Shown here: positions 1 through 64,000 of the stretch, piece by piece | Position numbering within the stretch: position 1 is the first letter of the stretch | Layout of the letters: every line of letters begins with the position of its first letter | Assembly: GCF_964204865.1 (NCBI RefSeq) | Contig: NC_135259.1 | Location: 21,214,974 to 21,278,973, forward strand | Source: Styela clava | Taxonomy: Eukaryota; Chordata; Ascidiacea; Stolidobranchia; Styelidae | Direction: 5' to 3' | DNA length: 64,000 nucleotides | Position numbers and translations under genes: made by a program | Notes under the pieces: model-generated | Told to the model about the DNA's origin: nothing | The model's database searches: none | The model's input: only the letters and a program-made list of their open reading frames with translations

Positions 1-9
1 GTGATGGGG

Positions 10-74
10 GCCTCTATGGCGCAGTAGGCAGCGTGTGAGTCTCAAGGTCGTGAGTTCAATACTCACTTGGGGAA
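10..74 (+). pseudogene. Anticodon-less tRNA-Met copy
   Basis: Compared with the Met consensus, 8 nt are missing between two ctca repeats, which removes the CAT anticodon. A box and a B box of the form GTTCAATAC remain. The acceptor 3' strand reads ttgggga and pairs poorly. Confidence 0.85.
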
Positions 75-252
75 CATTAAATACTTTAGACCTGATGCAA
101 CAGTTCAGAAAGACATATCTACCGTGATATCTAGCTTTTGGAGTTGATTCCAATTTCGGTTTCCTTAAACACTGAATTACTTCACTCGTTTTCACTTTAT
201 AAGATTTCAATAGGGTTCCTATATTTTATTTGCTACCCTGTGTGCATAGAAA

Positions 253-335
253 GGCAGAATGGCCGAGCGGTCTAAGGCGCTGCGTTCAGGTCGCAGTCTC
301 CGATGGAGGCGTGGGTTCGAATCCCACTTCTGTCA
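253..335 (+). tRNA. tRNA-Leu-CAG: tRNA-Leu (CAG)
   Basis: This is an 83-nt class II tRNA that matches the array's Leu consensus exactly. It has anticodon loop TTCAGGT, a long variable arm TCTCCGATGGAGG, T arm GTGGG-TTCGAAT-CCCAC, acceptor GGCAGAA/TTCTGTC with a G2-U71 wobble, and A73. A T6 run 3-8 nt downstream is a strong pol III terminator. Eukaryotic tRNA-Leu(CAG) genes have nearly this sequence. Confidence 0.95.
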
Positions 336-568
336 TATTTTTTGCACACAAATCCTTAAACTCGGGTCGGATCGTATAACTTAGACCTGATGCGAAAGAA
401 CATAAACACGTCTATTGTAATCTAAGCTGCTGCGTTCAGGTCGCAGTGTCTGATTGAGACTTGGTTTCGTAACCCGCTCTTGTCATGATGCTGGCACACA
501 AGTCATTTCGGAATAATCAATGACGTTATTCATTGATTTTGTTATATATATGGCTCTTCGTGATAGAA

Positions 569-641
569 GCTTGGATTGCGCAGTAGGCAGTGCGTGAGTC
601 TCATAATCTCAAGGTCGTGAGTTCGATCCTCACTCGAGGCA
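569..641 (+). tRNA. tRNA-Met (CAT), diverged acceptor
   Basis: The acceptor 5' strand is gcttgga, giving a G5-G68 mismatch and a U3-G70 wobble. The D stem has one wobble. Anticodon and T arm are intact, so a weak gene is possible. Confidence 0.6.
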
Positions 642-838
642 CATAAATATTTTAGACTTGATGCGACAGAAAGAACACATGTCTTATGTAATCTAAGGCG
701 TTACGTTTATTTTGCAGTCTTCCAATGAGACTTGGATTTGTGACACGCTTCTGTCATACTGTTGGCACGCAAATCCTTTTTGAACAATAAATGACGAACC
801 AATAAAATTTGTTATATATATTGCTCGCTTTGATGGGA

Positions 839-911
839 GCCTCGATGGCGCAGTAGGCAACGCGTGAGTCTCATAATCTCAAGGTCGTGAGTTCGATCCT
901 CACTCGAGGCA
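839..911 (+). tRNA. tRNA-Met (CAT), A22 variant
   Basis: One change: G22 to A gives a C13-A22 mismatch at the end of the D stem. Confidence 0.8.
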
Positions 912-1110
912 CATAAATATTTTAGACTTGATGCGACAGAAATGAACACATGTCTAATGTAATCTAAGGCGCTACGTTTATTTCGCAGTCTTCCAATGAG
1001 ACTTGGATTTGTGACACGCTTCTGTCATACTGTTGGCACGAAAATCCTTTTTGAACAATAAATGACGAAACAAATAGAACTTGTTATATATATTGATCGC
1101 TTTGATGGGA

Positions 1111-1183
1111 GCCTCGATGGCGCAGTAGGCAGCGCGTGAGTCTCATAATCTCAAGGTCGTGAGTTCGATCCTCACTCGAGGCA
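1111..1183 (+). tRNA. tRNA-Met-CAT: tRNA-Met (CAT), exact consensus
   Basis: Exact 73-nt consensus. The downstream T run is only T3 (atatttcag), a weak terminator. Confidence 0.95.
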
Positions 1184-1602
1184 TATAAATATTTCAGACT
1201 TGATGTGGCAGAACAGGACACATGTCTAATGTAATCTAAGTCGCTGCGTCCATGTCGCAGTCTTCTAGTGAGACTTGGATTTGTGACACGCTTCTGTCAT
1301 ACTGTTGGCACACAAATACTTTTCAAACAATGAATGACGAAATAATAGATTTTGTTGAACATATTTCCCGATGTGATGGGGGGCTGCGAATCTCAAGGTC
1401 GTGAGTTCAATCCTCACTTGGGGAACATTAAATACTTTAGACCTGATGCGACAGTCCAGAAAGACATATCTATCGTGCTATCTAGATTTGGAGTTGATTC
1501 CAATTTCGGTTTCTTAAAACACTGAATTACTTCACTCGTTTTCACTTTATAAGATTTCAATAAGATTCCTATATTTTATTTGCTACCCTGTGTGCATAGC
1601 AG

Positions 1603-1685
1603 TGCAGAATGGCCGAGCGGTCTAAGGCGCCACGTTCATGTCGCAGTCTTCCATTGAGACTTGGATTTGTGACACGCTTCTGTCA
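1603..1685 (+). pseudogene. Full-length degenerate tRNA-Leu with CAT loop
   Basis: This copy keeps the 5' half of Leu (ggccgagcggtctaagg), but the anticodon loop reads TTCATGT and the T arm is lost (ggatttgtgac replaces the B box). Similar copies lie near 9959, 12116, 17293, 20896, 39541, 42046 and 45384. Confidence 0.8.
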
Positions 1686-1769
1686 TACCGTTGGCACATA
1701 AACCCTTTTTGAACAATAAATGACGAAACAAATAGAATTTGTTATATATATATGCTCGCTTTGATGGGA

Positions 1770-1834
1770 GCTTCGATGGCGCAGTAGGCAGCGCGTGAGT
1801 CTCAAGGTCGTGAGTTCAATCCTCACTTGGGGAA
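1770..1834 (+). pseudogene. Anticodon-less tRNA-Met copy
   Basis: Same 8-nt deletion. The acceptor begins gcttcga and the B box is GTTCAATCC. Confidence 0.85.
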
Positions 1835-2012
1835 CATTAAATACTTTAGACCTGATGCGACAGTCCAGAAAGACATATTTAACGTGATATCTAGCTTTTG
1901 GAGTTGATTCCAATTTCGGTTTCCTAAAACACTGAATTACTTCACTCGTTTTCACTTTATAAGATTTCAATAGGGTCCCTATATTTTATTTGCTACCCCG
2001 TGAGCATAGAAA

Positions 2013-2095
2013 GGCAGAATGGCCGAGCGGTCTAAGGCGCTGCGTTCAGGTCGCAGTCACCGATGGAGGCGTGGGTTCGAATCCCACTTCTGTCA
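2013..2095 (+). tRNA. tRNA-Leu-CAG: tRNA-Leu (CAG), variable-arm variant
   Basis: One change from consensus: tctccg to tcaccg, which breaks one pair of the variable-arm stem. T6 terminator present. Confidence 0.85.
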
Positions 2096-2532
2096 TATTT
2101 TTTGCACACAAATCCTTAAACTCGGGTCGGATCGTATAACTTAGACCTGATGCGAAAGAACATAAACACGTCTATTGTAATCTAAGCTGCTGCGTTCAGG
2201 TCGCAGTGTCTGATTGAGACTTGGTTTCGTAACCCGCTCTTGTCATAATGCTGGCACACAAGTCATTTCAGAACAATCAATGACGTTAATCATTGCTTTG
2301 TAATATATATGGCTCCTCGTGATAGAAGCCTGGATTGCGCAGTAGGCAGTGCGTGACTCTCATAATCTCAAGGTCGTCAGTTCGATCTAAGGCGCTACGT
2401 TTATTTCGCAGTCTTCCAATGAGACTTGGATTTGTGACGCGCTTCTGTCATACTGTTGGCACGCAAATCCTTTTTGAACAATAAATGACGAACCAATAGA
2501 ATTTGTTATATATCTTGCTCGCTTTGATGGGA

Positions 2533-2605
2533 CCCTCGATGGCGCAATAGGCAGCGCGTGAGTCTCATAATCTCAAGGTCGTGAGTTCGATCCTCACTCG
2601 AGGCA
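2533..2605 (+). tRNA. tRNA-Met (CAT), C1 variant
   Basis: G1 is replaced by C, giving a C1-C72 mismatch. One D-loop G is A (caatagg). Confidence 0.65.
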
Positions 2606-2803
2606 CATAAATATTTTAGACTTCATGCGACAGAAAGAACATATGTCTAATGTAATATAAGACGCTACGTTCATGTCGCAGTCTTCCATTGAGACTTGGA
2701 TTTGTGACACGCATCTGCCATACCGTTGGCACACAAATTCTTTTTGAACAATAAATGACGAAACAAATAGAATTTGTTATAAATATTGCTCGCTTTGATG
2801 GGA

Positions 2804-2876
2804 GCTTCGATGGCGCAGTAGGCAGCGCGTGAGTCTCATAGTCTCAAGGTCGTGAGTTCGATCCTCACTCGAGGCA
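2804..2876 (+). tRNA. tRNA-Met (CAT), T3 and G38 variant
   Basis: C3 to T gives a U-G wobble, and the last loop base is G (ctcatag). Otherwise consensus. Confidence 0.75.
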
Positions 2877-3073
2877 CATAACTATTTTAGACTTGATGCG
2901 ACAGAAAGAACACATGTCTAATGTAATCTAAGGCGCTACGTTTATTTTGCAATCTTCCATTGAGACTTGAAGTTGTGACACGCTTCTGTCATACTGATGG
3001 CACACAAATCTTTTTCGAACAATAAATGCGAAAATAATAGATTTTTTTATATATATTGCTCGATTTGATGGGA

Positions 3074-3146
3074 GCCTCGATGACGCAGTAGGCAGCTCGT
3101 GAGTCTCATAATCTCACGGTCGTGAGTTCAATCCTCACTCTAGACA
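3074..3146 (+). pseudogene. Degenerate tRNA-Met (CAT)
   Basis: The D stem is broken (gacgc/gctcg), the T loop is ttcaatc and the 3' acceptor strand tctagac mismatches at two positions. Relatives at 39977, 42482, 45820 and 48770 share these changes. Confidence 0.75.
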
Positions 3147-3343
3147 CATAACATATTTTATCTTGATGCGACAGAACAGAACACATGTCTAATGTAATCT
3201 AAGGCGCTACGTTTATGTCGCAGTCTGTCATGAGACTTGGATTTGTGACACGCTTCTGTCATACTGTTAGCACACAAAACCTTTTCGAACAATGAATGAC
3301 GAAACAAGTGTAATTTTTATATATATTGCTCGCTCTTAAGGGA

Positions 3344-3416
3344 GCCTCGATGGCGCAGTAGGCAGCGCGTGAGTCTCATAATCTCAAGGTCGTGAGTTCG
3401 ATCCTCACTCGAGGCA
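3344..3416 (+). tRNA. tRNA-Met-CAT: tRNA-Met (CAT), exact consensus
   Basis: Exact consensus with a T4 run 9-12 nt downstream. Confidence 0.95.
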
Positions 3417-3613
3417 CATAAATATTTTAGACTTGATGCGACAGAAAGAACACATGTCTTATGTAATCTAAGGCGTTACGTTTATTTTGCAGTCTTCCAA
3501 TGAGACTTGGATTTGTGACACGCTTCTGTCATACTGTTGGCACGCAAATCCTTTTTGAACAATAAATGACGAACCAATAAAATTTGTTATATATATTGCT
3601 CGCTTTGATGGGA

Positions 3614-3686
3614 GCCTCGATGGCGCAGTAGGCAACGCGTGAGTCTCATAATCTCAAGGTCGTGAGTTCGATCCTCACTCGAGGCA
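3614..3686 (+). tRNA. tRNA-Met (CAT), A22 variant
   Basis: C13-A22 mismatch only. T4 downstream. Confidence 0.8.
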
Positions 3687-3883
3687 TATAATTATTTTAG
3701 ACTTGATGCGACAGAAAGAACACATGTCTAATGTAATCTAAGGTGCTGCGTCCATGTCGCAGTCTTCTAGTGAGACTTGGATTTGTGACACGCTTCTGTC
3801 ATACTGTTGGCACACAAATACTTTTCAAACAATAAATGCAAAAATAGTAGATTTTGTTGATCATATTTTCCGATGTGATGGGG

Positions 3884-3948
3884 GCCCCTGTGGCGCAGTA
3901 GGCAGCGTGTGAGTCTCAAGGTCGTGAGTTCAATACTCACTTGGGGAA
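3884..3948 (+). pseudogene. Anticodon-less tRNA-Met copy
   Basis: The acceptor begins gcccctg. The 8-nt deletion is present, and the B box reads GTTCAATAC. Confidence 0.85.
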
Positions 3949-4126
3949 CATTAAATACTTTAGACCTGATGCGACAGTACAGAAAGACATTTCTACCGTG
4001 ATATCTAGCTTTTGGAGTTGATTCCAATTTCGGTTTCCTAAAACACTGAATTACTTCACTCGTTTTCACTTTATGAGATTTCAATAGGGTTCCTATATTT
4101 TATTTGCTACCCTGTGTGCATAGAAA

Positions 4127-4209
4127 GGCAGGATGGCCGAGCGGTCTAAGGCGCTGCGTTCAGGTCGCAGTCTCCGATGGAAGCGTGGGTTCGAATCCCA
4201 ATTCTGTCA
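4127..4209 (+). tRNA. tRNA-Leu (CAG), mutated
   Basis: G6 (wobble with U67), a variable-arm change (ggaag), and a T-stem C65 to A mismatch. Probably weak. Confidence 0.6.
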
Positions 4210-4646
4210 TATTTTTTGCACACAAATCCTTAAACTCGGGTCATATCGTATAACTTAGACCTGGTGCGAAAGAACATAAACACGTCTATTGTAATCTAAG
4301 CTGCTGCGTTCAGGTCGCAGTGTCTGATTGAGACTTGGTTTCGTAACCCGCTCTTGTCTTAATGCTGGCACACAAGTCATTTCATAACAATCAATGACGT
4401 TAATCATTGCTTTGTAATATATATGGCTCTTCGTGATAGAAGCCTGGATTGCGCAGTAGGCAGTGCGTGACTCTCATAATCTCAAGGTCGTCAGTTCGAT
4501 CTAAGGCGCTACGTTTATTTCGCAGTCTTCCAATGAGACTTGGATTTGTGACACGCTTCTGTCATACTGTTGGCACGCAAATCCTTTTTGAACAATAAAT
4601 GACGAACCAATAGAATTTGTTATATATATTGCTCGCTTTGATGGGA

Positions 4647-4719
4647 GCCTCGATAGCGCAGTAGGCAGCGCGTGAGTCTCATAATCTCAAGGTCGTGAGT
4701 TCGATCCTCACTCGAGGCA
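4647..4719 (+). tRNA. tRNA-Met-CAT: tRNA-Met (CAT), A9 form
   Basis: Consensus except for A at position 9, which is the base usual in animal tRNA-Met. Fully paired. T4 downstream. Confidence 0.94.
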
Positions 4720-4919
4720 CATAAATATTTTAGACTTTATGCGACAGAAAGAGAACATATGTCTAATGTTATATAAGACGCTACGTTCATGTCGCAGTCT
4801 TCCATTGAGACTTGGATTTGTGACACGCATCTGTCATACCGTTGGCACACAAATTCTTTTTGAACAATAAATGACGAAACAAATAGAATTTGTTATATAT
4901 ATTGCTCGCTTTGATGGGA

Positions 4920-4992
4920 GCCTCGATGGCGCAGTAGGCAGCGCGTGAGTCTCATAATCTCAAGGTCGTGAGTTCGATCCTCACTCGAGGCA
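4920..4992 (+). tRNA. tRNA-Met-CAT: tRNA-Met (CAT), exact consensus
   Basis: Exact consensus with T4 downstream. Confidence 0.95.
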
Positions 4993-5189
4993 CATAAATA
5001 TTTTAGACTTGATGCGACAGAAAGAACACATGTCTAATGTAATCTAAGGCGCTACGTTTATTTCGCAGTCTTCTAATGAGACTTGGATTTGTGACACGCT
5101 TCTGTCATACTGTTGGCACGCAAATCCTTTTTGAACAATAAATGACGAACCAATAGAATTTGTTATATATATTGCTCGCTTTGATGGGA

Positions 5190-5304
5190 GCCTCGATGGC
5201 GCAGTAGGCAGCGCGTGAGTCGCGTGGCCGAGCGGTCTAAGGCGCCACGTTCAAGTCGCAGTCTTCCATTGAGACTTGGATTTGTGACACGCTTCTGTCA
5301 TACC
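5190..5304 (+). pseudogene. 5'-half Met fused to degenerate Leu
   Basis: The first 31 nt of Met (through gcgcgtgagt) join a Leu body at cgtggccgagcgg, whose T arm is lost. The same joint recurs at 23173. A shortened relative lies at about 7816. Confidence 0.8.
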
Positions 5305-5384
5305 GTTGGCACACAAACCCTTTTCGAACAATAAATGACGAAACAAATAGAATTTGTTATATATATATGATCGCTTTGATGGGA

Positions 5385-5449
5385 GCTTCGATGGCGCAGT
5401 AGGCAGCGCGTGAGTTTCAAGGTCGTGAGTTCAATCCTCACTTGGGGAA
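5385..5449 (+). pseudogene. Anticodon-less tRNA-Met copy
   Basis: The loop remnant reads gagtttcaagg. The B box is GTTCAATCC. Confidence 0.85.
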
Positions 5450-5569
5450 CATTAAATACTTTAGACCTGATGCGACAGTCCAGAAAGACATATCTACCCT
5501 GATATCTAGCTATTGGAGTTGATTCCAATTTCGGTTTCCTAAAACACTGAATTACTTCACTCGTTTTCG

Positions 5570-5618
5570 CAGGTCGCAGTCTCCGATGGAGGCGTGGGTT
5601 CGAATCCCACTTCTGTCA
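5570..5618 (+). pseudogene. 3'-half tRNA-Leu
   Basis: Only the part from caggtcgcag to the 3' end remains, but with an intact variable arm, B box and T6 terminator. The same truncation occurs at 8170-8218 and 23557-23605; shorter 3' ends are at 43879-43909 and 48254-48284. Confidence 0.85.
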
Positions 5619-6056
5619 TATTTTTTGCACACAAATCCTCAAACTCGGGTCGGATCGTATAACTTAGACCTGATGCGAAAGAACATAAACACGTCTATTG
5701 TAATCTAAGCTGCTGCGTTCAGGTCGCAGTGTCTGGTTGAGACTTGGTTTCGTAACCCGCTTCTGTCATAATGCTGGCACACAAGTCATTTCAGAACAAT
5801 CAATGACGTTATTCATTGCTTTGTAATATATATGGCTCTTCGTGATAGAAGCCTGGATTGCGCAGTAGGCAGTGCGTGACTCTCATAATCTCAAGGTCGT
5901 CAGTTCGATCTAAGGCGCTACGTTTATTTCGCAGTCTTCCAATGAGACTTGGATTTGTGACACGCTTCTGTCATACTGTTGGCACGCAAATCCTTTTTGA
6001 ACAATAAATGACGAAACAAACAGAATTTGTTATATATATTGCTCGATTTGATGGGA

Positions 6057-6129
6057 GCCTCGATGGCGCAGTAGGCAGCGCGTGAGTCTCATAATCTCAA
6101 GGTCGTGAGTTCGATCCTCACTCGAGGCA
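6057..6129 (+). tRNA. tRNA-Met-CAT: tRNA-Met (CAT), exact consensus
   Basis: Exact consensus with T4 downstream. Confidence 0.95.
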
Positions 6130-6326
6130 CATAAATATTTTAGACTTCATGCGTCAGAAAGAACACATGTCTAATGTAATATAAGACGCTACGTTCATGT
6201 CGCAGTCTTCCATTGAGACTTGGATTTGTGACACGCATCTGTCATACCGTTGGCACACAAATCCTTTTTGAACAATAAATGACGAACCAATAGAATTTGG
6301 TATATATATTGCTCGCTTTGATGGGA

Positions 6327-6399
6327 GCCTCGATGGCGCAGTAGGCAGCGCGTGAGTCTCATGATCTCAAGGTCGTGAGTTCTATCCTCACTCGAGGCA
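6327..6399 (+). pseudogene. tRNA-Met (CAT) with B-box mutation
   Basis: The T loop is ttctatc (the invariant purine after TTC is lost), and base 37 is G. The B box is impaired. Confidence 0.7.
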
Positions 6400-6597
6400 C
6401 GTAAATATTTTAGACTTCATGCGACAGAAAGAACACATGTCTAATGTAATATAAGACGCTACGTTCATGTCGCAGTCTTCCATTGAGACTTGGATTTGTG
6501 ACACGCATATGTCATACCGTTGGCACACAAATTCTTTTTGAACAATAAATGACGAAACAAATAGAATTTGTTATATATATTGCTCGCTTTGATGGGA

Positions 6598-6670
6598 GCC
6601 TCGATGGCGCAGTAGGCAGCGCGTGAGTCTCATAATCTCAAGGTCGTGAGTTCGATCCTCACTCGAGGCA
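6598..6670 (+). tRNA. tRNA-Met-CAT: tRNA-Met (CAT), exact consensus
   Basis: Exact consensus with T4 downstream. Counterpart of the copy at 3344 in a 3,254-bp duplication. Confidence 0.95.
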
Positions 6671-6867
6671 CATAAATATTTTAGACTTGATGCGACAGAA
6701 AGAACACATGTCTTATGTAATCTAAGGCGTTACGTTTATTTTGCAGTCTTCCAATGAGACTTGGATTTGTGACACGCTTCTGTCATACTGTTGGCACGCA
6801 AATCCTTTTTGAACAATAAATGACGAACCAATAAAATTTGTTATATATATTGCTCGCTTTGATGGGA

Positions 6868-6940
6868 GCCTCGATGGCGCAGTAGGCAACGCGTGAGTCT
6901 CATAATCTCAAGGTCGTGAGTTCGATCCTCACTCGAGGCA
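6868..6940 (+). tRNA. tRNA-Met (CAT), A22 variant
   Basis: C13-A22 mismatch, identical to its duplicate at 3614. Confidence 0.8.
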
Positions 6941-7137
6941 TATAATTATTTTAGACTTGATGCGACAGAAAGAACACATGTCTAATGTAATCTAAGGTGC
7001 TGCGTCCATGTCGCAGTCTTCTAGTGAGACTTGGATTTGTGACACGCTTCTGTCATACTGTTGGCACACAAATACTTTTCAAACAATAAATGCAAAAATA
7101 GTAGATTTTGTTGATCATATTTTCCGATGTGATGGGG

Positions 7138-7202
7138 GCCCCTGTGGCGCAGTAGGCAGCGTGTGAGTCTCAAGGTCGTGAGTTCAATACTCACTTGGGG
7201 AA
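7138..7202 (+). pseudogene. Anticodon-less tRNA-Met copy
   Basis: Duplicate of the copy at 3884 (gcccctg acceptor). Confidence 0.85.
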
Positions 7203-7367
7203 CATTAAATACTTTAGACCTGATGCGACAGTACAGAAAGACATTTCTACCGTGATATCTAGCTTTTGGAGTTGATTCCAATTCCACTGAATTACTTCAC
7301 TCGTTTTCACTTTATGAGATTTCAATAGGGTTCCTATATTTTATTTGCTACCCTGTGTGCATAGAAA

Positions 7368-7450
7368 GGCAGGATGGCCGAGCGGTCTAAGGCGCTGCGT
7401 TCAGGTCGCAGTCTCCGATGGAGGCGTGGGTTCGAATCCCACTTCTGTCA
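7368..7450 (+). tRNA. tRNA-Leu-CAG: tRNA-Leu (CAG), G6 variant
   Basis: Only A6 to G (wobble with U67). All other parts are consensus. T6 terminator. Confidence 0.9.
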
Positions 7451-7984
7451 TATTTTTTGCACACAAATCCTTAAACTCGGGTCATATCGTATAACTTAGA
7501 CCTGGTGCGAAAGAACATAAACACGTCTATTGTAATCTAAGCTGCTGCGTTCAGGTCGCAGTGTCTGATTGAGACTTGGTTTCGTAACCCGCTCTTGTCT
7601 TAATGCTGGCACACAAGTCATTTCATAACAATCAATGACGTTAATCATTGCTTTGTAATATATATGGCTCTTCGTGATAGAAGCCTGGATTGCGCAGTAG
7701 GCAGTGCGTGACTCTCATAATCTCAAGGTCGTCAGTTCGATCTAAGGCGCTACGTTTATTTCGCAGTCTTCCAATGAGACTTGGATTTGTGACACGCTTC
7801 TGTCATACTGTTGGCTGAGTCGCGTGGCCGAGCGGTCTAAGGCGCCACGTTCAAGTCGCAGTCTTCCATTGAGACTTGGATTTGTGACACGCTTCTGTCA
7901 TACCGTTGGCACACAAACCCTTTTCGAACAATAAATGACGAAACAAATAGAATTTGTTATATATATATGATCGCTTTGATGGGA

Positions 7985-8049
7985 GCTTCGATGGCGCAGT
8001 AGGCAGCGCGTGAGTTTCAAGGTCGTGTGTTCAATCCTCACTTGGGGAA
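7985..8049 (+). pseudogene. Anticodon-less tRNA-Met copy
   Basis: T stem changed to gtgtg as well as the 8-nt deletion. Confidence 0.8.
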
Positions 8050-8656
8050 CATTAAATACTTTAGGCCTGATGCGACAGTCCAGAAACACATATCTACCCT
8101 GATATCTAGCTATTGGAGTTGATTCCAATTTCGGTTTCCTAAAACACTGAATTACTTCACTCGTTTTCGCAGGTCGCAGTCTCCGATGGAGGCGTGGGTT
8201 CGAATCCCACTTCTGTCATATTTTTTGCACACAAATCCTCAAACTCGGGTCGGATCGTATAAATTAGACCTGATGCGAAAGAACATAAACACGTCTATTG
8301 TAATCTAAGCTGCTGCGTTCAGGTCGCAGTGTCTGATTGAGACTTGGTTTCGTAACCCGCTCCTGTCATAATGCTGGCACACAAGTCATTTCAGAACAAT
8401 CAATGACGTTATTCATTGCTTTGTAATATATATGGCTCTTCGTGATAGAAGCCTGGATTGCGCAGTAGGCAGTGCGTGACTCTCATAATCTCAAGGTCGT
8501 CAGTTCGATCTAAGGCGCTACGTTTATTTCGCAGTCTTCCAATGAGACTTGGATTTGTGACACGCTTCTGTCATACTGTTGGCACGCAAATCCTTTTTGA
8601 ACAATAAATGACGAAACAAACAGAATTTGTTATATATATTGCTCGATTTGATGGGA

Positions 8657-8729
8657 GCCTCGATGGCGCAGTAGGCAGCGCGTGAGTCTCATAATCTCAA
8701 GGTCGTGAGTTCGATCCTCACTCGAGGCA
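8657..8729 (+). tRNA. tRNA-Met-CAT: tRNA-Met (CAT), exact consensus
   Basis: Exact consensus with T4 downstream. Confidence 0.95.
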
Positions 8730-8927
8730 CATAAATATTTTAGACTTCATGCGACAGAAAGAACACATGTCTAATGTAATATAAGACGCTACGTTCATGT
8801 CGCAGTCTTCCATTGAGACTTGGATTTGTGACACGCATCTGTCATACCGTTGGCACACAAATCCTTTTTGAACAATAAATGACGAACCAATAGAATTTGT
8901 TATATATATTGCTCGCTTTTGATGGGA

Positions 8928-9000
8928 GCCTCGATGGCGCAGTAGGCAGCGCGTGAGTCTCATGATCTCAAGGTCGTGAGTTCTATCCTCACTCGAGGCA
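8928..9000 (+). pseudogene. tRNA-Met (CAT) with B-box mutation
   Basis: T loop ttctatc and G37, as at 6327. Confidence 0.7.
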
Positions 9001-9198
9001 CATAAATATTTTAGACTTCATGCGACAGAAAGAACACATGTCTAATGTAATATAAGACGCTACGTTCATGTCGCAGTCTTCCATTGAGACTTGGATTTGT
9101 GACACGCATCTGTCATACCGTTGGCACACAAATTCTTTTTGAACAATAAATGACGAAACAAATAGAATTTGTTATATATATTGCTTGCTTTGATCGGA

Positions 9199-9271
9199 GC
9201 CTCGATGGCGCAGTAGGCAGCGCGTGAGTCTCATAATCTCAAGGTCGTGAGTTCGATCCTCGCTCGAGGCA
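9199..9271 (+). tRNA. tRNA-Met (CAT), T-stem wobble
   Basis: CTCGC in the T stem gives a U50-G64 wobble. Otherwise consensus. Confidence 0.85.
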
Positions 9272-9467
9272 CATAAATATTTTAGACTTGGTGCGACAGA
9301 AAGAACACATGTCTAATGTAATCTAAGGCGCTACGTTTATGTCGCAGTCTTCCATGAGACTTGGATTTGTGACACGCTTCTGTCATACTGTTGGCACACA
9401 AAACCTTTTCGAACAACGAATGACGAAACAAGTGTAATTTTTATATATATTGCTCGCTTTGAAGGGA

Positions 9468-9540
9468 GCCTCGATGGCGCAGTAGGCAGCGCGTGAGTCT
9501 CATAATCTCAAGGTCGTGAGTTCGATCCTCACTCGAGGCA
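9468..9540 (+). tRNA. tRNA-Met-CAT: tRNA-Met (CAT), exact consensus
   Basis: Exact consensus. Only T3 follows (attatttcag). Confidence 0.95.
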
Positions 9541-9737
9541 TATAATTATTTCAGACTTGATGTGACAGAACAGGACACATGTCTAATGTAATCTAAGTCG
9601 CTGCGTCCATGTCGCAGTCTTCTAGTGAGACTTGGATTTGTGACACGCTTCTGTCATACTGTTGGCACACAAATACTTTTCAAACAATGAATGACGAAAT
9701 AATAGATTTTGTTGAACATATTTCCCGATGTGATGGG

Positions 9738-9782
9738 GGGCTGCGAGTCTCAAGGTCGTGAGTTCAATCCTCACTTGGGGAA
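9738..9782 (+). pseudogene. 5'-truncated anticodon-less Met
   Basis: The A box is gone (ggggggctgcgag replaces it), but the B box GTTCAATCC remains. Equivalent pieces lie near 1381, 11894, 17067, 20680, 39318, 41823 and 45160. Confidence 0.75.
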
Positions 9783-10129
9783 CATTAAATACTTTAGACC
9801 TGATGCGACAGTCCAGAAAGACATATCTATCGTGCTATCTAGATTTGGAGTTGATTCCAATTTCGGTTTCTTAAAACACTGAATTACTTCACTCGTTTTC
9901 ACTTTATAAGATTTCTATAAGATTCCTATATTTTATTTGCTACCCTGTGTGCATAGCAGGGCATAATGGCCGACCGGTCTAAGGCGCCACGTTCATGTCG
10001 CAGTCTTCCATTGAGACTTGGATTTGTGACACGCTTCTGTCATACCGTTGGCACACAAACCCTTTTCGATCAATAAAAAGACGAAACAAATAGAATTTGT
10101 TATATATATATATGCTCGCTTTGATGGGA

Positions 10130-10194
10130 GCTTCGATGGCGCAGTAGGCAGCGCGTGAGTTTCAAGGTCGTGAGTTCAATCCTCACTTGGGGAA
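10130..10194 (+). pseudogene. Anticodon-less tRNA-Met copy
   Basis: gcttcga acceptor, 8-nt deletion, B box GTTCAATCC. Confidence 0.85.
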
Positions 10195-10372
10195 CATTAA
10201 ATACTTTAGACCTGATGCGACAGTCCAGAAAGACATATCTACCGTGATATCTAGCTATTGGAGTTGATTCCAATTTCGGTTTCCTAAAACACTGAATTAC
10301 TTCACTCGTTTTCACTTTATAAGATTTCAATAGGGTCCCTATTTTTTATTTGCTACCCTGTGAGCATAGAAA

Positions 10373-10455
10373 GGCAGAATGGCCGAGCGGTCTAAGGCGC
10401 TGCGTTCAGGTCGCAGTCTCCGATGGAGGCGTGGGTTCGAATCCCACTTCTGTCC
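10373..10455 (+). tRNA. tRNA-Leu (CAG) with C73
   Basis: Consensus except the discriminator, which is C instead of A (tgtcc). A73 is a main leucyl-tRNA synthetase identity base in eukaryotes, so charging would be expected to suffer. Confidence 0.75.
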
Positions 10456-10892
10456 TATTTTTTGCACACAAATCCTTAAACTCGGGTCGGATCGTATAAC
10501 TTAGACCTGGTGCGAAAGAACATAAACACGTCTATTGTAATCTAAGCTGCTGCGTTCAGGTCGCAGTGTCTGATTGAGACTTGGTTTCGTAACCCGCTCT
10601 TGTCTTAATGCTGGCACACAAGTCATTTCATAACAATCAATGACGTTAATCATTGCTTTGTAATATATATGGCTCTTCGTGATAGAAGCCTGGATTGCGC
10701 AGTAGGCAGTGCGTGACTCTCATAATCTCAAGGTCGTCAGTTCGATCTAAGGCGCTACGTTTATTTCGCAGTCTTCCAATGAGACTTGGATTTGTGACAC
10801 GCTTCTGTCATACTGTTGGCACGCAAATCCTTTTTGAACAATAAATGACGAACCAATAGAATTTGTTATATAAATTGCTCGCTTTGATGGGA

Positions 10893-10965
10893 GCCTCGAT
10901 AGCGCAGTAGGCAGCGCGTGAGTCTCATAATCTCAAGGTCGTGAGTTCGATCCTCACTCGAGGCA
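10893..10965 (+). tRNA. tRNA-Met-CAT: tRNA-Met (CAT), A9 form
   Basis: Fully paired A9 form. The usual spacer and its T4 run are deleted just after the gene, where it joins tgagacttgg of a Leu remnant. No terminator follows closely. Confidence 0.9.
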
Positions 10966-11083
10966 CTGGATGAGACTTGGATTTGTGACACGCATCTGTC
11001 ATACCGTTGGCACACAAATCCTTTTTGAACAATAAATGACGAACCAATAGAATTTGTTATATATATTGCTCGCTTTGATGGGA

Positions 11084-11156
11084 GCCTCGATGGCGCAGTA
11101 GGCAGCGCGTGAGTCTCATGATCTCAAGGTCGTGAGTTCTATCCTCACTCGAGGCA
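11084..11156 (+). pseudogene. tRNA-Met (CAT) with B-box mutation
   Basis: T loop ttctatc and G37. Duplicate of 8928 at a 2,156-bp offset. Confidence 0.7.
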
Positions 11157-11354
11157 CATAAATATTTTAGACTTCATGCGACAGAAAGAACACATGTCTA
11201 ATGTAATATAAGACGCTACGTTCATGTCGCAGTCTTCCATTGAGACTTGGATTTGTGACACGCATCTGTCATACCGTTGGCACACAAATTCTTTTTGAAC
11301 AATAAATGACGAAACAAATAGAATTTGTTATATATATTGCTTGCTTTGATCGGA

Positions 11355-11427
11355 GCCTCGATGGCGCAGTAGGCAGCGCGTGAGTCTCATAATCTCAAGG
11401 TCGTGAGTTCGATCCTCGCTCGAGGCA
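11355..11427 (+). tRNA. tRNA-Met (CAT), T-stem wobble
   Basis: U50-G64 wobble. Duplicate of 9199. Confidence 0.85.
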
Positions 11428-11623
11428 CATAAATGTTTTAGACTTGGTGCGACAGAAAGAACACATGTCTAATGTAATCTAAGGCGCTACGTTTATGTCG
11501 CAGTCTTCCATGAGACTTGGATTTGTGACACGCTTCTGTCATACTGTTGGCACACCAAACCTTTTCGAACAACGAATGACGAAACAAGTGTAATTTTTAT
11601 ATATATTGCTCGCTTTGAAGGGA

Positions 11624-11696
11624 GCCTCGATGGCGCAGTAGGCAGCGCGTGAGTCTCATAATCTCAAGGTCGTGAGTTCGATCCTCACTCGAGGCA
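11624..11696 (+). tRNA. tRNA-Met-CAT: tRNA-Met (CAT), exact consensus
   Basis: Exact consensus; T3 only downstream. Duplicate of 9468. Confidence 0.95.
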
Positions 11697-12283
11697 TATA
11701 ATTATTTCAGACTTGATGTGACAGAACAGGACACATGTCTAATGTAATCTAAGTCGCTGCGTCCATGTCGCAGTCTTCTAGTGAGACTTGGATTTGTGAC
11801 ACGCTTCTGTCATACTGTTGGCACACAAATACTTTTCAAACAATGAATGACGAAATAATAGATTTTGTTGAACATATTTCCCGATGTGATGGGGGGCTGC
11901 GAGTCTCAAGGTCGTGAGTTCAATCCTCACTTGGGGAACATTAAATACTTTAGACCTGATGCGACAGTCCAGAAAGACATATCTATCGTGCTATCTAGAT
12001 TTGGAGTTGATTCCAATTTCGGTTTCTTAAAACACTGAATTACTTCACTCGTTTTCACTTTATAAGATTTCTATAAGATTCCTATATTTTATTTGCTACC
12101 CTGTGTGCATAGCAGGGCATAATGGCCGACCGGTCTAAGGCGCCACGTTCATGTCGCAGTCTTCCATTGAGACTTGGATTTGTGACACGCTTCTGTCATA
12201 CCGTTGGCACACAAATCCTTTTTGAACAATAAATGACGAACCAATAGAATTTGTTATATATATATATGCTCGCTTTGATGGGA

Positions 12284-12348
12284 GCTTCGATGGCGCAGTA
12301 GGCAGCGCGTGAGTTTCAAGGTCGTGAGTTCAATCCTCACTTGGGGAA
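12284..12348 (+). pseudogene. Anticodon-less tRNA-Met copy
   Basis: Duplicate of the copy at 10130. Confidence 0.85.
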
Positions 12349-12526
12349 CATTAAATACTTTAGACCTGATGCGACAGTCCAGAAAGACATATCTACCGTG
12401 ATATCTAGCTATTGGAGTTGATTCCAATTTCGGTTTCCTAAAACACTGAATTACTTCACTCGTTTTCACTTTATAAGATTTCAATAGGGTCCCTATTTTT
12501 TATTTGCTACCCTGTGAGCATAGAAA

Positions 12527-12609
12527 GGCAGAATGGCCGAGCGGTCTAAGGCGCTGCGTTCAGGTCGCAGTCTCCGATGGAGGCGTGGGTTCGAATCCCA
12601 CTTCTGTCC
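12527..12609 (+). tRNA. tRNA-Leu (CAG) with C73
   Basis: Same discriminator change as its duplicate at 10373. Confidence 0.75.
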
Positions 12610-13046
12610 TATTTTTTGCACACAAATCCTTAAACTCGGGTCGGATCGTATAACTTAGACCTGATGCGAAAGAACATAAACACGTCTATTGTAATCTAAG
12701 CTGCTGCGTTCAGGTAGAAGTGTCTGATTGAGACTTGGTTTCGTAACCCGCTCTTGTCATAATGCTGGCACACAAGTAATTTCAGAACAATCAATGACGG
12801 TATTCATTGCTTTGTAATATATATGGCTCTTCGTGATAGAAGCCTGGATTGTGCAGTAGGCAGTGCGTGACTCTCATAATCTCAAGGTCGTCAGTTCGAT
12901 CTAAGGCGCTACGTTTATTTCGCAGTCTTCCAATGAGACTTGGATTTGTGACACGCTTCTGTCATACTGTTGGCACGCAAATTCTTTTTGAACAATAAAT
13001 GACGAACCAATGGAATTTGTTATATATCTTGCTCGCTTTGATGGGA

Positions 13047-13119
13047 CCCTCGATGGCGCAGTAGGCAGCGCGTGAGTCTCATAATCTCAAGGTCGTGAGT
13101 TCGATCCTCACTCGAGGCA
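13047..13119 (+). tRNA. tRNA-Met (CAT), C1 variant
   Basis: The only change is G1 to C (C1-C72 mismatch). Confidence 0.7.
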
Positions 13120-13315
13120 CATAAATATTTTAGACTTCATGCGACAGAAAGAACATATGTCTAATGTAATCTAAGGCGCTACGTTTATGTCGCAGTCTTC
13201 CATGAGACTTGGATTTGTGACACGCTTCTGTCATACTGTTAGCACACAAAACCTTTTCGAACAATGAATGACGAAACAAGTGTAATTTTTATATATATTG
13301 CTCGCTTTGAAGGAA

Positions 13316-13387
13316 GCCTCGATGGCGCAGAGGCAGCGCGTGAGTCTCATAATTTCAAGGTCATGAGTTCGATCCTCACTCGAGGCA
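13316..13387 (+). pseudogene. tRNA-Met (CAT), D-loop deletion
   Basis: One D-loop base is missing (gcagaggc), the anticodon stem is tttca and the T stem begins atgag (A49-C65 mismatch). Confidence 0.7.
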
Positions 13388-13584
13388 TATAATTATTTTA
13401 GACTTGATGCGACAGAAAGAACACATGTCTAATGTAATCTAAGGCGCTGCGTCCATGTCGCAGTCTTCTAGTGAGACTTGGATTTGTGACACGCTTCTGC
13501 CATACTGTTGGCACACAAATACTTTTCAAACAATAAATGCAAAAATAGTAGATTTTGTTGAACATATTTCCCGATGTGATGGGG

Positions 13585-13649
13585 GCCTCTATGGTGCAGT
13601 AGGCAGCGTGTGAGTCTCAAGGTCGTGAGTTCAATACTCACTTGGGGAA
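13585..13649 (+). pseudogene. Anticodon-less tRNA-Met copy
   Basis: D stem ggtgc. B box GTTCAATAC. Confidence 0.85.
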
Positions 13650-13827
13650 CATTAAATACTTTAGATCTGATGCGACAGTCCAGAAAGACATATCTACCGT
13701 GATATCTAGCTTTTGGAGTTGATTCCAATTTCGGTTTCCTAAAACACTGAATTACTTCACTCGTTTTCACTTTATGAGATTTCAATAGGGTTCCTATATT
13801 TTATTTGCTACCCTGTGTGCATAGAAA

Positions 13828-13910
13828 GGTAGGATGGCCGAGCGGTCTGAGGCGCTGCGTTCAGGTCGCAGTCTCCGATGGAGGCGTGGGTTCGAATCCC
13901 ACTTCTGTCA
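13828..13910 (+). tRNA. tRNA-Leu (CAG), T3/G6 variant
   Basis: ggtagga acceptor (two wobbles) and tctgag in the D arm. T arm and anticodon are intact. Confidence 0.75.
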
Positions 13911-14347
13911 TATTTTTTGCACACAAATCCTTAAACTCGGGTCATATCGTATAACTTAGACCTGGTGCGAAAGAACATAAACACGTCTATTGTAATCTAA
14001 GCTGCTGCGTTCAGGTCGCAGTGTCTGATTGAGACTTGGTTTCGTAACCCGCTCTTGTCATGATGCTGGCACACAAGTCATTTCATAACAATCAATGACG
14101 TTAATCATTGCTTTGTAATATATATGGCTCTTCGTGATAGAAGCCTGGATTGCGCAGTAGGCAGTGCGTGACTCTCATAATCTCAAGGTCGTCAGTTCGA
14201 TCTAAGGCGCTACGTTTATTTCGCAGTCTTCCAATGATACTTGGATTTGTGACACGCTTCTGTCATACTGTTGGCACGCAAATCCTTTTTGAACAATAAA
14301 TGACGAACCAATAGAATTTGTTATATATATTGCTCGCTTCGATGGGA

Positions 14348-14420
14348 GCCTCGATGGCGCAGTAGGCAGCGCGGGAGTCTAATAATCTCAAGGTCGTGAG
14401 TTCGATCCTCACTCGAGGCA
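14348..14420 (+). pseudogene. Met body with AAT anticodon
   Basis: The anticodon loop reads CTAATAA, so the anticodon is AAT (Ile). Base 27 is G, opposite A43. The A and B boxes are intact. Confidence 0.7.
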
Positions 14421-14617
14421 CATAAATATTTTAGACTTCATGCGACAGAAAGAACACATGTCTAATGTAATATAAGACGCTACGTTCATGTCGCAGTCTT
14501 CCATTGAGACTTGGATTTGTGACACGCTTCTGTCATACTGTTGGCACACAAATACTTTTCAAACAATAAATGCAAAAATAGTAGATTTTGTTGAACATAT
14601 TTCCCGATGTGATGGGG

Positions 14618-14682
14618 GCCTCTATGGCGCAGTAGGCAGCGTGTGAGTCTCAAGGTCGTGAGTTCAATACTCACTTGGGGAA
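14618..14682 (+). pseudogene. Anticodon-less tRNA-Met copy
   Basis: The 3' strand ends ggggaat instead of ggggaac. Confidence 0.85.
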
Positions 14683-14860
14683 TATTAAATACTTTAGACC
14701 TGATGCGATAGTCCAGAAAGACATATCTACCGTGATATCTAGCTTTTGGAGTTGATTCCAATTTCGGTTTCATAAAACACTGAATTACTTCCCTCGTTTT
14801 CACTTTATAAGATTTCAATAGGGTTCCTATATTTTATTTGCTACCCTGTGTGCATAGAAA

Positions 14861-14943
14861 GGCAGAATGGCCGAGCGGTCTAAGGCGCTGCGTTCAGGTC
14901 GCAGTCTCCGATGGAGGCGTGGGTTCGAATCCCACTTCTGTCA
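14861..14943 (+). tRNA. tRNA-Leu-CAG: tRNA-Leu (CAG), exact consensus
   Basis: Exact consensus with T6 terminator. Confidence 0.95.
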
Positions 14944-15176
14944 TATTTTTTGCACACAAATCCTTAAACTCGGGTCGGATCGTATAACTTAGACCTGATG
15001 CGAAAGAACATAAACACGTCTATTGTAATCTAAGCTGCTGCGTTCAGGTCGCAGTGTCTGATTGAGACTTGGTTTCGTAACCCGCTCTTGTCATGATGCT
15101 GGCACACAAGTCATTTCAGAACAATCAATGACGTTATTCATTGATTTTGTTATATATATGGCTCTTCGTGATAGAA

Positions 15177-15249
15177 GCCTGGATTGCGCAGTAGGCAGTG
15201 CGTGAGTCTCATAATCTCAAGGTCGTGAGTTCGATCCTCACTCGAGGCA
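15177..15249 (+). tRNA. tRNA-Met (CAT), G5 variant
   Basis: gcctgga acceptor (G5-G68 mismatch), TT at 8-9 and a D-stem wobble. Unlike the chimeras with the same 5' end, the 3' strand is complete. Confidence 0.65.
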
Positions 15250-15446
15250 CATAAATATTTTAGACTTGATGCGACAGAAAGAACACATGTCTTATGTAAT
15301 CTAAGGCGCTACGTTTATTTTGCAGTCTTCCAATGAGACTTGGATTTGTGACACGCTTGTGTCATACTGTTGGCACGCAAATCCTTTTTGAACAATAAAT
15401 GACGAACCAATAGAATTTATTATATATATTGCTCGCTTTGATGGGA

Positions 15447-15519
15447 GCCTCGATGGCGCAGTAGGCAGCGCGTGAGTCTCATAATCTCAAGGTCGTGAGT
15501 TCGATCCTCACTCGAGGCA
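15447..15519 (+). tRNA. tRNA-Met-CAT: tRNA-Met (CAT), exact consensus
   Basis: Exact consensus with T4 downstream. Confidence 0.95.
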
Positions 15520-15718
15520 CATAAATATTTTAGACTTGATGCTACAGAAAGGAACACATGTCTAATGTAATCTAAGGCGCTACGTTTATTTCGCAGTCTT
15601 CCAATGAGACTTGGATTCGTGACACGCTTCTGTCATACTGTTGGCACGCAAATCCTTTTTGAACAATAAATGACGAAACAAATAGAATTTGTTATATATA
15701 TTGCTCGCTTTGATGGGA

Positions 15719-15791
15719 GCCTCGATGGCGCAGTAGGCAGCGCGTGAGTCTCATAATCTCAAGGTCGTGAGTTCGATCCTCACTCGAGGCA
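15719..15791 (+). tRNA. tRNA-Met-CAT: tRNA-Met (CAT), exact consensus
   Basis: Exact consensus with T4 downstream. Confidence 0.95.
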
Positions 15792-15989
15792 CATAAATAT
15801 TTTAGACTTCATGCGACAGAAAGAACACATGTCTAATGTAATATAAGACGCTACGTTCATGTCGCATTCTTCCATTGAGACTCGGATTTGTGACACGCAT
15901 CTGTCATACCGTTGGCACACAAATTCTTTTTGAACAATAAATGACGAAACAAATAGAATTTGTTATATATATTGCTCGCTTTGATGGGA

Positions 15990-16062
15990 GCCTCAATGGC
16001 GCAGTAGGCAGCGCGTGAGTCTCATAATCTCAAGGTCGTAAGTTCTATCCTCACTCGAGGCA
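15990..16062 (+). pseudogene. tRNA-Met (CAT), multiple changes
   Basis: A6, T stem gtaag (A51-C63) and T loop ttctatc. Confidence 0.7.
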
Positions 16063-16260
16063 CATAAATATTTTAGACTTCATGCGACAGAAAGAACACA
16101 TGTCTAATCTAATATAAGACGCTACGTTCATGTCGCAGTCTTCCATTGACACTTGGATTTGTGACACGCATCTGTCATACCGTTGGCACACAAATTCGTT
16201 TTGAACAATAGATGACGAAACAAATAGAATTTGTTATATATATTGCTTGCTTTGATGGGA

Positions 16261-16333
16261 GCCTCGATGGCGCAGTAGGCAGCGCGTGAGTCTCATAATC
16301 TCAAGGTCGTGAGTTCTATCCTCACTCGAGGCA
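16261..16333 (+). pseudogene. tRNA-Met (CAT) with B-box mutation
   Basis: T loop ttctatc is the only change. Confidence 0.7.
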
Positions 16334-16531
16334 CATAAATATTTTAGACTTCATGCGACAGAAAGAACACATGTCTAATGTAATATAAGACGCTACGTTC
16401 ATGTCGCAGTCTTCCATTGAGACTTGGATTTGTGACACGCATCTGTCATACCGTTGGCACACAAATTCTTTTTTAACAATAAATGACGAAACAAATAGAA
16501 TTTGTTATATATATTGCTTGCTTTGATGGGA

Positions 16532-16604
16532 GCCTCGATGGCGCAGTATGCAGCGCGTGAGTCTCATAATCTCAAGGTCGTGAGTTCGATCCTCACTCGA
16601 GGCA
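16532..16604 (+). tRNA. tRNA-Met (CAT), D-loop variant
   Basis: D loop agtatgca: one conserved G of the GG pair is T. Confidence 0.7.
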
Positions 16605-16800
16605 CATAAATATTTTAGACTTGGTGCGACAGAAAGAACACATGTCTAATGTAATCTAAGGCGCTACGTTTAGGTCGCAGTCTTCCATGAGACTTGGATT
16701 TGTGACACGCTTCTGTCATACTGTTGGCACACAAAACCTTTTCGAACAACGAATGACGAAAGAAGTGTAATTTTTATATATATTGCTCGCTTTGAAGGGA

Positions 16801-16873
16801 GCCTCGATGGCGCGGTAGGCAGCGCGTGAGTCTCATAATCTCAAGGTCGTGAGTTCGATCCTCACTCGAGGCA
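16801..16873 (+). tRNA. tRNA-Met (CAT), G14 variant
   Basis: A14 to G (gcgcggtagg), a change inside the A box at a conserved tertiary-contact base. Confidence 0.65.
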
Positions 16874-17459
16874 TATGATTATTTCAGACTTGATGTGACA
16901 GAACAGGACACATGTCTAATGTAATCTAAGTCGCTGCGTCCATGTCGCAGTCTTCTAGTGAGACTTGGATTTGTGACACGCTTCTGTCATACTGTTGGCA
17001 CACAAATACTTTTCAAACAATGAATGACGAAATAATAGATTTTGTTGAACATATTTCCCGATGTGATGGGGGGCTGCGAGTCTCAAGGTCGTGAGTTCAA
17101 TCCTCACTTGGGGAACATTAAATACTTTAGACCTGATGCGACAGTCCAGAAAGATATATCTATCGTGCTATCTAGATTTGGAGTTGATTCCAATTTCGGT
17201 TTCTTAAAACACTGAATTACTTCACTCGTTTTCACTTTATAAGATTTCTATAAGATTCCTATATTTTATTTGCTACCCTGTGTGCATAGCAGGGCATAAT
17301 GGCCGAGCGGTCTAAGGCGCCACGTTCATGTCGCAGTCTTCCATTGAGACTTGGATTTGTGACACGCTTCTGTCATACCGTTGGCACACAAACCCTTTTC
17401 GAACAATAAATGACGAAACAAATAGAATTTGTTATATATATATGCTCGCTTTGATGGGA

Positions 17460-17524
17460 GCTTCGATGGCGCAGTAGGCAGCGCGTGAGTTTCAAGGTCG
17501 TGAGTTCAATCCTCACTTGGGGAA
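17460..17524 (+). pseudogene. Anticodon-less tRNA-Met copy
   Basis: gcttcga acceptor; B box GTTCAATCC. Confidence 0.85.
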
Positions 17525-17702
17525 CATTAAATACTTTAGACCTGATGCGACAGTCCAGAAAGACATATCTACCGTGATATCTAGCTATTGGAGTTGATTC
17601 CAATTTCGGTTTCCTAAAACACTGAATTACTTCACTCGTTTTCACTTTATAAGATTTCAATAGGGTCCCTATTTTTTATTTGCTACCCTGTGAGCATAGA
17701 AA

Positions 17703-17786
17703 GGCAGAATGGCCGAGCGGGTCTAAGGCGCTGCGTTCAGGTCGCAGTCTCCGATGGAGGCGTGGGTTCGAATCCCACTTCTGTCA
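17703..17786 (+). tRNA. tRNA-Leu (CAG), 1-nt D-loop insertion
   Basis: 84 nt long, because the D loop has an extra G (gcgggtctaa). Everything else is consensus. D-loop length varies in tRNAs, so it may still function. Confidence 0.8.
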
Positions 17787-18223
17787 TATTTTTTGCACAC
17801 AAATCCTTAAACTCGGGTCGGATCGTATAACTTAGACCTGATGCGAAAGAACATAAACACGTCTATTGTAATCTAAGCTGCTGCGTTCAGGTCGCAGTGT
17901 CTGATTGAGACTTGGTTTCGTAACCCGCTCTTGTCATAATGCTGGCACACAAGTCATTTCAGAACAATCAATGACGGTATTCATTGCTTTGTAATATATA
18001 TGGCTCTTCGTGATAGAAGCCTGGATTGCGCAGTAGGCAGTGCGTGACTCTCATAATCTCAAGGTCGTCAGTTCGATCTAAGGCGCTACGTTTATTTCGC
18101 AGTCTTCCAATGAGACTTGGATTTGTGACACGCTTCTGTCATACTGTTGGCACGCAAATCCTATTTGAACAATAAATGACGAACCAATGGAATTTGTTAT
18201 ATATCTTGCTCGCTTTGATGGGA

Positions 18224-18296
18224 CCCTCGATGGCGCAGTAGGCAGCGCGTGAGTCTCATAATCTCAAGGTCGTGAGTTCGATCCTCACTCGAGGCA
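18224..18296 (+). tRNA. tRNA-Met (CAT), C1 variant
   Basis: C1-C72 mismatch only. Confidence 0.7.
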
Positions 18297-18492
18297 CATA
18301 AATATTATAGACTTCATGCGACAGAAAGAACATATGTCTAATGTAATCTAAGGCGCTACGTTTATGTCGCAGTCTTCCATGATACTTGGATTTGTGACAC
18401 GCTTCTGTCATACTGTTAGCACACAAAACCTTTTCGAACAATGAATGACGAAACAAGTGTAATTTTTATATATATTGCTCGCTTTGAAGGAA

Positions 18493-18565
18493 GCCTCGAT
18501 GGCGCAGTAGGCAGCGCGTGAGTCTCATAATGTCAAGGTCGTGAGTTCGATCCTCACTCGAGGCA
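18493..18565 (+). tRNA. tRNA-Met (CAT), G40 variant
   Basis: Anticodon stem tgtca gives a G30-G40 mismatch. Confidence 0.65.
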
Positions 18566-18762
18566 TATAATTATTTTAGACTTGATGCGACAGAAAGAAC
18601 ACATGTCTAATGTAATCTAAGGCGCTGCGTCCATGTCGCAGTCTTCTAGTGAGACTTGGATTTGTGACACGCTTCTGTCATACTGTTGGCACACAAATAC
18701 TTTTCAAACAATAAATGCAAAAATAGTAGATTTTGTTGAACATATTTCCCGATGTGATGGGG

Positions 18763-18827
18763 GCCTCTATGGTGCAGTAGGCAGCGTGTGAGTCTCAAGG
18801 TCGTGAGTTCAATACTCACTTGGGGAA
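18763..18827 (+). pseudogene. Anticodon-less tRNA-Met copy
   Basis: D stem ggtgc; the 3' strand ends ggggaat. Confidence 0.85.
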
Positions 18828-19005
18828 TATTAAATACTTTAGACCTGATGCGATAGTCCAGAAAGACATATCTACCGTGATATCTAGCTTTTGGAGTTGA
18901 TTCCAATTTCGGTTTCCTAAAACACTGAATTACTTCACTCGTTTTCACTTTATAAGATTTCAATAGGGTTCCTATATTTTATTTGCTACCCTGTGTGCAT
19001 AGAAA

Positions 19006-19088
19006 GGCAGAATGGCCGAGCGGTCTAAGGCGCTGCGTTCAGGTCGCAGTCTCCGATGGAGGCGTGGGTTCGAATCCCACTTCTGTCA
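19006..19088 (+). tRNA. tRNA-Leu-CAG: tRNA-Leu (CAG), exact; damaged terminator
   Basis: The gene is exact consensus, but the downstream T6 run is interrupted (tattcttt), which should weaken termination. Confidence 0.92.
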
Positions 19089-19321
19089 TATTCTTTGCAC
19101 ACAAATCCTTAAACTCGGGTCGGATCGTATAACTTAGACCTGATGCGAAAGAACATAAACACGTCTATTGTAATCTAAGCTGCTGCGTTCAGGTCGCAGT
19201 GTCTGATTGAAACTTGGTTTCGTAACCCGCTCTTGTCATGATGCTGGCACACAAGTCATTTCAGAACAATCAATGACGTTATTCATTGATTTTGTTATAT
19301 ATATGGCTCTTCGTGATAGAA

Positions 19322-19394
19322 GCCTGGATTGCGCAGTAGGCAGTGCGTGAGTCTCGTAATCTCAAGGTCGTGAGTTCGATCCTCACTCGAGGCA
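19322..19394 (+). pseudogene. Met body with CGT anticodon
   Basis: The loop reads CTCGTAA, so the anticodon is CGT (Thr). The acceptor is the gcctgga type with a G5-G68 mismatch. Confidence 0.7.
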
Positions 19395-19593
19395 CATAAA
19401 TATTTTAGACTCGATGCTACAGAAAGGAACACATGTCTAATGTAATCTAAGGCGCTACGTTTATTTCGCAGTCTTCCAATGAGACTTGGATTCGTGAAAC
19501 GCTTCTGTCATACTGTTGGCACGCAAATCCTTTTTGAACAATAAATGACGAAACAAATAGAATTTGTTATATATATTGCTCGCTTTGATGGGA

Positions 19594-19666
19594 GCCTCGA
19601 TGGCGCAGTAGGCAGCGCGTGAGTCTCATAATCTCAAGGTCGCGAGTTCGATCCTCACTCGAGGCA
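19594..19666 (+). tRNA. tRNA-Met (CAT), T-stem mismatch
   Basis: T stem gcgag (C50-A64 mismatch). The rest is consensus. Confidence 0.7.
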
Positions 19667-19863
19667 CATAAATATTTTAGACTTCATGCGACAGAAAGAA
19701 CACATGTCTAATGTAATATAAGACGCTACGTTCATGTCGCAGTCTTCCATTGAGACTTGGATTTGTGACACGCATCTGTCATACCGTTGGCACACAAATC
19801 CTTTTTGAACAATAAATGACGAACCAATAGAATTTGTTATATATATTGCTCGCTTTGATGGGA

Positions 19864-19936
19864 GCCTCGATGGCGCAGTAGGCAGCGCGTGAGTCTCATA
19901 ATCTCAAGGTCGTGAGTTCTATCCTCACTCGAGGCA
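19864..19936 (+). pseudogene. tRNA-Met (CAT) with B-box mutation
   Basis: T loop ttctatc. Confidence 0.7.
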
Positions 19937-20134
19937 CATAAATATTTTAGACTTCATGCGACAGAAAGAACACATGTCTAATGTAATATAAGACGCTACG
20001 TTCATGTCGCAGTCTTCCATTGAGACTTGGATTTGTGACACGCATCTGTCATACCGTTGGCACACAAATTCTTTTTGAACAATAAATGACGAAACAAATA
20101 GAATTTGTTATATATATTGCTTGCTTTGATGGGA

Positions 20135-20207
20135 GCCTCGATGGCGCAGTAGGCAGCGCGTGAGTCTCATAATCTCAAGGTCGTGAGTTCGATCCTCACT
20201 CGAGGCA
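20135..20207 (+). tRNA. tRNA-Met-CAT: tRNA-Met (CAT), exact consensus
   Basis: Exact consensus with T4 downstream. Confidence 0.95.
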
Positions 20208-20403
20208 CATAAATATTTTAGACTTGGTGCGACAGAAAGAACACATGTCTAATGTAATCTAAGGCGCTACGTTTATGTCGCAGTCTTCCATGAGACTTGG
20301 ATTTGTGACACGCTTCTGTCATACTGTTGGCACACAAAACCTTTTCGAACAACGAATGACGAAACAAGTGTAATTTTTATATATATTGCTCGCTTTGAAG
20401 GGA

Positions 20404-20476
20404 GCCTCGATGGCGCAGTAGGCAGCGCGTGAGTCTCATAATCTCAAGGTCGTGAGTTCGATCCTCACTCGAGGCA
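20404..20476 (+). tRNA. tRNA-Met-CAT: tRNA-Met (CAT), exact consensus
   Basis: Exact consensus; T3 only downstream. Confidence 0.95.
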
Positions 20477-21062
20477 TATAATTATTTCAGACTTGATGTG
20501 ACAGAACAGGACACATGTCTAAAGTAATCTAAGTCGCTGCGTCCATGTCGCAGTCTTCTAGTGAGACTTGGATTTGTGACACGCTTCTGTCATACTGTTG
20601 GCACACAAATACTTTTCAAATAATGAATGACGAAATAATAGATTTTGTTGAACATATTTCCCGATGTGATGGGGGGCTGCGAGTCTCAAGGTCGTGAGTT
20701 CAATCCTCACTTGGGGAACATTAAATACTTTAGACCTGATGCGACAGTCCAGAAAGACATATCTATCGTGCTATCTAGATTTGGAGTTGATTCCAATTTC
20801 GGTTTCTTAAAACACTGAATTACTTCACTCGTTTTCACTTTATAAGATTTCTATAAGATTCCTATATTTTATTTGCTACCCTGTGTGCATAGCAGGGCAT
20901 AATGGCCGAGCGGTCTAAGGCGCCACGTTCATGTCGCAGTCTTCCATTGAGACTTGGATTCGTGACACGCTTCTGTCATACCGTTGGCACACAAACCCTT
21001 TTCGAACAATAAATGACGAAACAAATAGAATTTGTTATATATATATGCTCGCTTTGATGGGA

Positions 21063-21127
21063 GCTTCGATGGCGCAGTAGGCAGCGCGTGAGTTTCAAGG
21101 TCGTGAGTTCAATACTCACTTGGGGAA
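21063..21127 (+). pseudogene. Anticodon-less tRNA-Met copy
   Basis: Mosaic: the 5' part resembles the gcttcga class and the 3' part the GTTCAATAC class. Confidence 0.85.
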
Positions 21128-21305
21128 CATTAAATACTTTAGATCTGATGCGACAGTCCAGAAAGACATATCTACCGTGATATCTAGCTTTTGGAGTTGA
21201 TTCCAATTTCGGTTTCCTAAAACACTGAATTACTTCACTCGTTTTCACTTTATGAGATTTCAATAGGGTTCCTATATTTTATTTGCTACCCTGTGTGCAT
21301 AGAAA

Positions 21306-21388
21306 GGCAGGATGGCCGAGCGGTCTGAGGCGCTGCGTTCAGGTCGCAGTCTCCGATGGAGGCGTGGGTTCGAATCCCACTTCTGTCA
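21306..21388 (+). tRNA. tRNA-Leu (CAG), G6 and D-arm variant
   Basis: ggcagga acceptor and tctgag D arm. T arm intact, T6 terminator. Confidence 0.8.
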
Positions 21389-21825
21389 TATTTTTTGCAC
21401 ACAAATCCTTAAACTCGGGTCATATCGTATAACTTAGACCTGGTGCGAAAGAACATAAACACGTCTATTGTAATCTAAGCTGCTGCGTTCAGGTCGCAGT
21501 GTCTGATTGAGACTTGGTTTCGTAACCCGCTCTTGTCATAATGCTGGCACACAAGTCATTTCATAACAATCAATGACGTTAATCATTGCTTTGTAATATA
21601 TATGGCTCTTCGTGATAGAAGCCTGGATTGCGCAGTAGGCAGTGCGTGACTCTCATAATCTCAAGGTCGTCAGTTCGATCAAAGGCGCTACGTTTATTTC
21701 GCAGTCTTACAATGATACTTGGATTTGTGACACGCTTCTGTCATACTGTTGGCACGCAAATCCTTTTTGAACAATAAATGACGAACCAATAGAATTTGTT
21801 ATATATATTGCTCGCTTTGATTGGA

Positions 21826-21875
21826 GACTCGATGGCGCAGTAGGCAGCGCGTGAGTTCGATCCTCACTCGAGGCA
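21826..21875 (+). pseudogene. Met lacking the whole anticodon arm
   Basis: 23 nt are deleted between two gtgag repeats, so the D arm runs straight into the T loop. The A box and B box are kept. Acceptor gactcga. Confidence 0.85.
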
Positions 21876-22072
21876 CATAAATATTTTAGACTTCATGCGA
21901 CAGAAAGAACACATGTCTAATGTAATATAAGACGCTACGTTCATGTCGCAGTCTTCCATTGAGACTTGGATTTGTGACACGCTTCTGTCATACTGTTGGC
22001 ACACAAATACTTTTCAAACAATAAATGCAAAAATAGTAGATTTTGTTGAACATATTTCCCGATGTGATAGGG

Positions 22073-22137
22073 GCCTCTATGGCGCAGTAGGCAGCGTGTG
22101 AGTCTCAAGGTCGTGAGTTCAATACTTACTTGGGGAA
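22073..22137 (+). pseudogene. Anticodon-less tRNA-Met copy
   Basis: B box GTTCAATAC; the 3' T stem is cttac. Confidence 0.85.
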
Positions 22138-22315
22138 TATTAAATACTTTAGACCTGATGCGATAGTCCAGAAAGACATATCTACCGTGATATCTAGCTT
22201 TTGGAGTTGATTCCAATTTCGGTTTCCTAAAACACTGAATTACTTCACTCGTTTTCACTTTATAAGATTTCAATAGGGTTCCTATATTTTATTTGCTACC
22301 CTGTGTGCATAGAAA

Positions 22316-22398
22316 AGCAGAATGGCCGAGCGGTCTAAGGCGCTGCGTCCAGGTCGCAGTCTCCGATGGAAGCGTGGGTTCGAATCCCACTTCTGTCA
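22316..22398 (+). pseudogene. Degenerate tRNA-Leu (CAG)
   Basis: A1 (A-C mismatch), invariant U33 replaced by C (tccaggt), and a variable-arm change. The loss of U33 argues against function. Confidence 0.7.
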
Positions 22399-22631
22399 CA
22401 TTTTTTGCACACAAATCCTTAAACTCGGGTCGGATCGTATAACTTAGACCTGATGCGAAAGAACATAAACACGTCTATTGTAATCTAAGCTGCTGCGTTC
22501 AGGTCGCAGTGTCTGATTGAGACTTGGTTTCGTAACCCACTCTTGTCATGATGCTGGCACACAAGTCATTTCAGAACAATCAATGACGTTATTCATTGAT
22601 TTTGTTATATATATGGTTCTTCGTGATAGAA

Positions 22632-22704
22632 GCCTGGATTGCGCAGTAGGCAGTGCGTGAGTCTCATAATCTCAAGGTCGTGAGTTCGATCCTCACTCGA
22701 GGCA
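22632..22704 (+). tRNA. tRNA-Met (CAT), G5 variant
   Basis: gcctgga acceptor with complete 3' strand. Confidence 0.65.
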
Positions 22705-22901
22705 CATAAATATTTTAGACTTGATGCGACAGAAAGAACACATGTCTTATGTAATCTAAGGCGCTACGTTTATTTTGCAGTCTTCCAATGAGACTTGGAT
22801 TTGTGACACGCTTCTGTCATACTGTTGGCACGCAAATCCTTTTTGAACAATAAATGACGAACCAATAGAATTTATTATATATATTGCTCGCTTTGATGGG
22901 A

Positions 22902-22974
22902 GCCTCGATGGCGCAGTAGGCAGCGCGTGAGTCTCATAATCTCAAGGTCGTGAGTTCGATCCTCACTCGAGGCA
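22902..22974 (+). tRNA. tRNA-Met-CAT: tRNA-Met (CAT), exact consensus
   Basis: Exact consensus with T4 downstream. Confidence 0.95.
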
Positions 22975-23172
22975 CATAAATATTTTAGACTTGATGCTAC
23001 AGAAAGGAACACATGTCTAATGTAATCTAAGGCGCTACGTTTATTTCGCAGTCTTCTAATGAGACTTGGATTTGTGACACGCTTCTGTCATACAGTTGGC
23101 ACGCAAATCCTTTTTGAACAATAAATGACGAACCAATAGAATTTGTTATATATATTGCTCGCTTTGATGGGA

Positions 23173-23287
23173 GCCTCGATGGCGCAGTAGGCAGCGCGTG
23201 AGTCGCGTGGCCGAGCGGTCTAAGGCGCCACGTTCAAGTCGCAGTCTTCCATTGAGACTTGGATTTGTGAAACGCTTCTGTCATACC
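23173..23287 (+). pseudogene. 5'-half Met fused to degenerate Leu
   Basis: Same junction (gtgagtcgcgtggccgag) as at 5190. Confidence 0.8.
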
Positions 23288-23369
23288 GTTGGCACACAAA
23301 CCCTTTTCGAACAAGAAATGACGAAACAAATAGAATTTGTTATATATATATATGATCGCTTTGATGGGA

Positions 23370-23434
23370 GCTTCGATGGCGCAGTAGGCAGCGCGTGAGT
23401 TTCAAGGTCGTGAGTTCAATCCTCACTTGGGGAA
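23370..23434 (+). pseudogene. Anticodon-less tRNA-Met copy
   Basis: gcttcga acceptor; B box GTTCAATCC. Confidence 0.85.
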
Positions 23435-24043
23435 CATTAAATACTTTAGACCTGATGCGACACTCCAGAAAGACATATCTACCGTGATATCTAGCTATTG
23501 GAGTTGATTCCAATTTCGGTTTCCTAAAACACTGAATTACTTCACACTCGTTTTCGCAGGTCGCAGTCTCCGATGGAGGCGTGGGTTCGAATCCCACTTC
23601 TGTCATATTTTTTGCACACAAATCCTTAAACTCGGGTCGGATCGTATAACTTAGACCTGATGCGAAAGAACATAAACACGTCTATTGTAATCTAAGCTGC
23701 TGCGTTCAGGTCGCAGTGTCTAATTGAGACTTGGTTTCGTAACCCGCTCCTGTCATAATGCTGGCACACAAGTCATTTCAGAACAATCAATGACGTTATT
23801 CATTGCTTTGTAATATATATGGCTCTTCGTGATAGAAGCCTAGATTGCGCAGTAGGCAGTGCGTGACTCTCATAATCTCAAGGTCGTCAGTTCGATCTAA
23901 GGCGCTACGTTTATTTCGCAGTCTTCCAATGAGACTTGGATTTGTGACACGCTTCTTTCATACTGTTGGCACGCAAATCCTTTTTGAACAATAAATGACG
24001 AAACAAACAGAATTTGTTATATATATTGCTCGCTTTGATGGGA

Positions 24044-24116
24044 GCCTCGATGGCGCAGTAGGCAGCGCGTGAGTCTCATAATCTCAAGGTCGCGAGTTCG
24101 ATCCTCACTCGAGGCA
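24044..24116 (+). tRNA. tRNA-Met (CAT), T-stem mismatch
   Basis: C50-A64 mismatch (gcgag), as at 19594. Confidence 0.7.
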
Positions 24117-24313
24117 CATAAATATTTTAGACTTCATGCGACAGAAAGAACACATGTCTAATGTAATATAAGACGCTACGTTCATGTCGCAGTCTTCCAT
24201 TGAGACTTGGATTTGTGACACGCATCTGTCATACCGTTGGCACACAAATCCTTTTTGAACAATAAATGACGAACCAATAGAATTTGTTATATATATTGCT
24301 CGCTTTGATGGGA

Positions 24314-24386
24314 GCCTCGATGGCGCAGTAGGCAGCGCGTGAGTCTCATAATCTCAAGGTCGTGAGTTCGATCCTCACTCGAGGCA
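24314..24386 (+). tRNA. tRNA-Met-CAT: tRNA-Met (CAT), exact consensus
   Basis: Exact consensus with T4 downstream. First of a 1,077-bp tandem duplication. Confidence 0.95.
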
Positions 24387-24582
24387 CATAACTATTTTAG
24401 ACTTGGTGCGACAGAAAGAACACATGTCTAATGTAATCTAAGGCGCTACGTTTATGTCGCAGTCTTCCATGAGACTTGGATTTGTGACACGCTTCTGTAA
24501 TACTGTTGGCACACAAAACTATTTCGAACAACGAATGACGAAACAAGTGTAATTTTTATATATATTGCTCGCTTTGAAGGAA

Positions 24583-24655
24583 GCCTCGATGGCGCAGTAG
24601 GCAGCGCGTGAGTCTCATAATTTCAAGGTCGTGAGTTCGATCCTCACTCGAGGCA
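24583..24655 (+). tRNA. tRNA-Met (CAT), U40 variant
   Basis: Anticodon stem tttca (G30-U40 wobble). Confidence 0.8.
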
Positions 24656-24851
24656 CATAAATATTTTAGACTTCATGCGACAGAAAGAACATATGTCTAA
24701 TGTAATCTAAGGCGCTACGTTTATGTCGAAGTCTTCCATGAGACTTGGATTTGTGACACGCTTCTGTCATACTGTTGGCACGCAAATCCTTTTTGAACAA
24801 TAAATGACGAACCAATGGAATTTGTTATATATCTTGCTCGCTTTGGTGGGA

Positions 24852-24924
24852 CCCTCGATGGCGCAGTAGGCAGCGCGTGAGTCTCATAATCTCAAGGTCG
24901 TGAGTTCGATCCTCACTCGAGGCA
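24852..24924 (+). tRNA. tRNA-Met (CAT), C1 variant
   Basis: C1-C72 mismatch only. Confidence 0.7.
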
Positions 24925-25120
24925 CATAAATATTTTAGACTTCATGCGACAGAAAGAACATATGTCTAATGTAATCTAAGGCGCTACGTTTATGTCGCAG
25001 TCTTCCATGAGACTTGGATTTGTGACACGCTTCTGTCATACTGTTAGCACACAAAACCTTTTCGAACAATGAATGACGAAACAAGTGTAATTTTTATATA
25101 TATTGCTCGCTTTGAAGGAA

Positions 25121-25193
25121 GCCTCGATGGCGCAGTAGGCAGCGCGTGAGTCTCATAATTTCAAGGTCGTGAGTTCGATCCTCACTCGAGGCA
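25121..25193 (+). tRNA. tRNA-Met (CAT), U40 variant
   Basis: G30-U40 wobble. Confidence 0.8.
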
Positions 25194-25390
25194 TATAATT
25201 ATTTTAGACTTCATGCGACAGAAAGAACACATGTCTAATGTAATATAAGACGCTACGTTCATGTCGCAGTCTTCCATTGAGACTTGGATTTGTGACACGC
25301 ATCTGTCATACCGTTGGCACACAAATCCTTTTTGAACAATAAATGACGAACCAATAGAATTTGTTATATATATTGCTCGCTTTGAGGGGA

Positions 25391-25463
25391 GCCTCGATGG
25401 CGCAGTAGGCAGCGCGTGAGTCTCATAATCTCAAGGTCGTGAGTTCGATCCTCACTCGAGGCA
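25391..25463 (+). tRNA. tRNA-Met-CAT: tRNA-Met (CAT), exact consensus
   Basis: Exact consensus with T4 downstream. Confidence 0.95.
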
Positions 25464-25659
25464 CATAAATATTTTAGACTTGGTGCGACAGAAAGAACAC
25501 ATGTCTAATGTAATCTAAGGCGCTACGTTTATGTCGCAGTCTTCCATGAGACTTGGATTTGTGACACGCTTCTGTAATACTGTTGGCACACAAAACTATT
25601 TCGAACAACGAATGACGAAACAAGTGTAATTTTTATATATATTGCTCGCTTTGAAGGGA

Positions 25660-25732
25660 GCCTCGATGGCGCAGTAGGCAGCGCGTGAGTCTCATAATCT
25701 CAAGGTCGTGAGTTCGATCCTCACTCGAGGCA
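25660..25732 (+). tRNA. tRNA-Met-CAT: tRNA-Met (CAT), exact consensus
   Basis: Exact consensus with T4 downstream. Confidence 0.95.
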
Positions 25733-25928
25733 CATAAATATTTTAGACTTCATGCGACAGAAAGAACATATGTCTAATGTAATCTAAGGCGCTACGTTTA
25801 TGTCGCAGTCTTCCATGAGACTTGGATTTGTGACACGCTTCTGTCATACTGTTGGCACGCAAATCCTTTTTGAACAATAAATGACGAACCAATGGAATTT
25901 GTTATATATCTTGCTCGCTTTGGTGGGA

Positions 25929-26001
25929 CCCTCGATGGCGCAGTAGGCAGCGCGTGAGTCTCATAATCTCAAGGTCGTGAGTTCGATCCTCACTCGAGGC
26001 A
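25929..26001 (+). tRNA. tRNA-Met (CAT), C1 variant
   Basis: C1-C72 mismatch; 1,077-bp duplicate of 24852. Confidence 0.7.
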
Positions 26002-26197
26002 CATAAATATTTTAGACTTCATGCGACAGAAAGAACATATGTCTAATGTAATCTAAGGCGCTACGTTTATGTCGCAGTCTTCCATGAGACTTGGATTTGT
26101 GACACGCTTCTGTCATACTGTTAGCACACAAAACCTTTTCGAACAATGAATGACGAAACAAGTGTAATTTTTATATATATTGCTCGCTTTGAAGGAA

Positions 26198-26270
26198 GCC
26201 TCGATGGCGCAGTAGGCAGCGCGTGAGTCTCATAATTTCAAGGTCGTGAGTTCGATCTTCACTCGAGGCA
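26198..26270 (+). tRNA. tRNA-Met (CAT), U40/U61 variant
   Basis: G30-U40 and G53-U61 wobbles. The second changes the B-box end (gatcttc). Confidence 0.65.
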
Positions 26271-26467
26271 TATAATTATTTTAGACTTGATGCGACAGAA
26301 AGAACACATGTCTAATGTAATCTAAGGCGCTGCGTCCATGTCGCAGTCTTCTAGTGAGACTTGGATTTGTGACACGCTTCTGTCATACTGTTGGCACACA
26401 AATACTTTTCAAACAATAAATGCAAAAATAGTAGATTTTGTTGAACATATTTCCCGATGTGATGGGG

Positions 26468-26532
26468 GCCTCTATGGTGCAGTAGGCAGCGTGTGAGTCT
26501 CAAGGTCGTGAGTTCAATACTCACTTGGGGAA
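26468..26532 (+). pseudogene. Anticodon-less tRNA-Met copy
   Basis: D stem ggtgc; B box GTTCAATAC. Confidence 0.85.
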
Positions 26533-26710
26533 CATTAAATACTTTAGATCTGATGCGACAGTCCAGAAAGACATATCTACCGTGATATCTAGCTTTTGGA
26601 GTTGATTCCAATTTCGGTTTCCTAAAACACTGAATTACTTCACTCGATTTCACTTTATGAGATTTCAATAGGGTTCCTATATTTTATTTGCTACCCTGTG
26701 TGCATAGAAA

Positions 26711-26793
26711 GGCAGGATGGCCGAGCGGTCTGAGGCGCTGCGTTCAGGTCGCAGTCTCCGATGGAGGCGTGGGTTCGAATCCCACTTCTGTCA
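26711..26793 (+). tRNA. tRNA-Leu (CAG), G6 and D-arm variant
   Basis: ggcagga and tctgag, as at 21306. T6 terminator. Confidence 0.8.
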
Positions 26794-27230
26794 TATTTTT
26801 TGCACACAAATCCTTAAACTCGGGTCATATCGTATAACTTAGACCTGGTGCGAAAGAACATAAACACGTCTATTGTAATCTAAGCTGCTGCGTTCAGGTT
26901 GCAGTGTCTGATTGAGACTTGGTTTCGTAACCCGCTCTTGTCATAATGCTGGCACACAAGTCATTTCATAACAATCAATGACGTTAATCATTGCTTTGTA
27001 ATATATATGGCTCTTCGTGATAGAAGCCTGGATTGCGCAGTAGGCAGTGCGTGACTCTCATAATCTCAAGGTCGTCAGTTCGATCTAAGGCGCTACGTTT
27101 ATTTCGCAGTCTTCCAATGATACTTGGATTTGTGACACGCTTCTGTCATACTGTTGGCACGCAAATCCTTTTTGAACAATAAATGACGAACCAATAGAAT
27201 TTGTTATATATATTGCTCGCTTTGATGGGA

Positions 27231-27280
27231 GCCTCGATGGCGCAGTAGGCAGCGCGTGAGTTCGATCCTCACTCGAGGCA
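27231..27280 (+). pseudogene. Met lacking the whole anticodon arm
   Basis: Same 23-nt deletion between gtgag repeats as at 21826, here with a consensus acceptor stem. Confidence 0.85.
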
Positions 27281-27477
27281 CATAAATATTTTAGACTTCA
27301 TGCGACAGAAAGAACACATGTCTAATGTAATATAAGACGCTACGTTCATGTCGCAGTCTTCCATTGAGACTTGGATTTGTGACACGCTTCTGTCATACTG
27401 TTGGCACACAAATACTTTTCAAACAATAAATGCAAAAATAGTAGATTTTGTTGAACATATTTCCCGATGTGATGGGG

Positions 27478-27542
27478 GCCTCTATGGCGCAGTAGGCAGC
27501 GTGTGAGTCTCAAGGTCGTGAGTTCAATACTCACTTGGGGAA
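27478..27542 (+). pseudogene. Anticodon-less tRNA-Met copy
   Basis: The 3' strand ends ggggaat. Confidence 0.85.
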
Positions 27543-27720
27543 TATTAAATACTTTAGACCTGATGCGATAGTCCAGAAAGACATATCTACCGTGATATCT
27601 AGCTTTTGGAGTTGATTCCAATTTCGGTTTCCTAAAACACTGAATTACTTCACTCGTTTTCACTTTATAAGATTTCAATAGGGTTCCTATATTTTATTTG
27701 CTACCCTGTGTGCATAGAAG

Positions 27721-27803
27721 GGCAGAATGGCCGAGCGGTCTAAGGCGCTGCGTTCAGGTCGCAGTCTCCGATGGAGGCGTGGGTTCGAATCCCACTTCTG
27801 TCA
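27721..27803 (+). tRNA. tRNA-Leu-CAG: tRNA-Leu (CAG), exact consensus
   Basis: Exact consensus with T6 terminator. Confidence 0.95.
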
Positions 27804-28241
27804 TATTTTTTGCACACAAATCCTTAAACTCGGGTCGGATCGTATAACTTAGACCTGATGCGAAAGAACATAAACACGTCTATTGTAATCTAAGCTGCTG
27901 CGTTCAGGTCGCAGTGTCTGATTGAGACTTGGTTTCGTAACCCGCTCCTGTCATAATGCTGGCACACAAGTCATTTCAGAACAATCAATGACGTTATTCA
28001 TTGCTTTGTAATATATATGGCTCTTCGTGATAGAAGCCTGGATTGCGCAGTAGGCAGTGCGTGACTCTCATAATCTCAAGGTCGTCAGTTCGATCTAAGG
28101 CGCTACGTTTATTTCGCAGTCTTCCAATGAGACTTGGATTTGTGACACGCTTCTTTCATACTGTTGGCACGCAAATCCTTTTTGAACAATAAATGACGAA
28201 ACAAACAGAATTTGTTATATATATTGCTCGCTTTGATGGGA

Positions 28242-28314
28242 GCCTCGATGGCGCAGTAGGCAGCGCGTGAGTCTCATAATCTCAAGGTCGCGAGTTCGAT
28301 CCTCTCTCGAGGCA
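28242..28314 (+). pseudogene. tRNA-Met (CAT), T-stem damage
   Basis: gcgag/ctctc T stem with a C50-U64 mismatch. Confidence 0.6.
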
Positions 28315-28511
28315 CATAAATATTTTAGACTTCATGCGACAGAAAGAACACATGTCTAATGTAATATAAGACGCTACGTTCATGTCGCAGTCTTCCATTG
28401 AGACTTGGATTTGTGACACGCATCTGTCATACCGTTGGCACACAAATCCTTTTTGAACAATAAATGACGAACCAATAGAATTTGTTATATATATTGCTCG
28501 CTTTGATGGGA

Positions 28512-28584
28512 GCCTCGATGGCGCAGTAGGCAGCGCGTGAGTCTCATAATCTCAAGGTCGTGAGTTCGATCCTCACTCGAGGCA
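28512..28584 (+). tRNA. tRNA-Met-CAT: tRNA-Met (CAT), exact consensus
   Basis: Exact consensus with T4 downstream. Confidence 0.95.
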
Positions 28585-28780
28585 CATAAATATTTTAGAC
28601 TTGGTGCGACAGAAAGAACACATGTCTAATGTAATCTAAGGCGCTACGTTTATGTCGCAGTCTTCCATGAGACTTGGATTTGTGACACGCTTCTGTCATA
28701 CTGTTGGCACACAAAACTATTTCGAACAACGAATGACGAAACAAGTGTAATTTTTATATATATTGCTCGCTTTGAAGGGA

Positions 28781-28853
28781 GCCTCGATGGCGCAGTAGGC
28801 AGCGCGTGAGTCTCATAATCTCAAGGTCGTGAGTTCGATCCTCACTCGAGGCA
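28781..28853 (+). tRNA. tRNA-Met-CAT: tRNA-Met (CAT), exact consensus
   Basis: Exact consensus with T4 downstream. Confidence 0.95.
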
Positions 28854-29049
28854 CATAAATATTTTAGACTTCATGCGACAGAAAGAACATATGTCTAATG
28901 TAATCTAAGGCGCTACGTTTATGTCGCAGTCTTCCATGAGACTTGGATTTGTGACACGCTTCTGTCATACTGTTGGCACGCAAATCCTTTTTGAACAATA
29001 AATGACGAACCAATGGAATTTGTTATATATCTTGCTCGCTTTGGTGGGA

Positions 29050-29122
29050 CCCTCGATGGCGCAGTAGGCAGCGCGTGAGTCTCATAATCTCAAGGTCGTG
29101 ATTTCGATCCTCACTCGAGGCA
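29050..29122 (+). pseudogene. tRNA-Met (CAT), C1 and T-stem variant
   Basis: C1-C72 plus gtgat in the T stem, which breaks the 53-61 pair inside the B box. Confidence 0.65.
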
Positions 29123-29240
29123 CATAAATATTTTAGACTTCATGCGACAGAAAGAACATATGTCTAATGTAATCTAAGGCGCTACGTTTATGTCGCAGTC
29201 TTCCATGAGACTTGGATTTGTGACACGCTTCTGTCATACT

Positions 29241-30995
29241 TAGGGATGGGCAATATAGAATACCGAATCCGGAGGATTCGAATCCCAAAGTATTCGAATC
29301 CAACGGGATCCGATAACAGGATTCGGTTTCCGCCTCTCCGGCGCCAAGAGTCAATTTTTGTATTTCGGGTTTCTAATTTATCAATTATAGACGAGCGTTT
29401 TTCTCGCGTGGAAATCTCTCTCGTTTAATTAAACTTGCGTCTGCTCGCGAAGAACCCGTAAATCGGTAAACATCAAACACTGTAATTTCAATCGGCATAT
29501 TCAAGACAAGAAGTCGGCAATATAACCTCACGCCGAGGACTCGTTATTGCACCATTTTTGCGTTTTCCTTCTTTGCTATCTAGCTAGCGTTATTTACTGG
29601 TGATATTCCGATAATCTTAACGTTACTTAGTGATGATATTCCGATAATCTAAATGCAACAATCTTTAATTGTTTACAGACGTGCCTTGCCTCATTTTAAA
29701 TTAAATGATTTTTCGCGACCTACGAGTTTTCCCAAAAAAATGATGCACGTAAACCAAAAGCCGGGCGTTAAATGTTATAACATTACTCGCCATTAATTTA
29801 AATCAAATATTATTTACGAATAATTTTATCATACCATTTTCCGAAATACAAAGTTATATCGCAAAACGCGAACAACTGTCACATTTAAATTTCACTCTCA
29901 AAAGATTACATATTTTTCGATCCGTTTCTATCGTTCAAGATAGACGCACGTTTGATTTTAGTCGCCGATAAATTTTGAAAAAAATTGCCGCATCTGGCGA
30001 AGATAATGACGTATTGAATTTGAGTAGGGCTAAGTCTGGGTAGATAATGATTATTGATAACATTCCTATCGTTCAAGATAGGCGCACGTTTGATCGAGTG
30101 TCTGTAGTATTTTAGTCGCCGATAAATTTTGAAAAAAGTTGCCGCATCTGGCGAAGAGAGTGACGTATTGAATTTGAGTAGGGCTAAGTCTGGGTAGATA
30201 ATGATTAATGATAACATTTCTATCGTTCAAGATAGACGCACGTTTGATCGGAAGTCTGTAGTATTTTAGTCGCCGATGAATTTTGAAAAAAGGTGCCGCA
30301 TCTGGCGAAGCTAGTGACGTATTGAATTCGAGTAGGGCCAAGTCTGGGTAGATAATGATATGTAACGATAATCATAGAAAATGAGTTCGTCTTCAGATGT
30401 TATTACCTAATAACTAAGTACGAAATCGCGTTTACGGGAACTTGGTTTTACGTGTCTTGCTCTCACAGAATAAATGGTTGATTTTAATTGATAGTGGTTA
30501 AATTTAATATTTTACAACGGCGCATAGGTTGCAGTGGCCACACGCTGGTTCTCAGCGGGTATGTTTTAGTATACTCGGCAGACTTACATTAATAATGATT
30601 TAACGCCGTTACATGTCTATTTTGTATTTAACCGCTTACTATTAAAGTGTGTAAAGCGTGTCTTAATTTAGCATATCAGTATTTATTAGTATTTAGGGAT
30701 TACATACATTTGGAACAATTGAAGGCAAAAAATATTGTAATATTCCTAAATTTTATTGTCCTGGGAACTGCCTGTTTAGTATCAAATGAAATCCAATGTT
30801 CAGGACATTTCCAAATAGATAATACATTTATAGTAAGTAATACATTTGCAATTTTTTACCATCTAAATCCAGCAATGTAGAAATTCCCACTATTTGAATA
30901 AGTATAAAAATAGAATAGGATTCGGTATTCTGGATTCGATTTAACTATTCTAGAATATTCTAGAATAGTAAATTATTCTACATTGCCCATCCCTA
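29241..30995. mobile_element. hAT-like DNA transposon, non-autonomous
   Basis: This 1,755-bp insertion interrupts the array at the 3' end of a Leu remnant. Both sides carry the 8-bp target duplication gtcatact (29233-29240 and 30996-31003). The ends are inverted repeats that start TAGGGATGGGCAAT and stay similar for about 22 bp; a second shared motif, gaataccgaatcc, lies just inside. The empty site is preserved at 25,042, at a 4,198-bp offset. 8-bp duplications and TAGGG-type ends fit the hAT superfamily. No transposase reading frame is recognisable, so it would depend on a helper. A 77-codon frame at 30647-30880 resembles nothing I know. Confidence 0.88.
29926..30360. repeat. Three 138-154 bp tandem repeats inside the hAT-like element
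   Basis: Units start with ctatcgttcaagatag at 29928, 30066 and 30220 and end with gtctgggtagataatgat. They explain the overlapping minus-strand open frames here. A diverged relative of the unit lies at about 36,713-36,795. Confidence 0.85.
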
Positions 30996-31081
30996 GTCAT
31001 ACTGTTAGCACACAAAACCTTTTCGAACAATGAATGACGAAACAAGTGTAATTTTTATATATATTGCTCGCTTTGAAGGAA

Positions 31082-31154
31082 GCCTCGATGGCGCAGTAGG
31101 CAGCGCGTGAGTCTCATAATTTCAAGGTCGTGAGTTCGATCCTCACTCGAGGCA
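31082..31154 (+). tRNA. tRNA-Met (CAT), U40 variant
   Basis: G30-U40 wobble (tttca). Confidence 0.8.
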
Positions 31155-31351
31155 TATAATTATTTTAGACTTGATGCGACAGAAAGAACACAAGTCTAAT
31201 GTAATCTAAGGCGCTGCGTCCATGTCGCAGTCTTCTAGTGAGACTTGGATTTGTGACACGCTTCTGTCATACTGTTGGCACACAAATACTTTTCAAACAA
31301 TAAATGCAAAAATAGTAGATTCCGTTGAACATATTTCCCGATGTGATGGGG

Positions 31352-31416
31352 GCCTCTATGGTGCAGTAGGCAGCGTGTGAGTCTCAAGGTCGTGAGTTCA
31401 ATACTCACTTGGGGAA
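31352..31416 (+). pseudogene. Anticodon-less tRNA-Met copy
   Basis: D stem ggtgc; B box GTTCAATAC. Confidence 0.85.
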
Positions 31417-31594
31417 CATTAAATACTTTAGATCTGATGCGACAGTCCAGAAAGACATATCTACCGTGATATCTAGCTTTTGGAGTTGATTCCAATTTCG
31501 GTTTCCTAAAACACTGAATTACTTCACTCGATTTCACTTTATGAGATTTCAATAGGGTTCCTATATTTTATTTGCTACCCTGTGTGCATAGAAA

Positions 31595-31677
31595 GGCAGG
31601 ATGGCCGAGCGGTCTGAGGCGCTGCGTTCAGGTCGCAGTCTCCGATGGAGGCGTGGGTTTGAATCCCACTTCTGTCA
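31595..31677 (+). tRNA. tRNA-Leu (CAG), T-loop variant
   Basis: ggcagga, tctgag, and T loop tttgaat: the conserved C56 is lost, which damages the B box. Confidence 0.65.
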
Positions 31678-32114
31678 TATTTTTTGCACACAAATCCTTA
31701 AACTCGGGTCATATCGTATAACTTAGACCTGATGCGAAAGAACATAAACACGTCTATTGTAATCTAAGCTGCTGCGTTCAGGTCGCAGTGTCTGATTGAG
31801 ACTTGGTTTCGTAACCCGCTCTTGTCATAATGCTGGCACACAAGTCATTTCATAACAATCAATGACGTTAATCATTGCTTTGTAATATATATGGCTCTTC
31901 GTGATAGAAGCCTGGATTGCGCAGTAGGCAGTGCGTGACTCTCATAATCTCAAGGTCGTCAGTTCGATCTAAGGCGCTACGTTTATTTCGCAGTCTTCCA
32001 ATGATACTTGGATTTGTGACACGCTTCTGTCATACTGTTGGCACGCAAATCCTTTTTGAACAATAAATGACGAACCAATAGAATTTGTTATATATATTGC
32101 TCGCTTTGATGGGA

Positions 32115-32187
32115 GCCTCGATGGCGCAGTAGGCAGCGCGTGAGTCTAATAGTCTCAAGGTCGTGAGTTCGATCCTCACTCGAGGCA
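32115..32187 (+). pseudogene. Met body with AAT anticodon
   Basis: Loop CTAATAG, so the anticodon is AAT as at 14348, here without the stem change at base 27. Confidence 0.7.
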
Positions 32188-32384
32188 CATAAATATTTTA
32201 GACTTCATGCGACAGAAAGAACACATGTCTAATGTAATATAAGACGCTACGTTCATGTCGCAGTCTTCCATTGAGACTTGGATTTGTGACACGCTTCTGT
32301 CATACTGTTGGCACACAAATACTTTTCAAATAATAAATGCAAAAATAGTAGATTTTGTTGAACATATTTCCCGATGTGATGGGG

Positions 32385-32449
32385 GCCTCTATGGCGCAGT
32401 AGGCAGCGTGTGAGTCTCAAGGTCGTGAGTTCAATACTCACTTGGGGAA
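32385..32449 (+). pseudogene. Anticodon-less tRNA-Met copy
   Basis: The 3' strand ends ggggaat. Confidence 0.85.
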
Positions 32450-32627
32450 TATTAAATACTTTAGACCTGATGCGATAGTCCAGAAAGACATATCTACCGT
32501 GATATCTAGCTTTTGGAGTTGATTCCAATTTCGGTTTCCTAAAACACTGAATTACTTCACTCGTTTTCACTTTATAAGATTTCAATAGGGTTCCTATATT
32601 TTATTTGCTACCCTGTGTGCATAGAAA

Positions 32628-32710
32628 GGCAGAATGGCCGAGCGGTCTAAGGCGCTGCGTTCAGGTCGCAGTCTCCGATGGAGGCGTGGGTTCGAATCCC
32701 ACTTCTGTCA
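32628..32710 (+). tRNA. tRNA-Leu-CAG: tRNA-Leu (CAG), exact consensus
   Basis: Exact consensus with T6 terminator. Confidence 0.95.
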
Positions 32711-32943
32711 TATTTTTTGCACACAAATCCTTAAACTCGGGTCGGATCGTATAACTTAGACCTGATGCGAAAGAACATAAACACGTCTATTGTAATCTAA
32801 GCTGCTGCGTTCAGGTCGCAGTGTCTGATTGAGACTTGGTTTCGTAACCCGCTCTTGTCATGATGCTGGCACACAAGTCATTTCAGAACAATCAATGACG
32901 TTATTCATTGATTTTGTTATATATATGGCTCTTCGTGATAGAA

Positions 32944-33016
32944 GCCTGGATTGCGCAGTAGGCAGTGCGTGAGTCTCATAATCTCAAGGTCGTGAGTTCG
33001 ATCCTCACTCGAGGCA
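32944..33016 (+). tRNA. tRNA-Met (CAT), G5 variant
   Basis: gcctgga acceptor, complete 3' strand. Confidence 0.65.
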
Positions 33017-33213
33017 CATAAATATTTTAGACTTGATGCGACAGAAAGAACACATGTCTTATGTAATCTAAGGCGCTACGTTTATTTTGCAGTCTTCCAA
33101 TGAGACTTGGATTTGTGACACGCTTCTGTCATACTGTTGGCACGCAAATCCTTTTTGAACAATAAATGACGAACCAATAGAATTTATTATATATATTGCT
33201 CGCTTTGATGGGA

Positions 33214-33286
33214 GCCTCGATGGCGCAGTAGGCAGCGCGTGAGTCTCATAATCTCCAGGTCGTGAGTTCGATCCTCACTCGAGGCA
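33214..33286 (+). tRNA. tRNA-Met (CAT), C43 variant
   Basis: tctcc closes the anticodon stem with a U27-C43 mismatch. Confidence 0.7.
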
Positions 33287-33485
33287 CATAAACATTTTAG
33301 ACTTGATGCTACAGAAAGGAACACATGTCTAATGTAATCTAAGGTGCTACGTTTATCTCGCAGTCTTCCAATGAGACTTGGATTCGTGACACGCTTCTGT
33401 CATACTGTTGGCACGCAAATCCTTTTTGAACAATAAATGACGAAACAAATAGAATTTGTTATATATATTGCTCGCTTCGATGGGA

Positions 33486-33558
33486 GCCTCGATGGCGCAG
33501 TAGGCAGCGCGTGAGTCTCATAATCTCAAGGTCGAGAGTTCGATCCTCACTCGAGGCA
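33486..33558 (+). tRNA. tRNA-Met (CAT), T-stem mismatch
   Basis: T stem gagag (A50-A64 mismatch). Confidence 0.65.
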
Positions 33559-33756
33559 CATAAATATTTTAGACTTCATGCGACAGAAAGAACACATGTC
33601 TAATGTAATATAAGACGCTACGTTCATGTTGCATTCTTCCATTGAGACTTGGATTTGTGACACGCATCTGTCATACCGTTGGCACACGAATTCTTTTTGA
33701 ACAATAAATGACGAAACATATAGAATTTGTTATATATATTGCTCGCTTTGATGGGA

Positions 33757-33829
33757 GCCTCGATGGCGCAGTAGGCAGCGCGTGAGTCTCATAATCTCAA
33801 GGTCGTAAGTTCTATCCTCACTCGAGGCA
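33757..33829 (+). pseudogene. tRNA-Met (CAT), T-arm damage
   Basis: gtaag T stem and ttctatc T loop. Confidence 0.7.
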
Positions 33830-34027
33830 CATAAATATTTTAGACTTCATGCGACAGAAAGAACACATGTCTAATCTAATATAAGACGCTACGTTCATGT
33901 CGCAGTCTTCCATTGACACTTGGATTTGTGACACGCATCTGTCATACCGTTGGCACACAAATTCGTTTTGAACAATAGATGACGAAACAAATAGAATTTG
34001 TTATATATATTGCTCGCTTTGATGGGA

Positions 34028-34100
34028 GCCTCGATGGCGCAGTAGGCAGCGCGTGAGTCTCATAATCTCAAGGTCGTGAGTTCGATCCTCACTCGAGGCA
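34028..34100 (+). tRNA. tRNA-Met-CAT: tRNA-Met (CAT), exact consensus
   Basis: Exact consensus; the downstream run is T3 (atctttaag). Confidence 0.95.
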
Positions 34101-34296
34101 CATAAATCTTTAAGACTTGATGCGACAGAAAGAACACATGTCTAATGTAATCTGAGGCGCTACGTTTATGTCGCAGTCTTCCATGAGACTTGGATTTGTA
34201 ACACGCTTCTGTCATACTGTTGGCACACAAAACCTTTTCGAACAATGAATGACGAAACAAGTGTAATTTTTATATATATTGCCCGCTTTGAAGGGA

Positions 34297-34369
34297 GCCT
34301 CGATCGCGCAGTAGGCAGCGCGTGAGTCTCATAATCTCAAGGTCGTGAGTTCGATCCTCACTCGAGGCA
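34297..34369 (+). tRNA. tRNA-Met (CAT), C9 variant
   Basis: G9 to C just before the D stem, inside the A box. All stems paired. Confidence 0.8.
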
Positions 34370-34565
34370 TATAATTATTTCAGACTTGATGTGACAGAAC
34401 AGGACACATGTCTAATGTAATCTAAGTCGCTGCGTCCATGTCGCAGTCTTCTAGTGAGACTTAGATTTGTGACACGCTTCTGTCATACTGTTGGCCAGTG
34501 TTCACTATTAGCGCACTTTTTTGCGAAAATTGCGAAGCACTTTCGCAACTTTTTTTAGGGACTGC

Positions 34566-34625
34566 GAAATAGCACTTTTTTCCGATTTTGAAGGGAAATA
34601 GCACTTTTTTCCGATTTTGAATGGA
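34566..34625. repeat. 27-bp tandem duplication near the left end
   Basis: The segment aaatagcacttttttccgat plus ttgaa occurs twice in a row inside the subterminal region. Confidence 0.8.
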
Positions 34626-35884
34626 ATAAAAATTCAAAGTTAACAAATATTTTCGAGTATTAAGTTGACAAATAAGTAACATACTAGTACTTTTGTAACT
34701 CAATTCTGCATATCATAACGATATTTACCGGGATTCTAACCTATGAGATGCAGACATAGGAGATAAAGCTTTTGCATTAACCGCAAAATTCTTGTTTATA
34801 TTATGATTATTATACAAGCACACGGATTCCGCTTCTCCCGCAAAACGCTCCGCGTCTTTGAAACCAGATGTTGGAATACTAGGCAGTGCCTTTCTTTGAA
34901 CGAACGTGGTCATGTGACTATCAATGATATCGTTGAATTCAAAATGACTATAAAAGTGTTAGTAAAGTGTTATAGTCACTTTGGATGTATTGTGACCAAA
35001 GTGCACGATTTTCAAACCAGACGAAACTTTTAGCAGCATGTCACAGATTTGCAAAATCACCAAATTCACAAAATACCATTAAGTGCCATTTTATTGTAAT
35101 CACAATGTTGAAAGCACGTGGCATTTTGCGATATTTACACAACTATTTCTCATTGATATGCGAGTACGGGTGGGCAAAATTCAATATTTTATTGAATTGA
35201 ATATTTTTAACGAGTACCGAATAACAAATATTTTTGGAACGTTGGGCGAAACATTAAAAAATCGGCAACAAAGCCTTTTTACTGGTTAATTCCGTTGTAT
35301 ACGCTAATTGTTCTTGTCACCGATCGTTTTGGCGGCGATATTCAGGTTTTGTTAATCTATATTCCCGCCCTCTCTTTTTTACAAATATGAATTCTTGCGG
35401 GTCGGTGGCCATCGAAGTTTTATATTTCGGGTTTACCCGTTTGTTCACATCGGCAACAGCGGTTGAAGACATTGAGGACTCAAATTAACATTTGCGTTGG
35501 CTTTAATATTACCTATCAAGATTTGTAAATTTACGGTCCCAATTTTATGCGAATGGTAATATTATTGTCGATACCGTGATGCTGATATTTATTAAGACGA
35601 TAACTAACTTTCTCATGTTTTTCTATGGTGATAAACTTCGCAAATCTGAAATTGTGCCAATCCTGAATGTTGATTTAAAATAGTGATTGAATAATTCGAC
35701 AATAAAGGCATTTCTGCGTGGTCATAAAACGAGATGGCGTTAATGAACAGCACTTCTTTTACAGGATATCTTACGTATGCGACTTAATGCTAAAAAGATT
35801 GGACTCGAGTGCTTTTTTTTTTGAGTGCTCGAGTGCCTAATAGAGGTCAGGCGCTAATTGTAACTAATTCCCCCAAGTTTCAAC

Positions 35885-36025
35885 ATGTTTTCAACAAAAC
35901 AATACCCCGGCGATAATTATAGCTAAAATGTTACCGAGCAATTCACAATTTTATTTATGGAATTTGAAAATTCACCAGTTTCTTGACGATATTGATAATG
36001 CCACGCCCTAATTATTAGTGCAAAA
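35885..36025 (+). repeat. Direct repeat, copy 1
   Basis: ttcaacaaaacaataccccg to ccctaattatta. A diverged second copy lies at 37,040-37,170 within the same nested insertion. Confidence 0.8.
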
Positions 36026-36284
36026 AATACTCCCCTTCTTCCGCGGCGGTTTGACGGGTTCTTTGTTCCAATCTTCAGAAATTTCTGACACGGGGGATAT
36101 TGAATACTGAATCCGAAGGGTTGAATCCCTGTCGACTTACTGGTGATTTTCCGTTTTGGAATGCGTGGAACATTCTCTATTTTAAATTGAATGACGTTTC
36201 GCGGGCTAGAGTTCTCCCCGAAAATGATATGTACCAGACGTTAGTTAGACAATAGATAAAACATTAGATTAATATATTTCATGA

Positions 36285-36660
36285 CGCCCCGTTTTCGAAA
36301 ATACAAAATTATATCGCAAAAAAATGCGTTTTAATACATTTGGAATGAAACATTATTTACGGTTAATTCAGATCCTATTTTACTCTTCATGACACCCGGT
36401 ATCCGAAAATACAGTTGTATTGCGAAAAATGTGTTTTGTTACATTTAAAATAAAACATTTTTGCGATTAATTTAGATCATATTTTACTTCTCAGGACACC
36501 CGTTTTCGAAAATACAAGGTTATATCGCAAAATGTGTTTTGTTACATTTAAAATAAAACATTTTTGCGATTAATTTAGATCAAATTTTACCTTTCACGGC
36601 AATCCGTTTCCGAAAATACAAAGTTATATCACAAAAAAATGCGTTTTGTTACATTTGTTT
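36285..36660 (+). repeat. Tandem repeat of about 104 bp, roughly 3.5 units
   Basis: Units are phased by cgaaaatacaa followed by tatatcgcaaaa and gttacattt; atac recurs at 36301, 36409, 36512 and 36616. Confidence 0.85.
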
Positions 36661-37039
36661 AGCATTCCCAACAAAATACATATTTTCCCTAATTAAAGTC
36701 GTCGATGAATCTGTTCCTGTCGGTCAAGCTTGACACACGTTTGGACGAGTGTGGGGCGGTTTTTTGGTCGACGATAAATTAAAAAGTTGCCACACGTTAT
36801 TTGTATAACGATAATAACTGAAAAATTAGATTTTATAATAGAAGTGAATTTGTCCCAAGATGGTATTTTACGATTCTTGCCCACAGAAAATAAACACGCT
36901 GACAGGCTTGGTTATAATTGATATTCGTTTAATTTATTTTACACTATTAATAAACGCGCCACGCCAAGTGCGGCCATATAAATTGCAGTCGCATCGGTAT
37001 GGACTGTATGTTTTGGGCGCTCTCACATTAATTATAATT

Positions 37040-37170
37040 TTCAACAAAACAATACCCCGACGGTCATTGAAGCTGAATTCGTTACCGAGTAATTCACAAT
37101 TTTATTTACGGAATTTGCAATTTCAAGATCTCACTTGACGATTTTGATGATGTCATGCCCTAATTATTAC
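37040..37170 (+). repeat. Direct repeat, copy 2
   Basis: Diverged second copy of 35,885-36,025. Confidence 0.8.
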
Positions 37171-39706
37171 TGCTTAAATGCCTCAAAATACAACAAATGT
37201 AATCATTTTCGACGATAACAGGCGCAACAATTCGTAAACGAGCCGAAATTCGAAATTGATTTTACCTCTCTCTTGTTTACAATTTTATCATCCCGCCGGT
37301 CATGTATGGTCGAATAAAATGTTCACATATTCGAAACATGACTTGGCCAAGGATGCGAGGGATCACTAAAGAGCTAATAGAAAGTACATACGCGAGGGTA
37401 TGATATTAATATCGAGAATATTTGTGAGCATATCACAGGACGGAAATATTTTGCACCCGGCTGTTTGTTGGCAGAACAACGATACGCTAAAGTTAATTGA
37501 TCGAATACAGGGAAGTATTTATTTATCATCTCACTTGCGAACATCGAGGTTTGGGCGGAATTGTACGATCATGTTGTCTTTCTTAAATAATAACTTTTTC
37601 AATGAATGTTCATTTTACTTTTGCGTCTTTATTATGTGTCGGGTTTTCATTAATTTTAAATTCGAAACTGTCCGAAATACTCCAACAGGTGTATAAGTAC
37701 AATAATAATAGTACTTACCAGGGAAGTTTAATACACACGATGTGTTAAGGGCGTCGTAACTCCCGTTTTTTAATTTGATTGTTTTACATTCTGCTTAAAA
37801 AACAACGTCGTTTTGCAGTCATCTAAGTAACTCTCGCGACCAAATCTTTTTTGTTTTGTATGCCATCGTCTTGGCGACGAATTTATTGCCGACTGAATTT
37901 TAATTGTGTTTTAGGATAAGTTATTTTCTGTTTGTTGGTTTCTAAACTTTACAAACGTGGGTAGCAATTACTATTAATGTGAGATTTGTGCATATGAACG
38001 ATTGAATATAGCGACTGGATGTCCGATATCTGAGAATGCGTATATCAGCGTTCATGTGGTCAAATAAAAATTATTTATGAAATGGATTGGTATTTCGAGA
38101 CACTCTCAATATTATTTGGGATCCACTATCATATCATTCGTTTATTTTTTATATTCATGTTTTTTTCAAGAAACACCCTCGTTATATTTCGTGTACCTTT
38201 GCAAAAGAAAACTCTGTGGTGTCATCGTTCCTATTAGTGTAATTGAAATATATGGAAACCTCGCAAGTGGCGTTGTGATGCGAATATTTGATACTAGGTC
38301 AGCAGCATTACAAAGAGTGCCATTTATGAATGCTGAAAGTACGTGGCATTACTAAACATTTTGCCAATATATGATGTTTTCTGCCCGATTTAAACTAACT
38401 CGCACGCAAACCAAGGCATGCCGACATTTAAAAATTACTTGTCTTTGGGTAAGCTCTAAAATAGTATAATATAAATGTAAATGAGAAATTAGGTCACGCC
38501 AGCTCACGAAAGGGGAGGATTTTCAAAGTGATCTTGTATAATATTTCGGAGAAAAAAGTTTGAAAGGAAAGTAGGTCAACCTATCTCCTAAAACAGGGGA
38601 GTATCCTGTGTAATATTTGGGAGGGAACGTAGGTTAACCTATCTTTTAAAACAGCGGGTGGCGACTTTCAAAGTGGTTAAAAATCACAAATTAATAATTA
38701 TCAGTTTAGGTTTAGGGATAAATCGAAAAGTTGAATTTCCAGCGCACCTAACCCTAATTAGTTGATTGCTATTTATATTATTGGGGGGGATTATTTTGCA
38801 CGGAATTTGTACAAATGATCCACCCTGTAACTAATATGGTTTCCAGCCTACGTGTATCAATTGTTGTCTGTTAGATGGAAGGAGTAACAAATGTGAAAGC
38901 CTTTGCTGTTCACCGAGTAAGCAACTGACACCGTGATACATTGCATGAAAGTTTTGTTCGCGGCAAGTGTTAGCAGATGTCTTTTCGTTGCCGATGAATT
39001 CGCTTGTTTCAATTAAACATGAATTCGCTTAAAGGGAACTCGGTTAAAGGAAAGGCTTCTCTTTAATTCATAATATTAACCGGAGGAGCGCTTTTTCGAG
39101 TATCTATGCCGTTTTAAATGGGTTATATGAAAGGCTAGAGCACCTAACTTGTTAAAATCGGCAAAAGCACTTTCGCACTTTTTTTTTCGACTGCGAAGCA
39201 CTTTCGCACTCATAATTCGCTTAGAGTTAACACTGCAGTGTTGGCACACAAATACTTTTCAAACAATGAATGACGAAATAATAGATTTTGTTGAACATTT
39301 TTTCCCGATGTGATGGGGGGCTGCGAGTCTCAAGGTCGTGAGTTCAATCCTCACTTGGGGAACATTAAATACTTTAGACCTGATGCGACAGTCCAGAAAG
39401 ACATATCTACCGTGATATCTAGCTTTTGGAGTTGATTCCAATTTCGGTTTCTTAAAACACTGAATTACTTCACTCGTTTTCACTTTATAAGATTTCAATA
39501 AGATTCCTATATTTTATTTGCTACCCTGTGTGCATAGCAGTGCAGAATGGCTGAGCGGTCTAAGGCGCCACGTTCATGTCGCAGTCTTCCATTGAGACTT
39601 GGATTTGTGACACGCATCTGTCATACCGTTGGCACACAAATTATTTTTGAACAATAAATGACGAAACAAATAGAATTTGTTATAAATATTGCTCGCTTTG
39701 ATGGGA

Positions 39707-39779
39707 GCCTCGATGGCGCAGTAGGCAGCGCGTGAGTCTCATAATCTCAAGGTCGTGAGTTCGATCCTCAGTCGAGGCA
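39707..39779 (+). tRNA. tRNA-Met (CAT), G65 variant
   Basis: T stem ctcag (G49-G65 mismatch). Confidence 0.7.
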
Positions 39780-39976
39780 CATAAGTATTTTAGACTTGAT
39801 GCGACAGAAAGAACACATGTCTAATGTAATCTAAGGCGCTACGTTTATTTCGCAATCTTCCATTGAGACTTGAATTTGTGACACGCTTCTGTCATACTGA
39901 TGGCACACAAATCTTTTTCGAACAATAAATGCGAAAATAATAGATTTTTTTATATATATTGCTCGATTTGATGGGA

Positions 39977-40049
39977 GCCTCGATGACGCAGTAGGCAGCT
40001 CGTGAGTCTCATAATCTCACGGTCGTGAGTTCAATCCTCACTCTAGACA
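39977..40049 (+). pseudogene. Degenerate tRNA-Met (CAT)
   Basis: Same class as 3074 (gacgc D stem, ttcaatc, tctagac). Confidence 0.75.
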
Positions 40050-40247
40050 CATAACATATTTTATCTTGATGCGACAGAACAGAACACATGTCTAATGTAA
40101 TCTAAGGCGCTACGTTTATGTCGCAGTCTTCCATGAGACTTGGATTTGTGACACGCTTCTGTCATACTGTTGGCACACAAACCCTTTTCGAACAATAAAT
40201 GACGAAACAAATAGAATTTGTTATATATATTGCTCGCTTTGATGGGA

Positions 40248-40312
40248 GCCTCGATGGCGCAGTAGGCAGCGCGTGAGATCCAAGGTCGTGAGTTCAATCC
40301 TCACTTGGGGAA
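40248..40312 (+). pseudogene. Anticodon-less tRNA-Met copy
   Basis: The deleted region reads gagatccaagg. B box GTTCAATCC. Confidence 0.85.
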
Positions 40313-40488
40313 CATTAAATACTTTAAACCTGATGCGACAGTCCAGAAAGACATCTACCGTGATATCTAGCTTTTGGAGTTGATTCCAATTTCGGTTTCC
40401 TAAAACACTGAATTACTTCACTCGTTTTCACTTTATAAGATTTCAATAGTGTCCCTATATTTTATTTTCTACCCTGTGTGCATAGAAA

Positions 40489-40571
40489 GGCGGAATGGCC
40501 GAGCGGTCTAAGGCGCTGCATTCAGGTCGCAGTCTCCGATGGAGGCGTGGGTTCGAATCCCACTTCTGTCA
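40489..40571 (+). tRNA. tRNA-Leu (CAG), G4/A31 variant
   Basis: ggcggaa acceptor (G-U wobble) and an A31-C39 mismatch under the anticodon loop. Confidence 0.7.
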
Positions 40572-41011
40572 TATTTTTTGCACACAAATCCTTAAACTCG
40601 GGTCGGATCGTATAACTTAGACCTGATGCGAAAGAACATAAACACATGTCTATTGTAATCTAAGCTGCTGCGTTCAGGTCGCAGTGTCTGATTGAGACTT
40701 GGTTTCGTAACCCGCTCTTGTCATAATGCTGGCACACAAGTCATTTCAGAACAATCAATGACGTTAATCATTGATTTTGTTATATATATGGCTTTTCGGG
40801 ATAGGAGCCTGGATTGTGCAGTAGGCAGTGCGTGACTCACATAATCTCAAGGTCGTGAGTTCGATCTAAGGCGCTACGTTTATTTCGCAGTCTTCCAATG
40901 AGACTTGGATTTGTGACACGCTTCTGTCATACTGTTGGCACGCAAATCCTTTTTGAACAATAAATGACGAACCAATAGAATTTGTTATATATATTGCTCG
41001 CTTTGATGGGA

Positions 41012-41084
41012 GCCTCGATGGCGCAGTAGGCAGCGCGTGAGTCTCATAATCTCAAGGTCGTAAGTTCTATCCTCACTCGAGGCA
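41012..41084 (+). pseudogene. tRNA-Met (CAT), T-arm damage
   Basis: gtaag and ttctatc. Confidence 0.7.
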
Positions 41085-41282
41085 CATAAATATTTTAGAC
41101 TTCATGCGACAGAAAGAACACATGTCTAATCTAATATAAGACGCTACGTTCATGTCGCAGTCTTCCATTGACACTTGGATTTGTGACACGCATCTGTCAT
41201 ACCGTTGGCACACAAATTCGTTTTGAACAATAGATGACGAAACAAATAAGATTTGTTATATATATTGCTCGCTTTGATGGGA

Positions 41283-41355
41283 GCCTCGATGGCGCAGTAG
41301 GCAGCGCGTGAGTCTCATAATCTCAAGGTCGTGAGTTCGATCCTCACTCGAGGCA
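41283..41355 (+). tRNA. tRNA-Met-CAT: tRNA-Met (CAT), exact consensus
   Basis: Exact consensus; T3 downstream. Confidence 0.95.
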
Positions 41356-41551
41356 CATAAATCTTTAAGACTTGATGCGACAGAAAGAACACATGTCTAA
41401 TGTAATCTGAGGCGCTACGTTTATGTCGCAGTCTTCCATGAGACTTGGATTTGTAACACGCTTCTGTCATACTGTTGGCACACAAAACCTTTTCGAACAA
41501 TGAATGACGAAACAAGTGTAATTTTTATATATATTGCCCGCTTTGAAGGGA

Positions 41552-41624
41552 GCCTCGATGGTGCAGTAGGCAGCGCGTGAGTCTCATAATCTCAAGGTCG
41601 TGAGTTCGATCCTCACTCGAGGCA
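41552..41624 (+). tRNA. tRNA-Met (CAT), T11 variant
   Basis: D stem gtgc (U11-G24 wobble). Confidence 0.8.
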
Positions 41625-42211
41625 TATAATTATTTCAGACTTGATGTGACAGAACAGGACACATGTCTAATGTAATCTAAGTCGCTGCGTCCATGTCGCA
41701 GTCTTCTAGTGAGACTTAGATTTGTGACACGCTTCTGTCATACTGTTGGCACACAAATACTTTTCAAACAATGAATGACGAAATAATAGATTTTGTTGAA
41801 CATTTTTTCCCGATGTGATGGGGGGCTGCGAGTCTCAAGGTCGTGAGTTCAATCCTCACTTGGGGAACATTAAATACTTTAGACCTGATGCGACAGTCCA
41901 GAAAGACATATCTACCGTGATATCTAGCTTTTGGAGTTGATTCCAATTTCGGTTTCTTAAAACACTGAATTACTTCACTCGTTTTCACTTTATAAGATTT
42001 CAATAAGATTCCTATATTTTATTTGCTACCCTGTGTGCATAGCAGTGCAGAATGGCTGAGCGGTCTAAGGCGCCACGTTCATGTCGCAGTCTTCCATTGA
42101 GACTTGGATTTGTGACACGCATCTGTCATACCGTTGGCACACAAATTCTTTTTGAACAATAAATGACGAAACAAATAGAATTTGTTATAAATATTGCTCG
42201 CTTTGATGGGA

Positions 42212-42284
42212 GCCTCGATGGCGCAGTAGGCAGCGCGTGAGTCTCATAATCTCAAGGTCGTGAGTTCGATCCTCAGTCGAGGCA
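42212..42284 (+). tRNA. tRNA-Met (CAT), G65 variant
   Basis: G49-G65 mismatch; 2,505-bp duplicate of 39707. Confidence 0.7.
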
Positions 42285-42481
42285 CATAACTATTTTAGAC
42301 TTGATGCGACAGAAAGAACACATGTCTAATGTAATCTAAAGCGCTACGTTTATTTCGCAATCTTCCATTGAGACTTGAATTTGTGACACGCTTCTGTCAT
42401 ACTGATGGCACACAAATCTTTTTCGAACAATAAATGCGAAAATAATAGATTTTTTTATATATATTGCTCGATTTGATGGGA

Positions 42482-42554
42482 GCCTCGATGACGCAGTAGG
42501 CAGCTCGTGAGTCTCATAATCTCACGGTCGTGAGTTCAATCCTCACTCTAGACA
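42482..42554 (+). pseudogene. Degenerate tRNA-Met (CAT)
   Basis: Class of 3074; duplicate of 39977. Confidence 0.75.
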
Positions 42555-42752
42555 CATAACATATTTTATCTTGATGCGACAGAACAGAACACATGTCTAA
42601 TGTAATCTAAGGCGCTACGTTTATGTCGCAGTCTTCCATGAGACTTGGATTTGTGACACGCTTCTGTCATACCGTTGGCACACAAACCCTTTTCGAACAA
42701 TAAATGACGAAACAAATAGAATTTGTTATATTTATTGCTCGCTTTGATGGGA

Positions 42753-42817
42753 GCCTCGATGGCGCAGTAGGCAGCGCGTGAGATCCAAGGTCGTGAGTTC
42801 AATCCTCACTTGGGGAA
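42753..42817 (+). pseudogene. Anticodon-less tRNA-Met copy
   Basis: gagatccaagg form; duplicate of 40248. Confidence 0.85.
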
Positions 42818-42995
42818 CATTAAATACTTTAAACCTGATGCGACAGTCCAGAAAGACATATCTACCGTGATATCTAGCTTTTGGAGTTGATTCCAATTTC
42901 GGTTTCCTAAAACACTGAATTACTTCACTCGTTTTCACTTTATAAGATTTCAATAGGGTCCCTATATTTTATTTTCTACCCTGTGTGCACAGAAA

Positions 42996-43078
42996 GGCGG
43001 AATGGCCGAGCGGTCTAAGGCGCTGCATTCAGGTCGCAGTCTCCGATAGAGGCGTGGGTTCGAATCCCACTTCTGTCA
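42996..43078 (+). tRNA. tRNA-Leu (CAG), G4/A31 variant
   Basis: As at 40489, with an extra variable-loop change (gataga). Confidence 0.7.
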
Positions 43079-43518
43079 TATTTTTTGCACACAAATCCTT
43101 AAACTCGGGTCGGATCGTATAACTTAGACCTGATGCGAAAGAACATAAACACATGTCTATTGTAATCTAAGCTGCTGCGTTCAGGTCGCAGTGTCTGATT
43201 GAGACTTGGTTTCGTAACCCGCTCTTGTCATAATGCTGGCACACAAGTCATTTCAGAACAATCAATGACGTTAATCATTGATTTTGTTATATATATGGCT
43301 TTTCGGGATAGGAGCCTGGATTGTGCAGTAGGCAGTGCGTGACTCACATAATCTCAAGGTCGTGAGTTCGATCTAAGGCGCTACGTTTATTTCGCAGTCT
43401 TCCAATGAGACTTGGATTTGTGACACGCTTCTGTCATACTGTTGGCACGCAAATCCTTTTTGAACAATAAATGACGAACCAATAGAATTTGTTATATATA
43501 TTGCTCGCTTTGATGGGA

Positions 43519-43591
43519 GCCTCGATGGCGCAGTAGGCAGCGCGTGAGTCTCATAATCTCAAGGTCGTGAGTTCGATCCTCACTCGAGGCA
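43519..43591 (+). tRNA. tRNA-Met-CAT: tRNA-Met (CAT), exact consensus
   Basis: Exact consensus with T4 downstream. Confidence 0.95.
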
Positions 43592-43785
43592 TATAAAATA
43601 TTTTATCTTGATGCGACAGAACAGAACACATGTCTTATGTAATCTAACGCGCTGCGTCCATGTCGCAGTCTTCAAGTGAGACTTGGATTTGTGACACGCT
43701 TAACTACATAAATACACAAATACTTTTCAAACAATAAATGCAAACATAATAGATTTTGTTCTATATATTGCTCGCTTTGATGGGA

Positions 43786-43850
43786 GCCTCGATTGCGCAG
43801 TAGGCAGCGTGTGAGTCTCAAGGTCGTGAGTTCAATCCTCACTTGGGGAA
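43786..43850 (+). pseudogene. Anticodon-less tRNA-Met copy
   Basis: gcctcga acceptor with T9; B box GTTCAATCC. Confidence 0.85.
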
Positions 43851-44349
43851 CATTAAATACTTTAGACCTGATGCGACAGGAGGCGTGGGTTCGAATCCCA
43901 TTTCTGTCATATTTTTTGCACACAAATCCTTAAACTCGGGTCGGATCGTATAACTTAGAACTGATGCGAAAGAACATTAACACATGTCTATTGTAATCTG
44001 AGCTGCTGCGTTCAGGTCACAGTGTCTGATTGAGACTCGGTTTCGTAACCCGCTCTTGTCATAATGCTGGCACACAAGTCATTTCAGAACAATCAATGAC
44101 GTTAATCATTGATTTTGTTATATATATGGCTTTTCGGGATAGGAGCCTGGATTGTGCAGTAGGCAGTGCGTGACTCACATAATCTCAAGGTCGTGAGTTC
44201 GATCTAAGGCGCTACGTTTATTTCGCAGTCTTCCAATGAGACTTGGATTTGTGACACGCTTCTGTCATACTGTTGGCACGCAAATCCTTTTTGAACAATA
44301 AATGACGAACCAATAGAATTTGTTATATATATTGCTCGCTTTGATGGGA

Positions 44350-44422
44350 GCCTCGATGGCGCAGTAGGCAGCGCGTGAGTCTCATAATCTCAAGGTCGTA
44401 AGTTCTATCCTCACTCGAGGCA
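44350..44422 (+). pseudogene. tRNA-Met (CAT), T-arm damage
   Basis: gtaag and ttctatc; 3,338-bp duplicate of 41012. Confidence 0.7.
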
Positions 44423-44620
44423 CATAAATATTTTAGACTTCATGCGACAGAAAGAACACATGTCTAATCTAATATAAGACGCTACGTTCATGTCGCAGTC
44501 TTCCATTGACACTTGGATTTGTGACACGCATCTGTCATACCGTTGGCACACAAATTCGTTTTGAACAATAGATGACGAAACAAATAAGATTTGTTATATA
44601 TATTGCTCGCTTTGATGGGA

Positions 44621-44693
44621 GCCTCGATGGCGCAGTAGGCAGCGCGTGAGTCTCATAATCTCAAGGTCGTGAGTTCGATCCTCACTCGAGGCA
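44621..44693 (+). tRNA. tRNA-Met-CAT: tRNA-Met (CAT), exact consensus
   Basis: Exact consensus; T3 downstream. Duplicate of 41283. Confidence 0.95.
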
Positions 44694-44889
44694 CATAAAT
44701 CTTTAAGACTTGATGCGACAGAAAGAACACATGTCTAATGTAATCTGAGGCGCTACGTTTATGTCGCAGTCTTCCATGAGACTTGGATTTGTAACACGCT
44801 TCTGTCATACTGTTGGCACACAAAACCTTTTCGAACAATGAATGACGAAACAAGTGTAATTTTTATATATATTGCCCGCTTTGAAGGGA

Positions 44890-44962
44890 GCCTCGATGGT
44901 GCAGTAGGCAGCGCGTGAGTCTCATAATCTCAAGGTCGTGAGTTCGATCCTCACTCGAGGCA
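44890..44962 (+). tRNA. tRNA-Met (CAT), T11 variant
   Basis: U11-G24 wobble; duplicate of 41552. Confidence 0.8.
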
Positions 44963-45549
44963 TATAATTATTTCAGACTTGATGTGACAGAACAGGACAC
45001 ATGTCTAATGTAATCTAAGTCGCTGCGTCCATGTCGCAGTCTTCTAGTGAGACTTAGATTTGTGACACGCTTCTGTCATACTGTTGGCACACAAATACTT
45101 TTCAAACAATGAATGACGAAATAATAGATTTTGTTGAACATTTTTTCCCGATGTGATGGGGGGCTGCGAGTCTCAAGGTCGTGAGTTCAATCCTCACTTG
45201 GGGAACATTAAATACTTTAGACCTGATGCGACAGTCCAGAAAGACATATCTACCGTGATATCTAGCTTTTGGAGTTGATTCCAATTTCGGTTTCTTAAAA
45301 CACTGAATTACTTCACTCGTTTTCACTTTATAAGATTTCAATAAGATTCCTATATTTTATTTGCTACCCTGTGTGCATAGCAGTGCAGAATGGCTGAGCG
45401 GTCTAAGGCGCCACGTTCATGTCGCAGTCTTCCATTGAGACTTGGATTTGTGACACGCATCTGTCATACCGTTGGCACACAAATTCTTTTTGAACAATAA
45501 ATGACGAAACAAATAGAATTTGTTATAAATATTGCTCGCTTTGATGGGA

Positions 45550-45622
45550 GCCTCGATGGCGCAGTAGGCAGCGCGTGAGTCTCATAATCTCAAGGTCGTG
45601 AGTTCGATCCTCAGTCGAGGCA
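45550..45622 (+). tRNA. tRNA-Met (CAT), G65 variant
   Basis: G49-G65 mismatch; duplicate of 42212. Confidence 0.7.
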
Positions 45623-45819
45623 CATAACTATTTTAGACTTGATGCGACAGAAAGAACACATGTCTAATGTAATCTAAAGCGCTACGTTTATTTCGCAATC
45701 TTCCATTGAGACTTGAATTTGTGACACGCTTCTGTCATACTGATGGCACACAAATCTTTTTCGAACAATAAATGCGAAAATAATAGATTTTTTTATATAT
45801 ATTGCTCGATTTGATGGGA

Positions 45820-45892
45820 GCCTCGATGACGCAGTAGGCAGCTCGTGAGTCTCATAATCTCACGGTCGTGAGTTCAATCCTCACTCTAGACA
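45820..45892 (+). pseudogene. Degenerate tRNA-Met (CAT)
   Basis: Class of 3074; duplicate of 42482. Confidence 0.75.
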
Positions 45893-46090
45893 CATAACAT
45901 ATTTTATCTTGATGCGACAGAACAGAACACATGTCTAATGTAATCTAAGGCGCTACGTTTATGTCGCAGTCTTCCATGAGACTTGGATTTGTGACACGCT
46001 TCTGTCATACCGTTGGCACACAAACCCTTTTCGAACAATAAATGACGAAACAAATAGAATTTGTTATATTTATTGCTCGCTTTGATGGGA

Positions 46091-46155
46091 GCCTCGATGG
46101 CGCAGTAGGCAGCGCGTGAGATCCAAGGTCGTGAGTTCAATCCTCACTTGGGGAA
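46091..46155 (+). pseudogene. Anticodon-less tRNA-Met copy
   Basis: gagatccaagg form; duplicate of 42753. Confidence 0.85.
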
Positions 46156-46333
46156 CATTAAATACTTTAAACCTGATGCGACAGTCCAGAAAGACATATC
46201 TACCGTGATATCTAGCTTTTGGAGTTGATTCCAATTTCGGTTTCCTAAAACACTGAATTACTTCACTCGTTTTCACTTTATAAGATTTCAATAGGGTCCC
46301 TATATTTTATTTTCTACCCTGTGTGCACAGAAA

Positions 46334-46416
46334 GGCGGAATGGCCGAGCGGTCTAAGGCGCTGCATTCAGGTCGCAGTCTCCGATGGAGGCGTGGGTTCG
46401 AATCCCACTTCTGTCA
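46334..46416 (+). tRNA. tRNA-Leu (CAG), G4/A31 variant
   Basis: ggcggaa acceptor, A31-C39 mismatch, consensus variable arm. Confidence 0.7.
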
Positions 46417-46856
46417 TATTTTTTGCACACAAATCCTTAAACTCGGGTCGGATCGTATAACTTAGACCTGATGCGAAAGAACATAAACACATGTCTATTG
46501 TAATCTAAGCTGCTGCGTTCAGGTCGCAGTGTCTGATTGAGACTTGGTTTCGTAACCCGCTCTTGTCATAATGCTGGCACACAAGTCATTTCAGAACAAT
46601 CAATGACGTTAATCATTGATTTTGTTATATATATGGCTTTTCGGGATAGGAGCCTGGATTGTGCAGTAGGCAGTGCGTGACTCACATAATCTCAAGGTCG
46701 TGAGTTCGATCTAAGGCGCTACGTTTATTTCGCAGTCTTCCAATGAGACTTGGATTTGTGACACGCTTCTGTCATACTGTTGGCACGCAAATCCTTTTTG
46801 AACAATAAATGACGAACCAATAGAATTTGTTATATATATTGCTCGCTTTGATGGGA

Positions 46857-46929
46857 GCCTCGATGGCGCAGTAGGCAGCGCGTGAGTCTCATAATCTCAC
46901 GGTCGTGAGTTCAATCCTCACTCTAGACA
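46857..46929 (+). pseudogene. Mosaic tRNA-Met (CAT)
   Basis: The 5' half is consensus and the 3' half is of the degenerate class (ttcaatc, tctagac), so two acceptor pairs fail. It looks like an exchange between the two classes. Confidence 0.75.
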
Positions 46930-47127
46930 CATAACATATTTTAGACTTCATGCGACAGAACAGAACACATGTCTAATGTAATCTAAGGCGCTACGTTTAT
47001 GTCGCAGTCTTCCGTGAGACTTGGATTTGTGACACGCTTCTGTCATACTGTTGGCACACAAATACTTTTCAAACAATAAATGCAAAAATAGTAGATTTTG
47101 TTGAACATATTTCCCGATGTGATGGGG

Positions 47128-47192
47128 GCCTCTATGGCGCAGTAGGCAGCGTGTGAGGCTCAAGGTCGTGAGTTCAATCCTCACTTGGGGAA
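47128..47192 (+). pseudogene. Anticodon-less tRNA-Met copy
   Basis: The loop remnant is gaggctcaagg. Confidence 0.85.
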
Positions 47193-47370
47193 CATTAAAT
47201 ACTTTAGACCTGATGCGACAGTCCAGAAATACATATCTACCGTGATATCTAGCTTTTGGAGTTGATTCCAATTTCGGTTTCCTAAAACACTGAATTACTT
47301 CACTCGTTTTCACTTTATAAGATTTCAATAGGGTTCCTATATTTTATTTGCTACCCTCTGTGCATAGAAA

Positions 47371-47453
47371 GGCAGAATGGCCGAGTGGTATAAGGCGCTG
47401 CGTTCAGGTCGCAGTCTCCGATGGAGGCGTGGGTTCCAATCCCATTTCTGTCA
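47371..47453 (+). pseudogene. Degenerate tRNA-Leu (CAG)
   Basis: D loop gtggtataag, T loop ttccaat and T stem cccat. The B box is damaged. Confidence 0.7.
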
Positions 47454-47893
47454 TATTTTTTGCACACAAATCCTTAAACTCGGGTCGGATCGTATAACTT
47501 AGACCTGATGCGAAAGAACATAAACACATGTCTATTGTAATCTAAGATGCTGCGTTCAGGTCGCATTGTCTGATTGAGACTTGGTTTCGTAACCCGCTCT
47601 TGTCACAATGCTGGCACACAAGTCATTTCAGAACAATCAGTGACGTTATTCATTGATTTTGTTATATATATGGCTCTTCGTGATAGAAGCCTGGATTGCG
47701 CAGTAGGCAGTGCGTGACTCTCATAGTCTCAAGGTCGTGAGTTCGATCTAAGGCGCTACGTTTATTTCGCAGTATTCTAATGAGACTTGGATTTGTGACA
47801 CGCATGTGTCATACTGTTGGCATGCAAATCCTTTTTGAACAATAAATGACGAACCAATAGAATTTGTTATATATATTGCTCGCTTTGATGGGA

Positions 47894-47966
47894 GCCTCGA
47901 TGGCGCAGTAGGCAGCGCGTGAGTCTCATAATCTCAAGGTCGTGAGTTCGATCCTCACTCGAGGCA
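47894..47966 (+). tRNA. tRNA-Met-CAT: tRNA-Met (CAT), exact consensus
   Basis: Exact consensus with T4 downstream. Last exact copy before the array edge. Confidence 0.95.
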
Positions 47967-48160
47967 TATAAAATATTTTATCTTGATGCGACAGAACAGA
48001 ACACATGTCTTATGTAATCTAACGCGCTGCGTCCATGTCGCAGTCTTCAAGTGAGACTTGGATTTGTGACACGCTTAACTACATAAATACACAAATACTT
48101 TTCAAACAATAAATGCAAACATAATAGATTTTGTTCTATATATTGCTCGCTTTGATGGGA

Positions 48161-48225
48161 GCCTCGATTGCGCAGTAGGCAGCGTGTGAGTCTCAAGGTC
48201 GTGAGTTCAATCCTCACTTGGGGAA
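48161..48225 (+). pseudogene. Anticodon-less tRNA-Met copy
   Basis: Duplicate of 43786 at a 4,375-bp offset. Confidence 0.85.
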
Positions 48226-48769
48226 CATTAAATACTTTAGACCTGATGCGACAGGAGGCGTGGGTTCGAATCCCATTTCTGTCATATTTTTTGCACACAA
48301 ATCCTTAAACTCGGGTCGGATCGTATAACTTAGAACTGATGCGAAAGAACATTAACACATGTCTATTGTAATCTGAGCTGCTGCGTTCAGGTCACAGTGT
48401 CTGATTGAGACTCGGTTTCGTAACCCGCTCTTTTCATAATGGTGGCACACAAGTCATTTCAGAACAATCAATGACGTTAATCATTGGTTTTCTTATATAT
48501 ATGGCTCTTTGTGATAAAAGCCTGGATTGCGCAGTAGGCAGTGCGTGACTCTCATAATCTCAAGGTCGTGAGTTCGATCTAAGGCGCTACGTTTATGTCG
48601 CAGGCTTCCATGGAGACTTGGATTTGTGACACGCTTCTGTCATACTGTTGGCACACAAATACTTTTCAAATTTCCAAACAATAAATGCAATGATGCCACG
48701 CAAATTCTTTTCGAACAATAAATGCGAAAATAATAGATTTTGTTATATATATTGTTCGCTTTGATGGGA

Positions 48770-48842
48770 GCTTCGTTGACGCAGAAGGCAGCTCGTAAGT
48801 CTCATAATCTCACGGTCGTGAGTTCAATCCTCACTCTAGACA
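48770..48842 (+). pseudogene. Degenerate tRNA-Met (CAT)
   Basis: gcttcgt acceptor, gacgc D stem, D loop agaaggca, tctagac 3' strand. Confidence 0.7.
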
Positions 48843-49143
48843 CATAACATATTTTAGACTTGATGCGACAGAACAGAACACATGTCTAATGTAATCTAAG
48901 GCGCTACGTTTATGTCGCGGTCTTCCAATGAGACTTGGATTTGTGACACGCTTCTGTCATACTGTTGACACACCAAACCTTTTCGAACAATGAATGACGA
49001 AAAAAATGTAATTTGTTATATATATTGCTCGCTTTGATGGAATTGTGACACGCTTCTGTTGTACTGTTGGCACACAAATACTTTTTAAACAATAAATGCA
49101 AAAATAATAGATTTTGTTAAACATATTTCCCGATGTGATGGGG

Positions 49144-49208
49144 GCCTCTATGGCGCAGTAGGCAGCGTGCGAGTCTCAAGGTCGTGAGTTCAATCCTCAC
49201 TTGGGGAA
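49144..49208 (+). pseudogene. Anticodon-less tRNA-Met copy
   Basis: B box GTTCAATCC; the anticodon stem remnant begins cgagt. Confidence 0.85.
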
Positions 49209-49386
49209 CATTAAATACTTTAGACCTGATGCGACAGTCCAGACTGACATATCTATCGTGATATATAGCTTTTGGAGTTGATTCCAATTACGGTTTCTTA
49301 AAACACTGAGTTACTTCACTCGTTTTCACTTTATAAGATTTCAATAAGGTTCCTACATTTTATTTGCTACCCTGTGTGCATAGAAA

Positions 49387-49465
49387 GGCAGAATGGCCGA
49401 GCGGTCTAAGGCGCTGCGTTCAGGTCGCAGTCTCCGATGGAGGCGTGTGTTTGAATCCCACTTCT
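49387..49465 (+). pseudogene. tRNA-Leu (CAG) interrupted by a LINE fragment
   Basis: The first 79 nt of a Leu gene are present (T stem gtgtg, T loop ttgaat altered). Its last bases, gtca, occur 805 bp plus a 7-bp target duplication later, at 50278-50281, followed by the usual T6 run. Confidence 0.85.
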
Positions 49466-49983
49466 ACATCTCCAATGCAGAAAGAATCTGTAGCTACAGA
49501 ATAGTCCAAAATGGATACTTTTTCGGAAACCGTCGCAAAGGCACCTCACTCCGCCATGATCAATTCGGAAAAATTAGGATCCTAAATTGTAAATTTTGTA
49601 AAGCGAATTCGGACTCTACTGAACATATTTTCCTCCACTGCTCAAAAATAACCGAGCACATCCAATATTTACAAACTTGTTCGAACGCAATCAGCCAGCA
49701 AAAGATAAAAACTACAAACAAAAATATTTACTATAATAGCCACTCGGGACCACAACTTATAGCGACAAACAAACTCTTCGCTATTATGAAACGGGAAACA
49801 ATAAAACTGAAAATAAAATTAGATATCGAAAACCGATATAATGGCCCTTTTGATATTTGCATAACAACAGCCACAATCAAAATGTACAAAGAATTCCTGA
49901 GCACTATAATCAATAAATACGGAGATACTCGGTTGTTAGGTAGGAATAGTCCCAAACTGGAAGATAATCCTAAACGGATATGA
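49466..49983 (+). pseudogene. LINE ORF2 C-terminal fragment (CCHC)
   Basis: The open frame that begins upstream at 49393 starts inside the tRNA; only the part after 49466, about 170 residues, belongs to the element. It contains CKFC followed by eight residues, then H, IFLH and C: a CX2CX8HX4C zinc knuckle of the kind found downstream of the reverse transcriptase in L1, Tx1 and R2-type LINEs. The last 130 residues are lysine-rich and end ...NPKRI before TGA. The reverse transcriptase and endonuclease are absent. Assignment rests on the knuckle and the insertion structure. Confidence 0.6.
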
Positions 49984-50270
49984 GCGAGGCTAATATACGT
50001 AACATTAACCCAAGGTCATACCCCGCTACCCATAAACGGTAGCTTAGATAAGTCAATACCATCTACCGCCCCGTCGGAAATGATGAAACGGAAGCTTCGG
50101 GGGCGGCAATTATGCTATGTTCACAACCCCCTGACATACGTATGATTGCTGCATATGCAGCGATATGTTTATGAAGCGTATTACCGTTACAACTCGGACA
50201 TGACGTATTAATATAATACCGATCCGGTTTCACATCCGTACTCTGATCCGATATATAAAAAAAAAGTGTG
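49466..50270 (+). mobile_element. 5'-truncated non-LTR retrotransposon inserted in tRNA-Leu
   Basis: The insertion is bounded by a direct repeat cacttct (49459-49465 and 50271-50277) and ends in an A9 stretch followed by gtgtg. It encodes the C-terminal part of a LINE ORF2-like protein. 5' truncation, target duplication and an A-rich 3' end are the marks of target-primed reverse transcription. After the stop codon about 290 bp of 3' UTR follow. I cannot assign the clade with certainty. Confidence 0.75.
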
Positions 50271-50509
50271 CACTTCTGTCATATTTTTTGCACACAAATC
50301 CTTAAACTCGGGTCGGATCGTATAACTTAGACCTGATGCGAAAGAACATAAACACATGTCTATTGTTATCGAAGCTGAATCGAAGCATTCTCCGATTGAG
50401 ACTTGGGTTCTTACCCCGCTTCTGTCATATTGTTGGCACACAAATCCTATTCGAACAATAAATGAAAAAACTAATAGATTTTGTTATATATATTGCTGGC
50501 CAAAAAGGA

Positions 50510-50582
50510 GCATCGGTGGCGCAGTTGGCAGCGCGTGAGTTTCATAACCTCAAGGTCGTCAGTTCGATCCTCACCCGAGGCA
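50510..50582 (+). tRNA. Diverged tRNA-Met (CAT) at array edge
   Basis: The acceptor gcatcgg/ccgaggc has compensated change at base pair 7 and one mismatch at pair 3. Loop TTCATAA, T stem gtcag/ctcac with one mismatch, B box GTTCGATCC intact. It could be an older functional copy or a relic. Confidence 0.6.
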
Positions 50583-50814
50583 CATAACATATTTTATCTT
50601 GATGCGACAGAACAGAACACATGTCTAATGTAATCTAAGGCGCTACGTGCATGTCGCAGTCTTCGATTGAGACTTGTATTTGTAACATGCTTCTGTCGTA
50701 TTGACAGAGTGACTATCATAGTGGCACGCCTCTGTCAATGTTGACACACAAATCCTTATTAAATAAAAGCGAAAATGAAAGATTTTGTTATATATATTTC
50801 TCGCTGCAATGGGA

Positions 50815-50887
50815 GCCTCGATGGCGCAGTAGGCAGCGCATGAGTCTCATGATCTCAAGGTCGTGAGTTCCATCCTCACTCGGGGCT
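50815..50887 (+). pseudogene. Diverged tRNA-Met (CAT) at array edge
   Basis: T loop ttccatc, G37, 3' strand tcggggc and discriminator T. Confidence 0.6.
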
Positions 50888-51039
50888 ACAGTAAACATTT
50901 CAGACCTAGATCACAAACACAATGTCTTTTATTATATCAAGCTTTTGGATTTGGTTCCAAATCCGACACTTGAAATTCTTAATTATTTTACTCATTTTCA
51001 TTTTTCATACTTCAAACAAATTTTATATTTTGATTTTGC

Positions 51040-51270
51040 TACCATGCTCAGGGTTACTGGTTGGCACAGCGGTCTAAGGCGTTGCGTACAGGTGAGCGTG
51101 GGTTTAAATCAAGATCCTTTCATACAGCTGGTACTCAAAATGAATAATGATTTTTGTTATAAATTAAGGCCAGATGGGCAAAAACACAAACACATCTTTA
51201 TGACGAAATTAATTAATTTTGTAATTATTATTGTTCAACGTGATAGAAGCCTCGATGGTATGCTCAAATA
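51040..51270 (+). repeat. Decayed last array unit
   Basis: ggcacagcggtctaaggcg followed by gtacagg and gcgtgggtttaaatc is a worn Leu. The spacer motifs follow in the usual order (ctggtactcaaa, cagatgggcaaaaacacaaa, tagaagcctcgatgg), and homology then stops. Confidence 0.7.
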
Positions 51271-54200
51271 TTTAAAATAATTTTTCATATATTTAGAGGC
51301 GGAATGACATTCCGGCCTTCATAGCCGCAGTCACGTCGCATTGTTGAAAGGAATTTCGTTAATATAAAAATTGTTTTTATAATGTTGCACATATCTGGTA
51401 TTTCTCGTCTCTGAAATGCTCACATATAATCTAAATTTAATCGTATCTTTTTTGTTTTTAAATAAAACTCACTCACTGGTTGACTCACCTCTTTGAAGTT
51501 GTAAATTCGGATTATGGCACTGAAGGGTGTCACATCAGATTATCATTTTTAATCTTTTCTTAATGTAGCTAAATAAAAAATCTTGCTCACGCTATGTGCA
51601 ATCTGTTATTGTTTTAATATTTTTTTAAATTAATATAACTCAAAAAAATCTGAATATGCTTTTGATCGCTAATGTTTTAGCGATTACCGTAAACTCCAAT
51701 TATAATTACCCACAGAAGCCCGTTGCTGGGCACGCCATATTGGTTTACTGTGTATGCTTAGTCAGCATTATTGCGCAATTCTTTGTTGTCATTGAGGCAT
51801 ATCCTTCTTACAGATGTCGCTGTTAAGTCATATAATACGATGTGATCATTGTAGTATCTCGGTGTTTATTTCGATTTTATTTTGTTCTTACTCTGTATGA
51901 TCGAGTTTAATTAGGTAAATATCTAATACTCCATAGTTATTATGACATCCTGTATTTTATTTTTCAAACTTTGTTGTTCCTTTTTGTGATTGAGGCTAAT
52001 TAAGTGAATGTTTAGGTAACTTTTCGTGGTCATTGTGGCATTCTTTTTGTTGTCCCTTTTATATATATGATTGTGTCGAATTTAGTGACTATTCAATATT
52101 GAGTTGTTCGGTTGCTATATTTGCTGCTTCAATGCAGCTACAAGGTGTCGCTGACTGGATGACTCTTTGAGTCTTTCGCGATCCCTCGTCTATTGCAACA
52201 AGCCGATATCTGTCTTCGTAATCTGTTATATGTCTTTTTTTATTTTTTCATATCGTATATTGGTTTTGCATGACGAAAATAAAATCTGAATCTGAATCTG
52301 AATCACAATGCCTTTGCTACACGTGTTCTGTCACTTTGGTTTCAACCTTGCCAGTGCGTGTTTGGTTCGAACAGATGCAAGTTCACTCCGGCCGTTTTAC
52401 GTCGGTATTTTCAGTAGTTTCGATGTGATAATGACATGTGCAGGTAATTATCTTCATACTATAATATTTGATCTATATTATTTGTAATCTTATTTCCATT
52501 TTTCATTTAAATTCCGTAACTAGGCTATTTGCATTATCGTGTTCGGCCTTTGTGGTCTACCTGTATTGTCTAGGCTCGAAAAAATTGATTTCAGTCTGGC
52601 GTACATTATCCTTGTAACTAAAATCGCCACGACTTGTAATAATAATACTGATAATGTCCTTTTAATTCCATGCGTTAACAGTCGCAATCCATATCGCATT
52701 CCTCTTTAAGACGAACCGGAAGCTGATGGGAGAATGCAATTTTATGGAATATTGAATACATAAAGTTCAGAAAGGGAAAATGCCGAATTGAAAAATCATA
52801 CCTACAAGATAAGTATAATACGGTATAACTAGAATTCTGCATGATGTGTGTTACTATAGATTTTTATTGCCTCGCATTCGGAACTCAACTTCACAAGGAA
52901 TAATCCGCATCTTATGAATTAGTTAATTGCTATGCTACTAGATCTTATTTAAAAATGACGTACCGTGATGCATATATATATATATATGTCTTCTATGTGC
53001 GATCTTACGTTACGAGTATGATTATGTTGATGTAGTTTCTTTTTCGGCGTAGCAGTTCTGGCCACTGCACATAAGAGTCAGCGAAATAGGAATCCGTTTT
53101 GATTATATAATAATTTATATAGGTAAATAGTCCAATTCCGTTTTTTGCTTCAATCAATGGACCTTTCCCCGAGCATCGACTTCCTTGTTAACTTCGTGAC
53201 ATTGGCCAATCAGCAAGATGCAAAAAGTGACGTAACAATGCTCCCTTTCACATCCGCTCAGACAATTTTCTCACTCAGACAGATTTTCAAGCGTGGTCGT
53301 AAACATTACCTCGTTTCCGCGTTTTTGGACTCTCTTCGTTAGGTTTCAGTTGTGTTTCGGAAACTTAAACATAAATCAGATAATTCAATGATCATTCTGT
53401 CTTCCTAAGAGTTTTAATTTAATTGCAGTAATAAAAAATTAGTGTAAAAATAGCTGTGATAAACTAGGCTAAAATTCATTTACCGGTACTTTTAAAAAAC
53501 AGATTGTTGTATGCGATGAATCCTGATGATGGTTCGAAACACATACCCCATTTTACAGGCGCCAATTCGCAAAGGCACTCTTAAAATAACCCCGAAAATT
53601 TTCTAATGGTAAAGTATAGGAAGAACTTTCTGGGGGTCAAAGGTCGGGGAAAGGTCCATAGTTTGTCAATCTGATCAAGTTATCAATTTGATATTCTACT
53701 TAAGTTATTACTGAGAGACTTGCCTGCCAATTATTGTCATAAAAGATCTAGTATAAACTAAATATCACACCGAACAATAACTTTAATTCGCTTCTGATAA
53801 TTCTTAATCAGTCATTTATTTGCCATCATACTATATTACACTTTATAAATAAAGAATGCAAAAAAGAAAGTGTAACTTTAGGGTGAAGGGAAGCACGAGA
53901 AACCTTAACTGGTTTCGTAGCAACGAATTTCCGTGATTTGAATTGTAACAGTAATAGATAAATCAATCTATGATTATTTTAAACAAAGTTTACGTCAAAG
54001 TAATTCGAGGGGACCTGGACACCCAGAAAGACGCTGGACGCCCAACGACCTTTGCAATTGAATATTAATTTTATTTCTGACAGATTGAATACCTATACTA
54101 CTTAGTTTTGGCCTTCTTGTCCGTCCATATATTCGAACATCGCTCTATTGTTTGATTTCATATAATATTGCTTAGGTGTGTATGTTTTCTCGGAAAGATA

Positions 54201-54323
54201 TGTCGAGGAATCGAGATTCGGAATCGAGAATCGGAATCGAAAATTTAGGAATCTGATAAGAATTGAATACTTGAAAGTAATCATACTTAGCATCCTTATT
54301 CAAGGGTAGAACAAGTTTGCATC
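51271..54323. other. AT-rich intergenic stretch without a recognisable gene
   Basis: I see no convincing gene here. A 65-codon frame at 53145-53342 has no family I recognise. Two possible retrotransposon 3' ends are present: aataaaactcactcactgg at 51,461-51,479, and the clearer one at 52,278-52,304. There is a short AT microsatellite near 52,972-52,988 and a gaatcgagattcgg minisatellite near 54,200-54,245. Confidence 0.6.
52278..52304 (+). repeat. LINE-type 3' end: AATAAA plus (TCTGAA)n
   Basis: A polyadenylation signal is followed directly by 3.3 copies of tctgaa. Short tandem tails instead of poly-A are usual at the 3' ends of CR1/L2-like LINEs. The body upstream is not recognisable. Confidence 0.5.
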
Positions 54324-54431
54324 GTTTATCAGGATAAAGAGGGCTCGGTTTGTGTTCGAGCTGGGGGTCTCGAATCCTTTCCAGTCCACGACCACGGAAG
54401 GACTCAAACCGAGCCCTATTTCCTGATAAAC
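54324..54431. repeat. Perfectly matched inverted-repeat arms (hairpin)
   Basis: Left arm gtttatcagga ... gggctcggtttg (54324-54352) is complementary to the right arm caaaccgagccc ... tcctgataaac (54405-54431). Eleven plus twelve pairs are separated by a small internal loop, around a 52-nt centre. The right arm occurs again near 56,462-56,487 without the left arm. Confidence 0.8.
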
Positions 54432-56410
54432 TACCAACATTAATCAGGATGTCAGATGCCGAAACGATCGCGATGACAAAAAATAATCAGCTGCTATAAT
54501 GACGAAAAACACCGTTATTGCAGAGTTTTCAGTCTTCTAGTAAATTTTGAAAAGATTTTCGACAATATTTTACATTCCCCATGCGTTTGATCGGCTCTAC
54601 ATGCGTGGTTGTGTTTGTACATATAAACGATTGTTTTATTTCTAAATGTGGGTATACCCACTGACCACAAATTGAAGGTGGATGATTAGTAGATGTTTGA
54701 ATTCGAAATAGCACTTACAACCCTTCCCCGTTTAGTGAGCTAGCTTGACCTAATATTTCAATTACATTTATATTATATACCATATCAGATCTTACGCATG
54801 GTCATGTACTTTTTAAATGTCGGCGTGCCTTGGTTTGCGTGCAAGTAAGTTTAAATCGGATCACAATCGACAATTCTTATTCATTTCTCGCGATCATTTA
54901 TTTTTTTTTTTAAGGGTTTTCGTCAAAGAATAAATGTCGTTCTGTTATATAATCCAAGCCACATTCTTTATATCTTGCCATTATTAGCAAATCTTTATCA
55001 AAGAAACCATGATTATAAAATAATTTTGTTTATTATTTGCTGCTGAATCTTGTGCTATCGCTTTTCAATTAGCAGACACAGTGCGTTAGGAGCCTATTTC
55101 AAATTTCCTATTTATATACGGATCCTTATGCATGTGCATCATTATCAGCGCCAAATAAATGAAAATTACCTATCCTAAATCACAATTAAAATTCTGTCGG
55201 TAATAATTGCGCTAGGGTAATGCCATACAGAACAAAAAAGATTTGGTCGCAAAAGTTACGTTAGATGACTGTAAAACAACGTTGTTTTTTAAGCAGTAGG
55301 TAGATCAATCAAATTGAAAAAAAAATTCAAAACGGGGTTTACGACGCCCTCAAGTTAACACATCAAGTTTATTAGGGTTCCCTTTCGTTAAGTTGGTTAC
55401 TCAATTACACGATACTATTATTATTAATATTATACTTATACACCTGTTTGAGCATTTCGGATCAATTTGAATTTAAATAAATAGAACCATAATATATCAT
55501 ACCTAATACACAAAAGTAAAATAAACATTCGTGAAAAATATCTTGATTGAAGACCGAGAACACGATCTTGAAATCACTCCAAAACCCCGATGTTGGTCAG
55601 TGAGATTAAATATGAATACTTCCTGTGTATTCGATCAATCACCTTTAGCAAATCGTTGTTCAGCAAGCAGCCGGGATGCAAAATATTTTCCTCTATTGAT
55701 ATATGCTCACAAATATTCACGACATTAATATCATAACCTCGCATATCAATGAGAAATAGTTGCACTTGATTCCAAGACTCGTCTTAGTTCGATTTATCGT
55801 GGATGACTAGATATATTAAATATCGCAAATTTCCGGGAAATGCCTCGTACTTTTAACATTCGTGCTCAATAATGTATCTTAATACGACTTATGTATTTTG
55901 TGAATTTAGTGATTTGCAAATCTGTGGGAGGGTAATGAAAGTTCTAATTCGTAAAATTGTGGTCTAATAATGATAATAAGTTTCCGTTCCATTACTGAAC
56001 AATGTCGTGTCGGGAATCAGAACTTTCTGAATGGCTTCAATAAATTCACTAAGAAGGAAACAACGACCCGTCAAATCTGCACTAGAAAATCGTGCATATT
56101 GGTCACAATGCATTGATGTTATTGAGTGTCACTTAAGCACACTCGTTCAGAGAAATACACTGCGTTGTACTCCCAACATACGATCGACGCCGCTGACCGT
56201 TTTTGCGGGGGAAGCGGAATCGGCGTGCTTGTATAATAATCATATTGAAAACAAACATTTTTCCGTTTATCTCCCATGTCTGCACTGCTTAAGTTAGAAT
56301 TCCTGCAAATATCGGTAAAAGTACTAGTACGCAACTTATCATACTCGCACGAAAATATTTGTCAACATTGAATTTTTGCCGAAACCGTTATTAATATTAT
56401 TATAGTATAT
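54357..56410 (-). repeat. Repeat copy 1 (relative of the 34.5-kb element interior)
   Basis: It begins ctgggggtctcgaatccttt and runs to tgtcaacattgaatttttgc. It is repeated in order from 56,421 and, in reverse orientation, inside 34.6-38.5 kb (for example gcgtgccttggtttgcgtgc at 54.82, 56.89 and, reversed, 38.4 kb). No coding capacity is recognisable. The terminal CAGTG repeat is missing. Confidence 0.8.
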
Positions 56411-57615
56411 TATAACACCTGGGGGTCTTGAATCCTTTCCAGTCCACGACCATGGAAGGACTCAAACCGAGCCCTATTTCCTGATAAACTACCAACATTA
56501 AACAGAATGTCAGATGCCAAAACGATCGCGGTGACAACAAATACTCAGCTGCTATAATGACATTATGAAATGAAAAACACCGTGTTACGGAGTTTTCAGT
56601 CTTCTAGTAAATTTTGAAAAGATTTTTGACAATATTTTACATTCCCCATGCGTTTGATCGGCTCCACATGCGTGGTTGTGTTTGTACATATGAACGATTG
56701 TTTTATTCCTAAATGTGGGTATACCCACTGACCACAAATTGATGGTGGATGATTAGTAGATGTTTGAATTCAGAATAGCACTTACAAAATATCCTTCCCC
56801 GTTTGGCGAGCCAGCTTGACCCAATATCTCAATCACATTCATATTATATCAGATCTTACGCAGGGACATGTAGTTTTTAAATGTCGGCGTGCCTTGGTTT
56901 GCGTGCGAATAAGTTTAAATCGGATCACAATCGACAATTCTTATTCATTTCTCGCGCGGCAATAGTTTTTTTTTAGGGTTTATTCTTTATATCTTGCCAT
57001 AATTAGCAAATCTTTATGAAAGAAACCATGATTATAAAATAATTTTGTTTATTATTTGCTGCTGAATCTTGTGCTATCGCTTTTCAATTAGCAGACACAG
57101 TGCGTTAGGAGCCTATTTCAAATTTCCTATTTATATACGGATCCTTATGCATGTGCATCATTATCAGCGCCAACTAAATGAAAATTACCTATCCTAAATC
57201 ACAATTAAAATTCTGTCAATCAAATTAAAAAATAAATTCAGAACGGGGTTTACGACGCCCTAACTTCAAGTTCATTAGACTTCCCTCTTGGTAAGTTGGT
57301 TACTCAACAATATCATTATACTTATACACCTGTTTGAGCATTCCGGACAGTTTCAAATTTAAATAAATAAAACCCCAACATATCATACCTAATACACAAA
57401 AGTAAAATAAACATTCGTGAAAATATTTTTATTAAAAACAGAGAACATGAGAGATTGTGAGACAGTGAGATTATACATAAATACTATCTGTCTATTCGAT
57501 CAATCAACTTTAGAGAATCGTTGTTCAGCAAGTGGCCGGAGTGAAAAATATTTTCGTCCATTGATATATGCTTACAAATATTGTCGACATTAATATCATA
57601 ACCTTGCATATCAAT

Positions 57616-58965
57616 CAATCAATCAATCTTTTATTTGTCAACACAAAAAACAAGCATATAGAAAACTGTTACAACAAACGAAATATACTGATCATGTTAA
57701 TTGTGCGACCGGAGTCGCGAGGGACCTATAGAGGAGAGACATCTAGCTGATGCAGGTTAGTATAAAAAAAAGTAACTAAATGAGACACAATTACTGAATA
57801 CCAGTAGTTGCGGCACTATACATAATTAAGGCTACCGCGCAGATTATTTAACAAAATAAATATATAACTATCACGCGAGAATGCACTAAAGAAAGAAAAT
57901 GGGAGGACAACAAGAAAAACTTAAAAAGAATGCAAATTTGGCAAATGTAAAACTAAAAACCAAGGAAAACGAACAACACGCACAAAATATTTCTAACAAA
58001 TACAATTTTGAAAGGTTCTATACAAATTAAAAAGAGTGAAAATTACCACTCTAATTAGTTTACAGCGAAGAATATATTGCAAACAATACCAGTACGGTAT
58101 CCTATTATACGAGTATAAAACTTGCAGTAAGTAGGATGAAACAGACGAAAAAAAAACGGTCATAAAAATTGGTAAACCTAGATTATTTCACCGAGTCATT
58201 CAGAGTTACCAGATTTAATGCGGCGGGTATTCTAGAATTGGACTCCTTGCGCTTATTATTGTTTGCCCGACTTGCTTAACAGCGAGCAATTTGATATGCG
58301 ACACTGTCGAGTACCGGTACCGGTACTTCAATGGTTATAAGAAGAGAGATAGTTACTAATGTATTTATCTTTCAGATTTTTTTAAACATACCATACGATA
58401 GCGATGTAATGGCATTAGGTAAAACATTCCAGGGCTTCACACCCATACATTTGATTGAATTCTGTGTTCTGCTAAACGAGTATCTTGGGACGTGAAATGA
58501 ACCTGACGAAGCTGATCTAGTGGAATGGGAATGGATAGTGCTCTGCTTCGTAAAAAAATTCAGTGAATGCTATGGGAAGTTTACCATCAAAATCTCGATT
58601 TCATGAATATGACCAAGTTCAACTATGCTGCATCTGGGGTATAAAGGGTCAAGTCTAGACCGAAATGGTGCATTACATACAGCTCTGACTGCTTTATTTT
58701 GCAACACCTCCAATCTTCTAAAGAGAGTTGTCGAAGCGCTACCCCATGACATGATACCATACTGTAGATATGACTGGAAAAGTAAAAAAACAGACCATTC
58801 GAAGAGCTGGCATGGTGAGAAATTTTCTTCTGAGTTTAAATAATATTCCGGAAGCACGCGCCAGCTTTCCAGCGATGTAGTTAATATGTGTGGCCCATTT
58901 TAATTGGTCATCAATATAGAGGACAAGGTATTTATAAAAAATAGGATATTGGAAAATTTCCAATT
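57616..58965 (-). mobile_element. 5'-truncated LINE relic with (GATT)n tail
   Basis: Copy 1 lacks this segment: catatcaat is followed there directly by gagaaatagttgc. On the minus strand the 3' end reads gacaaataaaagattgattg, that is AATAAA plus a GATT tandem tail. The upstream part encodes reverse-transcriptase C-terminal sequence. Tail type and protein resemble CR1/L2/Jockey-group LINEs. Confidence 0.75.
58372..58963 (-). pseudogene. Broken LINE reverse transcriptase C-terminus
   Basis: Three minus-strand frames continue one another. At 58963-58739 there is YIDDQLKWATHINYIAG followed by LRRKF, the RT thumb-side motif. At 58857-58570 there is SYLQYGIMSWGS followed by LQNKAVRAV. At 58488-58372 there is GVKPWNVLPNAI followed by a lysine-rich end, matching the common LINE ORF2 terminus (G.K.WN.LP). 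At least two frameshifts separate them, so it is inactive. Confidence 0.75.
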
Positions 58966-59035
58966 GGAAATAGTTGCACTTGATTTTAAGACTGGTCTTA
59001 TTTCAATTTATCGTCGATGATCAGATGTATTGAAT

Positions 59036-59039
59036 ATTG
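59036..59039. repeat. Target duplication attg, left of the LTR element
   Basis: Matches attg at 62583-62586. The rejoined flanks agree with the uninterrupted copy near 55.83 kb (ttaaatatcgcaaatttccg). Confidence 0.85.
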
Positions 59040-59677
59040 TGTAACGGTACGACTTAACCGGAATACCGGTAGGTGCTCGCCACTGATACAGTCTAGTAAT
59101 ACTGTAATAATTAGTTCAGAAGATCCAATGTGCTGCAAAGACACACAAGTAAGTTCACGATGCAAACGAAGAGACTTTATTAAAATAGTGTAAAATCCAC
59201 GCTTAAAGCAGATAAAATAAGGGTGCTCCCAAAGTATGCGAACCAAGATGGCGGACATCGGAACGTAACATGGGTAACAGGTTAGGGTTGGGCGATATTT
59301 TTTTTCCAATTTCCCTTATTTTAGTCCTATTATCAGTTCGAAGATTAGCCAAGAGCCTCCCGTAGTATTTATACCTAAAATTATGGCCTAACCCTAACCT
59401 AGCACACATATTACATTCCGATGTCCGCCATCTTGGTTCGCATACTGCCGGAGCCCCAAAATAAGAGCGTCAAAATACGGTCCTGACTCGGCGACAGCGA
59501 AAGCAAGAAGACAGACACTGCGAAACCGAGGCAGTTCACACATGCAGTGGTGGTTGGAGTCGAGTAACTGAATACAACTATTGGGCAAATTAGGGCTCAG
59601 ACTCCACACACCAATGCATATGCAATAACCAGACAAGAAATATAAATAAAATATAGTACAACTCCAGTCCCACCACA
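59040..59677 (-). repeat. 3' LTR (interrupted by a MITE)
   Basis: About 394 bp of LTR after removal of the 236-bp insertion and its 8-bp duplication. Small indels distinguish it from the other LTR, such as gttcgaagttc reduced to gttc. Confidence 0.88.
59222..59457. mobile_element. 236-bp MITE with long inverted repeats inside the LTR
   Basis: It is flanked by the 8-bp duplication aaaataag (59214-59221 and 59458-59465); the other LTR has the empty site gataaaataagagcg. Its ends are inverted repeats of roughly 45 bp, with the core agtatgcgaaccaagatgg at both ends. Further in, ggttagggttgg and cctaaccctaacc continue the symmetry. The 8-bp duplication suggests hAT mobilisation. There is no coding capacity. 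Confidence 0.88.
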
Positions 59678-59680
59678 ATA

Positions 59681-59690
59681 CCCCCCTTTT
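59681..59690 (-). other. Polypurine tract
   Basis: The minus strand reads aaaagggggg, then tat, then the TGTGG start of the 3' LTR. This is the plus-strand primer site of LTR elements. Confidence 0.75.
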
Positions 59691-60046
59691 CATTGGAGAA
59701 AATTCAGAAAAATTTACTCTCAAAAAAATAAAATAAGAACTTTCCCTAGGAAAGTTATTAACACAGTAGGAATACAAAACTTGTAAAAAACACTGTGTAT
59801 GTCCATCGGCAGGTATTAGCAAAATATGAAACACAGTGGAACGAAATATTGAACAGTAGAAAGCATTCCTGAAAGTATGACAAATATAAAGCATACTATT
59901 TACGAAATACACAATAAAAATACAAAAAATTCCCAACTACAAAATCAAATAAACCCTATCTAAAAACACTAACTAGTCCTACCTAAATATATACATTATA
60001 GCACAATTCCCAATGTAATTCAAAACAAAATGTTACAGCGCATAAA

Positions 60047-60316
60047 TCAAGTATGAAAATCATCCAAGTAGGCAGGTCTACGCCTTGTCCTACCAGAACG
60101 AGTAACAACCTGATGTTTATCGGACAACTCAGAATTAAAATTAACTTCTGGTTTAACATCAACAGGAATAGTAAGATCCTGTACATCGTCAGAAACAGCT
60201 ATATTGTCCGGCAAATCAGCAGTTATTTCTACCGCTTCCTTGAGCAACATGAGAGGCACCAGAGAGCATGAGGCGTTCACCACTAAGGGATAATAAAAAT
60301 AAACCACGCCCACCAA
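60047..60316 (-). pseudogene. pol C-terminal tail
   Basis: The final residues read VVTRSGRTRRRPAYLDDF and then HT before the stop. An RSGR.RR.P.YL ending is common at the C-terminus of Ty3-type integrases. About 60 acidic residues precede it. The upstream methionine is only the first available, not a real start: the deletion junction lies a little further upstream. Confidence 0.6.
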
Positions 60317-60848
60317 TATTCACTCTCAATCACACACGCAGCCTCTGCCACAGCTATGACATCAACCTGGGTTCCCACAGACAACTCAAACGACCATAAA
60401 TCACCATCTCACTCACTCAGTCACACATTTATCCGCAATTCCACAACTAGGAACAGACAAAAGAGCTTACTCAGAGAAACAGTTTCACACATCAACCATA
60501 GCATACCAGCTAGTGGGTAATCTCAAAGAACAAATCAAATTATCAAAATCATGGTCCATGCATACATTCGTCATCTTTCCAGCAGCAACTGAGGACCCCC
60601 GTGCTACTGATTTCTGTTTAAAGGCATATCACTATTCTGGGGAGCAGGGTGAAACTGGGGAATATTACCACCATCACGAGTTTGGCCATTCCCACCCCAA
60701 ACAGAATTGAAGCTATTCCCTTGAGAAAAATTTCCTATAGGGCCACTGGCCGTTTGCTGGGCCAAATAAGCAGAAGGCTGCGAATTCTGTGGAACATAAT
60801 ATCGATCACACTGAGAAGCTGTGTGACCTCTGGCTCAGGTTCTTTGGA

Positions 60849-60890
60849 CATTTCCTACGTATATGACCCTTGGTACCACAGCCATAACAA
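60849..60890 (-). pseudogene. Gag zinc knuckle (CCHC) in shifted frame
   Basis: CYGCGTKGHIRRKC fits CX2CX4HX4C exactly, the nucleocapsid knuckle of retroelement Gag proteins. It is out of frame with the main gag frame; the shift lies close to 60,985, at a run of three A on the minus strand. Confidence 0.8.
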
Positions 60891-60979
60891 GTAATACCTT
60901 CATTCCTACGCCAACCCTTCTGACGGGAAAATCGAGATCGATGACCTTCATCAAACCTAGCCCAAAAATGGTCAAGCAT

Positions 60980-61701
60980 CTCTTTAATATCTTCCGCAGC
61001 TTACTAAATTCAGATTCACTCACACCATCATCACACCCAGAATTATTCACAACAGCTACCATGGGCTTATTAGCACGATTACAACCAGGTGCACTGCGCG
61101 TAGCATCAATAGAATGACATACATCAGCCACAGTAATTAATTCATCCAAACTCTGAGTCTGCCTGATGGTCAAAGTCTTACACATCTCGAAATCAGGAAA
61201 ACCTGAAATGAAACGCTGCTTAATCAGATTCTCACGAGCAATAACATCCAAAGAGGGATAAGCCTTCCTTGACAATGCACAAAGAGAAGTAGCATATTCC
61301 GTTGGCGTCTCAGTGGCCAACTTCTTCCTGTTATTAAACAGAGTAGCAAAGTATGATTCCTTACCCTCTGGATAATAACGCTTGTTCAAGTGATTCACTG
61401 CAACGCTCGAAATGTGCCTGTCGGGAAGAGATAATTCATTCAACAAGGACAAAGCCTTCCCACGCATACATGCAGCAAAATGTACACCAGCAATTTTATC
61501 AGTCCATCCATTACAGGTACTAATGGATGAAAAATGACAGAAATAATCACCCAAAGACATACCATCGCCATTAAAAGTATCAGGCTGAATATCCATTCTC
61601 ATACTACTATTCATACCAAAAGGAACTGCCTTGCAATCAGTAACATTACCATTCACACTTGCATGCATAGGTGTAGACTGGTCAACCACACACTCACTCA
61701 T
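60980..61701 (-). pseudogene. gag: gag, capsid part
   Basis: A frame of about 240 residues starts at the first ATG after overlapping the upstream coiled-coil frame. The central part (PDTFNGDGMSLGDYFCHF, GKALSLLNEL, YYPEGKESYF, then LIKQRFISGFP) has the arrangement of the Ty3-type Gag capsid domain (retrotrans_gag): tryptophan-containing helix, LL.EL segment and the F..GL/FP motif. A frameshift at its end disconnects it from the zinc knuckle, so the protein is broken. It acts as the structural shell of the retroelement particle. Confidence 0.75.
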
Positions 61702-62056
61702 CAGCAAAATTCAATTTTTTAATAGTAGCGGTACCATTTATCAAACATATATCATCAGGGCAGTCAGGTTCACCATTCCTATCAACACTCTTGGGCACCT
61801 CAGGGGTTTTCAGAATAGGTTTAGGAATAAATGATGGCACCTCACCCTCAGCCATGGCCTCGTCAATGCTCTCCAGACGGCATACAACCCGTTCGAGTAC
61901 TTCCTTCATGCCAAAATATCTTTCTCCAAGTTGTATAACAATGGTCTTGACTACTTTCAGTTGAGACAAAGCATCTTGCAGTTGTCTAGCCAGTTCTTTA
62001 TTTTCCGCTCCCAGTGATTTATTCTTATCTTCAATGTCTTTGTTTTTGGTTTCCAT
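61694..62056 (-). pseudogene. Coiled-coil frame upstream of gag
   Basis: 120 residues. The first 50 are rich in K, E, L and Q with heptad spacing (LGAENKELARQLQDALSQL), so a coiled coil. The second half is proline-rich. It overlaps the gag frame by a few codons in a different frame. It is either the N-terminal part of Gag separated by a frameshift or a separate leader protein. Confidence 0.6.
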
Positions 62057-62175
62057 CTGGGCAATTTTATCCCTTATTACATTTCGTTCCTGGTCGTAAT
62101 TCTTTCTTCGGTGTGATATGAACTTTTAATCAAAAAATCGTCTGATTTTTCAAACCTGGCGCTTGCTCGTCAATT

Positions 62176-62582
62176 TGCAAACGTTACGACTTAACCGGAA
62201 TACCGGTAGGTGCTCGCCACTAATACAGTCTAGTATTACTGTAATAATTAGTTCAGAAGATCCAATGTGCTGCAAAGACACACAAGTAGGTTCGAAGTTC
62301 ACGATGCAAACGAAGAGACTTTATTAAAATAGTGTAAAATCCACGCTTAAAGCAGCAGATAAAATAAGAGCGACAAAATACGGTCCTTACTCGGCGACAG
62401 CAAAAGCAAGAAGAAAGACACTGCGAAACCGAAGCAGTTCACATATGCAGTGGTGGTTGGAATCAAGTAACTGAATACAACTATTGGGCGAATTAGGGCT
62501 CAGACTCCACACACCAATGCATATGCAATAACCAGCCAAGAAATATAAATAAAATAATAAACAAAACTCCAGTCCCGCCACA
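62176..62582 (-). repeat. 5' LTR
   Basis: 407 bp, TGTGG...CA on the minus strand, with AATAAA near the middle (tttatt at about 62322). Uninterrupted, so it shows the empty site of the MITE. Confidence 0.88.
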
Positions 62583-63210
62583 ATTGCAAAATTTCGGGGG
62601 ATGCCACGTACTTTTTACATTCTTGGTTAATCATGGCTGTTAATACAACATGTATTTTGTGAATTGGGTGATTCGCAAATCTGTGAAATGCTGCTGTAAG
62701 TTTCTTCTAATTCATAAAATAATTGTCTAATAATGATAATAAGTTTACATTCCATACTAAACAATGTCGCGTCGGGTATCAGAACATTTTCAATGGCTTT
62801 AATACATTCACTAAGAAGAGTAGGCTACAACGACCCGTCAAACTTGCATTAGAAAATTGTGCTATTTGATCACAATGCTTTAATGTCATTCATTGTCACA
62901 TAGGCACTCTCGTTCAAAAAAACGGACTGCGTTTAACTCCCAACATCTGGTCGACTCTGCTGACCGTTTTTGCGTGAGAAGGCAATCGGCGTTCTTGTTT
63001 AATAATCATATTTAAAACAAAAATTTTGCCGTTTTCATCTCTCATGTGTGCACCAAATAGATTAGAATTCCAGCAACCCAAATATTCCAGTACGCAACCT
63101 ATTTGTCATACTCGCACGAAAATATTTGTCAACATTGAATTTTTACACTTCCAAATCGTAAAAAATAGCGATTTCGCAGTCCCTAAAACAGTGCGCTAAT
63201 AGTGAACACG

Positions 63211-63428
63211 GGAGAGTACGAATTTTGAAATAATAGCGACCGAGGTAACAAGTATTTGAACAATTTGTCTTTATTCGGGTCATTAGTAGCAAGTGCTAAA
63301 CTTTTGTCTGAGGACTGTAAAATATTTCTGAGGCGTTTCCCGGACAAAACTTGATTGAAACAGGGAAAGTCCTGAAGGAATCCATTTATTTCAATTGGAG
63401 AGTAGACATTGGGAAGGCCAACTGCCAT
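63211..63428 (-). other. Possible exon or relic next to the transposon end
   Basis: A minus-strand frame reads GLPNVYSPIEINGFLQDFPC and continues with a mixed, protein-like composition until it meets the transposon end at 63,210. I do not recognise it. It could be a piece of host or transposon coding sequence, or chance. Confidence 0.2.
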
Positions 63429-64000
63429 TTCTCATATTTTATACAAGTTGTCTAAAGGGACTAAAACCTATGAACAGTGTGATTGATATTCATCTAGCCA
63501 ATACTGACAGTCCCCGCACTCGTAATAGAACTCGTAAAGAACGAAAACTGAATTATAGCCTAACCCTAACCTGGTATGAATACTTCGGGAGTAGCCATCT
63601 CCCATTCCTTCGAAGATTACCCATAATTCATAAAGGTGTAAGGTGTAAATAAACTTGCAATTCGATGTTTATTTGTTCACACAGTTAAAGTCCATCGTTG
63701 ACTCCTCTTGCAGTTTAAAATATGAAGGCAATTATTGCAGTCACAATTTATTATTTCTACTCACAATTTTACTCATTCTACTCATACAATAGCTCGCGTT
63801 CAAAAAAATTGCCACATTAAACTTCAAAGTTTTCTTCTATTGTCGCGTTGAAAGCATGCCACCACGATATGTGTATGTGGCGTGTTTTATTACATTAACT
63901 AACGATACATAGTTTTTATTTCCTTATTATCAATGTAATGTGATAGATGGTGTATTTATGGCAAAATCCCTATCTGCGGTGCTGACTGGGCATATTTTTT
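63429..64000. other. AT-rich sequence, diverged MITE relative
   Basis: No gene seen. At 63,551-63,615, cctaaccctaacctggtat followed by aatacttcgggag and cttcgaagatta resembles, in order, the interior of the 59.2-kb MITE read on the other strand, so a worn relative is likely. Confidence 0.4.

Follow-up and report, generated by a model that had tools for sequence, protein, structure and literature searches.

Organization of the Array

The window, a stretch of 64,000 nucleotides from Styela clava, contains the right-hand part of a nested tandem array of tRNA-Met and tRNA-Leu genes. The window opens mid-array: the left start lies about 47 kb further left, and the whole array extends over approximately C13:21168262-21266066 (about 98 kb, entirely on the + strand), with non-array sequence flanking it on both sides. 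The array is real and extends beyond the window, and a total of 200 Met(CAT) and 38 Leu(CAG) tRNA calls was obtained for it. The tRNA-Met is presumably of the elongator type, as judged against known sequences. Representative elements of the window are as follows.

1..51258, +, right-hand part of the nested tRNA-Met/tRNA-Leu tandem array
253..335, +, intact tRNA-Leu(CAG) of class L with a T6 run downstream; block opener
421..485, +, Leu relic, class x; found 3' of nearly all Leu genes
3884..3946, +, Met relic, class b; ends most blocks
4442..4501, +, Met relic, class c; cut off past nt 60 and joined to a Leu relic
4572..4844, +, monomer of about 271 bp: upstream TATA-like box, tRNA-Met, T4 terminator, Leu relic
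4647..4719, +, intact tRNA-Met(CAT), class M; joint top Rfam score in the window, 66.7 bits
4774..4836, +, Leu relic, class l; tRNA-Leu match from nt 21 onward
14348..14421, +, Ile(AAT) anticodon on a Met backbone
19322..19395, +, Thr(CGT) anticodon on a Met backbone
32115-32188, +, Ile(AAT) anticodon on a Met backbone, second copy
50815..50887, +, rightmost Met copy; retains the acceptor-stem G that two dispersed genes carry

Between positions 253 and 50889 of the window, ARAGORN detected 96 tRNA genes (72 Met(CAT), 21 Leu(CAG), 2 Ile(AAT) and 1 Thr(CGT)), and Rfam gave 103 tRNA matches above the gathering score, every one inside the array. The single orientation stated in the original prediction was confirmed by 96/96 ARAGORN genes and by the 140 Met-like and 164 Leu-like segments of a sensitive BLAST scan of the window, 304/304 of them on the + strand. 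The predicted monomer of about 270 bp was likewise recovered, at about 271 bp, with a period of 269-273 in roughly half of the TRF rows (35 in total), and the expected number of about 25 consensus Met genes agreed with 23 exact consensus copies and 25 scoring at least 65.4 bits (Rfam). The array DNA in the window, estimated before at about 47 kb, amounted to about 44 kb once three insertions (29241-30995, 34496-~39235 and 49466-50270) were removed.

Two repeat levels are nested, the monomer of about 271 bp lying inside multi-kb blocks, and the repeats are head-to-tail, each bearing tRNA genes. The monomer consists of an elongator tRNA-Met and a Leu relic truncated at its 5' end, so that about half of it is tRNA-derived; the example relic at 4774..4836 is without the 5' part including the A box, and its B box is altered, as judged by eye. 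The repeat unit had been described as a pair of tRNA genes, which holds for the Met gene; its Leu partner is a dead relic, and Leu genes number about one per block. Leu is present not only as remnants, as had been proposed, given the 21 Leu(CAG) calls in the window. Blocks start with one Leu gene, contain monomer runs of 0 to 22 repeats, and mostly end with a Met relic missing the anticodon (class b), which an 8-nt deletion, TCTCATAATCTC to TCTC, takes out. The block grammar can be written as L-x-(c or M)-(lM)n-(dk)-l-b, and relic classes account for 346 of the 619 tokens of the array.

Insertions

Three insertions interrupt the array in the window.

29241..30995, DNA transposon insertion bounded by TAGGGATGGGCAAT termini, with an 8-bp target duplication, GTCATACT
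34496..39235, second insertion with CAGTGTT termini and an imperfect 8-bp duplication (7/8); right end within about 2 bp
49466..50270, +, 5'-truncated insertion inside a tRNA-Leu gene, with an A-rich tail and a 7-bp duplication, CACTTCT

The first two are taken to be hAT-like, the family being assigned from the type of terminus and duplication. The third, which bears a reading frame with a Cys/His motif and severed the 3' end of the Leu gene at 49387, is presumably LINE-like, as judged by eye.

Copies Inside and Outside the Array

In the whole assembly, 198 Met copies with three or fewer mismatches were found, 195 in the array and 3 dispersed, and 34 Leu(CAG) copies, 33 in the array and 1 dispersed, in a search that could overlook more divergent dispersed genes. 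Of the near-consensus elongator tRNA-Met and tRNA-Leu(CAG) genes in the assembly, nearly all belong to the array. The supply of Met by dispersed genes, which the original prediction had named as a refuting case, is less likely with these counts; the corresponding Leu(CAG) figures are 1 dispersed versus 33 array copies. A second elongator-Met class, with the other anticodon-stem pair, was looked for in the assembly with up to 1 mismatch allowed and gave 0 matches. A tRNA-derived SINE would be expected to leave dispersed copies of the whole unit, with an A-rich tail or target duplications; here, near-consensus Met copies are confined to the array apart from the three dispersed genes, which have the gene body alone in common with it, a minority of the 32,363 tRNA-like candidates of the genome being scored. 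Two of the three carry an acceptor-stem G, and the dispersed copy on C5 has the array-type base.

At least five tRNA arrays are present in the assembly, on five different contigs, each specific to one isoacceptor or pair; the Lys, Cys/Trp, initiator-Met/His and Asp arrays are located on four other large contigs. Elsewhere in the assembly, C9 carries a Glyco_hydro_6 (PF01341) exon (35.4 bits, cut-off 27), a signal given by 0 of 14 control genomes, and next to it lies an open frame that looks hydrophobic by eye; this is compatible with the cellulose synthase of a tunicate, GH6 in an animal being indicative of that group. A search of the assembly for mitochondrial COX1 gave no match.

Variant Spectrum of the Monomer

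Sites with singleton variants were similarly frequent in the Met gene (36/73) and in the rest of the monomer (80/201; p=0.17). In contrast, variants above 10% were found at 0/73 sites of the Met gene, including the acceptor and anticodon arms, versus 25/201 other monomer sites (p=5e-4), sites and copies being interdependent in these tests. The contrast was retained with 177 unique monomers (0/73 versus 28/201), with the 70 monomers left by a 98% collapse (1/73 versus 35/201) and with 211 core copies (0/73 versus 27/201). Common variants were also absent from the TATA-like box (0/10) and the T4 region (0/7). The array contains many structurally intact copies with Pol III signals: 155/221 have no more than three gene changes plus TATA and T4, and among the 92 exact-gene copies, 16 were without a TATA match and 10 without T4.

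Relic b (38 copies) had 6/63 common-variant sites; this control is weak because the value is only slightly above that of intact Met subsampled to 38 copies (mean 2.5/73, range 0-10). Pooled with M, the b and c relics had 5/60 common sites versus 20/68 in the Leu relics. Intact Leu (2/83 common sites) showed no clear extra constraint compared with the adjoining x relic (1/65) and the upstream stretch (3/75). The same test on the Cys array agreed with the Met pattern (2/71 gene versus 87/219 other sites, p=8e-11), whereas the Lys array, with all 163 full-length copies, showed no gene constraint (14/73 versus 37/242, p=0.47).

The rarity of common Met variants is as expected if selection keeps the array Met genes working; biased conversion toward the consensus could be another cause.

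Homogenization and Divergent Edges

Many blocks are 97-99% identical to each other, and the duplicated blocks detected at an identity of at least 97% include one of 6116 bp (98.9%) and one of 3345 bp (98.6%), plus others. An identical partner exists for 84/221 monomers, and the nearest neighbour of a monomer by similarity lies a median of 8 monomers off. Similarity did not drop with monomer distance over lags 1-120, and since lag-1 monomers are no more alike than distant ones, exchange does not proceed monomer by monomer. The gene was more divergent in the 10 edge copies (7.4%) than in the core copies (1.7%; one-sided p=1.6e-5). Of the 221 full-length copies, three had the acceptor-stem G, and these are the two at the left end and the one at the right end; the array core has been homogenized to a single base not found in these outermost copies. 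These features are those of concerted evolution with divergent edges. CpG depletion, a sign of germline methylation, was absent, with observed/expected ratios of 1.18 for the array core, 1.13 for the left flank and 0.98 for the right flank.

Unequal exchange is supported by block duplications, variable runs, recurring relic classes and divergent edges. It had been proposed to drive both dose and decay of the tRNA genes; decay is only part of the story, because variants of the Met gene, TATA-like box and terminator stay below high frequency.

Interpretation of the Array

From its sequence, the locus is best explained as a high-copy functional gene array, shaped by block-wise unequal exchange or conversion and by array-level selection (probability about 0.7). 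Exchange or conversion would act on multi-monomer blocks, duplicating them entire, and dead relics would therefore hitch-hike; selection would weed out arrays with an excess of broken Met genes, leaving Met, TATA-like box and terminator intact in most copies. The run length between Leu genes would shift the Met:Leu gene ratio. Intact promoter and terminator elements suggest Pol III transcription of the copies.

Satellites, too, are long arrays in which short monomers form higher-order repeats, and the array might be selfish or neutral, amplified without tRNA demand, with Met intact through recent homogenization or biased conversion. The preponderance of relic classes, the high identity of many blocks and the unconstrained Lys array are in favour of this; nevertheless, it is considered unlikely, as the gene, TATA-like box and terminator are constrained, unlike the Leu relic that shares their monomer, and the assembly yielded just three further near-consensus Met genes and no second Met class. 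Moreover, a satellite monomer lacks a functional gene, whereas here the Met gene is intact in most M copies, with few common variants, and is probably functional. A role in chromatin or replication, with dense TFIIIC sites acting as a boundary or as a fork barrier while the tRNAs are secondary, has been discussed for tRNA repeats and clusters (PMC4041453 and PMC2888827), but it would need A and B boxes only, yet the whole gene is free of common variants, and this role appears quite improbable. That the real copy number is lower or higher, or the order wrong, owing to misassembly could be suspected from the identical monomers and the multi-kb blocks at 97-99% identity; the variety of variants, the insertions at single sites, the ordered divergent edges, the non-array flanks to either side and the arrays on other contigs make an artefact highly improbable.

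Within the reading as a functional gene array, a two-class tunicate system is conceivable though doubtful, by analogy with frog oocyte versus somatic 5S genes: the arrays might feed eggs and early embryos, and the few dispersed genes other cells. The array-type acceptor-stem base and the conserved upstream TATA-like box would mark the arrays. This one-base difference would separate array from dispersed Met in tRNA sequencing, except for the C5 copy, and makes the use and timing of the tRNA gene copies testable by that method. Each array being isoacceptor-specific and on its own contig, the dose per isoacceptor could shift via array length alone. One contiguous assembly shows a tRNA family amplified, homogenized and partly broken together, in which relics of the same monomer provide an internal comparison.

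Comparison with Known tRNA Arrays

Tandem tRNA arrays as such are already known; no published report of this array was found in the literature searched, in which subscription journals were thinly covered. Older work on Xenopus reportedly described a 3.18-kb repeat, a kb-scale unit with several isoacceptors, unlike the 271-bp monomer of Styela, about half tRNA-derived. Tandemly arrayed tRNA genes of Xenopus, called oocyte-specific in a commentary (PMC11500080), represent, like those of Styela, tandem tRNA arrays in a chordate.

In Entamoeba, most tRNA genes lie in long tandem arrays, with 25 array units, one or few acceptor types per unit and no clear pseudogene evidence; short tandem repeats separate the array tRNA genes of E. 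histolytica (PMC2652664). The long arrays and the one or few acceptor types per unit are shared with Styela, which differs in being an animal, in its relic classes outnumbering the intact ones and in its nested blocks. One region of zebrafish chromosome 4 holds most tRNA genes (PMC11075544, PMC2888827); very large clusters, mostly of heterogeneous pairs in parallel orientation, are common to both species, and the single region of zebrafish contrasts with five Styela arrays on five contigs. The human 1q23.3 tRNA VNTR (PMC4041453) is also a tandem repeat with tRNA genes, present in human in variable copy number (9-43 copies), but tRNA genes make up less than 6% of its 7.3-kb unit, whereas the Styela monomer is about half tRNA-derived. 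Finally, the Ser-Tyr-Tyr cluster of Arabidopsis, silent in most tissues (PMC12308677), resembles the Styela array as a tandem isoacceptor combination whose sequence differs from that of dispersed genes; dispersed Tyr genes also exist in Arabidopsis, whereas the dispersed near-consensus Met genes of Styela are three.

Extent and organization of the tRNA-Met/tRNA-Leu array

The array, whose left end was located by adding 60 kb of sequence left of the window, spans about C13:21168262 to 21266066 (C13 is contig NC_135259.1; other C numbers denote contigs of the same assembly). The window corresponds to C13:21214974-21278973. In the window, 96 tRNA genes were called by ARAGORN (96/96 on the + strand), 103 tRNA matches were obtained with Rfam, and a sensitive scan returned 140 Met-like and 164 Leu-like segments (304/304 on +). 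Over the whole array, ARAGORN called 200 Met(CAT), 38 Leu(CAG), 2 Ile(AAT), 2 Thr(CGT), 1 Phe(AAA) and 1 gene without assignment (244/244 on +). Genes in the array with a Met backbone and an Ile(AAT) or Thr(CGT) anticodon (ARAGORN, window positions):
14348-14421, +, Met-backbone gene
32115-32188, +, Met-backbone gene
19322-19395, +, Met-backbone gene

The monomer (~271 bp) consists of an elongator tRNA-Met gene (73 nt), a 5'-truncated Leu relic (~65 nt) and a remainder, so that about 51% is tRNA-derived. Segments of the whole array, each assigned to the class whose sequence gave the top BLAST hit, comprised 45 L (Leu genes), 228 M (elongator Met genes), 217 l (the Leu relic of the monomer), 45 x (Leu relics downstream of L), 38 b (anticodon-deleted Met relics), 25 c (truncated Met relics fused to a Leu relic), 13 k and 8 d; the L and M counts include some truncated copies, ARAGORN calling 38 Leu genes against 45 L. 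A block opens with L and x, continues with c or M and a series of lM units, may then carry d k, and ends in l b, the final b being absent from some blocks. Runs hold 0 to 22 M, the longest lying in the left half of the array and shorter ones rightward. One tRNA-Leu gene is interrupted in its 3' end by a 5'-truncated LINE-like element (window 49466-50270), and gag-like open frames of a retroelement were recognized by eye right of the array (window 60835-62056, - strand).

Related genes and other arrays in the genome

The genome (376.6 Mb, 379 contigs) contained the Met consensus, with at most three mismatches, at 198 places, 195 in the array and one each on C3, C5 and C8, which closes the ledger; the Leu consensus, at the same limit, was found at 34 places, of which 33 belong to the array and the last lies on C9, and more divergent genes may escape these counts. 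A genome-wide search for elongator Met genes carrying the alternative anticodon-stem pair, at up to one mismatch, found none. The dispersed Met genes share the gene body with the array, but not the flanks. The gene at C5:6305771-6305843 has array-type sequence and unrelated flanks, and may have been converted by array copies.

In an initial pass with the Rfam tRNA model, 63 of 32,363 candidates genome-wide were scored, and many further tRNA relics, arrays or SINEs may exist. The Lys and Cys arrays came to light as top Rfam scores, a route biased towards arrays; initiator Met and Asp, two types selected by hand, both turned out to be arrayed:
C2, Lys(TTT) array, 81 calls in the 80 kb examined, plus 8 in the adjoining 5 kb
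C10, Cys(GCA) array, with Trp-type genes on the opposite strand
C4, initiator Met array, 176 copies, 176/176 on one strand; among the matches listed, all on C4, 22.666-22.744 Mb
C8, Asp(GTC) array, 160 copies; among the matches listed, all on C8

Met/Leu, initiator/His and Cys/Trp are paired; Lys and Asp look homotypic in the parts read. On the + strand of the C10 array, 5/12 ARAGORN calls carry the anticodon TCA, which the program labels SeC, and 7/12 CCA; the backbone of the TCA genes reads as tRNA-Trp, and these are possibly UGA-reading genes or relics. In both C4 loci read, tRNA-His lies ~4 bases downstream of initiator Met, as if co-transcribed. Most C4 initiator genes among the matches listed carry T directly 5' of the anticodon, the vertebrate pattern being C.

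Unplaced contigs hold a tRNA cluster of bacterial or phage type, of which seven genes were read on C154. On several contigs tRNA matches are spaced ~44-46 kb apart; besides C154, periodic matches occur on C98, C191, C216, C296 and C318. Phage matches were weak and partial only; the source is probably a microbial or phage contaminant.

Homogenization and constraint

A search for duplicated blocks (>=97% identity, >=1 kb) returned, among others:
6116 bp, 98.9% identity, shift 7247
3345 bp, 98.6% identity, shift 3338
3089 bp, 99.3% identity, shift 2863

The closest relative of a monomer lies at a median of 8 monomers, and mean distance is nearly flat with lag, up to lag 120, which together indicate that blocks, not single monomers, are the unit of exchange. 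Divergence is higher in the ten edge copies than in the core: 7.4% against 1.7% within the gene (one-sided p=1.6e-5) and 15.8% against 5.9% outside it (p=5e-4). At one acceptor-stem position, 221 Met copies comprise A 212, G 3, gap 5 and T 1, the three G copies being the two leftmost and the rightmost; the dispersed genes have G (C3, C8) or A (C5). Since G is the vertebrate state, the A of the array is probably derived.

Among 221 full-length Met units (relic classes b, c and d left out), sites with variants above 10% numbered 0/73 in the gene vs 25/201 in the rest of the monomer (p=5e-4), and sites with a variant in >5 copies 12/73 vs 81/201 (p=1.7e-4), with a possible small bias from BLAST-based sorting and the omission of relics; singleton-bearing sites were similar (36/73 vs 80/201, p=0.17). 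The result held after duplicates were dropped (177), after 98% collapse (70) and without edges (211). Common-variant sites were 0/10 in a TATA-like box and 0/7 in the terminator region. With b and c pooled back with M they were 5/60, and 20/68 in the Leu relics l+x.

The explanation preferred, at a probability of about 0.70, is an array homogenized by block-scale exchange or conversion, in which selection would keep the Met genes working. The Cys array repeats the pattern (2/71 vs 87/219, p=8e-11). The Lys array, in which intact copies and relics are inseparable, does not (14/73 vs 37/242, p=0.47); taken by itself, the b relic makes a poor control, and no clear gain in constraint relative to the neighbouring x relic was seen in intact Leu genes. 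The Lys result and the weakness of the b and Leu controls argue against selection as a general rule, and the probability given above takes them into account.

Comparison with known tRNA arrays

Tandem or clustered tRNA genes are already known from Entamoeba (PMC2652664), human and mouse (PMC4041453), zebrafish and other animals (PMC2888827, PMC11075544), Xenopus (PMC11500080) and Arabidopsis (PMC12308677). Compared with these, what differs in Styela clava is a short monomer that is half tRNA, its nesting in blocks, relic classes that recur, and the location of the arrays on separate contigs.
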